64,000 nucleotides of DNA from Cordylochernes scorpioides. Taxonomy: Eukaryota; Arthropoda; Arachnida; Pseudoscorpiones; Chernetidae. The notes under the pieces were generated by a model, which searched no databases, was not told the DNA's origin, and worked only from the letters and a program-made list of their open reading frames with translations. Below are positions 1 to 64,000 of the stretch, one piece after another. Both the position numbers and the translations under genes were made by a program. The stretch is taken from contig CP092863.1 in NCBI GenBank assembly GCA_030710605.1, forward strand, positions 136,529,456-136,593,455, written 5' to 3'. How positions within the stretch are numbered: position 1 is the stretch's first letter; each line of letters begins with the position of its first letter.

Positions 1-217
1 TGTGTCTTCAATAACGGTCACTGTAATATCTTTCAGAGTTATTGTCACAATCCCGATATACATGCTGAAAGGTACAACTTTCTTAAGTTTTGTTCACACT
101 TGGTTATCTCGTGTGTCTTCAATAAAGGTCACTGTAATATATTTCAGAGTTATTGTCTGAATCCCGATATACATGCTGAAAGGTACAACTTCCTTGAGTT
201 TTGTCCATGAGAGTGTA
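1..217 (+). repeat. Mariner-type MITE, 111-bp-unit end
   Basis: Two tandem copies of a 111-bp unit that recurs at 7820-8923 and elsewhere, closing with the terminal inverted repeat seen in other copies (ending in GTCCATGAG). The element is cut by the window edge. Confidence 0.7.
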
Positions 218-1370
218 TGTCTATTATAGACACACTAGAGATTTGGCTCGTTTAACGAACAGATATAGAGAAAGGAAGCTAGTCTCTTATCACATATAAT
301 AAAGCGTTTGTTCGTTGAAGCCGAATAGGATTGGTCCATTCTGTGTCACGTGTTCAAGTTACGGATGTTATGGATGTTTGTTTGTTCCCTAACTCCTCTC
401 TTAATATTTTTATTTTATACGACAATATTTCGTATACATATTACATTTAGTCCCGGAATTATTCAGGTAACTTCAAAATTATATTTAAACTTTTAAAAAT
501 AACGCAGTTAGCAAAAATACGCATTTAGCTCGACGTTAAGCTCGACGTTAGCGACACGCTCGGCCATTGATTGAAATAAAACGAAATAATTTGATATATA
601 AATATTCGTAATTTACACTAGCCACATCAGCCACATATTTGATAATATTCATAATTTACACTTTAAATACTTTTCATACTTGCCTTCTCTTTCTAATTTT
701 TATAGTCTAAATATTTAAATGCGTACTTTTAACGACGACATTTTTCATTTTAGTAAATCTTAGTAATCTTTAGTAAATTTTACACTTTAATAACATTTTT
801 CATTTTTCATTTTAGCACCGTTTTTATTTTGTTAAGGTCATTTTTCATAAAATGTCTGTTTGTCTGTATGTATGTTTGTTCCCTAACTACTCTCTTAATA
901 TTCTATTTTATACGCCAATATTTAATTACGCCAGAAATTGGCTATTTTAATATTATTTATATTAAATATGCCTATGCGTATTTTTTATTTTATTAAATAT
1001 TTATATTCTTTATTCGATATTTAGTTAATATTCATTTCGATATTTAGTGAATATTCAAAATAGACGCTCAAAATAAAATAGAATAAAATTTCAATATATA
1101 TCGAAAATTGATCTATGTCACATTGTTATATTATATAGTGTTATATAGTGTTATATTATAGTGTAACGTTTTTTTTTTGCATTTTTACACTATACATTTT
1201 TACTCTATACTATAAAATGTTGATATTATGCCTTGAGAGTACAACTGAGAGTACACACTAAATAAAATAGTAAGAATAATGTTATTTCCAATTAAGGTTT
1301 TTCAATAACGAAAACATATTGATGTTAGAGTTTCAAAGAAAATCTAAAAATGAAAATGTTGTTGAAGTAA
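218..1370. other. AT-rich DNA, nothing recognised
   Basis: No coding signal or recognised element. A segment around 360-420 recurs loosely near 850-920 (both contain TTGTTCCCTAACT), so part of this is probably an old repeat. Confidence 0.5.
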
Positions 1371-1800
1371 AAAAAATTAAATTGTGCTGTCTTATATTAT
1401 AGTTTTTTATTGTTGTCTCTTATAAATGTCTTAAAGTTGCAAAACCTATATATAAAGAAAAAAGAATGACCGTTTTCTCTTTATTATATCTACCTTTGCC
1501 AACAGGGACATGTTTCGAGGAAGATCAAATTCCCCTGCACCTTTGTGGCCAACTTGATCAAGTTTGCCCAAAATGTAGAGCAAAATTAAAAATTAAATTG
1601 TGCTGTCTTATATTATAGTTTTTTATTGTTGTCTCTTATAAATGTCTTAAAGTTGCAAAACCTATATATAAAGAAAAAAGAATGACCGTTTCTCTTTATT
1701 ATATCTACCTTTGCCAACAGGGACATGTTTCGAGGAAGATCAAATTCCCCTGCACCTTTGTGGCCAACTTGATCAAGTTTGCCCAAAATGTAGAGCAAAG
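1371..1800 (+). repeat. Direct duplication of about 218 bp
   Basis: The block beginning AAATTAAATTGTGCTG at about 1371 is repeated almost exactly from about 1589. Both copies include the start of the Helitron-like coding segment (GGGACATGTTTCGAGGAAG). The second copy reads on into the longer coding stretch, so this looks like a local tandem duplication inside a Helitron remnant. Confidence 0.8.
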
Positions 1801-2150
1801 TATTTCGAATTGGCACAAACGACATACAGTAAAACTTTTCATAAATGCTGTTCCAGAGGAAAAGTCGAACTTGAACCGATTCAAACCTCTGAACTACTTG
1901 AAAGTTTAATGACTGGAAAGCATCAACTTTCAAAGAACTTCATGGAAAACATCCGTTCCGTCAACAGTGCCCTAGCATTCGCTTCAATGGGAGCAAACCT
2001 TGCACCTCCTCCTGGATATGGGCCCTATTGTTTCCGAATCAACGGACAGATTTATCACCGCTCAGGTGCCTTGCATCCTGAAAATAATGATCATCTATTT
2101 ACCTGAACCAGTTTTTAGCCATGGTCAGTTATATGTTGCTTTTTCTAGGT
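1711..2150 (+). pseudogene. Helitron Rep/helicase remnant
   Basis: Positions 1711-2103 encode about 131 residues that resemble the Helitron_like_N domain: a Cys-rich start (CPKC, then KCCSRGKVELE), then IRSVNSALAFASMGAN and PGYGPYCFRINGQIYH. Directly after the stop, in the +1 frame from 2102, the text reads EPVFSHGQLYVAFSR. This resembles the last motif of the PIF1-type helicase that ends Helitron proteins. The Rep catalytic HUH region and most of the helicase are missing between the two parts, so this is an internally deleted, frameshifted relic. It cannot be active. Element ends (TC...CTRR hairpin) were not located with confidence. Confidence 0.75.
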
Positions 2151-2956
2151 GAAAAGCTCTAAGTGTGTTAAAATAAAAATAATCCACGGAAGCAAGCAAG
2201 GAAGGCTTCTTGAAAATAGTTCAGCTTGCTTCACCAAAAATGTTGTTTACAAAGAAATTTATTCATTGTAAGTTCACCTCTTTTTAAAGTAAAAATGTTA
2301 ATTAAAAAATATCAATAAAATGACCCGAAAGGTAAAATGTTGCAACGCTCGGAAGGGGATCGATCCCTGACGGACCATGAACGTTATTTTACCTCGAACG
2401 CTTCCGATTACATATTATTAAGTATCAAAAAGGAATGTGAGAAATAAAATTAGGAATCTACCTGCTCTAGCCGATTCCGTCCTTGGACGGGCTTTTCTAC
2501 TAGTAGGGTAATAATCGTCTAACATTTCTAAAAAGATTATCTCTAGTACATGTGGTACAATCAATGATTATCATGGGGTAGGTAGTTAGTGACTATGCAC
2601 TTAAGAAAGTTAACATAAGGAATTTAAGCTATTTAGGACTAGTATGTTTTTAATAAATCATTTTTACTACCTTTTCTACAATGATAGAAATATTACCAAA
2701 GTCCCGTCTAACCATACGCCTGTGAATTACCTTTGCCAACACAACCTCTGCATTATGATATAAAATATAAAGTGTATTAAATATCTTGTGATTAATTTTC
2801 CTTTCTAACAAATGTCCATATTTTGATTTTTTTTAAAATAAAATACACTCATATGGACAAAACTTAATGAAGTGGAAAGTCTTTGATGTCGCCTGTCGTC
2901 TAGTTGTTTTAAGGAGATATAAGGAATTTATTTCATTTTTGCTATTGACGATTGTT

Positions 2957-5192
2957 TCTACAGTAAAAACACAGTATAACAACATTGTACCTACAATAAA
3001 ACACAGTATAACAACATTGTACCTACAGTAAAACACAGTGTAATAACATTGTATCTACAATAAAATACAGTGTAATAACATTGTATCTACAATAAAACAC
3101 AGTGTAATAACATTGTATCTACAATAAAACACAGTGTAATAACATTGTACCTACAGTAAAACACAGTATAACAACATTGTATCTACAATAAAACACAGTA
3201 TAACAACATTGTATCTACAATAAAATACAGTGTAATAACATTGTATCTACAATAAAACACAGTGTAATAACATTGTATCTACAATAAAACACAGTGTAAT
3301 AACATTGTACCTACAATAAAAACACAGTGTAATAACATTGTACCTACAATAAAAAACAGTGTAACAACATTGTATCTACAATAAAACACAGTGTAATAAC
3401 ATTGTATCTACAATAAAACACAGTATAACAACATTGTACCTACAGTAAAACACAGTGTAATAACATTGTACCTACAATAAAAAAAAGTGTAATAACATTG
3501 TATCTACAATAAAACACAGTGTAATAACATTGTATCTACAATAAAACACAGTATAACAACATTGTACCTACAGTAAAACACAGTGTAATAACATTGTACC
3601 TACAGTAAAACACAGTATAACAACATTGTATCTACAGTAAAACACAGTGTAATAACATTGTATCTACAATAAAATACAGTGTAATAACATTGTATCTACA
3701 ATAAAACACAGTGTAATAACATTGTATCTACAATAAAACACAGTGTAATAACATTGTACCTACAGTAAAACACAGTATAACAACATTGTATCTACAATAA
3801 AACACAGTATAACAACATTGTATCTACAATAAAATACAGTGTAATAACATTGTATCTACAATAAAACACAGTGTAATAACATTGTATCTACAATAAAACA
3901 CAGTGTAATAACATTGTACCTACAATAAAACACAGTGTAATAACATTGTACCTACAATAAAAAACAGTGTAACAACATTGTATCTACAATAAAACACAGT
4001 GTAATAACATTGTATCTACAATAAAACACAGTATAACAACATTGTACCTACAGTAAAACACAGTGTAATAACATTGTACCTACAATAAAAAAAAGTGTAA
4101 TAACATTGTATCTACAATAAAACACAGTGTAATAACATTGTATCTACAATAAAACACAGTATAACAACATTGTACCAACAGTAAAACACAGTGTAATAAC
4201 ATTGTACCTACAGTAAAACACAGTATAACAACATTGTATCTACAATAAAACACAGTGTAATAACATTGTATCTACAATAAAACACAGTATAACAACATTG
4301 TACCTACAGTAAAACACAGTGTAATAACATTGTACCTACAGTAAAACACAGTATAACAACATTGTATCTACAATAAAACACAGTGTAATAACATTGTATC
4401 TACCATAAAACACAGTATAACAACATTGTACCTACAGTAAAACACAGTGTAATAACATTGTATCTACAATAAAACACAGTGTAATAACATTGTACCTACA
4501 ATAAAACACAGTGTAATAACATTGTATCTACAATAAAAACACAGTGTAATAACATTGTATCTACAATAAAACACAGTATAACAACATTGTACCTACAGTA
4601 AAACACAGTGTAATAACATTGTACCTACAGTAAAACACAGTATAACAACATTGTATCTACAATAAAACACAGTGTAATAACATTGTATCTACAATAAAAC
4701 ACAGTATAACAACATTGTACCTACAGTAAAACACAGTGTAATAACATTGTATCTACAATAAAACACAGTGTAATAACATTGTATCTACAATAAAACACAG
4801 TGTAATAACATTGTATCTACAATAAAACACAGTGTAATAACATTGTACCTACAGTAAAACACAGTGTAATAACATTGTACCTACAGTAAAACACAGTATA
4901 ACAACATTGTATCTACAATAAAACACAGTGTAATAACATTGTATCTACAATAAAACACAGTATAACAACATTGTACCTACAGTAAAACACAGTGTAATAA
5001 CATTGTATCTACAATAAAACACAGTGTAATAACATTGTACCTACAGTAAAACACAGTGTAATAACATTGTATCTACAATAAAATACAGTGTAATAACATT
5101 GTATCTACAATAAAACACAGTGTAATAACATTGTACCTACAATAAAACACAGTGTAATAACATTGTATCTACAATAAAACACAGTGTAACAG
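2957..5192. repeat. 32-bp minisatellite, about 70 units
   Basis: About 2.2 kb of head-to-tail 32-bp units that begin around ACACAGTGTAATAACATTG. Variation is limited to a few positions (GTGTAAT or GTATAAC; ATC or ACC; CAATA or CAGTA), with occasional length changes in the A-run. The same variant strings recur in blocks, suggesting block duplication within the array. The array stops about 20 bp before the 3' splice site of the first visible SLC35F exon, so it occupies the end of that intron. Confidence 0.95.
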
Positions 5193-5212
5193 ACACATCT
5201 ACCATGTGACAG

Positions 5213-5504
5213 AAGGGGATTCAGGGAACGCTGAAGACGCCTATCTACGAACAGCGTTGACACGCCGCCGTGAGAGACTAGCGGCTACACGGCGTGCTCT
5301 ATGCGGGGCCGCGCTCGGCCTGGCCATGGCGATGTGCTGGGCAGGTGCTGTGCACGTGCTCAAGTTAACACGACGTCGGACATTCCGTGCACCGCTCTTC
5401 ACAGCGTGGTTCTGTTCTCTGCCCAACCTGCTCTTCCTGCCTGCCTTCTTCCTAGCACGTCTGGTCTCCCCAGCGCAATCTCAGCCTTTCCGCAAGATCC
5501 TAAC
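5213..5504 (+). CDS. SLC35F3/4-like: SLC35F3/F4-like transporter, exon 1 in window
   Basis: This is the first visible exon of a drug/metabolite-transporter superfamily protein of the SLC35F3/F4 type. SLC35F3 has been linked to thiamine transport; the substrate here is not known. It encodes a basic cytoplasmic stretch (RTALTRRRERLAATRR), a first membrane span (ALGLAMAMCWAGAVHVL) and a second (APLFTAWFCSLPNLLFLPAF). The WAGAVHVLKLT segment and the following AP-x-x-T/A-W pattern fit the family. The 3' splice site is AG at 5211-5212 (phase 1). An alternative AG lies at 5191-5192. The donor is GTAAGT at 5505, leaving two bases of a codon. The polypyrimidine tract is poor because the minisatellite runs almost to the exon. 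There is no in-frame ATG near the start, so upstream coding exons are expected. Confidence 0.82.
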
Positions 5505-5660
5505 GTAAGTACATCCTCAGTCCAGACACATAGAGATTGGTATTATGTAAACATGGTAACAGCTTTCTGGATTAACTTTTTATTTCTATTTTATCAATAA
5601 AATCATAAAATTCCTCCGAAATTTAGATTACAATAAAACTCAGTCTCCGAGGATATGTTC

Positions 5661-5968
5661 CTTTTTTTTTTGCTTATCCCTAGTACACGTGGTACAGGAC
5701 ATGATAATCATGGTGGGTAGTTAGCGACTGCTTTTACTGTAAGCGCACCACATGTCTACACATGTGAAAAGCAGTTCGACTTTGCACTTACAAATGTTCC
5801 AGAGCCTCGTTTGGTTACTTGCACTCGCTGGTGGGGTTGAACTTTTGCAAGAATCGGGGGCCATTGGAGCATTTTTTTTTTAAACAGAAAAAAGTGTCCA
5901 ATGCGGGAATCGAACCCGGGTCGTAGTGGTCGAAAACCAAACGGTTTAAACAGCCTTCCACCGACCTC
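5661..5968 (-). mobile_element. tRNA-derived SINE
   Basis: On the minus strand the head carries an A-box-like TGGTCTAAACCG and a canonical B box, GGTTCGATTCC, as in a tRNA. The body contains the palindrome CATGATAATCATG. The 3' end is AGGGATAAGC followed by poly(A), seen as T's at 5662-5671. At least six related copies lie in the window. Internal RNA polymerase III promotion is expected from the two boxes. Confidence 0.85.
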
Positions 5969-5971
5969 CAG

Positions 5972-6905
5972 TAAACGTTGTAAACTCCTGTAGAAGGGTT
6001 TACAGTACCTGAAAATTTGAGAGAAAATTCAATAAAGTAAGAAACTTATACTCAGAAACTTTTTTTTTTTTTTTGTAATTTATTAGTTAATTCTTAAGCT
6101 TTCGGCATTTCCGTTCTTCTACAAGAATTCAAAAGAAATGATAATAAAAGCCTTTAGATACTAATTAAATATTTATATGTGGTATAATAATAAGGTGGAA
6201 AAATAAATAAGGACACCACAATTTGAAAGATAGACAACCAGAGAAAGAGGGAGAGAGACGGAACCGGCCACAGCCGGGCGGCCGTTCGTATCGCACACAA
6301 TCCCCCCACTGTCTCAATAGTCCTCGAAGTTCCAAGTAACGGCCCCTGTGGTCGCCACTTGGAATGTCGCCGATGTCTAAAGTGACCGGACTTTACCCGC
6401 CCGTCTCTCTCTCTGGATCAACTGTAGGTTTGCTTTATTATTCCTGGAAGAGTATATATTATGACATATATGTAGTAATGTAGTTTGTTATCCTGTTGGA
6501 TGAATGCAGTGTGGCATGTTGGTTGCAGTCGTGGTGGCCACAATGTTTAGAGTGGTTTCAGGCGTGATTGGGATTACACAAAAGGACAAAGTATGTTGGA
6601 TGTCACCATAGAGATGGTGAGAGAGTAAGTGAAGCCGACACCGGTCAGGACAGTTCTGTCTAGAGGGGTCTGTCAATCTCGTGTCTCAAAGCGGACTGAT
6701 CTGTTTGAGTAAGAAGGGGCACACCTGGTAACCCGACATGTTTTTCGGGCCTTTTTCCTCCACTGGCGCCGACTGTCACTCACTCGAAATTTTATTTCTG
6801 TCACCTTGGCAATTACATTACATCTATACAACACATGGAGACATAGATATATATTGGAATATATTACAACATATATTAAAATGCGGTCATATATTTTGGA
6901 TCAAA
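5972..6905. other. Unassigned intronic sequence
   Basis: No exon was identified. The GC-richer stretch at 6230-6420 has no convincing open frame. Part of 6480-6680 may be an old repeat related to sequences near 51400 and 56150 (shared GTTGGATGTCACC motif). Confidence 0.4.
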
Positions 6906-6924
6906 TATATTTATTTGAAATTCG

Positions 6925-7050
6925 ATATTTCGACAAGGTTCACACACACACACAAAGCCTTTATTAAGACGTTAGTCTTATACAGATTCTCCGTACAAGG
7001 TGCAATAACAGGAAAAGAGCAGCACAGGAAACCAGTAGTTCCGCAACTAT
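6925..7050. repeat. Single unit related to 112-bp satellite
   Basis: Contains a CTTTATTAAGAC...GTCTTATACAGATTC hairpin followed by a CAGCACAGGAA segment, as in the units of the 21.5-22.8 kb array. It is a dispersed single copy. Confidence 0.6.
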
Positions 7051-7817
7051 ATACAATTATTAGTAATAAGGAAAAGTAAGATTTAATATGAAAGGTCGAC
7101 GCCATCGCCTCAAGTCTTCAATTCCATAAGCGCGGAGCAGAAATAGGGACTAAGTTATTAAGTTCGCCATAAATATAGCATCCAGACACAAAAAGGAGGT
7201 TTATATTTCGACGAGATTGTTCTCTTATCTTCTTCTAAATATTGCTGTGATAAATAATTTTATGTGTAATTTTACTTCAAGTAATTCAAATAAAATCTAC
7301 TTAAGAGGTAAATAATTATCTTTACCTTTCCACGACTGCACCTCTTTTCAACACCAAAACACAAAAATAATTCTAATCACAACCTATATATAGTTGTGTA
7401 CAAATGTCTTCAGCAAAGAAGGTTTCCCCACCTTGAGAAAGTTCTTCTCCAGACAAGGTCTTCATTCCTCAGTTCCACACCGAGGAAGTACCTATAGATG
7501 CGTGTCTTGGCAGACGCCAGGATGTCTTAGACATCCAGCTAATTAGAATTCTTGTGCCAATTGTTTTCTTTCTTCCATAAAAACTATAAAAAAACAAACA
7601 TCTATTGAAAGACAATTTCAACCAGGGTTGTTCAGTTTGATTGGGATTTCTTCTAATTATTTTAGTGTTAATATTTACGTCACGAATTCTTTCTAAACAA
7701 TAACAAATGGATTTTTTATTTTATTATTTAAATCAATTAGAGGTACACTCTCGTTAATTATTTAATTGTGTTCTTTCTTATTAGACTCCCCCCAAAACGC
7801 TCTTTGATATATTTATT
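7051..7817. other. Unassigned AT-rich intronic sequence
   Basis: Nothing recognised on either strand. Confidence 0.4.
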
Positions 7818-7819
7818 TA

Positions 7820-8923
7820 CACTCATGGACAAAATTTAAGGAAGTTGAAAGTATTTGATGTCGCCGGTCGTCTATTTTTTTTTTTTTTTTTTTAAGGAGA
7901 GAGAGGCAATTTTGTTCACACTTGGTTATCTCGTATGTCTTCAATAAAGGTCACTGTAATATATTTCCGAGTTATTGTCTGAATCCCGATATACATGCGA
8001 AAAAGTACAACTTCCTTAAGTTTTGTTCACACTTGGTTATCTCGTGTGTCTTCAATACAGGTCACTGTAATATCTTTCATAGTTATTGTCTGAATCCCGA
8101 TATACATGTTAAAAGGTACAACTTCCTTAAGTTATGTTCACACTTGGTTATCTCATGTGTCTTCAATAAAGGTCACTGTAATATCTTTCAGAGTTATTAT
8201 CTGAATCCCGATATACATGCTAAAAGGTACAACTTCCTTAAGTTTTGTTCACACTTGGTTATCTCGTGTGTCTTCAATAAAGGTCACTGTAATATCTTTC
8301 AGAGTTATTGTCTGAATCCCGATATACATGCTAAAAAGTACAACTTCCTTAAGTTTTGTTCACACTTGGTTATCTCGTGTGTCTTCAATAAAGGTCACTG
8401 TAATATCTTTCAGAGTTATTGTCTGAATCCCGATATACATGCTAAAAAGTACAACTTCCTTAAGTTTTGTTCACACTTGGTTATCTCGTGTGTCTTCAAT
8501 ACAGGTCATTGTAATATCTTTCAGAGTTATTGTCTGAATTCCGATATATATGTTAAACGGTACAACTTCCTCAAGTTTTGTTCACACTTAGTTATCTCGT
8601 GTGTCTTCAATAAAAGAAAACTGTAATATCTCTCAGAGTTATTGTCTGAATCCCGATATATATGTTAAAAGCTACAACTTCCTTAAGTTTTGTTCACACT
8701 TGGTTATCTCGTGTGTCTTCAATAAAGGTTACTGTAATATCTTTCAGAGTTATTGTCTGAATCCCGATATACATGCTGAAAGCTAAACCTTCCTTAAGTT
8801 ATGTTCACACTTGGTTATCTCGTGTGTCTTCAATAAAGGTCACTGTAATATCTTTCAGAGTTATTGTCTGAATCCCGATATACATGCTGAAAGGTAAAAC
8901 CTCCTTAAGTTTTGTCCATGAGT
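7820..8923 (+). mobile_element. Mariner-type MITE with amplified 111-bp core
   Basis: The ends form a terminal inverted repeat (CACTCATGGACAAAA at the left, TTTTGTCCATGAG at the right) next to TA, as for Tc1/mariner-type MITEs. Between them lie about nine tandem 111-bp units (CACTTGGTTATCTCG recurs at 7919, 8030 and 8141). Because 111 is divisible by 3, one frame stays open for 234 codons and encodes a repetitive 37-residue motif. I read that open frame as a by-product of unit length, not as a gene. Single-unit versions of the same element lie near 27100 and 36345. Confidence 0.85.
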
Positions 8924-9169
8924 ATAGATAATTTTCTCTATCAATTCTTTCCCAACTATAGCAAATCCAGACGGCTACACTCTTTGAATTGCCTTCTTTC
9001 AATAGCTCTGCCCCGTTGAATTTACCAGGAAACAAATCGGATTGAAACACTTGGTGAACTGGTTCTCTAAGGCAACCAAGACAGACTTCTAAACCTCAGG
9101 ACAGCCAGGGTAGTTGGCGATATATTGATACGCTGTAGGAGCCTGCATTGCCTATATATTATATGTATT

Positions 9170-9400
9170 ACGATGCACTAGCGCGCCATCTGTTATGAAA
9201 ATTCGAAACTATTTCAGACGCGTAAGATTCTTTTTGAAAAATAAACAATTTCTACTGCCCTTACTACAATGGAAAAATTAATGGGAGGGCCTGGCTCATC
9301 AGTGGTGAACCCTGCCAGCGGTTTCGCCAGTTTAATCTACCATACCACTGTTATATTGCATTTTTCGATCTTCCTTTTATAGTGATACTGTTGCTAGACT
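9170..9400. repeat. Foldback family F6, one arm
   Basis: One arm of a repeat marked by GCGCGCCATCTGTTAT at its outer edge and the core CCTGGCTCATCAGTGG ... AGCGGTTTCGCCAG. On the minus strand this core contains CTGATGAG and GAAAC, with complementary flanks. Other copies are at 10213, 11800, 12716, 36633 and 61685. Confidence 0.75.
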
Positions 9401-9645
9401 CTTGGAATGGATCATATATTATATGTGTTCAGGTATAAAATATATATAAATAGTTTTTTTTTATTTTTATCTCTCTTCTCTTCTCTAGTTTTTTTCTTTT
9501 TCATTTGGCGTCATTATCCTTAGCGGTACATCGCGCTATCTTGTTATAGTTGAACATTATTAGAGTTGAATTGAATATTCCATCAATAAACAATGTAATT
9601 TATAATACAATATAATGCGGATAATAATTGTATAGAACGATATTT

Positions 9646-9871
9646 GAAAATTATACCGCATGTGTTTCTTTTGAACGAAAAATCGAAATTTATTTTAAGG
9701 AGAAATAACGATTATTTATATGGGACATCCCTGAACACTTTTATTTTTCCGTTTATCATTACTCTTCACAATTCATCCTTTCATACTTCATCCCTAAGAT
9801 TAGAAATAATCGTTATTTCTCCTTAAAATAAATTTCGATTTTTCGTTCAAAAAAAAAAACACATGTGGAAT
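9646..9871. repeat. Palindromic MITE-like element
   Basis: Inverted arms of about 70 bp (GAACGAAAAATCGAAATTTA on the left, its complement on the right at about 9827-9850) around a short centre that includes CACTTTTATTTTTCCG. A relative lies at 49230-49580. It ends about 60 bp before SLC35F exon 2. Confidence 0.8.
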
Positions 9872-9933
9872 AATTTTCAAATGTCGTTCTACAATAAACA
9901 ATGTGTAATTTCTATGTTTTGGTGTTGTTACAG

Positions 9934-10153
9934 AGACAACATTCAGCAGTACCAGGACAAAGGTCTATCTGTACTCCAGCTGGTGGGCCGCGGCAGTGTG
10001 TTCGCTTGTCTGTGGGTGCTCACTCTCTATCTACTCATCCAATCTCTCAGTATACTGGACGCAACGGCTGCCTTGGCTCTGTACGCCACTAAGGTGACCT
10101 TCGCCTATCTCCTATCCTGGGTCATCCTGCATGAGCAGTTCGTTGGAGTCAGG
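9934..10153 (+). CDS. SLC35F3/4-like: SLC35F3/F4-like transporter, exon 2 in window
   Basis: The 3' splice site is TTGTTACAG at 9925-9933, with one base completing the split codon left by the previous exon. The donor is GTGAGT at 10154, in phase 0. The exon encodes DNIQQYQDKGLSVLQL, then membrane spans around SVFACLWVLTLYLLI and VTFAYLLSWVILHEQFVGVR. The pattern 'LSWVxLxExFxGVR' closing an exon is characteristic of SLC35F3/F4. The exon falls between a palindromic MITE and a foldback repeat and is itself uninterrupted. Confidence 0.87.
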
Positions 10154-10212
10154 GTGAGTGGCTTTATCAACCATAGTTACACCAGATTTCTGATTTAAAA
10201 AATCCCAAACTC

Positions 10213-10452
10213 ATCTATGTATCAAATTACAAAACTATTTTAGACGCGTAATATTCTTTTTAAAATGAAACAATTTCTACTGCCCTTACTTAAACTGGCG
10301 AAACCGCTGGGAGGGTCCACCACTGATGAGCCAGGCCCTCCCTTTAATTTTTCCATTGCAGTAAGGGCAGTAGAAATTGTTTCATTTTAAAAAGAATATT
10401 ACGCGTCTAAAATAGTTTTGTAATTTGATAACAGATGGCGCGCTAGTGCAAC
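10213..10452. repeat. Foldback family F6 with ribozyme-like core
   Basis: An inverted repeat. The arms share TTCTACTGCCCTTACT and the AATATTCTTTTTAAAAT segment. The plus strand reads CTGGC (10295-10299), GAAA (10300-10303), CTGATGA (10323-10329) and GCCAG (10330-10334). These are hammerhead core segments flanked by a complementary 5-bp helix, but in permuted order. Confidence 0.8.
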
Positions 10453-10526
10453 TTAATATAATTCATCTATGTATAACGATTGAAGACATTTTATAAAATA
10501 TCAAAAAACACCTTGCGCAATAATTT

Positions 10527-10715
10527 ATGAAAAAAGGCATCTCCTCATCGTGCAACTGAATGTTTCTGATGGCTTGCGCCATCTATCGGAATAAATTATT
10601 CTCGTTGATTTTTGAATGAATATAGTTGAAATTTATTCCGATAGATGGCGCAAGCCATCAGCAAATTTCAGTTGCACGATAAGGAGATGCCTTTTTTCAT
10701 AATTTAGGCACTTTA
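10527..10715. repeat. Palindromic repeat with GATGGCGCAAGCCATC
   Basis: Two arms (AAAAGGCATCTCC ... and its complement GGAGATGCCTTTTTTC) around ATAGATGGCGCAAGCC. It shares its ends with the ribozyme-bearing foldback family but lacks the central hammerhead. Confidence 0.8.
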
Positions 10716-10749
10716 TTCTAGTACAATATCACATTTGTACTATTTTTTA

Positions 10750-11740
10750 CTTGCACAATAAGTTCCTTTATTATAAAAAACAGCGAGAGCTTTCAAGCTT
10801 TCGCTCTTTAACAAGTGAAGTTACAATCAAGAGTGAGCATGGGGAGTGAAGGTAGTTTTTACCCTACCTGTCACTACTGTAATATACCGTCCAAGTCAGA
10901 AAGATTAATCTTCTAATCCCTCATATCCAAACATAAGAACAGTATCAACAGAATAACACATATATAATATAAAAACTACGAGCCCAAGATCACTCATAAT
11001 ACCAGCATACCACAAATACAGACCATACATTCAATCTAGAAAACCTGTCACTACTGTAATATACCGTCCAAGTCAGAAAGATTGATCTTCTAATCCCACA
11101 TATCCAAACATAAGAACAGTATCAACAGAATAACACATATACAATATAAAGACCCAAGAACACTCATAATACAAGCATATCACAAATACAGGTCATACAT
11201 TCAATCTAGAAAACCAGGTCACTACTGTAATATACCGTCCAAGTCAGAAATCCTCGAGTCCCTCATATCCAAACATAAGAACAGTATCAACAGAATAAAA
11301 TAACACATATACAATATAAAAACCAAAAACCCAAGAACACCCATAATACCAGCATATCACAAATACAGACCATACATTTAATCTAGAAAACCTGTCACTA
11401 CTGTAATATACCGTCCAAGTCAGAAATCTTCGAGTCCCTCATATCCAAACATAAGAACAGTAAAACAACAGCATAACACATATACAATATAAACACCAAG
11501 GGCCCAAGAACACTCATAATACCAGCATACCACAAATACAGACCATACCTGATATCAAAGAACAGTATCAACAGGAGACATCCCAGAACAATTCTGTCAT
11601 ACTCCAAATCAATATTAAACAGCCATCATTTAGTAAATCTCACCCTCCTTCCACGTGCTCATTCGCAGTTGTTACTTCGCCTGTTGAAGAGCTAGAACTC
11701 GAAAGCTCGCGCCGTTTTTGTAATAAAGAAACTTATTACG
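10750..11740. repeat. Tandem 173-177-bp repeat between inverted ends
   Basis: CACTACTGTAATATACCGTC recurs at about 10872, 11048, 11221 and 11397. The flanks (CTTTATTATAAAAAACAGCG at about 10770 and GTAATAAAGAAACTTATTAC at about 11720) are inverted relatives. The units include ACCATACATTCAATCTAGAA, resembling the 3' coding end of the Penelope-like fragment at 15629-16060, so I infer a Penelope-derived tandem array. Near 11684-11715 a degenerate hammerhead-like segment reads CTGTTGA ... GAAAGCTC. Confidence 0.65.
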
Positions 11741-11799
11741 TAAGGTTTTTATATATATTTTATAAAAATAAATAGAAATTTTCGTATATCTGAAAATTA

Positions 11800-12030
11800 A
11801 GACATTAAGACGCGAATGTTTCTTTTCACAAATAAATCAAACTACTACTGTCCTTACTGCGATTAAAATTTTTGGAAGGGCTTGGTTTATCAGTAGTGAA
11901 CCCTCCCAGCGGTTTCACCAATTTAATCTACCAGACCGCTTCTTTAGACCTCTAATACTGTATTGGATCATTCCACTTATATATGCTGCACTGAAGGGTG
12001 GTATCTTAGAAATGGTTAGAAAGAGATTGA
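11800..12030. repeat. Foldback family F6, one arm
   Basis: Core with TTGGTTTATCAGTAGTG ... CGGTTTCACCAA. On the minus strand the helix flanking the hammerhead-like segments is ACCAA/TTGGT, against GCCAG/CTGGC in other copies: both sides changed together. The core reads CTGATAA instead of CTGATGA, so this copy is probably inactive. Confidence 0.7.
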
Positions 12031-12179
12031 AACTTCTCTACTACAAAGATCATATAATATTAAATAAGGTTAAATACAATATATATATGAATAAATAAGA
12101 ATATATAATTATGAATATATGAGAGAGAATAAATAAATGCAAATATAAAAATAATTTATAAATATACATATAAAATATA

Positions 12180-12645
12180 TACAGTCTTCATAGGTGACGC
12201 CTACAGCGGGAAAGACTCCGCCACCGATGGACTGTGAGAGTTCATTCCCACAGAGTGGGCAGGTCGATGTGATGGCTGGTGTTACCCAACTCAAGACCAA
12301 GATGGTACTTGTAGATGGTAGCCTTCGCCACACTTGTTAGTTTCACTGCCTCGGGATGGAGGCCGACGCCGAAGAGCCAGGCCTACAGATCCAGGGGCAC
12401 TTCGCAGGAGGCGAACACCTCCCGGAGCAGGGGTCGCACGGCTCGGCAACTCCAATATCTGTGGTCAGCGACCCGTCGCTGGACCCACAGGCGGCACAGT
12501 TGGCACGCCTCGAGGCAGGATGGTCAGGATGTGGTTAGGGCGTGGAGAGCCAACCGTAGAGCGATGTCTGCGTCGTGCCCCGAGAACAGTTCCGACGCAG
12601 GTCAGCCCGGGGGATGGAGAGAGAGAATTGTAGCCAAATATTGAT
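12180..12645 (-). pseudogene. LINE ORF2 C-terminal fragment
   Basis: A GC-rich island. On the minus strand, CAACGSSDGSL and, after a one-base frameshift, DHRYWSCRAVRPLLREVF form a C-X2-C...H-X4-C knuckle typical of LINE reverse-transcriptase C-termini. Further stops occur (for example after CEVPLDL). It is decayed and has no partner domains nearby. Confidence 0.6.
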
Positions 12646-12715
12646 TCAACTTTCATTGATATTTTACGGTAACCAGAGCATCTTGTATTCAAATAAAGAG
12701 AGTTCAGATATATTG

Positions 12716-13090
12716 AGTAATTCGAAACTATTATAGACGTGTATGATTCTTTTTGAAATTAAACAATTTCTACCGCTCTTACTGCAATGGAAAAATTAAT
12801 GAGAGGGCCTGGCTCATCAGTGGTGAACACTCTCAGCGGTTTCGCCAGTTTTTAATCTACCATACCTCTGTTATATTGCATTTTTCGATCTTCCTTTTAT
12901 AGTGATACTGTTGCTAGACTCTTGGAATGGGTATTTTAGAAGAACTATGGACATAAGCTTTGAAGACAGTAGAATTACATACAATTAATTTTTCCATTAC
13001 AGTAATTCAATTTCAAAAAAAGAATCATGCGCGTCTAAAATAGTTTCGAATTTTAATAACAGATGGCGCGCTAATGCATCATAATCATAA
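12716..13090. repeat. Foldback family F6, full inverted copy
   Basis: The left arm starts near the AATTCGAAACTATT segment and the right arm ends in AACAGATGGCGCGCTAATGC. In the core the P1-like helix changed to GAGAGGG/CACTCTC. Compared with GGGAGGG/CCCTCCC this has one compensated pair and one new mismatch. Confidence 0.7.
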
Positions 13091-13333
13091 TGGATGTTTT
13101 CATCCATCTTGTGCAGTTTCCCATTTATCATCCTCACTCTCTCTCATCCATATTTATTTGTTTGATTTATCGATCTAATCTACTTTTTTATATCTTCTTC
13201 TCTTACCTATATACCGCTCCTGTTTATTAGGTTGCTATCAATCCATTGCCTCTTTCAATGACCGATTTCAATGACAGAATGCTATTGGTGTTTGTTATAT
13301 CGAATTTCTGTCTCTTTTGGTATATAATAAACT

Positions 13334-14216
13334 AGCGGACCCGCCCGGCTTCGCCCGGGTTTTACCCGAGTAAAAGTTTGTCTAACGAATCTCTCGATAA
13401 AGTGAATATTTTTTTCCCGGTCCCTTGAAAAATACTTGATAAGTTGAATAAAATCAATATTAATTGGTTCCCTCGGTAATTGGAAGTTAAAGGAATAGTA
13501 TCTTGCCTTGGAATTGTATCATTATTCTTGTATGGATGTACCCGGCTTCGCCCGGGTTTTACCCGAGTAAAGGTTTGTTTAACGAATATCTCGATAAAGT
13601 GAACTTTTTTCCCGGTCCCTTGAAAAATACTCGATAAGTTGAATAAAATCAATATTAATTGGTTCCCTCGGTAATTGGAAGTTAAAGGAATAGTATCTTG
13701 CCTTGGAATTGTATCATTATTCTTGTATGGATGTACCCGGCTTCGCCCGGGTTTTACCCGAGTAAAGGTTTGTTTAACGAATCTCTCGATAAAGTGAACA
13801 TTTTTTCCCGGTCCCTTGAAAAAATACTCGATAAGTAGAATAAAATCAATATTAATTGGTTCCCTCGGTAATTGGAAGTTAAAGGAATAGTATCTTGCCT
13901 TTGAATTGTATCATTATTCTTGTCTCAAATAAATTGCCGTGTCATCCTGAATTTTGTCTTTCCTAATTTTCTACATTACAAAATCATCGTATCATCATGA
14001 TAATATTTAGAGCAGATTGTTGAATTATAACAGATAAATTAGAATAATTATCTTGATTATTTCTAGGCGAAAAGTTATTTCAAAAATTTTATTTGCTAGA
14101 AACCTTCCCAGTACTATACTAAATAACTTCCCAAAGTTTCATGGCGATCCAATGAGTGGTTTGGTCAGGCATAAAGGACAAACAAACAGACATACATTCA
14201 TTTTTATATATATAAG
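13334..14216 (+). mobile_element. LINE-like 3' end with triplicated unit
   Basis: Three tandem units of about 190-200 bp each begin CCCGGCTTCGCCCGGGTTTT. The last continues into a tail with CCCAAAGTTTCATGGCGATC, GGACAAACAGACATACATTC and a short TATATA repeat. This pattern is common at 3' ends of RTE-like LINEs and their SINE partners. No coding sequence is left. Confidence 0.65.
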
Positions 14217-14466
14217 ATATATTAACAGTAATTAAACGTAACAGTAAGAAAATGTTGATTTTAAAATATTTTAATTTTAAAATATTTTAATTTTTTCATA
14301 TTTTAAATATGTAAATAGAGTCTCTTAAGAAAGACCACCTAAAAACATGAATCAACTTGTTTCTCCTGTTGGTGGTCTCTCATTGAAGATTCTAATTGCT
14401 ATTAAAGAATCTCTAATAGACCTTTAATAAGAGACTGCCTCTTGGAGAGACGGTGTAGCTACGAAA

Positions 14467-14955
14467 TGGATATTCCCGGCTTCGCCCGGATTTTACCCGA
14501 GTAAAGGTTTGTCTAACGAATCTCTCGATAAAGTGAACATTTTTTCCCGGTCCCTTGAAAAATACTCGATAAGTTGAATAAAATCATTATTAATTGGTTC
14601 CCTCCGTAATTGGAAGTTAAAGGAATAGTATCTTGCCTTGGAATTGTATCATTATTCTTGTCTCAAATAAATTGCCGTGTCATCCTGAATTTTGTCTTTC
14701 CTAATTTTCTACATTACAAAATCATCGTATCATCATGATAATATTTAGAGCAGATTGTTGAATTATAACAGATAAATTAGAATATTTATCTTGATTATAT
14801 CTAGGCGAAAAGTTATTTCAAAAATTTTATTTGCTAGAAACCTTCCCAGTACTATACTAAATAACTTCCCAAAGTTTCATGGCGATCCAATGAGTGGTTT
14901 GGTCAGGCATAAAGGACAAACAGACATACATTCATTTTTATATATATAGATATAA
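14467..14955 (+). mobile_element. LINE-like 3' end, single-unit copy
   Basis: The same family as 13334-14216 with one GGCTTCGCCCGGATTTTACC unit and the same tail. The two copies are nearly identical over the shared part, indicating recent activity. Confidence 0.65.
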
Positions 14956-15021
14956 AGGTTACCTGGCCGGCATTCATATTTATATTAAAATAGACACTTC
15001 GGCTAGTTAAAGTTTTTTATT

Positions 15022-15064
15022 TTCTCAACGTTTCGACAAAAATCTATTGTCTTCGTCAGGAGAA
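15022..15064 (-). ncRNA. Hammerhead ribozyme, family F3
   Basis: Read on the minus strand: stem I UUCUC (15060-15064) pairs with GAGAA (15022-15026). The core is CUGACGA (15053-15059). Stem II is GACAA/UUGUC with a 7-nt loop and one extra A before it. The second core segment is GAAA, followed by a palindromic ACGU stem III and a GUU cleavage triplet. Stem III has no loop, so folding may need two RNA copies. Known hammerheads of Penelope-like elements share this minimal stem III. Confidence 0.75.
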
Positions 15065-15179
15065 GTAAATAAAACATTTGGCAAGGCGTTAAACATTGTT
15101 CTGAGGTTGCAAGGGCGTTCTCGCGTGATTTTTCGAATTTAGTACAACATCTTCTAATCCATTTATTTATGAAGCCAAA

Positions 15180-15422
15180 TAGCGAAAAAAGGCACAAAAG
15201 AAACCACAGAAAATGAACTTACTTTTAAAGAAATAGAAACAATAGCCAAAACAAAAATAAACAAGAACTGGAGGATCCCACCTAAGCACAGCTGGTACAG
15301 TGGAGTGAACCCAGGAGGAGCTCTGAACATCAGAAATAGACAGCATCAAGCAACACTAACAAGATTTAGAACAGGCCATCTCAAGCCATTGAAGATAGAA
15401 AATAAAAACAAAATTTATCCCA
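15180..15422 (+). pseudogene. LINE ORF2 C-terminal part, 5' of nested insertion
   Basis: Reads TENELTFKEIETIAK ... PPKHSWYSGVNPGGAL ... RFRTGHLKPLKIENK, the region just before the terminal Cys/His motif of Jockey-like or related LINE polyproteins. The frame is open up to the insertion point and resumes at 16379. Confidence 0.75.
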
Positions 15423-15501
15423 ATTAAGTAGAACTGCTCTTCACTGAAGGTTAACAACGAGTTTACAAAGTGGGAAGAGGAGCTTCTTTTTATTAGCATG
15501 C

Positions 15502-15538
15502 ACACAAGCTTTCGGACCTATCGTCCTTCATCAGGTAA
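15502..15538 (-). ncRNA. Candidate hammerhead, family F4, left arm
   Basis: On the minus strand: CUGAUGA (15528-15534), stem II GGAC/GUCC with a GAUAG loop, GAAA, palindromic AGCU and a CUU triplet. Stem I is weak (about three pairs including one G-U), so activity is doubtful. Confidence 0.5.
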
Positions 15539-15628
15539 GAGCAATAAACGCGCTACCCCGACCCCCTTCATTCTTAAACACATGCATGACCCTCACCACA
15601 ACAGTGCTCCAGCTATACACAGAAATAT

Positions 15629-16054
15629 TTGCTCCCTTCCTTTTTGCCCCAGTCTATCACCATAGCCAGGTTTTTAAGACAACATGGCATTACAACATAC
15701 TTCCAGAACCCACCTAACATCGCCACACTAATCCGACACCCCCATTACCAGATCTTCCCTTCATGCGAGTTCTCTCCGTTCTGGTGGTGCTGTCTATTCC
15801 GTCTCTTGCGACCAATGCAATGCCACTTATGTCGGGGAGACGGGTAGATCCGTCGCCATCAGAATGGTTGAGCATTCCAGAAACATCTCTAATAAAAACC
15901 TAAATTCCCCTATTTACAGTCACTCTATGCAAACCGGCCATACATTCAATCTAACAAAGCCATCCATTCTATACAACAATATCAATAATAAGTACCAAAG
16001 ACTTTTACTAGAGGCATTTGTGTCAATAAAACAAACAGCATCAACAGGCATATA
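15629..16054 (+). pseudogene. Penelope-like GIY-YIG endonuclease fragment
   Basis: The first frame (from about 15629) has a PPNIATLIRHPHYQIFPSCE segment. After a frameshift near 15775 the protein continues as GGAVYSVSCDQCNATYVGETGR, the Y-V-G part of the GIY-YIG motif with an upstream Cys pair. It then runs through EHSRNISN, QTGHTFNL and KQTASTG to a stop near 16052. This matches the C-terminal endonuclease of Penelope-like elements. The catalytic reverse transcriptase is missing and the frame is broken, so it is a relic. Confidence 0.75.
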
Positions 16055-16293
16055 GATATACCAGAACAATACCATATGTTATGTGAATAGCCATAGGTTG
16101 CATTTACCTGCCCTTGATTTACACCATTCATAGTGCATATGTACTTAGTCCAGATTTATTAGCATTTAATCCCTATAATCTTTTTAGCATATTTGGTTCT
16201 TATTTTTATCTTTAAATACTTTTATCTTTTGCAGTTATGTAAATTTTCTTTCAGCTTTGTGTATATATAGATCCTCAGCGCGTTTATTGCTCT

Positions 16294-16329
16294 TACCTGA
16301 TGAAGGACGATAGGTCCGAAAGCTTGTGT
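16294..16329 (+). ncRNA. Candidate hammerhead, family F4, right arm
   Basis: CTGATGA at 16297-16303, stem II GGAC (16305-16308)/GTCC (16314-16317), GAAA at 16318-16321, then GCTT. It mirrors the copy in the left arm of the same element. Stem I is short, as there. Confidence 0.5.
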
Positions 16330-16378
16330 GCATGCTAATAAAAAGAAGCTCCTCTTCCCACTTTGTAAACTCGTTGTT

Positions 16379-16558
16379 AAAATTTATCCCACTTGCCCAA
16401 AATGTAGTTTGGTACCTGCAGCTCCAGAACACATTTTGGCTTGCATTAGATGCACTAAACAGGACCTTTGGGAGAAGCCGCTGCTCATCATAAAACAGCT
16501 CGAGGAGCATGAACTCATGTAATCTTTACACAAGGGGATAAGAAACAACAACAACAAC
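16379..16558 (+). pseudogene. LINE ORF2 C-terminus, 3' of nested insertion
   Basis: Continues the LINE frame: KIYPTCPKCSLVPAAPEHIL, then ACIRCTKQDLWEKPLLI and a stop at 16520-16522. CPKC...PEHIL-x-C is a known closing motif of LINE polyproteins. The element ends in an (AAC)n tail near 16540-16558. Removing 15423-16391 restores one continuous frame. Confidence 0.8.
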
Positions 16559-16794
16559 ATGAAGCCAACTGGATATTTGGATTGTTCTAACTCCGCTCTA
16601 ATTTTCTTCATCACTTTTTTTATAAATATCTTGGTCTGTACATATCTGTTTGGCTCTTTGTATAGTTATTTGGTATAGTTCCTCTATGTATAATTTTCAT
16701 GGGAGGTCTCTAGATCGGTTCCCATGTTTTCTAACACTAATTTAGATATAAGAAATAAAAAAAAATGTACGAGTTTTTCGTTTACGAATTAAAA

Positions 16795-16925
16795 AAAACT
16801 TTATAATTCTTTAAAATAAAAATTACTTTGGCCAGAAAATTGTTTTTTATTCTTTCAACCTTTCGACTAAATATTTTTATCATCGTTAGAATAAAATAAA
16901 AATTAAATGATTTGACAAGGTGTTA
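16795..16925 (-). repeat. Degenerate F3 hammerhead-bearing repeat
   Basis: The minus strand has CUAACGA (a changed core), GAAA and GGUU followed by GAAAGAA, aligning with the F3 copy at 15022-15064. The core substitution G to A should abolish cleavage. Confidence 0.45.
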
Positions 16926-17189
16926 AAAAGATCAGAGAGAGGCCCGAAAATGAATGTAGCAAGCAGACAAGCCTCAATAAACTATAGCAAAGTACCAAGG
17001 TCCTGCACGCCACAAAGGTTGTACAAAAAAAGTTAGATTCCCCAGGCCAGGGAAGATAAAAGAGAGAGACAGGTGTAAAAGGAAAACAACATCAATGAAT
17101 TTATATAGGGAAAGCCGCGACATCTGGCTGTCGACTTTACAGAGTAGTGTGTTATAAAAATATGATTAAAAAAAATGAAATAAAATTCT

Positions 17190-17940
17190 TTTATATAGCA
17201 TATATATGGTAATTTAAACCAACAACCCTATATTGTATGATACTTATAACAAGATTGTCATGTTGTATATAGAAAAACATATATAAATAATTATACGCAT
17301 GATTGACCTGTGTCATTGCATCACCATATGTAATGTACTTTGTACAAACTGAGGATAAATAAATAAAACTATGTAATAGATTAAGAGCTGAGTTAAAGCA
17401 AGATTGAGAAGTTCAAAAACGTCTAAAATCGAGATAGAAATTCAACAACCCTAAAGAGGAATTTGGCAAGTCGTTGCCATCAAGGTCAAAGGGTGCAGAA
17501 TAGCGCAGACGCCCCCACGCCCTTTGGACCTGTTCAAAGCTCAAATTCTCGCATGTCTCCCTCCTCGGCAAAAGGTATATAAAACCTCTGTTTTAGCCGA
17601 ACTTAGACAGTCACTTCACCATCGGCGCGAGCCCTTGTCGGTTGTAGCCAGGACCACCTCATCGACCATGTAAAACAGTAAGACTCTTCTAACTCCATCT
17701 TGCTCTTAGCTCGACTCCTATCTGTTCACGGAACTTTCCTACTACAACTGTGTCTCTTCGTTTCTTGTGTGTGGACATTCCCAAGCTTTCCACTCTGCCT
17801 CGACCACGACTGCCTGTACTCTGTGAGAACTGTTAAAGGTCCTCCAAGGTGCAGAGAGGTACTGGAAAACTATCCACGCCCTGACTGTCCCTCTCGGTTA
17901 CTACTGGTTTGACCTTCGGTTACCACATATATATGTTATA
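17190..17940 (+). repeat. LTR-like repeat with TATA box
   Basis: A repeat also found at 57235-57935 (direct) and 57940-58735 (inverted). It contains a TATA box (GGTATATAAAACC, about 17574-17586) followed by about 60 bp of GC-richer leader. It also has an ATG-TAA with a possible short intron (GTAAGA ... CTCTTAG) before a 70-codon frame, the SFPLCLDHDCLYSVRTVKG segment, shared by the copies. The class is undetermined; an LTR or 5' region of a retroelement is my inference. Confidence 0.6.
17700..17911 (+). CDS. Unrecognised repeat-borne frame
   Basis: A short frame with a hydrophobic start (LLQLCLFVSCVWTF) and FPLCLDHDCLYSVRTVKG, then GPPRCREVLENY. I do not recognise it. The inverted relative at 57955-58272 encodes the same block and continues with RLPQLIAKVDEVLQQANQN, a probable coiled-coil or amphipathic segment. 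Conservation between copies suggests it was once coding. Confidence 0.4.
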
Positions 17941-18455
17941 TAAAAATATTATTTTATTTAAAATTATATTTCACAGATTAAACTATTCTGTTAAGTCTAC
18001 CACCAGATGTCGCGACTTCCCTTTATATAAACTATTGTTGTTGTTTCCCGATGGCCGGCTCAAACCTTTTGTAATTATGTGAATAAGTCTTTCTTTTTTT
18101 TTATTCTTGCGCCTTAAGTCAGGTAGTACTTTATCAAATTATGTATTTATGTTTCATAAGCTTAATTAAAGCTATTTCTGATCAAAACTATTTTTTATTT
18201 TCAAGATTTTCCTCGATTGCATACCAAAAACAGCAGAAATAATTTTTCCTAATATATATATGAAAAAACAATAGAAAAAAATAAAAGATAAGTGGGTCAG
18301 GTGTTGATATTAAAAATAAAAAAGGCATCTCCTGACCACATGTGCTTTTTAGATGGCAGAGCGACATCTAGTGGAGCAAAAATAAACTAAACGTTTATTT
18401 AGCTTGCTCCGTGATATTTGGCCAACCCAATTTCTTGATTTATCAAGAAAAGCCA

Positions 18456-18497
18456 TCCACGAACGCGTTTCGCGCTGTTGGCGCTCGTCAGCGTGGA
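18456..18497 (-). ncRNA. Hammerhead ribozyme, family F1 (copy 1)
   Basis: A 42-nt minus-strand motif. Stem I is UCCACG (18492-18497) with CGUGGA (18456-18461), 6 bp. The core is CUGACGA. Stem II is GCGC/GCGC with loop CAACA. Then come GAAA, a minimal stem III inside ACGCGU, and cleavage triplet GUU. All universally required core nucleotides are present. Confidence 0.85.
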
Positions 18498-18970
18498 GAA
18501 GGCTGTAACCACTGCGACCAAAAAATATTTTTGGTCCCAATGGCTTCCCGAGAAATCAGAAAATGGGTATTTAAGGCCAAATTTGCGTAAAGACGCTTAA
18601 CACATGAAAAACAATAGAAAAAATAAAAGATAAGTGGGTCAGGTGTTGATATTAAAAATAAAAAAGGCATCTCCTGACCACGAGCACATGTGCTTTTTAG
18701 TTGGCAGAGCGCCATCTAGTGGAGCAAAAATAAACTAAAAATCTCCACTAGATGGCGCTCTGCCATCTAAAAAGCACATGTGCTCGTGGTCAGGAGATGC
18801 CTTTTTTATTTTTAATATCAACACCTGACCCACTTATCTTTTATTTTTTCTATTGTTTTTTCATGTGTTAAGCGTCTTTACGCAAATTTGGCCTTAAATA
18901 CCCTTTTTCTGATTTCTCGGGAAGCCATTGGAACCAAAAATATTTTTTGGTCGCAGTGGTTACAGCCTTC

Positions 18971-19012
18971 TCCACGCTGACGAGCGCCAACAGCGCGAAA
19001 CGCGTTCGTGGA
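18971..19012 (+). ncRNA. Hammerhead ribozyme, family F1 (copy 2)
   Basis: Same 42-nt design on the plus strand: TCCACG at 18971-18976, CTGACGA, GCGC-CAACA-GCGC, GAAA, ACGCGT-type stem III with a GTT triplet, CGTGGA ending at 19012. It is identical to copy 1 in core and stems. Confidence 0.85.
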
Positions 19013-19375
19013 TGGCTTTTCTTGATAAATCAAGAAATTGGGTTGGCCAAATATCACGGAGCAAGCTAAATAAACGTTTAGTTTATTTTTGCTCCACTAG
19101 ATGGCGCTCTGCCATCTAAAAAGCACATGTGCTCGTGGTCAGGAGATGCCTTTTTTTATTTTTAATATATATATATGAAAAAACAATAGAAAAAATAAAA
19201 GATAAGTGGGTCAGGTGTTGATATTAAAAATAAAGAAGGCATCTCCTGACCACGAGCACATGTGCTTTTTAGATGGCAGAGCGCCATCTAGTGGAGCAAG
19301 AATAAACTAAACGTTTATTTAGCTTGCTCCGTGATATTTGGCCAACCCAATTTCTTGATAAATCAAGAAAAGCCA

Positions 19376-19417
19376 TCCACGAACGCGTTTCGCGCTGTTG
19401 GCGCTCGTCAGCGTGGA
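19376..19417 (-). ncRNA. Hammerhead ribozyme, family F1 (copy 3)
   Basis: Minus-strand copy with the same stems, loop and GUU triplet as copies 1 and 2, complete and unmutated. Confidence 0.85.
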
Positions 19418-19801
19418 GTAGGCTGTAACCACTGCGACCAAAAATATTTTTTTGGTCCCAATGGCTTCCCGAGAAATCAAGAAATGGGTATTTAAGGCCA
19501 AATTTGCGTAAAGAATATTTGAGTTGGCCAAATAACACGGAGCAAGCTAAATAAACGTTTAGTTTATTCTTGCTCCACTAGATGGCGCTCTGCCATCTAA
19601 AAAGCACATGTGCTCGTGGTCAGGAGATGCCTTCTTTATTTTTAATATCAACACCTGACCCACTCATCTTTTATTTTTTCTATTGTTTTTTCATGTGTTA
19701 AGCGTCTTTACGCAAATTTGGCCTTGAATACCCATTTCTTGATTTCTCGGGAAGCCATTGGGACCAAAAAAATATATTTAGTCGCAGTGGTTACAGCCTA
19801 C

Positions 19802-19843
19802 TCCACGCTGACGAGCGCCAACAGCGCGAAACGCGCTCGTGGA
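19802..19843 (+). ncRNA. Hammerhead, family F1, mutated at cleavage site
   Basis: As copies 1-3, but the cleavage triplet reads GCU instead of GUU. The U that pairs with the last A of GAAA is replaced by C, so this copy is predicted to be inactive or very slow. Confidence 0.7.
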
Positions 19844-20289
19844 TGGCTTTTCTTGATTTATCAAGAAATTGGGTTGGCCAAATATCACGGAGCAAGCTAA
19901 ACAAGCGTTTAGTTTATTCTTGCTCCACTAGATGGCGCTCTGCCATCTAAAAAGCACATGTGCTCGTGGTCAGGAGATGCCTTCTTTATTTTCAATATAT
20001 ATATATATATTTATTTTGAAAATAGAGCAATCCATAAATAAATCTTTAATTAAAAAGGCATATTGGTAAAAAATATGATATTTTGATCCAATATATGCCT
20101 TTTTAATTGAAAAAAAATACATATATATTTATTAAAATAAAGAAGGCATTTACTGACCACGAGCATAAAGATTTCCTTTCTAGATTTCCAGAGTTTCAAA
20201 AGAATAGTTTGGAATATAATGACGGGAGTGGTAAAATTTTACTCTTAAATACTTCCATCATTGACCATGTTCTTGTGGCTCATTAAACA

Positions 20290-20502
20290 CATTTAGACAG
20301 AACTTTATTCAAATTGTATAAAATTATTGAGACAGAGGAGTTACCCTCAAGTCCCAATGATGATCTCATTCCTTATTTAAAAAGGATTGATGACTTCACC
20401 ATTCTCCAGAAGTGTATTTTTCTTGAGAATAGAATGGTCATTCCAAAATGTCTACATGAAAAGGTACTTCAATTATTACATGAGAGCCATCTTTATTTTT
20501 AA
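20290..20502 (+). pseudogene. Gypsy-type integrase N-terminal fragment
   Basis: Encodes RIDDFTILQKCIFLENRMVI then PKCLHEKVLQLLHESH, which matches the H2C2 zinc-binding start of Gypsy-family integrases (the pattern NR-V-I-P-x-x-L-x-x-x-V-L-x-x-L-H-x-x-H). It breaks off exactly where an F1-type repeat tail resumes (AACCTGACCCACTTATCTT at about 20501). Only a fragment is present. Confidence 0.65.
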
Positions 20503-20935
20503 ACCTGACCCACTTATCTTTTTTTTTTCTATTATTATTTTTTTCATATAGATATGAAGCATTCTCTCCTCTCTCAAAAAAAAATTGCAAGTTCTTTAAT
20601 TTAATCATTTCAATTTTATTTCTTCTTTGAATGAGACGTCAGATTCTGACAGAAATTCTATCCCCACGAGAAAACGTCAGGAATGGCGGCGACAAGTTGA
20701 AAAAGTTTGAAAACTCGTCACCATTTTTTTTTTCATGACTTTCCTTTTCTTTCTGAGTGTTATAGAACTCACCAACCTTCAAACTTAAAAATTCTGGAAT
20801 CTTCATTCTGGAATTCTTCAAAATCCATTAAAACCATATATTTGTGGCTTATCTATCCCATATAGCGTAAAGGTGGACATAGAAAATGAGCTACAACATC
20901 AGTTTTGGAAAATTCAGACAAAAGCCATGGTTTCG

Positions 20936-21250
20936 GTTTTTTTTTTTTTTTTGCTTATCCCAAGTACACGTGGTACATGCCATGATAATCATGGTGGGTA
21001 GTTAGCGACTGCTTTTACTCTAAGTGCACAACATGTCTACACATGTGAAAAGCAGTTCGAATTTGCACTTACAAATGTGCCAGAGCCCCGTTTTGTTACT
21101 TTCAATCCCTGGTGGGGTTGGACTCTCGCAAGAATCGGAGGCCTTTGGAGCATTTTATTCAATCAGAACAAAAGTGCCCAATGCGGGAAATCGAACCCGG
21201 GTCGTAGCGGTCGAAAACCAACGGTTTTGACCATCCTTCCACCGACCCCC
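20936..21250 (-). mobile_element. tRNA-derived SINE
   Basis: Same family as 5661-5968: poly(A) seen as T's at about 20938-20952, GCTTATCCCAAGTACACG at the tail end. The B-box region shows a small insertion relative to other copies (GGGAAATCGAACCCGGG). Confidence 0.85.
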
Positions 21251-21496
21251 GGTTTCGGGTTATAGCCTTCATCAGTAGCGAAACAGCTTCGATTTCATAT
21301 CATCTTTCAAGTACCTTGATGGGAATTAGAGGAATACCGTCTAATGGTCATTATAAATATATTGCTAGTATAAATCTGTGATATATATATAATATTATTT
21401 CAGACCATTGACTGCGGAATTGTTTTATTTAGAGCCATGAAATAACTTTCCTTCTTCGTATATAAAAGTTTTTGTCTAAAGTATAATTGTATAAAA

Positions 21497-22835
21497 TAAA
21501 CACACACAGCTTTATTAAGACCACCGGTCTTAAACAGATTCACTATAGAAAGAAAGCATAGATGAAGCTCCTATACTACAGGCAGCACAGAACCCAACAA
21601 TATTTGATACACACATACACCTTTATTAAGACCACCAGTCTTATATAGATTCACCACAGGAAGGAAGCATAGATAGAGCTCCTATACTCCAGGCAGCACA
21701 GAACACAACAATATTTGATACACACACAGCTTTATTAAGACCACCAGTCTTATATAGATTCACCACAGGAAGGAAGCATAGATGGAACTCCTATACTCCA
21801 GGTAGCATAAAACCCAACAATATTTGATACACACATACAGCTTTATTAAGACCACCAGTCTTATATAGATTCACCATAGAAAGAAAGGAAGCATAGATGG
21901 AGCTCCTATACTCCAGGTAGCATAAAACCCAACAATATTTGATACACACATACAGCTTTATTAAGACCACCAGTCTTATATAGATTCACCATAGAAAGAA
22001 AGGAAGCATAGATGGAGCTCCTATACTCCAGGCAGCACAGAACCCAACAATAATTGATACACACATACAGCTTTATTAAGACCACCAATCTTATACAGAT
22101 TCACCACAGGAAGGAAGCATAGATGGAGCTCCTATACTCCAGGCAGCACAGAACACAACAATATTTGATACACACATACAGCTTTATTAAGACCACCAGT
22201 CTTATACAGATTCACCATAGAAAGAAAGGAAGCATAGATGGAGCTCCTATACTCCAGGCAGCACAGATCCCAACAATATTTGATACACACATACAGCTTT
22301 ATTAAGACCACCAGTCTTATATAGATTCACCATAAAAAGAAAGGAAGCATAGATGGAGCTCCTATACTCCAGGCAGCACAGAACCCAACAATAATTGATA
22401 CACACACAGCTTTATTAAGACCACCAGTCTTAAACAGATTCACCACAGGAAGGAAGCATAGATAGAGCTCCTATACTCCAGGCAGCACAGAACACAACAA
22501 TATTTGATACACACACACAGCTTTATTAAGACCACCAGTCTTAAACAGATTCACCATAGAAAGAAAGCATAGATGGAGCTCCTATACTCCAGGCAGCACA
22601 GAACCCAACAATATTTGATACACACATACAGCTTTATTAAGACCACCGGTCTTAAACAGATTCACTATAGAAAGAAAGCATAGATGGAGCTCCTATACTC
22701 CAGGCAGCACAGAACCCAACAATATTTGATACACACATACAGCTTTATTAAGACCACCAGTCTTATATAGATTCACCACAGGAAGAAAGCATAGATAGAG
22801 CTCCTATACTCCAGGCAGCACAGAACCCAACAACA
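21497..22835. repeat. About 112-bp satellite, 12 units
   Basis: CTTTATTAAGACCACCAGTC recurs about every 107-116 bp from about 21510 to 22745. Each unit has a short hairpin (TAAGACCACCAGTCTTA) and ends with CCAGGCAGCACAGAACCCAA. Length differences come from a GAAAGAAAGGAAG or CAGGAAGGAAG block. It lies in the intron before SLC35F exon 3. Confidence 0.92.
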
Positions 22836-23085
22836 GACTCCAGGTCCGACACATGTCCAGTGGCCACACCGTACATACGTCAAGGTTAGCGTTTCACTGA
22901 AAAGGCGAATGTGGTTCAGCCGCGTTCTAATCTTCACTTTCATCATCCAAATGGACCACGACATTCGGCGATTCTATTAATCTCTCCGAACGATGACTGT
23001 ATAAAAAACTATGTTTTTTAAGAAATAACTTCTAATCATTTTGACAGATATCTATGAGTTTCTAAGGCTAACACGGTGTGTTCAG

Positions 23086-23214
23086 ATCGTGGCTGTAATC
23101 ATGTGTAACACGGGAACTGCCCTCCTGGCTTACATGGATGGTGCATACCGCTCGACTACACTGGGTGGTGTGGTGCTAGCGTCCGCAGCGGCTGCTGGAG
23201 CGGCCATACACAAG
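23086..23214 (+). CDS. SLC35F3/4-like: SLC35F3/F4-like transporter, exon 3 in window
   Basis: The 3' splice site is GTGTGTTCAG at 23076-23085, in phase 0. An upstream AG at 23046-23047 would put a stop in frame. The donor is GTACAG at 23215. The exon encodes IVAVIMCNTGTALLAYMDGA then the LGGVVLASAAAAGAAIHK span. 'GVR' from exon 2 joined to 'IVA.IM' reproduces the family pattern around two membrane spans. Confidence 0.86.
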
Positions 23215-23327
23215 GTACAGTACCTCCCACTTACACCACACATGTTTTATACTCTATTTTCCTTTTCTCGTGAACCCTTCAAGTGACGTACGGCTAAATT
23301 TTCTCGCTACTTAACCTTAATTTGACT

Positions 23328-23632
23328 TTTTTTTTGCTTATCCCTAGTACACGTGATACGGGCCATGATAATCATGGTGGGTAGAAGTAGGCGACTGCTT
23401 TTACTCTAAGTGCACCACATGTCTACACATGTGAAAAGCAGTTCGACTTTGTACTTACAGATGTGCCAGAGCCCCGTTACTTACACTCGCTGGTGGGATT
23501 TGACTTTTGCAAGAATCGGGGGGCCATTGGATCATTCTTTTTAATCAGAAAAAAGTGTCCAATGTGGGAATCAAACCCGGGTCGTAGCGGTTGAAAACCA
23601 ACGGTTTAGACCATCCTTCCACCGACCCCCAT
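23328..23632 (-). mobile_element. tRNA-derived SINE
   Basis: Another SINE of the 5661-5968 family, about 110 bp downstream of exon 3, antisense to the gene. The tail end is GCTTATCCCTAGTACACG and the B box is slightly altered (GGGAATCAAACCCGG on the plus strand). Confidence 0.83.
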
Positions 23633-23825
23633 AATTTGGCCATAAACTAATCTAACCTTATCTGAACCTTAACTAATATTAAGCTATCCTAGCCTCAACC
23701 TAAGTCTTTCCTTATCTCAACCTAACCTCATAAAAACCTAATATAATCAACAACAACAAAAACTTATTAAAACATTCCGCATTGTAATGATTCGCCATAC
23801 AAAAAGAAGGAGAGCTGAAACCAAA

Positions 23826-24189
23826 TACAGTAAAACCTTCCTTTAGCGGACACCCGGCTAGAGGACACCTCTCTACAAAGAATAGTTTTCATTTGCAAAA
23901 TTACCATTTTTACAATTTATCAACTCTCCGGTAAGAGGACACCTCTCCCTAAAAGACACTTTGGTTCTACAATTAGATGTTGTCCTTTACAGAGAGGTAG
24001 TTCTACTGTAGCTGCTCTCAGGTAAGAGGACACCTCTTCCTAAAAGACACTTTGGCTCTACAATTAGGTGTTGTCCTTTACAGGGAGGTAGTTCTACTGT
24101 AGCAACTCTCTGGTAAGAGAACACCTCTTCCTAAAATACACTTTGGTTCTGCAATTAGGTGTCCTTCACAGGGAGGTAGTTCTACTGTA
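23826..24189. mobile_element. Pogo/Tigger-like MITE with internal tandem units
   Basis: The ends are inverted (TACAGTAAAACCTTCC and GGTAGTTCTACTGTA) and include TA duplicates. The middle has about three units of AAGAGGACACCTCT...ACACTTTGG. A relative lies at 53976-54524. Confidence 0.7.
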
Positions 24190-24329
24190 TTTACATAATT
24201 AAGGGTATGAGAAGATAGTTATTTTAACCTAAATCTAATATCAACCTAACCCAATTCCAATACTTTATTGTAGTGGATTATATGCAATTTATAAAAATTT
24301 ACTTCATTTGTGAAGAGAAAGAGCTTGAA

Positions 24330-24665
24330 TTCCTTTGAGAACTGAATTCTTAACCTACAGTACCAATTGTCCTAGTGTGGAACTAACACCTACCCACATA
24401 TTCTCATGTCCACCAATGGCTGCTATCTTGCAGAAAATTGACATGGACCCAGAACTTTATACACCCAAGATAGAGAACATTGCGACTGCTGTGATAGAAA
24501 TGTACGAAGACATCTTAAGCTCTTCATTGGACACAACTACAACAATAGAAAATTGACATGGATCCAGAACTTTACACACCAAAGATAGAGAACATTGCGA
24601 CTGCTGTGATAGAGATGTACGGAGACATTTGAGGATCTGAATTGGACACAATAACATCTGAACAC
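24330..24665 (+). pseudogene. LINE C-terminal fragment with tandem tail
   Basis: TNCPSVELTPTHIFSCPPMA resembles the closing Cys/His motif of LINE polyproteins. It is followed by KIDMDPELYTPKIENIAT and EMYEDI. The last 100 bp (from AAAATTGACATGGA) is repeated twice here and three times in copy B, after an ACAACAACAA tract. Confidence 0.6.
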
Positions 24666-25015
24666 TTGGGAAGACAGAAAAGATAGAGCTACAGGCTTTC
24701 TATATATGGTGCTGGCGTCGGATCATGAGAATACCATGGACTGACAGATCAAGTAATAAGATTTTCAAATATGACCGAAAAGGATATATGGCCTACTGTA
24801 GACGATTGAGAGGAAGAGAACCACCATGTTTGTACATATTTTACGACCCTCAGAGTGAATAAAGGTATTGTCAGAGATGGGCATGGAGGGAAGACCGGGA
24901 GAAAGAAAGCGGAGAATTGATTTCATAAACAATTTTGTGAAAAGACCCTACTATCCAATCGGAAGATTGGCCCTGAAAATGAAGCTTCGAAAGGCAAAAG
25001 TCCAACAGCCAAGGT
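24666..25015 (+). pseudogene. Endonuclease-reverse transcriptase 3' end
   Basis: Reads ELQAFYIWCWRRIMRIPWTD, a recognisable C-terminal motif of RTE-like or related LINE proteins (WCWRRM-x-R-I-x-W-T-D). After frame shifts it continues as GMEGRPGERKRRIDF. The reverse-transcriptase core is absent. Confidence 0.6.
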
Positions 25016-25159
25016 GATTATAAAGTAGTTATACGTAGTTATCTTGAGAAAAAACCTTAATTCAGTCAAAATTGAAGGAAAAAAAACTCTATTCCCCATC
25101 TATAAAACTGTTTTTCATCCATAAAATTTCTATCAGTGATAAAAATTGTTATCTGCGTA

Positions 25160-25470
25160 CCTTTTCGAACAGATTCAGACAATAACTCTGAAAGATATTA
25201 CAGTGACATTTATTGAAGACACACGAGAAAACCAAGTGTGAACAAAACATAGGTAAGTTGTACCTTTCAGAATGTATATCGGGATTCAGACAATAACTCT
25301 GAAAGTTATTACAGTGACATTTATTGAAGACACACGAGAAAGCCAAGTGTACACAAAACTTAAGGAAGTTGTACCTTTTAGTATGTATATCGGGATTCAG
25401 ACAATAACTCTGAAATATATTACAGTGACCTTTATTCAAGACACTCGAGATAACCAAGTGTGAACAAAAC
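25160..25470 (-). repeat. 111-bp MITE units, minus orientation
   Basis: About three units of the 111-bp family (GAAAGATATTACAGTGAC, AAGACACACGAGA), flanked by the GACATCAAAGACATTCC segment to 25520. Confidence 0.8.
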
Positions 25471-25657
25471 TACACTTGTCATCTTCAAAAAAGACCACTA
25501 GCGACATCAAAGACATTCCACATCCTTACGTTTTGTCTATGAATGTATTTTTTCATATTTGTCACCAAAAAAGGGCGACTTGCTGGACATTAACAACCAC
25601 ATTTTGTCGATAGATTAGTTGAAGAGAGGATAGGATAATATGGCTGTGTGTTGATAG

Positions 25658-25931
25658 GTGATGTTCCGCCGGACGCTGGGTGAGGCCACATGCGGCCAGG
25701 TTGCCGTGTTCCACTCCCTGTTGGGTCTTCTAGCTGCTTTGGTAGCCTGGCCACCCGTGGTGGGTCTGGCAGCCAGCGGGGTGGAGACTGTGGGTAGCCC
25801 CCCGTGGCCCGAGCTCATAGTAGCTGCAGGGCTACTACTGGCTGCAGCTCTACTGGCCAACCTCGGCTCCCTGCTCACCTACGATGTCTGTCTCACGTTA
25901 GGCCTCGCCGCAGCGGTCTTCATATCCGGCA
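25658..25931 (+). CDS. SLC35F3/4-like: SLC35F3/F4-like transporter, exon 4 (copy A)
   Basis: The 3' splice site is TGTTGATAG at 25649-25657, in phase 0. The donor is GTACGT at 25932, leaving one base. It encodes VMFRRTLGEATCGQVAVFHS then several membrane spans (LLGLLAALVAWPPVVGL; LIVAAGLLLAAALLANLG; CLTLGLAAAVFISG). 'K|V-M/L-F' at the exon start and 'TLGLAAAVFISG' before the end align with the SLC35F3/F4 pattern. GC content is far above its surroundings. The copy at 34896-35169 appears identical. Confidence 0.87.
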
Positions 25932-26320
25932 GTACGTACCTCTATAATACAATCTTTACCTTCCTACAGTACCATAGATCACACGTTAAGCGAAGAATCA
26001 TTGAGTATTTCTTAAAGTAAATACATTAGATTGACAATTAAAATAATTTTATTGACATCTTGTCAATACATGCAAAAGTATACACGCGGCGCGCGTTTGA
26101 TTTTTGTAAATATTTCTGGTGGGATCAAGTCGATATTATTGTAAGCCCGTTGAAGAGCGATTAACGCTTGAAAGCTAGCGTTTTTTTTTAATAAAAAAGA
26201 TACTCATTGTGAGAATATAATTGTAATTTTAATACTTTTTCACAATTTTATCATGAATAGAGATTTACATGCAAAGGTGCACAGTCTCCACTATTTAAAA
26301 ATATAATTATACATAACATA

Positions 26321-26481
26321 CTATGTACAATGTACATGGCGCCTCTGCCACCGCTGCAGAGTTTGGTGGAGAATCACCAGCAGGTCTCCAGCGACACCAC
26401 GTATTTCGACATCTACGAAGAATACGTAGATAGCGTACTTCACCGCTGAGGAGATGGCGTGGTCCTCGAGATTGATGATCT
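26321..26481 (-). CDS. Possible minus-strand exon, unrecognised (copy A)
   Basis: A GC-rich island inside the last SLC35F intron, antisense to the gene. From a plausible 3' splice site (TCTAATCAG, minus strand) the frame reads IINLEDHAISSAVKYAIYVF, then FVDVEIRGVAGDLLVILHQT and a stop at 26321-26323. I do not recognise it. The frame is open in copy B too, with about eight substitutions, of which about three are silent. A plus-strand reading (MAPLPPLQSLVENHQQ, 37 codons) is an alternative. It may also be part of an unknown repeat. Confidence 0.3.
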
Positions 26482-27104
26482 CTGATTAGATTGATGGACG
26501 CAAAGCCTATCTTTATCTTAATTTGAACAATCACCTGAAACAGTAAATTATCAAAAGTATAAATTCGTGAGAGGCAAAGAGTTTCTTGTACAAAAAAAAA
26601 CACATTGCAATAAAATATTCGTCTTAATATATTGTACTTTTGATAATAAAGAACATCTTTATTGTTCTTATTCTTTCTTATTTAATCAAAAAGGCATATA
26701 TTGGATCAAAAAATCATCTATTTTACCAATATTTCAATTGGCTAAACGCCAACCTTTATCAAGGTATTATAACATATTTCTTATCTTCACTGAATCCTAT
26801 TAAGGTATCAAGCTTGTATAGCTTGAGATTTTCAATGATGTGTCTGTGTGCTAGGGATAAGTAGAGCTCATTAAAGGATGAGCCAATACAGTCAATGACG
26901 TGATGTGGAGTTGCAAACTGAGAATTGCACTTAGTACATAGTGTGCGAAAACCTTACAACCATTTTTTATACTATGGCAATTTAAAATAGCAGATGTTGA
27001 TGGTAGTCAAACATCTCTAGAAAATCTCCCAAGATAGAAAAATGCATGGCGCCTCTTCATTAATTTGACTTCCATTGGCATTGTAAATAAAACCAAGTAG
27101 ACTG

Positions 27105-27310
27105 ACACTCATGGACAAAACTTAAGGAAATGGAATGTCTTTGATGTCGCTGGTTGTATGTTTTTTTGAAGGAGACAGAGGCAAATTTGTCCACACTTGG
27201 TTATCTCATGTGTCTTCAATAAAGGTCACTGTAATATCTTTCAGAGTTATTGTCTCAGTCCCGATATATATGCTGAAAGGTACAACTTCCTTAAGTTTTG
27301 TCCATGAGTT
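27105..27310 (+). mobile_element. Mariner-type MITE, single 111-bp unit
   Basis: Compact element: CACTCATGGACAAAACTTAAGG at the left and its complement ending in GTCCATGAGT at the right, with one internal 111-bp-type unit. It appears to be the unamplified form of 7820-8923. Confidence 0.85.
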
Positions 27311-27396
27311 TAGATAGAAAGACAGCCTGGGTAATTGTAGACTTCTGATTCCACTCTCCAAGAGAACCTGAGTTATCTAAACAATAATAATAGGTG

Positions 27397-27790
27397 TTCA
27401 GAAAAAGGACATTTCCTAACCATGCAACTAAAATTTACTGATGGCTTGCGTCATCTATCGGAATAAATGCCAACTAATCTTTGATTTTTATTATTCCATA
27501 ATTGGCCAAATACCGTTTTTTGATTAATCAAGAAAAGCTAACCACGTACGCGTTTCGGGCTGTCGGCCCTCGTCAGCGTGGTGCAAGCTGTGGTACGTGG
27601 TTAGCTCTTTCTTGATTAATCAAGAAACGGTATTTGGCCAATTCTGGAATAATTAAAAATCAACAATTAGTTGATAATTATTCCGATAGATGACGCAAGC
27701 CATCAGCAAATTTTATTTGCACGATCAGGAAATGTCCTTTTTCTCAATTTATCCACCTGATCTAAGTATAAATTCACATTTGTACTATTT
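27397..27790. repeat. F2 ribozyme foldback repeat (copy A)
   Basis: Palindromic element: GGACATTTCCTAACCATGCA ... at one end and CACGATCAGGAAATGTCC at the other, inner arms with GGCCAAATACCGTTT and TGATTAATCAAGAAA, and a hammerhead at the centre. It ends about 70 bp before SLC35F exon 5. Confidence 0.88.
27541..27582 (-). ncRNA. Hammerhead ribozyme, family F2 (copy A)
   Basis: Minus strand: stem I ACCACG/CGUGGU, core CUGACGA, stem II GGGC/GCCC with loop CGACA, GAAA, minimal stem III in ACGCGU and cleavage triplet GUA. Relative to F1, stem II changed from GCGC/GCGC to GGGC/GCCC and the outer pair of stem I from U-A to A-U, in each case with pairing kept. Confidence 0.85.
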
Positions 27791-27860
27791 TTCACAATGA
27801 TAGGTGTGTTGATTGGTTCAAATGTCAGGATGTGTCCACAGCTGTCTGTTGCTTGTGCAG

Positions 27861-28084
27861 TGGTGGATGGACACGTCTACGGTGTGCGGTTCGAGGGGAT
27901 GAAACTGGCTGGAATCGTGCTGATCCTGTTAGGATTCGGATTGGTCCTGTTACCCCAGGATTGGTCGGATTGTTTGGCTGTGGCTACCTTGAGGTGGAGG
28001 CGATACCACAACCCACCTCAGCCTCCAGAGCCTGTCGCAGGTCGTGTCCGTAGCTTCAGCATTCAACCTCCATCCGTCCACTGA
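27861..28084 (+). CDS. SLC35F3/4-like: SLC35F3/F4-like transporter, last exon (copy A)
   Basis: The 3' splice site is GCTTGTGCAG at 27851-27860. Two bases complete the codon left by exon 4 (A + TG = Met). The exon encodes VDGHVYGVRFEGMKLAGIVL, the last membrane span LAGIVLILLGFGLVLLP, then the conserved LLPQDWSD and a basic, Pro-rich cytoplasmic tail (RWRRYHNPPQPPEP ... SIQPPSVH) to TGA at 28082-28084. Joined through exons 1-5 the transporter part is about 380 residues. Copy B (37654-37877) has a nearly identical exon. Confidence 0.87.
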
Positions 28085-31000
28085 CCGATCGCACTCTGAG
28101 AATTCACCAATCTTCACCATCTACTTGGATTGAAAACTCTTCATGAAAGAACACATCATCTTCCTGGATGGATAATTGACTATACACTCATACAAGCAGC
28201 TATACTCATCTGCGCACTTCAAAAAAAAAAAAAAGGAAGAGCAACGCTTTCACCAACATCAATTGAATCAAGACGCTAGATATCTTGATTGAAAATAAAA
28301 TGCCAACTAACAATGTCTAACTCAAAATATATATATTATATATTCAAGGCTAAAAATGGAACAAAAATCAAATATGGACTTTCAGAATTACACGGAAATC
28401 TTTGTTAAGTAGTACGATTACAAAGAAACACGTCAAACGTTCTCTTTGTCTACAGAAGAGAGGATAAATAGAGAGAATGATCTTTACAAATTCAATTCTA
28501 TATTTAGATTAAGGTTGTGTGTAGTATAAAACTTGTACTCCAAAATGGTCAAAATTGCCGAAATATAAAATCCTTCAATATTTCATTGAATTAATAACGT
28601 AAATGTTGTAATTATTGGACTTGTAGATGAAATTAAGGAATACTAATATTTATCTTAATTTTTTTTTAACCATTTCAATTATTAATTTATAGAAATGATG
28701 TTTAAAAAAATCGTCTGGTTAACAGTTCGCCATTTTGACTTTAGTCAACTTACTCTTAATTCCTCAACCATCAACTTAGAAGTGTGAATGGCTTTCTTTA
28801 ATTTGACTTATGCTACTCATAACCTGATGTGTACTTAATTTTGTTAGTGAAATTGTATATTTTTTTCAAATTTTTATGTATGTGTGTATTTAAAATACAA
28901 GAGAATATATGTAGGAAAAATAATGCATTGCCAAATACATCTTGGGATCATTTGACCATTCAGGCTTAGAATAATTATAATTCGTAGCTTTCCTTCGAAA
29001 ATTAACGAAAGCTACAGTCCCTGATTGGCAAGAGTGCAAATCCTCTATTGTCATATTTCTTTTTTGGTCAATTTATTTTTAAATCTTAGAATCTGGTATA
29101 CTGAATTTAAAAAAGGACTCTTTGTACCTTTAAAATTGGATCATAATTAGTAACTTTCCGATTATGCTCCAGAAGATTGTTGCTCCTACTATATTCTATT
29201 CGTCAGCGTTACCGGGCTGTCTCAGTGTTGCCAAATATTAATTATTCACAGATGTCATCAGTGAATTTAGATATACTTTCAATGTGTGTGTTTTATTTTT
29301 AATATAGATGTGTGAGTATATATATAGAGAGGGGCATTTCTCGTTTATATGCCAAAAAATACACGTATATAAAAACAATATATTATATTATTTTGATAGC
29401 ATGAAAAGGCGAAAAGAGTGAATTTTAAAAACAATTGACTAGATATTAGCATGTTATTTTGAGATTAAATTATGCTAAGAGAAAAATTATTATCATAAAA
29501 TTTTGACAGAAGCATGTATATTTTCAAAAATTGGAATTAGCATTAAAACTTTTTTCTAAAATGTTAAATAGATGCGTGAAAAAAAATTATTCTTTAGATA
29601 TATAATTTTAATAATCAAATATTTATCGAAATTATATGAAATGTTAAGGTAAGAGTTTCTCACAAAACGATATAATTTAAATTAATAATGTAATTATATC
29701 AGTTAGTAACACTAAAAGTTTCTGAAATCTGATCAAATGTTATAATAAAGGCTCAAGATTTGGAAGTGCTCAAAAAAAAAAAAAAAAAAAGACGTGTATA
29801 AACATTCAATGTTTAGATGTTGCTGGTAAAACCCTTTTTTAAAAACCCTAATTTTTAATAAAAGAATATTTTGTTTGCATAAAATATATAAAATAATAAT
29901 AAATGATTCATTGATATAAAAAGATTACCATTCTATAAGAAAATTAATTTCACACGCAAAATTTCTATATTAAATTTTAACGTAATAAATATTTTGTTTA
30001 ATTTTAGACCTAATCCCAACATGGCTAATTTGAAAATGACAAGAAGTTTAAAATATAATAAATTGTGGAACATAAATAAATGTGCTAAATAAAATTTAAT
30101 GAATGACCTTACCACAGACCTTGAATAAAATAGCAGACGCCCTAAACTAATTTAAGGGATAGTTTCTCAAGAAAATTCTCTTCTCATTTGTCTTCATTGC
30201 TTCTACACACAGGTGTGCGAGTTTATAAATAATTTATCTTTAATTTAGTTTCCTCCTTAAATTTATTTTGTTTCGGTAATCTACTAAAATGTTTCAGACA
30301 CATTTATAAAGTCGTGAAAGTACTTTTACAAATTACCAGTAATTCATCATATATATTCGAATAATAAAAATATTTTCATCTTTTAATTTATTCTGATAAT
30401 AAATTTTATATAAGTAAGAAAGAATTTATTATTTCAATATCAAAGAATTTAAAATGAAATTAACTTTAAAATATATCATCTTGTTAAAATATTTCAATGA
30501 TAATATAATTGAAAATTTATTTCTCTTTTTTTTTTAAAGCTGAAATATAATACTAGTTGAAAATGATAATAAAAATTATATATCTTTTTGACATGAGGCA
30601 TTTGCATACACGTAATATATAAATATATATGTTGACATACTCAAAAAATGGAATCTGATGAAACATGTATACTTTAATAACTAAATGAGAAGGAATTAAT
30701 ATCTCATTAAACGCAAACATTTACATTTTGTAAATACTTTGTATATAGCAATAAATGATGTGAATATAATATTTGTATGAAAGAACAATATTTTCTTACT
30801 TGAAAATATATTATTTTGTGAATGCAAATTTTGGGCATAAAATTAACTCATTTTTATTTTATTTGTGGGTAAGTAATACAATTATATATCTCGTTTTTGT
30901 AATATTTTAAATAGTTCATGTTTAATTAAGTTATATATTTTGTGTGTAAAAACAATTCATTTTAATGCTTAAAACAAACAAAGCTGTGATACTTATGTTA

Positions 31001-32070
31001 ATATATCAAAAATAGAGGATAAATATTTATTTTTAAATATTAGAATATATAGCACATAAATATATATAGTTGAAGATATATATTTGTCTATATAGCTATT
31101 TGTTTAGTCTATCTAGAAATAAAGTATCATGCATAAAAGGTTTTTAGAATGTTTTTTTGGAAAGCACCTGAATTATTTATTAATTTCGTAGAGATTTTTC
31201 AAAGTAGACTTTTATTTCAAGAAATTTGAAATGTATTTTTATATAAAAAATCATTATATATAATTATACGAAAGAGTCATTAATTTAGAGATGTTTTATA
31301 ATATAAATTATATGGTGTTTTTGTCTTCTTTTTTGAATCTCACTTTTAATATACACAATTTAATTTTTTTTTTGTTACATTTGAGATAAAAATGTTTTTG
31401 AGACTACAAAAAGGTTACATAATTTTTAACATATATTTCCTTTTTAATTAGTATAAATATAATTGATATCAAACTACAGTTATAACCAAAAGATTATTTA
31501 TTTACAATACATATATACTTAAATTTTGAGAAAATGAGTTTTTAAATGTATTTAACATATTAACATTTCATTTTTTATTAATATAAATATAATTGATAGA
31601 GAAATAGTTTTAAGAAAAATATATTATTTATATGTAAAATATTTTCTAATTAAAACTTGATTAAAAAGTTTGATTCCTTATAATGATGTATGTATATAAA
31701 ATTATTATATTAAAATTCACAACTATTTTTTATTAATAATCTTGCGGAAACAAATGTAAATGAATACCACCAAATTTATTATGTAAATATCTCATTTTTT
31801 GTGAGAGCTTTTAAATTAGAATTTTTTCTTAGCTCTCGCTCACTGCTAAAATAAACTTAATTTTAGTATAATATGTGTCTCTCCATCTTTTTGTTTGGCA
31901 TCAAAAATATTTCATAAACAAAGTATCTTTAAAAATAGGTTATTCTTATGTTAAACATAGCGTAAACAGTATTAATGAATTACTTACGTGAAAATACAAA
32001 AATGCATTGTTTTTGTTTTTCTAATATATTTTGTGTTCTCCGGTATCAATATAATATATTAAAATATTAA
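28085..32070. other. 3' flank and AT-rich intergenic DNA (copy A)
   Basis: Probably the SLC35F 3' untranslated region at first. A likely polyadenylation context is not certain. From about 28600 it is very AT-rich with no open frame that is kept in copy B. A 237-bp frame open in copy B (38129-38365) is broken here by a TAG, so I do not call it. Confidence 0.5.
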
Positions 32071-32074
32071 AAAT

Positions 32075-32410
32075 AAAAGAGGCATATCCTGACCAGGAGC
32101 ACATGTGCTTTTCAGAAGACAGAGCGCCATCTGGTGTAACAGAAATCAACTAAACATTGATTTAGACTGTTCCCTGATATTTGGCCAACCCAATTTCTTG
32201 ATAAATCAAGAAAAGCCATACACGAACGCGTTTCGCGCTGTTGGCGCAAGTCAGCGTGGAGTAGGCTGTAACACTGCGACCAAAAAGATTTTTGGTCCCA
32301 GTGGCTTCTTGAGACACCAAGAAATTCCACCAGATGGCGCTCTACCTTCTGAAAGGCACATGTGCTCCTGGTCAGGATATGCCTCTTCTATTTTTAATAT
32401 CACACCTGAC
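32075..32410. repeat. F1-type repeat with inactive hammerhead (copy A)
   Basis: An F1 relative (AGAGGCATATCCTGACCAGG ... CTGGTCAGGATATGCC). The minus-strand hammerhead at 32219-32260 reads CUGACUU in place of CUGACGA, and stem I is partly lost, so it should not cleave. Confidence 0.75.
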
Positions 32411-32635
32411 CTTTTAATTTTTTTTCTATTGTTTTTTCACATATTAAAATATAATTTATTTAATATATTATATATGACTTTTTAATAATTTTCCTCTTTC
32501 TCCAAAGATTTCATATTTTTTTATTATATATTTTATCTCTCTGCTTACTTTTTTTCATTGATATTTTTAGGGTGAGAAATTAAAAATATATAGAATATTT
32601 TAATTAAACATATTAACATCTTTAAAACATAATAT

Positions 32636-32699
32636 CACCACTAATGATCCAAGCCCTCCCAATATATTTTTCATCGCAGTAAGGACAGTAGAAGTTTGT
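32636..32699. repeat. F6 foldback fragment (empty Copia site)
   Basis: Contains CCAAGCCCTCCCAATATATT, an F6 arm. In copy B the same sequence is split by the Copia element right after CCCTC, so this is the pre-insertion allele. Confidence 0.9.
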
Positions 32700-33005
32700 C
32701 TTTTATTATTATTATTATCACTAGTACACGTGGTACAGGCCATGATAATCATGGTACGTAGTTAGCGACTACTTTTACTGTAAGTGCACCACATGTCTAC
32801 ACATGTGAAAAGTAGTTCGACTTTGCACTTACAAATGCGCCAGAGCCCCGTTTGATTACTTGCACTCCCTGATGGAGTTGGATTTTTGCGAGCTTCAGGG
32901 GCCATTGGAGCATTTTTTTAATTAGAAAAAAAAAGTGTCCAATGTGAGATTTGATCCCGAGTTGTAGAAAACCAATGGTTTAGACCATCCTTCCACCGAC
33001 CCCCT
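32700..33005 (-). mobile_element. tRNA-derived SINE (copy A)
   Basis: Family of 5661-5968, with a diverged head (GAGATTTGATCCCGAG) and a deletion of about 9 bp beside the B box compared with copy B at 47880-48179. Confidence 0.8.
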
Positions 33006-33275
33006 ATAATATCCTAATTGTATTCAGTTGATACAGTATCACTGAAGTGTCCCTCACGTCTATAAATACAAAGACAAGAAAGATAACGGATGAGTGTGGG
33101 ATGTCAGAAAGAAGTTTATTCTCTGACGAGGGGGAGAATTTTGCTCCAAGGACGTATGAGCGCCTGGGCTTTCCTTGATCCCCATTGGTGACAATTTTGG
33201 CGCCTCGACCTCCATGGCTAGGACATGTTCCCTGCAACATGACACACCTTTAGGGACACTTGTGGATTGTCACAC

Positions 33276-33375
33276 NNNNNNNNNNNNNNNNNNNNNNNNN
33301 NNNNNNNNNNNNNNNNNNNNNNNNNNNNNNNNNNNNNNNNNNNNNNNNNNNNNNNNNNNNNNNNNNNNNNNNNNN
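33276..33375. other. Assembly gap, exactly 100 N
   Basis: A run of exactly 100 N, the usual placeholder for a gap of unknown size. Copy A of the duplicated segment stops at its left edge and copy B starts at its right edge. Confidence 0.99.
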
Positions 33376-33459
33376 CTAACCCAATTCCAATACTATATTG
33401 TAGTGGATTATATGCAATTTATAAAAATTCACTTCATTTGTGAAGAGAAAGAGCTTGAA

Positions 33460-34250
33460 TTCCTTTGAAAACTGAATTCTTAACCTACAGTACCAATTGT
33501 CCTAGTGTGGAACTAACACCTACCCACATATTCTCATGTCCACCAATGGCTGCTACCTTGCAGAAAATTGACATGGACCCAGAACTTTACACACCCAAGA
33601 TAGAGGACATTGCGACTGCTGTGATAGAGATGTACGGAGACATCTGAGGCTTTTCATTGGACACAACGACAACAATAGAAAATTGACATGGACCCAGAAC
33701 TTTACACACCAAAGATAGAGAACATTGCGACTGCTGTGATAGAGATGTACGGAGACATCTGAGACTCTTCATTGGACACAACAACAACAACAGAAAATTG
33801 ACATGGACCCAGAACTTTACACACCCAAGATAGAGAACATTGCGACTGCTGTGATAGAGATGTACGGAGACATTTGAGGATCTAAATTGGACACAATAAC
33901 ATCTTAGGAAGACAGAAAAGATAAAGCTACAGGCTTTCTATATATGGTGCTGGCGTCGGATTATGAGAATACCATGGACTGACAGATCAAGTAATAAGAT
34001 TTCCAAATATGACCGAAGAAGGATATATGGCCTACTGTAGACGATTGAGAGGAAGAGAACGACCATGTTTGGACATATTTTACGACCCTCAGAGTGAATA
34101 AAGGTATTGTCAGAGATGGGCATGGAGGGAAGACCGGGAGAAAGAAAGCGGAGAATTGATTTCATAAACAATTTTGAGAAAAGACCCTACTATCCAATCG
34201 GAAGATTGGCTCTGAAAATGAAGCTTCGAAAGGCAAAAGTCCAACAGCCA
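33460..34250 (+). pseudogene. LINE C-terminal fragments (copy B)
   Basis: Counterpart of 24330-25015: TNCPSVELTPTHIFSCPPMA, then three instead of two tail units, then the WCWRR-x-x-RIPWTD type fragment. Not functional. Confidence 0.6.
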
Positions 34251-34397
34251 AGGTGATTATAAAGTAGTTATACGTAGTTATCTTGAGAAAAAACCTTAAT
34301 TCAGTCAAAATTGAAGGAAAAAAACTCTATTCCCCATCTATAAAACTGTTTTTCATCCATAAAATTTCTATCAGTGATAAAAATTGTTATCTGCGTA

Positions 34398-34710
34398 CCT
34401 TTTCGAACAGATTCAGACAATAACTCTGAAAGATATTACAGTGACATTTATTGAAGACACACGAGAAAACCAAGTGTGAACAAAACATAGGTAAGTTGTA
34501 CCTTTTAGAATGTATATCGGGATTCAGACAATAACTCTGAAAGTTATTACAGTGACATTTATTGAAGACACACGAGAAAGCCAAGTGTACACAAAACTTA
34601 AGGAAGTTGTACCTTTTAGTATGTATATCGGGATTCAGACAATAACTCTGAAATATATTACAGTGACCTTTATTCAAGACACTCGAGATAACCAAGTGTG
34701 AACAAAACTA
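34398..34710 (-). repeat. 111-bp MITE units (copy B)
   Basis: Counterpart of 25160-25470, nearly identical. Confidence 0.8.
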
Positions 34711-34895
34711 CACTTGTCATCTTCAAAAAAGACCACTAGCGACATCAAAGACATTCCACATCCTTACGTTTTGTCTATGAATGTATTTTTTCATATTTGT
34801 CACCAAAAAAGGGCGACTTTCTGGACATTAACAACCACATTTTGTCGATAGATTAGTTGAAGAGAGGATAGGATAATATGGCTGTGTGTTGATAG

Positions 34896-35169
34896 GTGAT
34901 GTTCCGCCGGACGCTGGGTGAGGCCACATGCGGCCAGGTTGCCGTGTTCCACTCCCTGTTGGGTCTTCTAGCTGCTTTGGTAGCCTGGCCACCCGTGGTG
35001 GGTCTGGCAGCCAGCGGGGTGGAGACTGTGGGTAGCCCCCCGTGGCCCGAGCTCATAGTAGCTGCAGGGCTACTACTGGCTGCAGCTCTACTGGCCAACC
35101 TCGGCTCCCTGCTCACCTACGATGTCTGTCTCACGTTAGGCCTCGCCGCAGCGGTCTTCATATCCGGCA
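34896..35169 (+). CDS. SLC35F3/4-like: SLC35F3/F4-like transporter, exon 4 (copy B)
   Basis: Same exon as 25658-25931 with the same splice sites (TGTTGATAG before, GTACGT after), and apparently identical in sequence. Most likely the second haplotype and not a second exon of the transcript. Including both copies in one mRNA would duplicate a block of membrane spans. Confidence 0.8.
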
Positions 35170-35557
35170 GTACGTACCTCTATAATACAATCTTTACCTT
35201 CCTACAGTACCATAGATCACACGTTAAGCGAAGAATCATTTAGTATTTCTTAAAGTAAATACATTAGATTGACAATTAAAATAATCTTATTGACATCTTG
35301 TCAATACATGCAAAAGTATACACGCGGCGCGCGTTTGATTTTTGTAAATATTTCTGGTGGGATCAAGTCGATATTATTGTAAGCCCGTTGAAGAGCGATT
35401 AACGCTTGAAAGCTGGCGTTTTTTTTTTTTTTAAAGATACTCATTGTGAGAATATAATTGTAATTTTAATACTTTTTCACAATTTTATCATGAATAGAGA
35501 TTAACATGCAAAGGTACACAGTCTCCACTATTTAAAAATATAATTATACATAACATA

Positions 35558-35718
35558 CTATGTACAATGTACATGGAGCCTCTGCCACCGCTGCAGAGTT
35601 TGGTGGAGAATCACCAGCAGGTCTCCAGCGACACCACGTATTTCGTGATCTACGAAGAAAACGTAGATGGCGTACTTCACCGCTGAGTAGATGGCGTGGT
35701 CCTCGAGATTTATGATCT
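35558..35718 (-). CDS. Possible minus-strand exon, unrecognised (copy B)
   Basis: Counterpart of 26321-26481 with an open frame of equal length: IINLEDHAIYSAVKYAIYVF, then FVDHEIRGVAGDLLVILHQT. Differences from copy A are Ser/Tyr, Val/His and Arg/Leu plus about three silent changes. Function unknown. Confidence 0.3.
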
Positions 35719-36347
35719 CTGATTAGATTGATGGACGCAAAGCCTATCTTTATCTTAAGTTGAACAATCACCTGAAACAGTAAATTATCAAAAGTATAAA
35801 TTCGTGAGAGGCAAAGAGTTTCTTGTACAAAAAAAAAACACATTGCAATAAAATATTCGTCTTAATATATTGTACTTTTGATAATAAAGAACATCTTTAT
35901 TGTTCTTATTCTTTCTTATTTAATCAAAAAGGCATATATTGGATCAAAAAATCATCTATTTTACCAATATTTCAATTGGCTAAACGCCAACCTTTATCAA
36001 GGTATTATAACATATTTCTTATCTTCACTCAATCCTATTAAGGTATCAAGCTTGTATAGCTTGAGATTTTTAATGATGTCTGTGTGCTAGGGATAAGTAG
36101 AGCTCATTAAAGGATGAGCCAATACAGTCAATGACGTGATGTGGAGTTGCAAACTGAGAATTGCACTTAGTACATAGTGTGCGAAAACCTTGCATCCATT
36201 TTTTTTATACTATGGCAGTTTGAAACAGTGAGTGTTGATGGTAGTCAAACATCTCTAGAAAATCTCCCAAGATAGAAAACTGCATGGCGCCTCTTCATTA
36301 ATTTGACTTCCATTGGCATTGTAAATAAAACCAAGTAGACTTACACT

Positions 36348-36545
36348 CATGGACAAAACTTAAGGAAATGGAATGTCTTTTATGTCGCTGGTTGTATGTT
36401 TTTTGAAGGAGACAGAGGCAATTTTGTTCACACTTGGTTATCTCATGTGTCTTCAATAAAGGTCACTGTAATATCTTTCAGAGTTATTGTCTCAATCCCG
36501 ATATATATGCTGAAAGGTACAACTTCCTTAAGTTTTGTCCATGAG
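36348..36545 (+). mobile_element. Mariner-type MITE (copy B)
   Basis: Counterpart of 27105-27310, with TA next to CACTCATGGACAAAAC at the left and GTCCATGAGTTTA at the right. Confidence 0.85.
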
Positions 36546-36632
36546 TTTAGATAGAAAGACAGCCTGGGTAATTGTAGACTTCTGTATCCACTCTCCAAGA
36601 GAACCTGAGTTATCTAAACAATAATAATAGGT

Positions 36633-37176
36633 TAACACAAAGCAATAACGCGCCATCTATACACATAAAATGAAAGGATTTAAAAGCACGAATGTTTCTT
36701 TTATACATAATACCAACTTCTACTGCCCTTACTGCGATGAAAAAATATATTGGGAGGGCTTGGCTCATCAGTGGTGAACTCTCCCAGCGGTTTCGCCAAT
36801 TTAATCCACCAGACCGCTTCTCAGAGCTCTAATACTGTATTGAACGATTCTGCTTATAAACGCAGCACTGAAGGATGGAATCTCAGAAATGGTTTTCAAG
36901 AGAACTATGGACATAAGCTTATAGGACAGTAGAATTACATTCAAATATTTGCACTGAGATTCCATCCTTCAGTGCTGCGTATATAAGCAGAATCGTTCAA
37001 TACAGTATTAGAGCTCTGAGAAGCGGTCTGGTGGATTAAATTGGCGAAACCGCTGGGAGGGTTCACTACTGATGAGCCAAGCCCTCCCAATATATTTTTC
37101 ATCGCAGTAAGAGTAGAAGTTGGTATTATGTATAATATAAACATTCGTGCTTTTAAATCCTTATATTTTATGTGAA
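36633..37176. mobile_element. F6 foldback element, insertion only in copy B
   Basis: Absent from copy A, where AACAATAATAATAGGTGTTC is uninterrupted. In copy B AATAATAATAG occurs on both sides, consistent with an 11-bp target duplication. Long inverted arms meet around 36930-36960. The right arm plus strand reads TTGGC (37041-37045), GAAA, ... CTGATGA (37069-37075), GCCAA (37076-37080). Confidence 0.85.
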
Positions 37177-37184
37177 TAATAATA

Positions 37185-37580
37185 GGTGTTCAGAAAAAGG
37201 ACATTTCCTAACCATGCAACTAAAAGTTGCTGATGGCTTGCGTCATCTATCGGAATAAATACCAACTAATCTTTGATTTTAATTATTCCAGAATTGGCCA
37301 AATACCGTTTTTTGATTAATCAAGAAAAGCTAACCACGTACGCGTTTCGGGCTGTTGGCCCTCGTCAGCGTGGTGCAAGCTGTGGTACGTGGTTAGCTCT
37401 TTCTTGATTAATCAAGAAACGGTATTTGGCCAATTCTGGAATAATTAAAAATCAACAATTAGTTGATAATTATTCCGATAGATGACGCAAGCCATCAGCA
37501 ATTTTATTTGCACGATCAGGAAATGTCCTTTTTCTCAATTTATCCACCTGATCTAAGTACAAATTCACATTTGTACTATT
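37185..37580. repeat. F2 ribozyme foldback repeat (copy B)
   Basis: Counterpart of 27397-27790, with the same arms and central hammerhead. Confidence 0.88.
37333..37374 (-). ncRNA. Hammerhead ribozyme, family F2 (copy B)
   Basis: As 27541-27582 but with stem II loop CAACA instead of CGACA. All core positions, stems and the GUA triplet are intact. Confidence 0.85.
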
Positions 37581-37653
37581 TTTCACAATGATAGGTGTGT
37601 TGTGATGGGTTCAAATGTCAGGATGTGTCCACAGCTGTCTGTTGCTTGTGCAG

Positions 37654-37877
37654 TGGTGGATGGACACGTCTACGGTGTGCGGTTCGAGGGGATGAAACTG
37701 GCTGGAATCGTGCTGATCCTGTTAGGATTCGGATTGGTCCTGTTACCCCAGGATTGGTCGGATTGTTTGGCTGTGGCTACCTTGAGGTGGAGGCGATACC
37801 ACAACCCACCTCAGCCTCCAGAGCCTGTCGCTGGTCGTGTCCGTAGCTTCAGCATTCAACCTCCATCCGTCCACTGA
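37654..37877 (+). CDS. SLC35F3/4-like: SLC35F3/F4-like transporter, last exon (copy B)
   Basis: Same exon as 27861-28084: GCTTGTGCAG acceptor, VDGHVYGVRFEGMKLAG start, LLPQDWSD motif, stop TGA ending at 37877. One silent GCA/GCT change was seen in the tail (PEPVAG). Probably an allele. Confidence 0.8.
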
Positions 37878-40800
37878 CCGATCGCACTCTGAGAATTCAC
37901 CAATCTTCACCATCTACTTGGATTGAAAACTCTTCATGAAAGAACACATCATCTTCCTGGATGGATAATTGACTATACACTCCTACAAGCAGCTATACTC
38001 ATCTGCGCAATTTAAAAAAAAAGGAAGAGCAACGCTTTCACCAACATCAATTGAATCAAGACGCTAGATATCTTAATTGGAAATGAAATGCCAACTAACA
38101 ATGTCTAACTCAAAATTCAAGTCTTAAAATGGAACAAAAATCAAATATGGACTTTCAGAATTACACGGAAATCTTTGTTAAGAAGTACGATTACAAAGAA
38201 ACACGTCAAACGTTCTCTTTGTCTACAGAAGAGAGGATAAATAGAGAGAATGATCTTTCCAAATTCAATTCTATATTTAGATCAAGGTTGTGTAGTATAA
38301 GACTTGTACTCCAAAATGGTCAAAATTGCCGAAATATAAAATCCTTCAATATTTCATTGAATTAATAACGTAAATGTTATAATTATTGGACTTGTAGATG
38401 AAATTAAGGAATACTAATGTTTATCTTTTTTTTTTTTTTTTAACCCCATTTCAATTATTAATTTATAGAAATGATATTTAAAAAAATCGTCTGGTTAACA
38501 GTTCGCCATTTTGACTTTAATCAACTTACTCTTAATTCCTCAACCATCAACTTAGAAGTGTGAATGGCTTTCTTTAATTTGACTTATGCTACTCATAACC
38601 TGATGTGTACTTGATTTTGTTAGTGAAATTGTATATTTTTTTCAAATTTTTATGTATGTGTGTATTTAAAATACAAGAGAATATATGTAGGAAAAATAAT
38701 GCATTGCCAAATACATCTTGGGATCATTTTACCATTCAGTCTTAGAATAATTATAATTCGTAGCTTTCCTTCGAAAATTAACGAAAGCTACAGTCCCTGA
38801 TTGGCAAGAGTGCAAATCCTCTATTGTCATATTTCTTTTTTGGTCAATTTATTTTTGAATCTTAGAATCTGGTATAAAACTGAATTTAAAAAAGGGCTCT
38901 TTGTACCTTTAAAATTGGATCATAATTAGTAACTTTTCGATTATGCTCCAGAAGATTGTTGCTCCTACTATATTCTATTCGTCAGCGTTACCGGGCTGTC
39001 TCAGTGTTGCCAAATATTAATTATTTACAGATGTCCTAGGTGAATTTAGATATACTTTCAATGTGTGTGTTTTATTTTTAATATAGATGTGTAAGTGTAT
39101 ATATAGAGAGAGGCATTTCTCGTTTATATGCCAAAAAATACACGTATGTAGAAACAATATATTATATTATTTTGATAGCATCAAAAGGCGAAAAGAGTGA
39201 ATTTTAAAAACAATTGACTAGATATTAGCATGTTATTTTGAGATTAGATTATGCTAAGAGAAAAATTATTATCATAAATTTTTGACAGAAGCATGTATAT
39301 TTTCAAAAATCGGAATTAGCATTAAAACTTTTTTCTAAAATGTTAAATAGATGCGTGAAAAAAAAATTATTCTTTAGATATATAATTTTAATAATCAAAT
39401 ATTTATCGAAATTATATGAAATTTTAAGGTAAGAGTTTCTCACAAAACGATATAATTTAAATTAATAATGTAATTATATCAGTTAATAACACTAAAAGTT
39501 TCTGAAATCTGATCAAATGTTATAATAAAGGCTCAAGATTTGGAAGTGCTCAAGAATAAAAAGACGTGTATGAACATTCAATGTTTAGATGTTGTTGGTA
39601 AAACCCTTTTTTAAAAACCCTAATTTTTAAATAAAAGAATATTTTGTTTGCATAAAATATATAAAATAATAATAAATGATTCAATGATATAAAATGATTA
39701 CCATTCTATAAGAAAATTAATTTCACACGCAAAATTTCTATATTAAATTTTAACGTAATAAATATTTTGTTTAATTTTAGACCTAATCCCAACATGTCTA
39801 ATTTAAAAATGACAAGAAGTTTAAAATATAATAAATTGTGGAACATAAATAAATGTGCTAAATAAAATTTAATGAATGACCTTACCACAGACCTTGAATA
39901 AAATAGCAGACGCCCTAAACTAATTTAAGGGATAGTTTCTCAAGAAAATTCTCTTCTCATTTGTCTTCATTGCTTCTACACACAGGTGTGCGAGTTTATA
40001 AATAATTTATCTTTAATTTAGTTTCCTCCTTAAATTTATTTTGTTTCGGTAATCTACTAAAATGTTTCAGACACATTTATAAAGTCGTGAAAGTACTTTT
40101 ACAAATTACCAGTAATTCATCATATATATTCGAATAATAAAAATATTTTCATCTTTTAATTTATTCTGATAATAAATTTTATATAAGTAATTATATAAGA
40201 ATTTATTATTTCAATATCAAAGAATTTAAAATGAAATTAACTTTAAAATATATCATCTTGTTAAAATATTTCAATGATAATATAATTGAAAATTTATTTC
40301 TCTTTTTTTTTTAAAGCTGAAATATAATACTAGTTGAAAATGATAATAAAAATTATATATCTTTTTGACATGAGGCATTTGCATACACGTAATATATAAA
40401 TATATATGTTGACATACTCAAAAAATGGAATCTGATGAAACATGTATACTTTAATAACTAAATGAGAAGGAATTAATATCTCATTAAACGCAAACATTTA
40501 CATTTTGTAAATACTTTGTATATAGCAATAAATGGTGTGAATATAATATTTGTATGAAAGAACAATATTTTCTTACTTGAAAATATATTATTTTGTGAAT
40601 GCAAATTTTGGGCATAAAATTAACTCATTTTTATTTTATTTGTGGGTAAGTAATACAATTATATATCTCGTTTTTGTAATATTTTAAATAGTTCATGTTT
40701 AATTAAGTTATATATTTTGTGTGTAAAAACAATTCATTTTAATGCTTAAAACAAACAAAGCTGTGATACTTATGTTAATATATCAAAAATAGAGGATAAA

Positions 40801-41850
40801 TATTTATTTTTTAAATATTAGAATATATAGCACATAAATATATATAGTTGAAGATATATATTTGTCTATATAGCTATTTGTTTAGTCTATCTAGAAATAA
40901 AGCATCATGCATAAAAGGTTTTTAGAATGTTTTTTTGGAAAGCACCTGAATTATTTATTAATTTCGTAGAGATTTTTCAAAGTAGACTTTTATTTCAAGA
41001 AATTTGAAATGTATTTTTATATAAAAAATCATTATATATAATTATACGAAAGAGTCATTAATTTAGAGATGTTTTATAATATAAATTATATGGTGTTTTT
41101 GTCTTCTCTCTTTTTTGAATCTCACTTTTAATATACACAATTTATTTTTATTTTTTTTACATTTGAGATAAAAATGTTTTTGAGACTACAAAAAGGTTAC
41201 ATAATTTTTAACATATATTTCCTTCTTAATTAGTATAAATATAATTGATATCAAACTACAGTTATAACCAAAATATTATTTATTTACAATACATATATAC
41301 TTAAATTTTGAAAAAATGAGTTTTTAAATGTATTTAACATATTAACATTTCATTTTTTATTAAATATAAATATAATTGATAGAGAAATAGTTTTAAGAAA
41401 AATATATTATTTATATGTAAAATATTTTCTAATTAAAACTTGATTAAAAAGTTTGATTCCTTATAATGATGTATGTATATAAAATTATTATATTAAAATT
41501 CACAACTATTTTTTATTAATAATCTTGCGGAAACAAATGTAAATGATTACCACCAAATTTATTATGTAAATATCTCATTTTTTGTGAGAGCTTTTAAATT
41601 AGAATTTTTTCTTAGCACTCGCTCACTGCTAAAATAAACTTAATTTTAGTATAATATGTGTCTCTCCATCTTTTTGTTTGACATCAAAAATATTTCATAA
41701 ACAAAGTATCTTTAAAAATAGGTTATTCTTATGTTAAACATAGCGTAAACAGTATTAATGAATTACTTACGTGAAAATACAAAAATGCATTGTTTTTGTT
41801 TTTCTAATATATTTTGTGTTCTCCGGTATCAATATAATATATTAAAATAT
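37878..41850. other. 3' flank and AT-rich intergenic DNA (copy B)
   Basis: Counterpart of 28085-32070, with small indels and sparse substitutions. No feature supported. Confidence 0.5.
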
Positions 41851-41950
41851 TAAAAATAAAAGAGGCATATCCTGACCAGGAATACATGTGCTTTTCAGAA
41901 GACAGAGCGCCATCTGGTGTAACAGAAATCAACTAAACATTGATTTAGAC

Positions 41951-42955
41951 CAGTGTCGGGCAACTTTTTTCGAGTTGCGGCGCACTAAGCTTAATTTCTT
42001 TTTTTTTCGCGGCGCACCTGTGGTTCTCACTATAAATTTCCTCGTAGGTAATTAAAATACAACAATAAATACTAGTAAAAATTTAAACATATATATCACA
42101 TTTTATTAATTTTCAATATTAAATTAACATAATCAATGCGAGCATTGCGATTGTTTTTGAGAGCATATCAAATCAATACGGGGATCTACTTGTGAAAGAC
42201 AAACGCGCATCTCCTCATCTATCATTTGAAGTCTTTCGCGCTTCTTAGACTTCATTTCTGTGAGTGTTGAAAAACCTTGCTCACACAGGTAGGAACTTCC
42301 AAATGGCAACAATGATTCGATGGCCGCATTACTAAGTTTAGGAAATTTGGAGTTTAAGCACAACCAAAACTCAGATAGCTCCTTTTCAGTGAATAGTCTT
42401 TTGAAAACTAAATCGTTTTTAAAATAATTTTTTTTTTTGTTTTCTTTTTTTTTAAGCTTTGTAGCTTTGAGTCTCTATTAATAAACAGCTGTGACAAAGA
42501 TTGTAAATGACGGTTAAGTTTGGACATATTATTTTAAAAATTAGGTATTTTCCCGCAGTATGTATTCAACTTTATTAAATAAAGTTGTTTTCGCGGATTG
42601 TTTTTTTTTAACTTATGATTTTAAATAGGTACGTACCTATTTGCATTTTTATTTTTTAATAATGGCACGTGCCAGTTATGTACGTCAAGATTATGTACAT
42701 ACGTTATATGAAATATAAAATTATGCAAACTGTTGTAATTATAATACCAAAATAAGTTTTATATAAAATGAAATTTGCTTTTTTTTAAGTTCATTTTTTA
42801 TATGAAAATTTTTGAAAAAAAATATTAAAATTGAATAAAAATTATAAAAAATATTTTTTGAAACATTATTTTTAAATTTAACCAAAAGTTCTAAATACCT
42901 ACAAAAATGTTCGCGGCACACCAGTGTGCCACGGCACACCGGTTGCCCGACACTG
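41951..42955 (-). mobile_element. hAT element, nonautonomous, 8-bp TSD
   Basis: A 1005-bp insertion absent from copy A. Terminal inverted repeats are CAGTGTCGGGCAAC and GTTGCCCGACACTG. The 8-bp target duplication ATTTAGAC lies at 41943-41950 and 42956-42963, as expected for hAT. It carries only the end of a transposase gene, so it would need a transposase from elsewhere. Confidence 0.93.
42133..42363 (-). pseudogene. hAT transposase C-terminal remnant
   Basis: Encodes 76 residues with AIESLLPFGSSYLCEQGFST and SKKRERLQMIDEEMRVCLS, typical of the C-terminal dimerisation region of hAT transposases of the ZBED5/SCAND3-like group (pattern YLCEQGFSTL..IKSK.R). The catalytic DDE part and BED zinc finger are missing. 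Confidence 0.8.
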
Positions 42956-43446
42956 ATTTAGACTGTTCCCTGATATTTGGCCAACCCAATTTCTTGATAA
43001 ATCAAGAAAAGCCATACACGAACGCGTTTCGCGCTGTTGGCGCAAGTCAGCGTGGAGTAGGCTGTAACACTGCGACCAAAAAGATTTTTGGTCCCAGTGG
43101 CTTCTTGAGACACCAAGAAATTCCACCAGATGGCGCTCTACCTTCTGAAAAGCACATGTGCTCCTGGTCAGGATATGCCTCTTCTATTTTTAATATCACA
43201 CCTGACCTTTTAATTTTTTTTCTATTGTTTTTTCACATATTAAAATATAATTTATTTAATATATTATATATGACTTTTTAATAATTTTCCTCTTTCTCCA
43301 AAGATTTCATATTTTTTTATTATATATTTTATCTCTCTGCTTACTTTTTTTCATTGATATTTTTAGGGTGAGAAATTAAAAATATATAGAATATTTTAAT
43401 TAAACATATTAACATCTTTAAAACATATCACCACTAATGGTCCAAG

Positions 43447-43451
43447 CCCTC
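43447..43451. repeat. Copia target-site duplication, left
   Basis: CCCTC, repeated at 47822-47826. The uninterrupted allele at 32647-32660 has one CCCTC at this place. Confidence 0.95.
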
Positions 43452-43659
43452 TGTTGAAAAAATAGGAAGGAGAATGCCGGGAAATTGTCTTTAAAGATAG
43501 AAAGTTTTATTAAGTTATGCTCTAATTTTACATAAAGTTAAAGCAGCTTGCTTTACATACTCCATTACGACAATGATAGAAATAAATTATATACATGGCG
43601 GTCAACTGGTCAAAAACAAATAAAAGAAGAGTAGAATGTTGAAATTGATTATTCCAACA
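43452..43659 (-). repeat. Copia LTR (3' LTR of element)
   Basis: 208 bp, starting TGTTGAAAAA and ending TTCCAACA on the plus strand. It appears identical to the other LTR, which points to very recent insertion. Confidence 0.95.
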
Positions 43660-43668
43660 CCCTCCCTC
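43660..43668 (-). other. Copia polypurine tract
   Basis: GAGGGAGGG on the minus strand, immediately before the 3' LTR, where plus-strand DNA synthesis would be primed. Confidence 0.85.
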
Positions 43669-43673
43669 AATTT

Positions 43674-46600
43674 CTACATTCCCAATCCAGCAACATGTTT
43701 ATCATACAAGACTCTTGGCAGACCTTTAGTAAGGATGTCGGCAACATTTTCCTGGGTTGGTGTGTGAACGACCTCGATAAGACCATCGCTGCAAATGCTT
43801 CTAATATAATGCCATTTGATGTCAATGTGTTTAGTTCTGGCATGATGGACTGGATTTCTTGCCAGCTGTTGAGCGCCCTGGTTATCAGTCTTTAAAACCG
43901 TAGGTTCATTCAATAATTCACCAAATCCCATCTCATCCAACAGCGCTCTAAGATAGACTGCCTCCTTTCCCGCTTCACAAAGTGCTATGTACTCTGATTC
44001 CGTGCTCGAAAGAGCGACAGTCTGCTGCTTCTTCGATTCCCAAGCTATTGGACCTCCTGCTAAGAAGAAAACAAGTCCCGTTTGAGATTTTCTATCCGCG
44101 AGGTTTCCACCCCAATCAGCGTCGACACAACCATAAAGGGTCTCATTAGTTTTCTCGTAAGTTATTTTCAAACATAAAGTGCCCCTTAGATAGCGGAGGA
44201 CACGCTTGGCCGCATTCCAGTGCTGTCTCCTAGGATCATTGCTGAATTGTCCCAAAGCACTAACCGCATAGGCTATATCAGGCCTTGTCGACACTGAAAG
44301 ATATATTAACGATCCAATCAGTGATTGGTATTCTTCCTTTTTTACTGGCTCATTCTCACCCTCTATAGATGAAATCTTTGTTAACTTGGAGTTCGAGTCC
44401 ATGGGTGTAGAAATCGGCTTGGCCTCCTTCATTCTATATTTCGCCAGAAGTTCTTCAATATATTTCTCTTGATCTATGGATATTGAGCCATCCTTTTTCG
44501 TTTGTATTCTTATACCCAAACAATAATTTATCTTTCCAAGATCTTTTATTTTGAATATCTTCTTCATACTTTCTTTAAAGGATATCAACGTGTCTTCTCT
44601 TTCAGCTGCAATTATCAAATCATCAACATAGATTGCGACCAGAAGAACTCCTTCTTCTCTTTTAATGTAGACACAGTTATCAGTTTTCATCTGTTCTAGG
44701 CCCATTTCTTTTAATACTGAATCGAGCTTTGCATGCCAAGTCATTCCAGCCTGTTTCAGACCATATATAGCCTTCTTTAGTTTACATACCCTTCTTGGAT
44801 ATTTCTTTGACTCGAAATTTTCTGGTTGTGTCATGTAAATTTCTTCTTTGACATTACCATTCAAGAAGGCAGACTGAACATCCATTTGATGGACCAGCAA
44901 ATCATATTCAACGGCCAAGGCTAAAACTGTTCTGATCGTACTGTGGCGTACAACTGGTGCAAAGGTTTCCTCATAATCAATACCGTATTTTTGGGAATAA
45001 CCTTTTGCTACAAGTCGAGCCTTATACCGTTCAAGAGAACCATCACTACTATACTTTCTCCTGAATACCCATTTGCTTCCAATTACGTTTTGGCCCTTAG
45101 GGGGATCAACCAGTTCCCAAGTTTTGTTTTCAATCAATGAATCAAACTCCTCCTTCATTGCTTTCCTCCAAAAATAAGAATCTTTTCCAGACAGCGCTTC
45201 CTCTGCGTCTTTTGGATCTGGGGAGTACTTCACTTCTGAAAATTCTTGCGTGGATAAATTTGCCGTAGGATATTCCTTTCTTGGTCGGCCAGGTTTTCCC
45301 GTTCTAATATACCTTGGTCTTCCTCTTCCTCTCTGCGAGATGACTTCCATTGTTTCTGATGGTTCGCCTAAAAACTCCGAATCAGTTCCGGGCAAAGTGT
45401 TTTCATCATCCTGAAGACTTTCCTCCTCCAATGATGTATTTTCCTTTTTCTGTGGTATAGCTTCAATTTGCACCACGTCATTCCTTAAGGTAGAGTTTTC
45501 AGATTCGAGGAAACGTACATCTCGACTTTTTATCATCATGCCTGTTCCAGGCTTCCATAATCTGTACGCCTTTGATTCGGGAGAATAGCCAACCAGTCGG
45601 TATTCTTCACTACGAGGAGCGAATTTTCCTCTTCTTGGACGGTTGTCAACAGCGAAACATTTACATCCAATAATTCTTAAATGAGAAACGGTTGGTTTTC
45701 TTCCTGTAAATATTTCATACGGAGTTCGACTTTCATTTGTTCTTGGGCATCTGTTTCTGATGTATGTAGATGTATGCACAAGTTCAGCCCAAAGTGGATC
45801 TGGGAGGTTCGCTTGAATTATGAAACATCTGGTCATTTCTACCAGAGTTCTGTTCGCTCTTTCAGCAACTCCATTTTGCTGCGGAGAATATTCAACTGAG
45901 AGCTGATGTATAATTCCTTCCTCCAATAAATATTCTTTAAAATCTGAACTCAAATACTCTGCGGCATTGTCACTTCTGATTGCTTTAATTTTCTTGCCAG
46001 TTTGTTTCTCAGCAAATCTTTTAAATACTTTAAATCCTTTGAAAATTTCACTTTTTCGTTTCATAACAAAAGTGAATATCATTCGTGAGAAATCGTCAAT
46101 GAAAGTTGCGAAGTACAATGCACCGCCATATGACTTTGTTCTCATCGGTCCACATATGTCAGAATGAATAAGTTGCAGTGGCTCTGTTGACTTTGTCAGA
46201 GAGACTTCTGGGAATGGTAATCGAGTCTGTTTACCCCTAATACAAGTTTCACAAATTGTTATACTTTTAAATTCACCCTTGGGTAATCCATTAACTAAAT
46301 TTTCTCTCTGCAATTTCCTAAGGTCATCAAAATTAAGATGACCAAACCTATTATGCCAAATTTCACTGCTATTTTTGTCTATACACATTCTGGTAAATTG
46401 CGTTTTTGCATATTTAGTTTGACGCAATATGTAAAGTCCGTTTCTTTTGTAAGCTTCTATGCAAATTTTCCTCAATGGATTCACAATTTCCGCTTTTCCT
46501 CTCATAAATTTTACGAAAAATGATTTTTCTGTGCAGGTGCTGACCGAAATCAAATTTCCCTTCAGTCCTGGGACAAACAACACATTTTTTAATTTTAATA

Positions 46601-47567
46601 AAAATGGTTCACCATGTTCGAAAACTTCCAATTCTACCGTTCCTGTACCTAAAGCTTCTATGCTTTGGTCGTTCGCTAATTTAACGGCTATTGGCTCTGT
46701 TTCTCTTAAATCTGAAAATGCTGTTCTTAAGCAGCACATGTGTGCAGTTGCACCGCTATCCAGGCACCACTCGTCAACATCAAGAATATTTTCATCTCGA
46801 ATTCCTAGAGAAGCAGCCATTCGCGTATTGTTTCTTTTAGAGTTCCTTTTTGACCAGCAGTCAGCCGCTTTGTGGCCTTTCTTGCCACAGTAATGGCAGT
46901 TAAATTTAAAATCCTTCCGATTTGGTGGTTTAGTGGAATTGGTAGTTTTTCTTTCTGGATTTCCAAAAAAGGCATTTTGTTCTCCAGACGAAGTTCTCTC
47001 CATTTCACGTTGTCTTTGATCTTCTTCTATGATCTTGACCTTTAAAGTTTCAAGTTTTGGGAGCTCATCTCTGGTTTCTATTGCAGTCCTGAATCCTTCA
47101 TACGATTCTGGAAGACTACACAACAAGAGTATAACTAAAAAGTCATCGGGTACTTGAGCCCCAATTTCACCTAGATTGTCCACTAATGAAGTAAATTTAC
47201 TCAGGTAATCTTTCAAATCATCATTAGGCCTCATTTTCATCTGTATTAGCCTTTTGGTCAGGGAAACTCTCGTCGCAGGTCCTTTAGGTCGATAAACTTC
47301 TTCTATCTTTTTCCAGGCCTCCTCGGCAGTCTTGCAATTCTTAACATGTATTAGTTCTGGTGGATTCAAGCTCAATACAATTGTAGCAAGAGCCTTCTGA
47401 TCCTTATTTTGCCAATTAGTAAACTCTTGGTTACCGGGTTCAGGTTTGACATTGGCTTCATTAACATAAATCCACAGATCAGAGTGAACAAGAATCATTT
47501 GCATTTGAAGCCTCCATGTCTCAAAGTTTTGCTTATTCAACTTCTCAATTTGATATAGACTGGACAT
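43674..47567 (-). CDS. gag-pol: Copia Gag-Pol polyprotein
   Basis: 1297 residues in one frame with no stop or frameshift. In order: Gag (about 1-220, starting SSLYQIEKLNKQNFETW); CCHC zinc knuckle CHYCGKKGHKAADC (about 224-237); aspartic protease with WCLDSGATAHMC (about 267-278); pre-integrase WHNRFGHLNFDDL; integrase core (HSDICGPM, FIDDFSRM, RSDNAAEYLS, with D-D-E residues visible); reverse transcriptase (SKWVFRRKY, VHQMDVQSAFLNG, YVDDLIIA catalytic box at about 990); RNase H (DADWGGN, SSTESEYIAL, DNQGA, HIDIKWHY) to the C-terminus ENVADILTKGL. Length is near that of Drosophila copia. Gag and Pol are in one frame, so there is no frameshift site to look for. The start is the first Met, about 46 bp inside the right LTR. 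Confidence 0.96.
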   Translation of the reverse strand: MSSLYQIEKLNKQNFETWRLQMQMILVHSDLWIYVNEANVKPEPGNQEFTNWQNKDQKALATIVLSLNPPELIHVKNCKTAEEAWKKIEEVYRPKGPATRVSLTKRLIQMKMRPNDDLKDYLSKFTSLVDNLGEIGAQVPDDFLVILLLCSLPESYEGFRTAIETRDELPKLETLKVKIIEEDQRQREMERTSSGEQNAFFGNPERKTTNSTKPPNRKDFKFNCHYCGKKGHKAADCWSKRNSKRNNTRMAASLGIRDENILDVDEWCLDSGATAHMCCLRTAFSDLRETEPIAVKLANDQSIEALGTGTVELEVFEHGEPFLLKLKNVLFVPGLKGNLISVSTCTEKSFFVKFMRGKAEIVNPLRKICIEAYKRNGLYILRQTKYAKTQFTRMCIDKNSSEIWHNRFGHLNFDDLRKLQRENLVNGLPKGEFKSITICETCIRGKQTRLPFPEVSLTKSTEPLQLIHSDICGPMRTKSYGGALYFATFIDDFSRMIFTFVMKRKSEIFKGFKVFKRFAEKQTGKKIKAIRSDNAAEYLSSDFKEYLLEEGIIHQLSVEYSPQQNGVAERANRTLVEMTRCFIIQANLPDPLWAELVHTSTYIRNRCPRTNESRTPYEIFTGRKPTVSHLRIIGCKCFAVDNRPRRGKFAPRSEEYRLVGYSPESKAYRLWKPGTGMMIKSRDVRFLESENSTLRNDVVQIEAIPQKKENTSLEEESLQDDENTLPGTDSEFLGEPSETMEVISQRGRGRPRYIRTGKPGRPRKEYPTANLSTQEFSEVKYSPDPKDAEEALSGKDSYFWRKAMKEEFDSLIENKTWELVDPPKGQNVIGSKWVFRRKYSSDGSLERYKARLVAKGYSQKYGIDYEETFAPVVRHSTIRTVLALAVEYDLLVHQMDVQSAFLNGNVKEEIYMTQPENFESKKYPRRVCKLKKAIYGLKQAGMTWHAKLDSVLKEMGLEQMKTDNCVYIKREEGVLLVAIYVDDLIIAAEREDTLISFKESMKKIFKIKDLGKINYCLGIRIQTKKDGSISIDQEKYIEELLAKYRMKEAKPISTPMDSNSKLTKISSIEGENEPVKKEEYQSLIGSLIYLSVSTRPDIAYAVSALGQFSNDPRRQHWNAAKRVLRYLRGTLCLKITYEKTNETLYGCVDADWGGNLADRKSQTGLVFFLAGGPIAWESKKQQTVALSSTESEYIALCEAGKEAVYLRALLDEMGFGELLNEPTVLKTDNQGAQQLARNPVHHARTKHIDIKWHYIRSICSDGLIEVVHTPTQENVADILTKGLPRVLYDKHVAGLGM

Positions 47568-47599
47568 GCTTGATTCTTAATTTTCTTAGACAATCAGTT

Positions 47600-47613
47600 C
47601 TGGGCCCATAACC
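47600..47613 (-). other. Copia primer-binding site (initiator tRNA half)
   Basis: The plus strand reads CTGGGCCCATAACC directly next to the LTR. This equals the anticodon arm of eukaryotic initiator tRNA-Met. Priming from an internal part of a cleaved initiator tRNA is the established mechanism of Drosophila copia. Confidence 0.9.
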
Positions 47614-47821
47614 TGTTGAAAAAATAGGAAGGAGAATGCCGGGAAATTGTCTTTAAAGATAGAAAGTTTTATTAAGTTATGCTCTAATTTTACATAAAGT
47701 TAAAGCAGCTTGCTTTACATACTCCATTACGACAATGATAGAAATAAATTATATACATGGCGGTCAACTGGTCAAAAACAAATAAAAGAAGAGTAGAATG
47801 TTGAAATTGATTATTCCAACA
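47614..47821 (-). repeat. Copia LTR (5' LTR of element)
   Basis: 208 bp, apparently identical to 43452-43659, followed by target duplication CCCTC at 47822-47826 and then the resumed F6 fragment (CCAATATATTTTTCATCG). Confidence 0.95.
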
Positions 47822-47879
47822 CCCTCCCAATATATTTTTCATCGCAGTAAGGACAGTAGAAGTTTGTCTTTTATTATTA

Positions 47880-48179
47880 TTATTATCACTAGTACACGTG
47901 GTACAGGCCATGATAATCATGGTACGTAGTTAGCGACTACTTTTACTGTAAGTGCACCACATGTCTACACATGTGAAAAGTAGTTCGACTTTGCACTTGC
48001 AAATGCGCCAGAGCCCCGTTTGATTACTTGCACTCCCTGATGGAGTTGGATTTTTGCGAGCTTCAGGGGCCATTGGAGCATTTTTTTTAATTAGAAAAAA
48101 AAAGTGTCCAATGTGAGATTTGATCCCGGGTTGTAGTGGTCGAAAACCAATGGTTTAGACCACCCTTCCACCGACCCCC
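47880..48179 (-). mobile_element. tRNA-derived SINE (copy B)
   Basis: Counterpart of 32700-33005. It retains the GTAGTGGTCGAAAACC segment missing in copy A. Confidence 0.82.
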
Positions 48180-48464
48180 TATAATATCCTAATTGTATTC
48201 AGTTGATACAGTATCACTGAAGTGTCCCTCACGTCTATAAATACAAAGACAAGAAAGATAACGGATGAGTGTGGGATGTCAGAAAGAAGTTTATTCTCTG
48301 ACGAGGGGGAGAATTTTGCTCCAAGGACGTATGAGCGCCTGGGCTTTCCTTGATCCCCATTGGTGACAATTTTGGCGCCTCGACCTCCATGGCTAGGACA
48401 TGTTCCCTGCAACATGACACACCTTTAGGACACTTGTGGATTGTCACACGTGTATATACACTCA

Positions 48465-48935
48465 TTGACACAAAACTAGGAGATTGTACCTTTTAGAATG
48501 TACATCAGGATTCAGACAATAACTCTGATATTACAGTGACCTTTATTGGAGACATACGAGATAACCAAGTGTGAACAAAACTTAAAGAAGTTGTACCTTT
48601 TAGCATGTATATCGGGATTCAGACAATAACTCGGAAAGATATTACAGTGATTTATTCAAGATACACGAGATAACCAATATACACTCATGGACAAAACTTA
48701 AGGAAGTTGTACCTTTTAGAATGTACATCGGGATTCAGACAATAACTCTGAAATATATTACAGTGACCTTTATTGAAGACACACGAGATAACCATTATAC
48801 ACTCATGGACAAAACTTAAGGAAGTTGTACCTTTTAGCATGTATATCGCGATTCAGACAATAACTCTGAAAGATATTTGATACACACTTACCTTTTTTTG
48901 AATACACACGAGATAACCAAGTGTGAACAAAATTG
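48465..48935 (-). repeat. Degraded 111-bp MITE units
   Basis: Several minus-oriented fragments, three of them beginning ACACTCATGGACAAAACTTA or close variants, spaced 80-130 bp apart. Begins just after copy B ends. Confidence 0.7.
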
Positions 48936-48956
48936 TCTCTGTCGTCTTAAAAAAAA

Positions 48957-49075
48957 CCAGCCCCGTTTGATTACTTGCACTCGCTGGTGGGGTTGGACTT
49001 CTACAAGAATCGGGGGCCATTGGAGCATTTTTTTTTAAATAGAAAAAAAGTTGCAAAATAATCAAAGACTTAACT
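48957..49075 (-). mobile_element. SINE body fragment
   Basis: The internal part (CACTCGCTGGTGGGGTTGG, AATCGGGGGCCATTGGAGC) of the tRNA-derived SINE, lacking both ends. Confidence 0.75.
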
Positions 49076-49151
49076 TCCTTAAGTTTTGTCCATGGTGTAT
49101 ATTTGATTTTAAAGAATTCAAAATAGATACAAGATAATAAGACCTAATCCT

Positions 49152-49195
49152 GTGTGTGACATTTCGGTAACAGCGTTGTTACCATCATCATACAA
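49152..49195 (-). ncRNA. Hammerhead-like motif, family F5 (left)
   Basis: Minus strand: stem II GGUAAC/GUUACC with loop AACGCU, then GAAA and a GUC-like cleavage site before ACACAC. The first core is AUGAUGA instead of CUGAUGA and stem I is only about three pairs. Probably inactive. Confidence 0.45.
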
Positions 49196-49229
49196 AAGAA
49201 TAAACGAAATAAAACATAATACAATATAA

Positions 49230-49580
49230 TGCGGCTTATGATTGTAAAACGGCATTCGAAAATTATCCCGCATGTGTTTCTTTTTAACGAAAAATCGAGA
49301 TTTGTTTTAAGGAGAAATAACGATTTTTTCTAACCTTAGGGATGAAGTATGAAAGGATGAATTGTGAAGAGTAATGATAAACGAAAAAGCGGTAAGCGGA
49401 ACACTGTGGGTTCGTTTCCCATCCCTGGACACTTTTATTTTTTCGTTTATCATTACTCTCCACAATTCATCTTTTCATACTTCATCCCTGAGGTTAGAAA
49501 TAATCGTTATTTCTTCTCAAAAATAAATTTATATTTTTCGTTCATAAGAAACACATGCGGGATAAATTTCAAATGTCGAA
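49230..49580. repeat. Palindromic MITE-like element
   Basis: Relative of 9646-9871 (ACGAAAAATCGAGATTTG arm and complement). Its centre holds CACTTTTATTTTTTCG and a GGGATGAAGTATGAAAGG stem. It lies between two F5 motifs in opposite orientations. Confidence 0.75.
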
Positions 49581-49599
49581 ATAAAACATAAATTAATTC

Positions 49600-49640
49600 T
49601 TTGATGATGATAACAACGCTGTTACCGAAACGTCACACAC
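49600..49640 (+). ncRNA. Hammerhead-like motif, family F5 (right)
   Basis: TTGATGATGATAACAACGCT, then GTTACC, GAAA and palindromic ACGT with a GTC triplet. The first core nucleotide and one stem II pair are changed. It mirrors the motif at 49152-49195, so the pair brackets 49200-49600. Confidence 0.45.
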
Positions 49641-49727
49641 TATTAATTTATTCGATTTAGGTCGTATTTTCTTGTAGCTATAATCTATAATTCAAATTGT
49701 GTGCTTTATCAATTCTAAATACATTTT

Positions 49728-50005
49728 TTTTTGTTTATCCCTAGTACACGTGGTACAGACCATGATAATCATGGTGGGTAGAAGTTGGCGACTGCTTTTA
49801 CTGTAAGTACACCACTTGTCTACACATGTGAAAAGCAGTTCGACTTTACAATTACAAATATTCCAGAGCCCCGTTTGATTACTTGCACTCGCTGGTGGGG
49901 TTGGACTTCTACAAGAATCGGGGGCCATTGGAGCATTTTTTTTTTTTTTTATAGAAAAAAAGTTGCAAATGTGGGAATCAAACCCAGGTCGTAGCGGACC
50001 AAAAC
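49728..50005 (-). mobile_element. tRNA-derived SINE, head truncated
   Basis: Tail GTTTATCCCTAGTACACG at the left. The head stops shortly after the B box (GGGAATCAAACCCAGGTCG). Confidence 0.8.
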
Positions 50006-50629
50006 CTAGTTTATGATGTTTGTAACAATGAATAATATATGAAGGTTATTCACATATTAAACAAAATCTTAACGCGGGATTCAATTCCGGTTCATGACTG
50101 TCGGTAATTGTGGGTGTTACCCACTCGTTCATAATCCAAATCCAAGTTCCAAATCACTTTATTAGGTACCGCTCAAAAAGAGCAACCTAGATCATCATAT
50201 TTACAATATACTGTGAGGGATGGTTATGTACAGGGTTTTTTCATTTACAATTACAATTTATAATGATGTCGTTGGGCCCTTGGGGATATTGTTCTTGAGA
50301 AGGTTTTGTCTGGCTTGTTTGATATTCAAGGTGGGTTTATTTTATTTATTTTTTTTTTCACTTTTCGTCATTCTGACTTAATTGATGGAGAATTTGTCTA
50401 GGTTTTAAATTTCTTATTTTCCTTTTCCGCATTTGTAGTTTGTGGCTTTCTTGAAGGTGGGGTTTTCTAATTTTTCGGATTTTTCGTAGAATTTAAACGA
50501 TTGTCTAATAATGTAGATAATCCAAATTGTGTTTTATCAATTCTAAATACAATATTATAGAATGATATGTAATATAAAGAACAAAACCAACAGTCTGACA
50601 AAGAGATAGAGTATAGGTACGGTAAATAC

Positions 50630-50773
50630 CTAGATAGGTGTACTCCGCCCCGTTGGGTAGTCCCCTCAGTACAGTAGCACTCACAGCACTGCGGTTCAGA
50701 TTCATACTGGAAAGTTGGGTCCAGGTGTTGGTTGCGTGGCTGTAACTCTCCACCAGGGGCACTGTAGTCGTTC
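50630..50773 (-). CDS. KLHL10: Kelch protein (KLHL10-like), downstream exon
   Basis: Minus strand. The 3' splice site is GTGTACAG before GAACGACTAC; the two bases GA complete the Gly codon left by 62744-62876. It encodes GTTTVPLVESYSHATNTWTQ then LSSMNLNRSAVSATVLRGLP and NGAEYTYLG. This is a kelch blade (V-E-x-Y...N-x-W) followed by the 'MNLNRSA-S-A' and 'GLPN' pattern of the KLHL10 C-terminus. The 3' end is uncertain. I chose a possible donor at CTAG|GTATTT (50630); without it the frame runs to a stop at 50505-50507 through sequence that looks like a repeat. KLHL10 acts as a Cullin-3 adaptor in male germ cells in animals studied. Confidence 0.72.
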
Positions 50774-50852
50774 CTGTACACCCACACACCTCACTTACCT
50801 TCTACAAAACCTCTCTACTTTATATTTATTTCAATTTAAAGTGCTAATGAGA

Positions 50853-50985
50853 AAAAAAGGGACATTTCCTGATCGTGCAACTAAAAGTTGCTGATGGCTT
50901 GCGCCATCTATCCGAATAAATATCAACTAATCGTTGATTTTTTTATTATTATTCCAGAATTGGCCAATGCCGTTTCTTGATTATT
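50853..50985. repeat. F2 foldback repeat, truncated arm
   Basis: GGGACATTTCCTGATCGTGC to GGCCAATGCCGTTTCTTGA, then cut off by the next repeat. The hammerhead itself is missing. Confidence 0.75.
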
Positions 50986-50989
50986 CATT

Positions 50990-51400
50990 ACTAGCCGAAT
51001 GACCCGGGCAACGCCCGTGTTTTACCCGATTGAATGTTTTGATTCAAATACTATTTGTTACAATTATAATTTGGCGCCTTAAATAAATGCATATGTTAGT
51101 TAATAACTATAGCCTATGTGCTTTATCTGTCTATGTACTGTTGGCTTCCGTAGGCGTCTCTTACTGGGAAAAAGAAAAAGAGGATTCCATTTGGTTATTA
51201 ACTAATATATGCATTTATTTAAGGAGCGACCCGCTCCAACACAATAGTTACAGAAATGGGGGGGGGGGGCAAAGGTGGCGTGATCGTAGCCAACCAATAG
51301 GAGGGCGCCATTCCAAAAAAAAAAAAAGCAAACCGTGACAGAGGCCGATGAGGAATGACGCTCGTAAATGTATATAGAATATTCCGCGTCTTCGGTGCTG
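50990..51400 (+). mobile_element. Unclassified repeat with GGGCAACGCCCGTG
   Basis: Shared with 63473-63900 (TAGCCGAATGACC, TTTGGCGCCTTAAATAAATG, CTTCCGTAGGCGTCTC). Contains an inverted pair ATGCATATGTTAGTTAATAA/TTATTAACTAATATATGCAT. Resembles nonautonomous LINE-like 3' ends, class not settled. Confidence 0.6.
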
Positions 51401-51568
51401 GCCTCTCTCTGAGGTAACATCTAACCTGATTCGTCCTTTATGTTATCCCATTCACGCCTGAAACTACTGTTATTAAAAGCTATTTATACAGCTCTTATAC
51501 TGCTAGCGTTGAAATTAGTTATAATTTTCATCAGTAGAGGGCACTAAATTGACAATATTTAATTGCGG

Positions 51569-51960
51569 AAAAAGGGCCATTTCCTGATCGTGCACCTAAA
51601 AGTTGCTGATGGCTTGCGCCATCTATCGGAATAAATATAAACTAATCGTTGATTTTTTAATTATTACAGAATTGGCCAAATGCCGTTTCTTGATTATTCA
51701 ATAAAAGATAACCACGTACGCGTTTCGGGCGTGTTGGCCCTCGTCAGCGTGGTGCAAGCTGTACCTCAATGACCCAAAAAAGGTGGTCTTTGGGGACATC
51801 TTGGTATCAACGATTAGTTGATATTTATTCCAATAGATGGCGCAAGCCATCAGCAACTTCTAGTTACACGATCAGGGAATGCCTTTTTTCTCAATTTATC
51901 CACCTGATCCAAGTACAAATTCACTTTTGTGCTGTTTTTTCACATTAAAGTGCTATGTCC
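51569..51960. repeat. F2 ribozyme foldback repeat
   Basis: Arms GGGCCATTTCCTGATCGTGC and CACGATCAGGGAATGCC, with a central minus-strand hammerhead and a GGTGGTCTTTGGGGACATCT segment. Confidence 0.88.
51711..51753 (-). ncRNA. Hammerhead ribozyme, family F2
   Basis: 43 nt: stem I ACCACG/CGUGGU, CUGACGA, stem II GGGC/GCCC with a 6-nt loop CAACAC, GAAA and cleavage triplet GUA. Differs from the other F2 copies by one inserted loop nucleotide only. Confidence 0.83.
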
Positions 51961-52079
51961 CCATAGAGACACTTGCGCTGTCTATGTTTCTACATTTGTC
52001 TATACATATATATACAATAATTTTAGGCGGTGAATATATTCTATTTTCTTGTATCTATTTATAATTCTTTAAAATCAAA

Positions 52080-52400
52080 TACACACTCTTGGACATAACT
52101 TAAGGAAGTTAAAAGTCTTTGATGTCGCCGGTCGTCTGTTTTTTTTTTTTTTTTTTAAGACGACAGAGACAATTTTGTTCACACTTGGTGTATTTAATAA
52201 AGGCGACTGTGTATCAAATATCTTTCAAAGTTATTGTCAGAATTTAGATATACATGCTAAAAAGTAAAACTTCCTTAAATTTTGTCCATGAGTGTACAAT
52301 GGTTATCTCGTGTGTCTTCAATAAAGGTCACTGTAATATCTTTCAGAGTTATTGTCTGAATCCCGATATACATGGTAAAAGGTACAACTTCCTTATGATA
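52080..52400 (+). repeat. 111-bp MITE units, rearranged
   Basis: Starts ACACTCTTGGACATAACTTA. Includes one diverged and one typical unit separated by an inner end (CATGAGTGTA at about 52286), suggesting insertion next to a relative. Confidence 0.7.
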
Positions 52401-52629
52401 TTAACAATGAGAAAGAGAGAGAAAAAAGAACTGTGTACAAAAGAAAGAAGTGTCTGGTAACCTATCTACTTTATTAACATTAACTCTTTTTTTCGAGATT
52501 ATAGGGAAAGATTTAGTGACATCGGACAGCTACGTGAATTCGTAGATAAGAACATATATAAAATTTTCCATCAATTTTGTAGATATATATTGTCAAGTAA
52601 CTCTATAACTCCGGTCACAAGAAGCTCCA

Positions 52630-52855
52630 TGGGACACCTGTCACTCATCCCTGAACCCCGGGGGGAGGACCACAAGTGTGAGAGATTTTCGGAAATTTAG
52701 AGACGGCATTAACTTTATCTGGATCTGGATGAATTCCATTGGCGTCAACAATGTGTCCTAAAATCTTTATCCTCCTTGATCCAAAAAGACACTTTTTGTG
52801 GTTCAAGCTTAGTCCAGCTTTCTGGATGTACCTTAATACAAGTTGTAGAGTTACT
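52630..52855 (-). pseudogene. Gypsy-type reverse transcriptase fragment
   Basis: Minus strand reads VLRYIQKAGLSLNHKKCLFG then RRIKILGHIVDANGIHPDPD and KVNAVSKFPK. This is the end of a Gypsy-family RT (pattern C-x-F-G...LGH-x-V...G-I-x-P-D-P-x-K). The catalytic region is absent. Confidence 0.75.
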
Positions 52856-52974
52856 TGACAATATATACAACTATTTTTTTGTACTGGGAAATAAGAGGGA
52901 AGGAAATTTTGAGAGAATTGCTTTTTGTATGTTTGTCTTTTTTCTCCTTTCTCCTTGACCTTTCTCTTTGTATA

Positions 52975-53405
52975 TAGCCAATTTGTTATTTAGACGAAAA
53001 GACGAAATAAAAGAAGAAGAGTTTATTTTAATAGAAATATATCAAAGCAAGCTTTCGGGCAAAAAAACTTTCTACAGGCGTGATTGCAGCATCAAACTTG
53101 GCACTATAATGCAGGTACAATGGCTAAAAAGAGAATATATACATATAACTATTTACATATTTGCGGAATAAATTATTAAACTGAGGATTTGCATTAGTTA
53201 TGACTATTTTATAATTTTATTCCGCAAATATGTAAATAGTTATATGTATATATTCTCTTTTTAGCCATTGTACCTGCATTATAGTGCCAAGTTTGATGCT
53301 GTAATCACGCCTGTAGAAGGGGTTTTTTTTTTGCCCGAAAGCTTGCTTTGATATATTTCTATTAAAAGAAACTCTTCTTCTTTTATTTCGTCTTTTCGTC
53401 TAAAT
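52975..53405. repeat. Long inverted repeat with hammerhead-like ends
   Basis: Arms of about 190 bp (52975-53170 and 53215-53405) around a short loop (ACTGAGGATTTGCATTAG). Each arm holds CTGTAGA ... GCCCGAAAGCTT, a hammerhead-like pattern with an altered first core. Confidence 0.8.
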
Positions 53406-53647
53406 ATTACCAAGAAGAATATTATAATCGTTATAGCCAATTTGTTATAATGTAAAGAAATGTATTGACGCAAATATCTTTGAGTTTGGGATATCGCGTT
53501 AAAGGATGTTAATAACTTTAATTAACAACTCCAGTCTAAACATTCTCACATAGTTTAGTGTTCTCAATCATTTCCGACCATAACTACCCATGATTTTTCA
53601 GGATGCCACAAAGAACAGCTTTTTTGGTCATTGAGGTATAGCTTACA

Positions 53648-53687
53648 CTACACTGATGAGGGCCAACAGCCCGAAACGCGTGCGTAT
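53648..53687 (+). ncRNA. Decayed hammerhead, family F2
   Basis: CTGATGA, stem II GGGC-CAACA-GCCC and GAAA are kept, but the triplet reads GUG and stem I is broken at its first pair. Predicted inactive. Confidence 0.55.
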
Positions 53688-53975
53688 GATTAGCTTTTGA
53701 TTTATTGAGTAAGCTAAAGCTTTCAGGTATCACTAACCTTATACATTAATAAGGCATAAACATTAATAGCTCCTATTACCCCATTGCTTAATTTTTTACA
53801 TTTAAAAACAGCGCACTACATCTCTCTGATAAAATATATAAATTAATTTATTGATAAAAATAAGTCAAACATACACTCGATAAAATATATTTTATTACTT
53901 CTTAACCAGTTAATTCCAAATATTGTAATTTTCTTTTTAAAATATTGTTTATATACTATAATGACGGAATTAATA

Positions 53976-54524
53976 TACAGTAGAACTACCTGTTTGTAAA
54001 AGACACCTAATTGTAGAGCCAAAGTGTCCTTTAAAGAGAGATGTCCTTTTACCGAGGAGTTGCTGCAGTAGAACTACCTCCCTGTAAAGGACAACACCTA
54101 TGTACAGAGCCAAAGTGTCCTTTAAAGAGAGGTGTTCTCTTACCAGAGAGCAGCTACAGTAGAACTACCTCTCTGAAAAGGACAACACCTAATTGTAGAG
54201 CCAAAGTGTCCTTTAAAGAGAGATGTCCTTTTACCGAGGAGTTGCTGCAGTAGAACTACCTCCCTGTAAAGGACAACACCTATGTACAGAGCCAAAGTGT
54301 CCTTTAAAGAGAGGTGTCCTCTTACCAGAGAGCAGCTACAGTAGAACTACCTCTCTGAAAAGGACAACACCTAGTTACAGAGCCTAAGTGTTCTTTAGGG
54401 AGAGGTATCCTCTTACCAGAGAGTTACTAAATAGTAAAAATGGTAATTTTACAAATGAAAACTGTTCTTTGTAGAGAGGTGTCCTCTAGCGGGGTGTCCG
54501 CTAAAGGGAGGAGGTTCTACTGTA
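53976..54524. mobile_element. Pogo/Tigger-like MITE with duplicated core
   Basis: Ends TACAGTAGAACTACC and GGAGGTTCTACTGTA. The inner block AAGGACAACACCTA ... CAGTAGAACTACCTC is repeated about four times (period near 95 bp). Same family as 23826-24189. Confidence 0.72.
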
Positions 54525-55440
54525 TCTCTATATAGGCGTAAATTATCTAATTAATGTATGGTTTAACAAAAAGAGAAAATTAATTAACCTCAAATAAAGA
54601 ATGTTAAATGAAATTTAAAAGCAATAATTAAAGTAGCCAGACTACTTTATGGGAATTTTATCTATTTCTCGCTCTCTCGGAATATAATTAAATTCCAAAC
54701 CTTGAATCCGATTTAATTCGGCACCACTGAGATATTTTTAGATCTTCTGACTTCAATTTAAAATTACCAAACGATCCATTTTATATATTTTATTATTCGC
54801 GTTTATATATTGGATCAGAATAGAATTTATTTTACCAATATTTCAGTTGGCTGAATGCCAACCTTTTTCAAGGTATTATAACATATTAAAAACTAGTACA
54901 AATGTGAAATTGAAAATGCACGCGCCTCTAAGAATCATAAATTTATAAATATTTGACTTAGGACGAGACACGATCAAAAGAGAAAATGGGTCTTCAAAAG
55001 ATTCTCTCAAATAATTAAACAGCATACTTACTCACTTTACTTGAATCTCTCAAACTTAAAACTTTTACCTTACAACTTGCTTATCTTTCGACCTGAAATC
55101 AAAACAAAAAGGTCATTTAGTCAAAATTTAATAAAATTTATTATCAGAGAGTACTCACCATTAAATAAATCACTGAATCCCAAAAGACTATCCTAACATA
55201 TCTGGAACAAAACAAACATATTGCTAAGTACAGAAGAATACTTTATGTATAGTTTTATATACTTACTTTTTAGTATTATGTGTCAAAGGTTGATGTCAAC
55301 GTCCCAGCTGGAATTAAAACCCATTTTCTTATCATACTACTTAATTAATATAACAAAATCTTTATAAAGACATCTAGTATTATACAATGGATTCAATTTA
55401 AATATCATTACGAAAAATAATACAAAAGTGAATCTGTACT
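54525..55440. other. AT-rich DNA with old repeat fragment
   Basis: A fragment at 54800-54900 (CCAATATTTCAGTTGGCTGA, CAAGGTATTATAACATATTA) recurs at 26690-26790 and 35930-36025. It has a strong GGTTGGC/GCCAAC hairpin beside GAAA, possibly a highly decayed hammerhead. Otherwise nothing supported. Confidence 0.4.
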
Positions 55441-55444
55441 TTGA

Positions 55445-56060
55445 TCAGGTGGATAAATTGAGAAAAAGGGGCATTTCCTGATTATGCAACTAAAAGTTGC
55501 TGATGGTTGGCGCCATCTATCGGAATAAATATCAAATATTCGTTGATTTTTTAATTATTCCAGAATTGGGGCCAAATACCGTTTCTTGCTTAATTAAGAA
55601 AAGCCAACCACGTACGCGTTTCGGGCTGTTGGGGGTCGTCAGTGTGGTGCAAGCTGTACCTCAACGACCAAAAAAAAAGTTGGTCTTTGGGGATATCTTG
55701 AGAAATTCCACTTTATCCACCTGATCCAAGTACAAATTTACTTTTGTACTATTTTTCACATTGATTTGCGTTCTCACGCTCTTCCGACGTAAATACCTGT
55801 TTCGTGGTTTTTAAGGATTCCCCAAAGACCACCTTTTTTTGGTCGTTGAGGTACAGCTTGCACAAGGCAGACGAGGGCCAACAGCCCGAAACGCGTACGT
55901 GGTTAGCTTTTCTTGATTTAGCAAGAAACGGTATTTGGCCAATTCAGTAATAATTGCAAATCAACGATTAGTTGATATTTATTCCGATAGATGGCGCAAG
56001 CCATCAGCAACTTTTAGGTGCACGATCAGGAAATGGCCCCTTTTTCCTCAATTATATATC
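55445..56060. repeat. Two F2 foldback repeats, decayed hammerheads
   Basis: A minus-strand motif at 55607-55648 has CCCC opposite GCCC in stem II and a mismatched stem I. A plus-strand motif at 55862-55903 has CAGACGA instead of CUGACGA. Both are predicted inactive. The two face each other. Confidence 0.8.
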
Positions 56061-57230
56061 ATTGTCTACTTAGTGCCCTCTATCAATGAAAATTATAACT
56101 ATTTTCAACGCTAGCAGTATAAGAGCTGTAGAAATAGCTTTTAATAACAGAAGTTTCAGGCGTGAATGGGATAACAGAATAGGACGAGGCAGGTTGGATG
56201 TCACCTCAGAGAGAAGCCAGCGCCGAAGACGAAACATGGTCCAAGAGGATGTGATCTACATGAGAGGCAGAGATTATCTGTTGTTATCCGACCGTGTTTG
56301 TCGGTCGAGGGGGAAGGTTAAACAAAACTAACGAATCTGTAATCGAAAACCCTTTGTCCTGTCTTTAGCGCGGCGGACTCTCAACCAAACTTTATTATCC
56401 ATTTTTGTATTACATAACGGGCGAGTTGAATTGTGTCTACATTTTTGGGCTGTTACATTATAATTATGTTACATATGAAAATCTAGTATATATATTGAAA
56501 TATTTTACTACATATATGTCATAATTTGTACATAGCTAGATGCCAACCCAATCCAATATGTATGAAAATGTATGCTTTGAATTTCAATAAAGAACAAGGC
56601 TTAACAAAATCTGGAGAGAAAGAAGGCCTAGAGAAAGATGATCATTAATAAAGTTTTATTATCCCGGAAAACATAAAAGTTAGAGTTCAACGGCATAGCA
56701 CTTCCTGGTCAAGTTGAAACATGTCCAAAGACAAAGGCGTAACGTAGACCAATCAGGGAGTAACTCATTAGTGGAGGACCTATAGGGAACTTCCACGTCA
56801 CACAGGTCAACCAATGAGAAGGAAGAAGAGTTTTCGGTTTAAATCGAGAACAGAGAATTGTCAGTTAGGAGCTGGATCCCACCGAGATAGCACCTATAGT
56901 AGTTAGCTCGATCCCACCGAGTTCGGACCTACAGTAGAGAGCTGGATCCCACCGAGTTAGCACCTAGCCCTCTGGAGTCATTCTCACCGCCAACCCCCAT
57001 CAGATAAGTCAAATATTCCGATATGTAATTGAGTAGCCAATAGCCAAAACCGCTCCACCTTCTCAAAGCCTTTCTTTCCTCCGGTTAATTGCCTTATTTC
57101 AATCCCAATCAATTGTGTACTCTTGATACTTTCCCCTGTTGTGTACACCTGTCCGCTCAGCACCACGACTGCGCCACCACCTCAACAATTATAAATCAAC
57201 CTCCAAGAGTAATATTCACGGTATAATATT
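56061..57230. other. Unclassified repeat-like sequence
   Basis: 56085-56260 is related, inverted, to 51400-51540 (GCTAGCAGTATAAGAGCTGT). At 56870-56960 three copies of GGATCCCACCGAG or a close variant occur at about 35-bp spacing. No coding call. Confidence 0.45.
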
Positions 57231-57234
57231 ACAT

Positions 57235-58735
57235 ATATATGGTAATTGAAACCGCCAACCCTATATTGTATAATACCTATAACAAGATTGTCATTTTGTA
57301 TATAGAAACACGTCTATAAATAATTATACGCATGATTGACATGTGCCATTGCATCACCATATGTAATGTACTTTGTACAAACTGAGGATGAATAAATAAA
57401 ACCATGTAATAGATTAAGAGCTGAGCTAAGCAAGAGATCGAGAGAGAAATAGAAATCAACCTTAAAAAGGAATTTGGCAGCCCGTTGCCATCAAGGTCAA
57501 AGGGTGCAGAATGCCGCAGACGTTCAAAGTCCAAATTCTCACATGTCCCCCCCCCCCCCTCGGCAAAGATATAAAACCTCGGTTTTAGCCCAACTTAGAT
57601 AGTCAGACTTCACCATTAGCGCGTGCCCTTGTTGGTTGCAGCCAGGTCCACCTCATCGACCATGTAAAACAGTAAGAAACCTTCTTTCTCCATCTTACTC
57701 TTAGCTCGACTCCTATCTGTTCACGCAACTTTCCTACTACAACTGTGTCTCTTCGTTTTTTGTGTGTGTGGACATTCCCAAGCTTTCCACTCTGCCTCGA
57801 CCACGACTGCCTGTACTCTGTGAGAACTGTTAAAGGTCCTACAAGGTGCAGAGAGGTACTGGAAAACTCTCCACGCCCTGACTGTCCCTCTCGGTTACTA
57901 CAGGTTTGACCCTCGGTTACCACATATATATCTGTGATATTGTGTTGGGTCGACTTATCTGTGATTAGGGATCCTGTCGACTAGCTGTAATAATGCGTTG
58001 AGGTTCTGGTTGGCCTGTTGTAGAACCTCGTCGACTTTCGCTATAAGTTGTGGCAACCGAGGGTCAAACCTGTAGTAACCGCGAGGGACAGTCAGGGGTG
58101 GAGAGTTTTCCAGTGCCTCTCTGCACCTTGTAGGACCTTTAACAGTTCTCACAAAGTACAGGCAGTCGTGGTCAAGGCAGAGTGGAAACTTGGGAATGTC
58201 CACACACAAAAAACGAAGAGACACAGTTGAAAGAAAGTTCCTTGAATAGATAAAAAGTTGAGCCAAGAGCAAAGATGGAGATTGAGAAGGTTTCTTACTG
58301 TTTTACATCGTCGATGAGTTGGTCTCTGGAGACAATAAGGGATGACGCTGACCGGAAGACTCCTGGACTGAACTGGCTGTTGCTACGCGGCCTTTTTATA
58401 CGACCGCTCTGACTAAGAGAATTGGGTCATGCACGTGTCGATGCTACTCGAGACACGGCACGTGTCGCTGATATTCGAGTCTGGCGCCTACCTGTCGGCT
58501 AACAATCTATCTTTAGAAGTTACTTTGTGATCTCTCTCTGGCTCTTAACTCAGTTTTTAATCTATTACACAGCTTTTATTTATTCATCCTCAGTACATTA
58601 CATTTGGTGATGCAAGGAGACATGTCAATTATGCATATAATTAGTTATAAATCTGCAATTAGTTCTATATACAACATGACAATCGTATTACATAATATAG
58701 GGTTATTGGTTTAAATTATCATATATATTATTTTA
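57235..58735. repeat. LTR-like repeat, two copies in inverted orientation
   Basis: 57235-57935 is a direct relative of 17190-17940 and 57940-58735 an inverted one. They meet near 57935. Each carries the leader and the CLDHDCLY frame. The inverted copy encodes the longest version (57955-58272, minus). Confidence 0.7.
57955..58272 (-). CDS. Unrecognised repeat-borne frame, 105 residues
   Basis: FPLCLDHDCLYFVRTVKG, then RLPQLIAKVDEVLQQANQN and LNALLQLVDRIPNHR at the C-terminus. A helical C-terminal half is likely. Not recognised. It is shared with two other copies (57715-57910, 17700-17911) that are broken or truncated, and is probably part of a retroelement leader or Gag. Confidence 0.4.
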   Translation of the reverse strand: MLLAQLFIYSRNFLSTVSLRFLCVDIPKFPLCLDHDCLYFVRTVKGPTRCREALENSPPLTVPRGYYRFDPRLPQLIAKVDEVLQQANQNLNALLQLVDRIPNHR

Positions 58736-59254
58736 AATATAAGCATCGTGAAAAATACTTAAATATTGAATTTAATATGAAGTTCAAGAGTCAAAGGAAA
58801 AACGTTAAAGACATTTAAATGAAATAACTAAAAAAATAGATGTAATATAATGGTATTTAAAAATATTTCTAGTGTATATCTTTTTGTTCTTTATTTCAAT
58901 CATGATTTTTTTTAAACAGTCACCGGATGTTTACTCCTGGATCCTGTTTCACGTTTGCGTCCTTAACACTTGACACACAACCCACGACTGCATAGAAAAT
59001 CACCAAATATATATGTTATATAAAGGTATTTAAAATGTTATATTAAAATATTAATTAATTTAAAAATCAACGTTTAGTCATTTCTTGTTCCACTAATTAG
59101 CGCTCTGCCATCTAAAATTTATTTATTTATTTAACAGTTGGGAGAGACACGCCATATCCACAATTTGGATAATTGCGTGTATATTTTAAATTATATACAA
59201 TTAATACAATTGAACATTGGGAATCATGAAAATTAAACGTTCGATGTCAAATTT

Positions 59255-60600
59255 TACATACCAAAATTCCTATACCAAAAAAGCAACTATCTAAATCCCT
59301 GGATGATTTTAGGCCAATTAGTCTCTTGCCGATATTTGGAAAAATATTTGAGCGGATCATCCTTAAAAGACTCCAGACCTATATAGATACAAGAAATGTT
59401 CTAATTCCATAGCAATTTGGGTTTAGAGCAAATCTTTCAACAACTCACCAATTGATTACCGTTATTGATTTTATACAAACTCGCAAATCCCTTAACGAAG
59501 CTGTTGGAGTAGTGCTTTTAGACTTAAAAAAGGCTTTCGATATGGTTTGGCACAGAGGCCTCATCATTAAATTAACTTCTTATAATTTTCCTCAGAAATT
59601 CATCAGGTTCCTGAAGAATTATCTTCGGGATAGATCGTTCTCCGTAAAAGTTGGTACATATATATCAAGTCCTCGGCAAATAGAATCTGGTGTTCCTCAA
59701 GGCTCAATATTGAGTCCAATACTTTTCAATTTATACATCAATGTTATTCCACATATCCCACAATGCCGACTAGCTCTTTTCGCTGATGATACTGCCCTGT
59801 TATCCAGCTCGCGTTCCCCAGATATTTTAATTTTCCGCCTTCGAAACTATCTTGAAATCATTTGCAATTGGTGTGATAAATGGAAACTCAATCTGAATCC
59901 AAAGAAATCTCAAGCAATTATCTTTCCTCCACGAAATAGCTTCAAGTTCACACCCAGGACAAATCTTATAATTTACTCATCTCCCATAAATTGGACCCAG
60001 CAGGTCAAAGATTTGGGAGTCACTTTCGATTCTAAACTGAAATTCACCAGCCACGTGAAGGATATAATAAGAAAATCTAAAATATCCAAAGCCTCATTAT
60101 CCAATATGTTCAGTTCAATAAGTGGTTTATCTGTTAACCAAAAATTTACTTTATACAGAAGCTGTATTCTCCCTATAGTAACATACGCATTGCCTGTATG
60201 GTTTAAATACATAACCTTGACTGATAGGAAAAGAATAGATGCATTCATGAGAATTTGTTTAAGAAGTACTGTAAATGCCCCATTTAATCTATCAAATGCA
60301 ATTTTAAAGCAGGACTTAAACCAGCCTAATATAGAAGAAATATACATATCCTCGACCCAGAAATTATATCTAAAACTCTCTACTTCCCAAAATCCAGTTA
60401 TACAAGAATTGTTCCAATTTGATGGAGACCTCAATCCAAGGCATGAAAGACCTGGACTTCACTCTACCTGAACTGTGACCTTCCAGTCAGTTCTGAAGAC
60501 CATTTTTAGAAATTCTTGATGCCTAACATCCACGACAAAGTGACTCGTGAGCTCTATGCTCGAATGGTACACTGTAAATTTGAGAGGAAATAAATGAATA
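59255..60600 (+). pseudogene. Jockey-like LINE reverse transcriptase, 5' truncated
   Basis: The frame starts at about 59260 (KIPIPKKQLSKSLDDFRPIS LLPIFGK when read across one line) and has one stop, TAG at 59410-59412, where a coding triplet is expected (IP*QFGFRA). From 59452 it is open for 339 residues: LLDLKKAFDMVWH, SGVPQGSILSPILFN, and the catalytic FADDTALL, then WKLNLNPKKSQ, KDLGVTFDSKL and a C-terminal region to TGA at 60469-60471. These are RT motifs of the Jockey/CR1 group. The endonuclease and first ORF are missing. It ends near 60600 with an AATAAATGAATAAATTAT tail. Confidence 0.85.
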
Positions 60601-60714
60601 AATTATAAGTAGTAGCTTGAAATATGTACAGTCAACACTTTCGCCTCAAAATATACATACTGCAGAATCTATTAAACTTGATGTATTGGTCTTTATTGCA
60701 AGCAGCTTGTTTTG

Positions 60715-60930
60715 TATTAGTCAGGTAAAGTTGGTTTTCTTCCCTTAGATCAGAAGTTAATGGACAGTTTATCAGAAGGTGTTATGGGGCATTTCTACAA
60801 GTGCATGCAGGTGAACCAATTTTGCCAATTCTAAACAAATATGTGTTGAAGTCACCATGTCCAGTAAAAAATTGAACGTTATAGAAGTTGGGTTGAACAT
60901 AGTTAGGAATTCTAAAATGCTCTTTTGAGT
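60715..60930 (-). pseudogene. LINE C-terminal fragment
   Basis: Minus strand: VQFFTGHGDFNTYLFRIGKI then GSPACTCRNAP, a stop, and HLLINCPL. This resembles the RNase H-like and Cys/His end of Jockey or R1-type LINEs (TGHG-x-F-x-x-Y-L...C-x-C...LL-x-x-C-P). Not intact. Confidence 0.65.
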
Positions 60931-61239
60931 GGTCAAAATATATATATATTTTTTTGTTGTTTTCTACTGTTGTGGCAGTAAAAATTCCGAAACTAAGTGA
61001 TCTTCGAGGTAATATGGTCGATTTGTTTATATTTGTGTTATTGATTAAATCCGAACTATGCTTCGAGTATAGAAACTATAGTGTATTTTACGATCGTATG
61101 CTATTTTATTCCTTTGGTTACATGATGACCTAGCGTGTGTCATTATCTAGTGATGTCGCCATTGGTATAAACATGTCCCAAGTGTTCTGCTTTCTTTTTA
61201 ACACGGTTTATCTAATAAATAACTTACTTTTAAATTGGA

Positions 61240-61380
61240 GATTAAAATGGGGAAACCTCTAGAAGGGTTCACCACTATGTGATGAGCCATACCCTCTCTC
61301 TCTCTCTTTCAATATTTATTCCTCGTAGGATAAAGGCTGTAGAAATAGTTTTAATCGTTAAATTTTAAAAGAAAAATAGC
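61240..61380. repeat. F6 foldback, degenerate arm
   Basis: GGGGAAACCTCTAGAAGGGT ... GTGATGAGCCATACCC is a decayed version of the F6 core. Confidence 0.55.
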
Positions 61381-61633
61381 GTTAAAATAAAAAAAATAGG
61401 TTTGTAATTTTTTTTTTTTTTTTAATTATTACTGTACCTACAAAAAAAGTTTTAAAAAATAACAAACAAACACATAGTCATTTTTAACTGGAGATATTGA
61501 CCTTTTTATTTTCCCAGATACCATCAAATAGAGTTAGGTTACAATGCATACTGAACTAGAATAATAAATGTTGGGTCTTAAATCACAAGCAAAGGTGTTA
61601 TAATCTCCTGATGAAAGGCTAATAACAACAACA

Positions 61634-61680
61634 AAAAGGTTTATTAAGACCTTTCAGTCTTATACAGATTCTCTGAGTAA
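61634..61680. repeat. Single hairpin unit of 112-bp satellite family
   Basis: GGTTTATTAAGACC...GTCTTATACAGATTC; one partial unit. Confidence 0.5.
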
Positions 61681-61684
61681 TATA

Positions 61685-61905
61685 GGTAACGATGTACTAG
61701 AGCGCCATCTGTTATCAAATTATAAAACTATTTTAGAGGCGTAATATTCTTTTTAAAATAAAACAATTTCTACTGTCCTTACTGCGATGGAAAAATTAAA
61801 GGGAGGGCCTGGCTCATCAGTGGTGAACCCTCCCAGCGGTTTCGCCAGTTTATTTTAAAAAGAATATTACGCCTCTAAAATAGTTTTATAATTTAATATA
61901 GGTAA
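61685..61905. repeat. F6 foldback element
   Basis: Arms TTTTAGAGGCGTAATATTC and GAATATTACGCCTCTAAAA. The core reads CCTGGCTCATCAGTGG and GGTTTCGCCAGTTTA on the plus strand, so the ribozyme-like core is on the minus strand, with helix GCCAG/CTGGC intact. Confidence 0.8.
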
Positions 61906-62515
61906 CATACAGGAGTAACAGTAATCAGCAATGTTATTTACAGTGTATCAAATAAAAAGAAAAAGAAAGGAAGGGCATAACATAAACTTACACACTTAGC
62001 AAACAAGAACAAACAGTTCCTTTTCTTAAAGAACAATAATTATTAGAATTGAGACAGAAATTTATATTAGTATAATTGAAATAAAGGGTGTATACAACAC
62101 AATGTATTATACATAATCATAAGTCATCTATACAGCAGTTTGATACATGGATGGATCAAAAGTAGAGGATTGTCTAAAGTCGGAATATAAAGTCTTACTT
62201 AATTTGTCCATCCACCCAGTTGTTCAGTAGAAGACACCGGATTCATTAAGTTCGAATATCATTCGCAGCTTTATAAAATTTAAAATATTTAAAAATTTCG
62301 GAGGAAAGTCTAATATATAACCACACGCTGGTTTGTAATTGATTCATGAGGCTCATGTTCAAACAATAGCATGTGGTCGTCAGTGAGAAGGTTAAATCTT
62401 GTTGAATGGACAGTTACACCGAATGCTATGATAATCATAATTCAATACAGAAACCTATCACTTTAAACGGCATTGAATCTTTGATATTTTGATCGAGTAA
62501 ATACTCATTCAGTAC

Positions 62516-62560
62516 TTTTGACTGATGATGGTAAAAACGATGTTACTAAAACATCACACA
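62516..62560 (+). ncRNA. Hammerhead-like motif, family F5
   Basis: CTGATGA at 62522-62528 is canonical, followed by GGTAA/TTACT pairing. The second core segment reads AAAA instead of GAAA, with CATC before ACACAC. Predicted inactive. Confidence 0.45.
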
Positions 62561-62743
62561 CTATTTATTTGGAGTTGGTATTATTACCTTGTCTTCATAA
62601 TCTATAATATAAATTGTACCTTATCATCTTTGATATTTTAATTATCGCCTATTTGATGAGCAAAGAATCGTGATATATGTTTGCTGAAGGTAGGTAGATA
62701 GGTAGATGGGTAAAAGAAGGCTGAGACTCACAGCATGGCTTAC

Positions 62744-62876
62744 CGTTGAAGCCCCCGATGACCATCAGGCTGTTCTCCACAACGTCCACGGCGAAGTTAC
62801 TCCGCGGAGTGATCATGTCTGGAATCTCTTGCCACCGGTCGTGGAGGGCGTCGTACCATTCCCCTGCATCCACGTC
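62744..62876 (-). CDS. KLHL10: Kelch protein (KLHL10-like), upstream exon
   Basis: Minus strand. The 3' splice site CAATCAG precedes GACGTGGATG (phase 0). The donor GTAAGC leaves one base. It encodes DVDAGEWYDALHDRWQEIPD then MITPRSNFAVDVVENSLMVI and GGFNG. The features are one kelch blade: W-x-x-x-x-x-M, R-S-N-F-A-V and the double-glycine V-I-G-G-F-N-G. 'M-x-TPRSNFAVxV' fits KLHL10. Joined to 50630-50773 the blade continues GFNG-TTTVPLVESY in frame. Earlier exons (BTB, BACK, other blades) should lie beyond 62876. Confidence 0.75.
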
Positions 62877-62883
62877 CTGATTG

Positions 62884-63075
62884 TATGGTTATCTTGGTGG
62901 TGATTGGTTGGTTGGTTGGTTATCTCGGTGTTGATTGGTTGGTTGGATGGTTATCTTGGTGGTGATTGGTTAGTTGTATGGTTATTTTGTTGATGATTGG
63001 TTAGTTCGGCTATTGGGTGGTTATTTTGTCGGTGATTGGTTGATTGGATAGTTATCTTGTTGTTGATTGGTTGTT
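62884..63075. repeat. Minisatellite next to kelch exon splice site
   Basis: About five imperfect units with TTGGTGGTGATTGGTTGG and GGATGGTTATCTTG. It runs up to the 3' splice site of the kelch exon at 62876 and so forms the end of the upstream intron on the minus strand. Confidence 0.85.
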
Positions 63076-63472
63076 GAATTAACTAAGGATTATTCTCATA
63101 AGTGTAAATATTTTGAAATATAGTTTTTTAATTATATATTTATATTTTTTGTTGAGTCCAGTGTTTTTCTACCCTTCCTATAACTAACGGGAATTTGTAT
63201 ATAAAAAGAAAGCAGGAAAATACCTATAACCTATGTATATATATAATATTTTATTATTAATATATCCAAAAATATATATATAGCTCTTTATTCACATATT
63301 TCCCGTATAACTTTGCTTATTTTAATTTCCTTCTTCCTCTCTTGTCCACTCATTGCCGTATATCTATCTCTCTCAGGAGAATAACTGTATAAAAGACTAA
63401 AGGTCTTAACAGAGGTAGTGGTTGATTGTATGGATTTATTAGTTGTATTTAACAGTGGTACATATGGGTACA

Positions 63473-63905
63473 CTAGCCGAATGACCTGGGCAACGCCCGT
63501 GTTTTACCCGATTGAATGTTTTTATTCAAATACTATTTGTTACAATTATAAATTGGCGCCTTAAATAAATGCATATATTAGTTAATAACTATAGCCCATG
63601 TGCTTTATCTGTCTATGTACTGTTGGCTTCCGTAGGCGTCTCTTACTGGGAAAAAGAAAGAGAGGATTCCATTTAGTTATTAACTAATATATGCATTTAT
63701 TTAAGGAGCGACCCGCTCCAACACAATAGTTACAAAAACCAAAAAGCGAGTGGGGGGGGCAAAGTCAAAAACAAAGTGTCTCGCGCATTGGCGACGCCAT
63801 CGTAGCGAACCAATAGGAGAGCGCCATTCCAAAAAAAAAATGCAAACGGTGACAGAGATGAAGAACGTATGACGCTCGTAACTGTATATAGAATACGTGT
63901 CCTGG
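63473..63905 (+). mobile_element. Unclassified repeat with GGGCAACGCCCGTG
   Basis: Second copy of the family at 50990-51400, nearly identical over the first 250 bp, then with an insertion around AAAAAGCGAG and a different G-run length. Confidence 0.6.
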
Positions 63906-63954
63906 GTGGCATATATATTTAGATACAGCGAAATAATTTAATATTCTCTTATGG

Positions 63955-64000
63955 CTCTAATGGCCCCCGATTCTTGCAAATGTCCAACCCCACCAACAAG
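63955..64000 (+). mobile_element. SINE fragment, cut by window end
   Basis: CCCCCGATTCTTGCAAATGT then CCAACCCCACCA: the body of the tRNA-derived SINE in the opposite orientation to all other copies in the window. Confidence 0.7.

Follow-up and report, generated by a model that had tools for sequence, protein, structure and literature searches.

Six sites in a 64,000-nucleotide stretch of DNA (the window, that is, the whole stretch analysed) resemble hammerhead ribozymes, which raises the question of whether they are genuine copies of that motif and what kind of repeat carries and spreads them. Cervera & de la Pena in 2014 and Lunse et al. in 2017 reportedly described minimal type I hammerheads in Penelope-like elements. 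Very probably, all six motifs belong to this minimal type I class and lie in short, protein-less retroelements that would be copied in trans by Penelope-like machinery.

Hammerhead motifs in the window

Both strands were scanned with a structure script that accepted a site only if it had the core, pairing in stem III, U-H at the cleavage position, and minimum lengths of 4 bp in stem I and 3 bp in stem II. It recovered exactly the six hammerheads listed in an earlier note on this DNA, at the same coordinates, and no others (Table 1). The type I core CUGANGA ... GAA with a correctly placed cleavable NUH was found at 6/6 sites, as were the perfect 6-bp stem I and perfect 4-bp stem II claimed previously, and the triplets were confirmed as GUU in F1 and GUA in F2. 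Loop II, described earlier as CAACA-type, is CAACA at four sites, CGACA at 27541 and CAACAC at 51711. A looser pattern, CTGACGAN{4,20}GAAA, matched nine times in the window compared with 0.39 expected from shuffles, the matches being the six named sites, two decayed relatives and one unrelated place at 15031. Six decayed hammerhead copies also lie within the window. The six intact sites are not mutually independent: 27541 and 37333 are inside a segmental duplication, whose copies match at 97.9% over 520 bp, and the F1 trio forms parts of two adjacent head-to-head elements. At the level of sequence, the six sites were confirmed as genuine copies of the hammerhead motif within a short mobile repeat.

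Table 1. Hammerhead motifs and element arms located in the window
Positions	Strand	Feature	Basis
18456..18497	-	F1 hammerhead, intact, GUU	structure script
18971..19012	+	F1 hammerhead, intact, GUU	structure script
19376..19417	-	F1 hammerhead, intact, GUU	structure script
27541..27582	-	F2 hammerhead, intact, GUA	structure script
37333..37374	-	F2 hammerhead, intact; segmental-duplication copy of 27541 site	structure script
51711..51753	-	F2 hammerhead, intact, 6-nt loop II	structure script
19802..19843	+	F1 hammerhead, broken cleavage triplet (GCU)	decayed copy
32219..32260	-	F1-type hammerhead, broken core (CUGACUU)	decayed copy
43015..43056	-	F1-type hammerhead, broken core (CUGACUU); letters identical to 32219-32260	decayed copy
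53647..53688	+	F2/F3-type hammerhead, GUG triplet, stem I broken; presumed inactive	decayed copy
55607..55648	-	F2-type hammerhead, broken stem II	decayed copy
55862..55903	+	F2-type hammerhead, broken core and stem I	decayed copy
10520..10613	-	F2/F3-type arm without ribozyme, 3' end site A	
10622..10748	+	F2/F3-type arm without ribozyme, 3' end site B	
18260..18739	-	element arm, 1.39 units, 3' end site B	
18743..19168	+	element arm, 1.22 units, 3' end site A; head-to-head with 18260-18739	
19175..19514	-	element arm, 0.97 units, 3' end site B	
19519..19998	+	element arm, 1.37 units, 3' end site A; head-to-head with 19175-19514	
27397..27591	-	F2 arm, 3' end site A	
27593..27799	+	F2 arm, 3' end site B; 5' end ~3 nt from ribozyme cut position	
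32063..32325	-	F1-type arm, 3' end site A	
32326..32447	+	F1-type arm, 3' end class B (position 214)	
37189..37383	-	duplicate of arm 27397-27591	
37385..37590	+	duplicate of arm 27593-27799	
42951..43121	-	partial duplicate of arm 32063-32325, 3' part missing (position 70)	
43122..43243	+	duplicate of arm 32326-32447	
51568..51780	-	F2 arm, 3' end site A	
51806..51946	+	F2 arm, 3' end site B	
55413..55706	-	F2 arm, 3' end site B	
55712..56055	+	F2 arm, 1.01 units, 3' end site A	

Conservation of the fold and genome-wide abundance

Stem III was found to consist of the self-complementary ACGCGU, and stem I of 6 bp, a small internal loop and a distal helix of 4 bp, the last overlooked previously. 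The claim that paired changes keep the helices was borne out across 43 distinct motifs, with 91.5% of cells paired and a covariation score of 0.230 versus 0.110 in shuffles, none of 500 shuffles being equally high. The distal helix also covaries; with it included, the score was 0.244 versus 0.126 (0/500), and slid versions reached 0.057 at most. The same overall plan recurs in a fourth family, in which stems I and III are different. The core and cleavable triplet were retained across families with differing stems, in loci chosen by a pattern requiring both.

In Rfam searches made both at the gathering threshold and with E values up to 10, no match reached the gathering score, which is formally the outcome that the earlier note had put first among those speaking against its own claim. 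Hammerhead_HH9 appeared below threshold, solely for four clustered F1 copies (22.4 to 28 bits versus 52). Below-threshold miRNA families were set aside, as they appear to reflect chance resemblance to palindromes and a 32-bp tandem repeat. Since Rfam gave no accepted match, the hammerhead call rests on anatomy, genome-wide count and covariation; by these the motifs are minimal type I hammerhead ribozymes, with self-cleavage predicted. In computed folding, complete units fold strongly (z of -7.9 and -7.7). Stems I and II both form in a 54-nt F1 motif; the minimum-energy fold of the isolated 42-nt F1 motif is not a hammerhead, and stem II is not formed in the full F1'' unit.

Genome-wide, the core pattern gave 44,057 exact matches, compared with 10 for a reversed-pattern control. 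A chance origin of the motif was ruled out by this count, the shuffle expectation and the covariation. A stricter hammerhead pattern had no matches in viral contigs and two in prokaryote contigs (L164 and L165), which by eye had neither the flanks nor the stem II of these elements and were taken as chance.

Repeat unit and 5' ends of copies

Every motif sits in a unit of 338 to 352 nt, non-coding and with one type I hammerhead each, whose copies are tandem, permuted or head-to-head; tandem arrays have periods of 338 to 352 bp. The arms are permutations of a single unit; their lengths and 5' ends vary, the longest spans 5.65 units, and some copies have one arm only. Within one F3 subfamily, neighbours among the first 100 of 3,900 places were head-to-head in 24 cases, tail-to-tail in 1 and tandem in 26. 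Arms of the same locus were on average more alike than arms from other loci (94.3% versus 90.9%), as compared in the 53 of 79 pairs with at least 60 aligned nt, both copies of the window's duplication included; in 8 of these 53, the two arms were less alike than the other-locus average.

In F2/F3-type copies, the strongest 5'-end peak was centred on the ribozyme cut, with 14/127 arm 5' ends piling up there versus 5.0 expected (P 6.6e-4, after exclusion of 7 repeats and of 8 arms truncated by locus ends). The corresponding peak was sought in F1 and not found (0/32 arms within 6 nt, in a small sample of loci picked by ribozyme). Most sampled copies start elsewhere than at the cut, and many run through it. 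The palindrome at 27397-27799 was rejected as a case ending exactly at the cut; as its + arm starts about 3 nt upstream, with filler or microhomology, it is only suggestive of such an end.

These ends bear on the rival that survives best, in which Penelope-like machinery copies unprocessed linear tandem transcripts and the hammerhead is kept as a fold or binding site, cleavage being irrelevant to transposition. Such copying would agree with the run-through copies, with the F1 result and with a published Penelope element for which the available text of PMC11167929 describes a ribozyme dispensable for insertion in vitro, core mutants inserting normally and no RNA-seq ends at the cut. It sits less easily with the F2/F3-type peak at the cut and with the core and cleavable triplet being kept across families with different stems, though the pattern used to pick loci demands them. 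It is regarded as a serious contender, if a somewhat doubtful one.

Two 3' end sites and their pairing

Copies were found to end mostly at two fixed sites, A and B, about 46 nt apart. Among 59 distinct classified head-to-head pairs, 54 combined A with B, compared with 29.4 expected (P 8e-12), and the 5 exceptions were A+A or B+B; one end lay outside A and B, leaving the pair unclassified, in 10 of 69 distinct uncut pairs. The pairs came from L001-L130 and the window, excluding the overlapping or duplicate loci L009, L018, L036 and L051, second copies in the window's segmental duplication and 6 pairs cut by a locus end. The final count also drops two further repeats, L002 and L121, before whose removal A+B accounted for 56/61. 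Three pairs with long inner distances on contig 1 (54912311, 57754535 and 63821019) lay outside the sample, which therefore slightly favours short arms. Of the excluded loci, L036 had been classified as A+A and L051 as B+A.

AT content of the flanks, computed from arms with at least 92% identity, was 81% at 83 A ends and 85% at 50 B ends, versus 65%. The AT-rich flanks are partly (AT)n.

Penelope-type insertion leaves copies that are head-to-head or partly in tandem, one arm of which bears a tail. This anatomy was found here, and the mirrored copies look like Penelope-type insertion products with "tail" ends. The individual parts are already known; the complementary A/B pairing was not found in the Penelope literature, as far as the available texts of PMC3846280 and PMC11167929 go.

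Self-priming on antisense RNA, rather than starts on both target strands, has been proposed for rotifer Penelope elements with the same arrangement (PMC3846280) and could produce head-to-head copies here as well. It offers no evident reason for A+B pairing, however, and both outer ends adjoin AT-rich DNA at two different preferred sites; moreover, the anole Penelope enzyme cuts and extends both DNA strands (PMC11167929). This origin is considered unlikely. Foldback or MITE-type DNA transposons carrying the hammerhead by accident would share the long inverted repeats and AT-rich target sites, but this identity was rejected because the ends are asymmetric: foldback termini should be symmetric inverted repeats, and most pairs here have one arm ending at A and the other at B. 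The unequal, permuted arms of up to several units and the single-arm copies likewise make it highly improbable. Least credible of all is an ordinary satellite with a chance hammerhead-like sequence, which would explain the tandem periods but not the excess of core matches over the control, the compensatory changes in stems, the recurrence of the fold in a second sequence family or the dispersal of copies.

Proposed route of insertion

The best reading is that the repeats are non-autonomous, retrozyme-like RNAs that serve as tandem or circular templates, with starts on both target strands. Tandem or circular RNA would be cut by dimeric hammerheads, and an enzyme would cleave both strands of AT-rich DNA. 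Reverse transcription would then start inside the RNA, using A for one strand and B for the other, and proceed upstream. It would pass the ribozyme in many copies, cover more than a single unit in some, and sometimes halt at the ribozyme cut. Joining of the two cDNA 5' ends would give the palindromes.

A more specific version is put forward tentatively: a single structured RNA of some 340 nt, probably a circle, may be read simultaneously by two Penelope-type reverse transcriptases that start on opposite target strands, from A and from B respectively. Rolling-circle copying would yield the tandem units and joined 5' ends the palindromes, with the hammerhead making the template. If true, this would directly link retrozymes with Penelope-like elements across tens of thousands of genomic copies. 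The A+B pairing provides a concrete, testable model for insertion on both strands of the DNA; a genomic test of ribozyme cutting in the animal is offered by the 5' ends.

Relation to Penelope-like elements and retrozymes

Pieces resembling a Penelope-type reverse transcriptase and a GIY-YIG endonuclease were found at two loci of the same genome. Both score below the Pfam cut-off (23.4 versus 29.6 and 21.8 versus 22.6, respectively) and have same-species relatives that carry these domains. No open reading frame with both domains was recognised in the window (eight scanned) or inside the units, and neither the window nor the loci examined yielded a complete Penelope-like element sharing these ends or the ribozyme. 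The suggestion that the palindromic repeats are nonautonomous partners of Penelope or other retroelements is supported by these pieces together with the head-to-head insertions, the Penelope-type tail ends and the covariation.

Penelope-like elements bear minimal type I hammerheads in pseudo-LTRs, and share with the present copies both the minimal hammerhead and the tandem or partial-tandem and inverted head-to-head layout (PMC7761336, PMC11167929, PMC3846280), as well as a tail on one inverted copy, AT-rich targets and a reverse transcription start within the RNA near a stem-loop (PMC3846280, PMC11167929). In contrast, the units here have no visible coding region, and the whole element is one ribozyme unit. 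The tail is about 46 nt, compared with 31 and 30 to 40 in the available reports for Penelope-like elements. For anole Penelope, start sites on the top and bottom strands do not visibly differ according to the available text of PMC11167929, whereas A and B are complementary here in nearly all classified pairs.

A literature search returned no paper combining pseudoscorpion and hammerhead, nothing on arachnid ribozymes among the matches listed for hammerhead ribozyme and spider, and no paper joining Penelope, hammerhead ribozyme and CTCF.

Metazoan non-LTR retrozymes are similar in having non-coding tandem units of about 170 to 400 nt that are low in GC, highly self-paired and equipped with a single type I hammerhead each (PMC7229834, PMC7761336). 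According to the available parts of the same papers, most invertebrate retrozymes have hammerheads with a stable stem III, minimal ones being assigned to Penelope-like elements and Terminons; stem III here is just ACGCGU, as in minimal forms, yet stem I has an internal loop. Inverted copies are not mentioned for retrozymes in the available text of PMC7229834, which demonstrates their circular RNA; circles of the present units are a prediction. Amphibian retrozymes have no clear stem III and need dimers (PMC7761336). Newt satellite and viroid hammerheads also act as dimers, in which a weak stem III lengthens (PMC6155905); their repeats differ from those described here, but ACGCGU would similarly pair over 6 bp between two copies.

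Hammerhead motifs in the window and in the genome

Scanned anatomically on both strands, the whole window yielded six hammerhead motifs and no others, at exactly the coordinates given in an earlier note. The compensated changes which that note had described between sequence families F1 and F2 were likewise found, with U-A replaced by A-U in stem I and C-G by G-C in stem II. The sites starting at 27541 and 37333 are copies of a single site within a segmental duplication. A looser core pattern gave 9 matches in the window against 0.39 expected, namely, the six sites, two decayed relatives (19808 and 55642), and an unrelated match at 15031. The Rfam models, proposed earlier as a check, gave zero matches at gathering score; below threshold, HH9 scored 22.4 to 28 bits (cut-off, 52) on four clustered F1 copies, with no match to the F2 copies. 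Because stem III of the window motifs is just ACGCGU, they were judged by genome count and covariation.

The assembly containing the window comprises 2.62 Gb in 24 contigs. The pattern CTGANGAN{8,24}GAAACGCGTH, which makes no demand on stems, matched 44,057 times genome-wide (21,909 + 22,148), compared with 10 for the reversed pattern used as a control, and an exact 34-nt piece of the F2/F3 repeat unit occurred 20,404 times (control, 0). Among 78 motifs from the window and from loci L001 to L075, a local sample lying entirely within the initial 7.3 Mb of contig 1, the six stem I pairs were complete in 60, the four stem II pairs in 62, and both in 52, with G-U allowed.

Ribozyme fold and covariation

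Over 43 distinct 42-mers, 91.5% of cells were paired, and the covariation score was 0.230 versus 0.110 when shuffled; 0 of 500 shuffles scored as high, and slid versions reached at most 0.065. Counting the pairs in which both partners had changed was less telling, at 5 versus 3.4, with 66/500 shuffles reaching 5. Beyond a 3x1 internal loop, stem I has a second, distal helix (AGCC/GGCU, AGCU/AGCU, AGUC/GACU, or AGAC/GUCU). With this helix included, 53 distinct 54-mers scored 0.244 versus 0.126 (0/500); on its own, the helix was paired in 79.7% of cells, below the other helices. The window sites are genuine ribozyme motifs, belong to an already known type, and would be expected to cleave.

A fourth family, F4, has stem I CCUAGA/UCUAGG, stem III ACCAUGGU, and, read by eye, an apparent distal helix GUCC/GGAC. 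It shares little with F1 and F3 units beyond the core and a short box, is arranged head to head in L071 and L049, and had no match in the window with the looser core pattern. The palindromic stem III in both versions (ACGCGU and ACCAUGGU) fits action as a dimer. In computed dimer energies, the double hammerhead was at most 0.5 kcal/mol less stable than the best dimer in F2 and F3, and 2.6 kcal/mol less stable in F1. The 42-nt F1 motif alone was predicted to take another structure, and the 54-nt form to make stems I and II.

Repeat units and their ends

Tandem arrays had periods of 338 nt (F3) and of 350 and 352 nt (F1 subtypes), their ~100% identity to the unit being partly by construction, as the unit was drawn from the same locus. 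Computed unit folds had energies of -118.9 and -119.5 kcal/mol, with z scores of -7.9 and -7.7. Hammerhead stems I and II are both present in the fold for F3, and stem I but no stem II in that for the F1 subtype F1''. Double changes were kept in 12/66 predicted pairs across 18 units compared.

With position 1 directly after the ribozyme cut, the 3' ends of 185 arms (from part of a unit to several units) fell at site A (about 147 to 161) in 94 cases, at site B (about 198 to 209) in 61, and elsewhere in 30; ends were most frequent at 161 and 207 for F1, and at 157 and 203 for F3. A predicted helix, CCUGACC/GGUCAGG, flanks site A on both sides; it recurs in the F3 unit fold and is a local hairpin in tandem or circular RNA. 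Of 71 head-to-head pairs uncut by a locus end, 61 had both ends classified, as A+B (56), A+A (4), or B+B (1). Leaving out two pairs that repeat another's junction, A+B accounted for 54/59 distinct classified pairs versus 29.4 expected (P = 8e-12), and 10 of 69 distinct uncut pairs had an unclassified end. Flanks were 81% AT at A (83 arms) and 85% at B (50 arms) versus 65% in the window, and were strongly alternating in 14/83 and 19/50, respectively, versus a 0.5% background. For one F3 subfamily, neighbors within 1.2 kb were head to head in 24 cases, tail to tail in 1, and tandem in 26, as counted in the first 100 of 3,900 exact places (49 clusters, with one duplicated cluster entering twice).

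Arms of the same locus were on average 94.3% identical versus 90.9% between loci. The own partner was the best match in 11 of 53 pairs, in the top tenth in 27, and under the between-locus mean in 8. At F1 loci L031, L033, L035, and L038, arms were 99.7 to 100% identical, above every other arm.

For 5' ends, we collected F2/F3-type arms through a piece of the unit's 3' part, from contig 1 as far as 13.4 Mb and from part of the F3-subfamily list, so that the sample is mainly blind to the ribozyme. Of 127 distinct arms, 14 ended within 4 nt of the cut, where the local rate predicts 5.0 (P = 6.6e-4), and the cut-centered window was the strongest of all 9-nt windows scanned. This peak is suggestive of a footprint of cutting, short of proof; a stop imposed by RNA structure is a possible alternative source. 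In F1, none of 32 arms without an intact core stopped within 6 nt of the cut.

Comparison with Penelope-like elements

An RT-like piece in L033, about 130 bp from an array, and a GIY-YIG-like piece in L040 both scored below the Pfam cut-off. The L033 piece (272 residues) matched just four proteins, all from Cordylochernes scorpioides, the first two with GIY-YIG and the fourth with an RT domain; by this domain pair, they are probably Penelope-like. No complete autonomous element was found among the loci examined. The vehicle unites retrozyme features (a small noncoding tandem unit) with Penelope-like ones (minimal hammerhead, tail, and head-to-head arrangement); its RNA is presumably circular and served by a helper element.

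As described in PMC3846280, rotifer Penelope elements are most commonly head to head, with an inverted pseudo-LTR and a 31-bp tail optional on one inverted copy. In PMC11167929, a Penelope-like enzyme from an anole is shown to cut both strands and extend each of them, with a preference for AT-rich DNA; it starts inside the RNA at an AC-rich stem loop with two adjacent sites, the tail being the sequence between them. The A/B anatomy seen here fits this scheme closely. For the anole element, no apparent difference in start site is reported between the strands (PMC11167929), whereas the pseudoscorpion pairs mostly use A and B complementarily, a usage by two arms that was not found in the available portions of either source.

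Other features of the window

Positions of hammerhead copies and other features
Feature	Position	Strand	Remark
Hammerhead	18456-18497	-	
Hammerhead	18971-19012	+	
Hammerhead	19376-19417	-	
Hammerhead	27541-27582	-	
Hammerhead	37333-37374	-	
Hammerhead	51711-51753	-	
F4 copies, outside the window	L071 2015, 2239; L049 1510, 1617; L027 946; L031 192; L042 1052; L074 2461	-, +; -, +; -; -; +; -	
Minisatellite, about 111 bp	1-204, 7910-8915, 25172-25471, 34410-34709, 48454-48877	both	At least 5 places
32-bp tandem repeat	2951-5189		About 70 copies; source of repeated sub-threshold mir-33 matches
Near-perfect inverted repeat	10254-10396		Arms about 30 bp; possible small DNA transposon
hAT dimerization piece	42136-42474	-	
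Copia-type retrotransposon polyprotein frame	43674-47576	-	Open, 1300 codons; by eye
Short weak RT piece	52648-52989	-	
Jockey-like RT	59413-60468	+	60% identical to a Cordylochernes protein

The box AGATGGCG lies at a near-constant distance after the cut in otherwise unlike families (F1, +93/94; F3, +94; F4, +86/87), and the F2 copy at 37333 has AGATGACG at +91. The window holds 25 copies of the box, of which 8 lie outside arms; its F1 form, CCACTAGATGGCGC, would fit the CTCF consensus. The segmental duplication, with insertions, covers about 25.2 to 33 kb and 34.4 to 43.3 kb and contains a repeated exon-like open reading frame (25658 and 34896), which had no Pfam match and which we take to resemble an SLC35-type transporter. 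Another open reading frame, at 9827 to 10195, matched EamA weakly.
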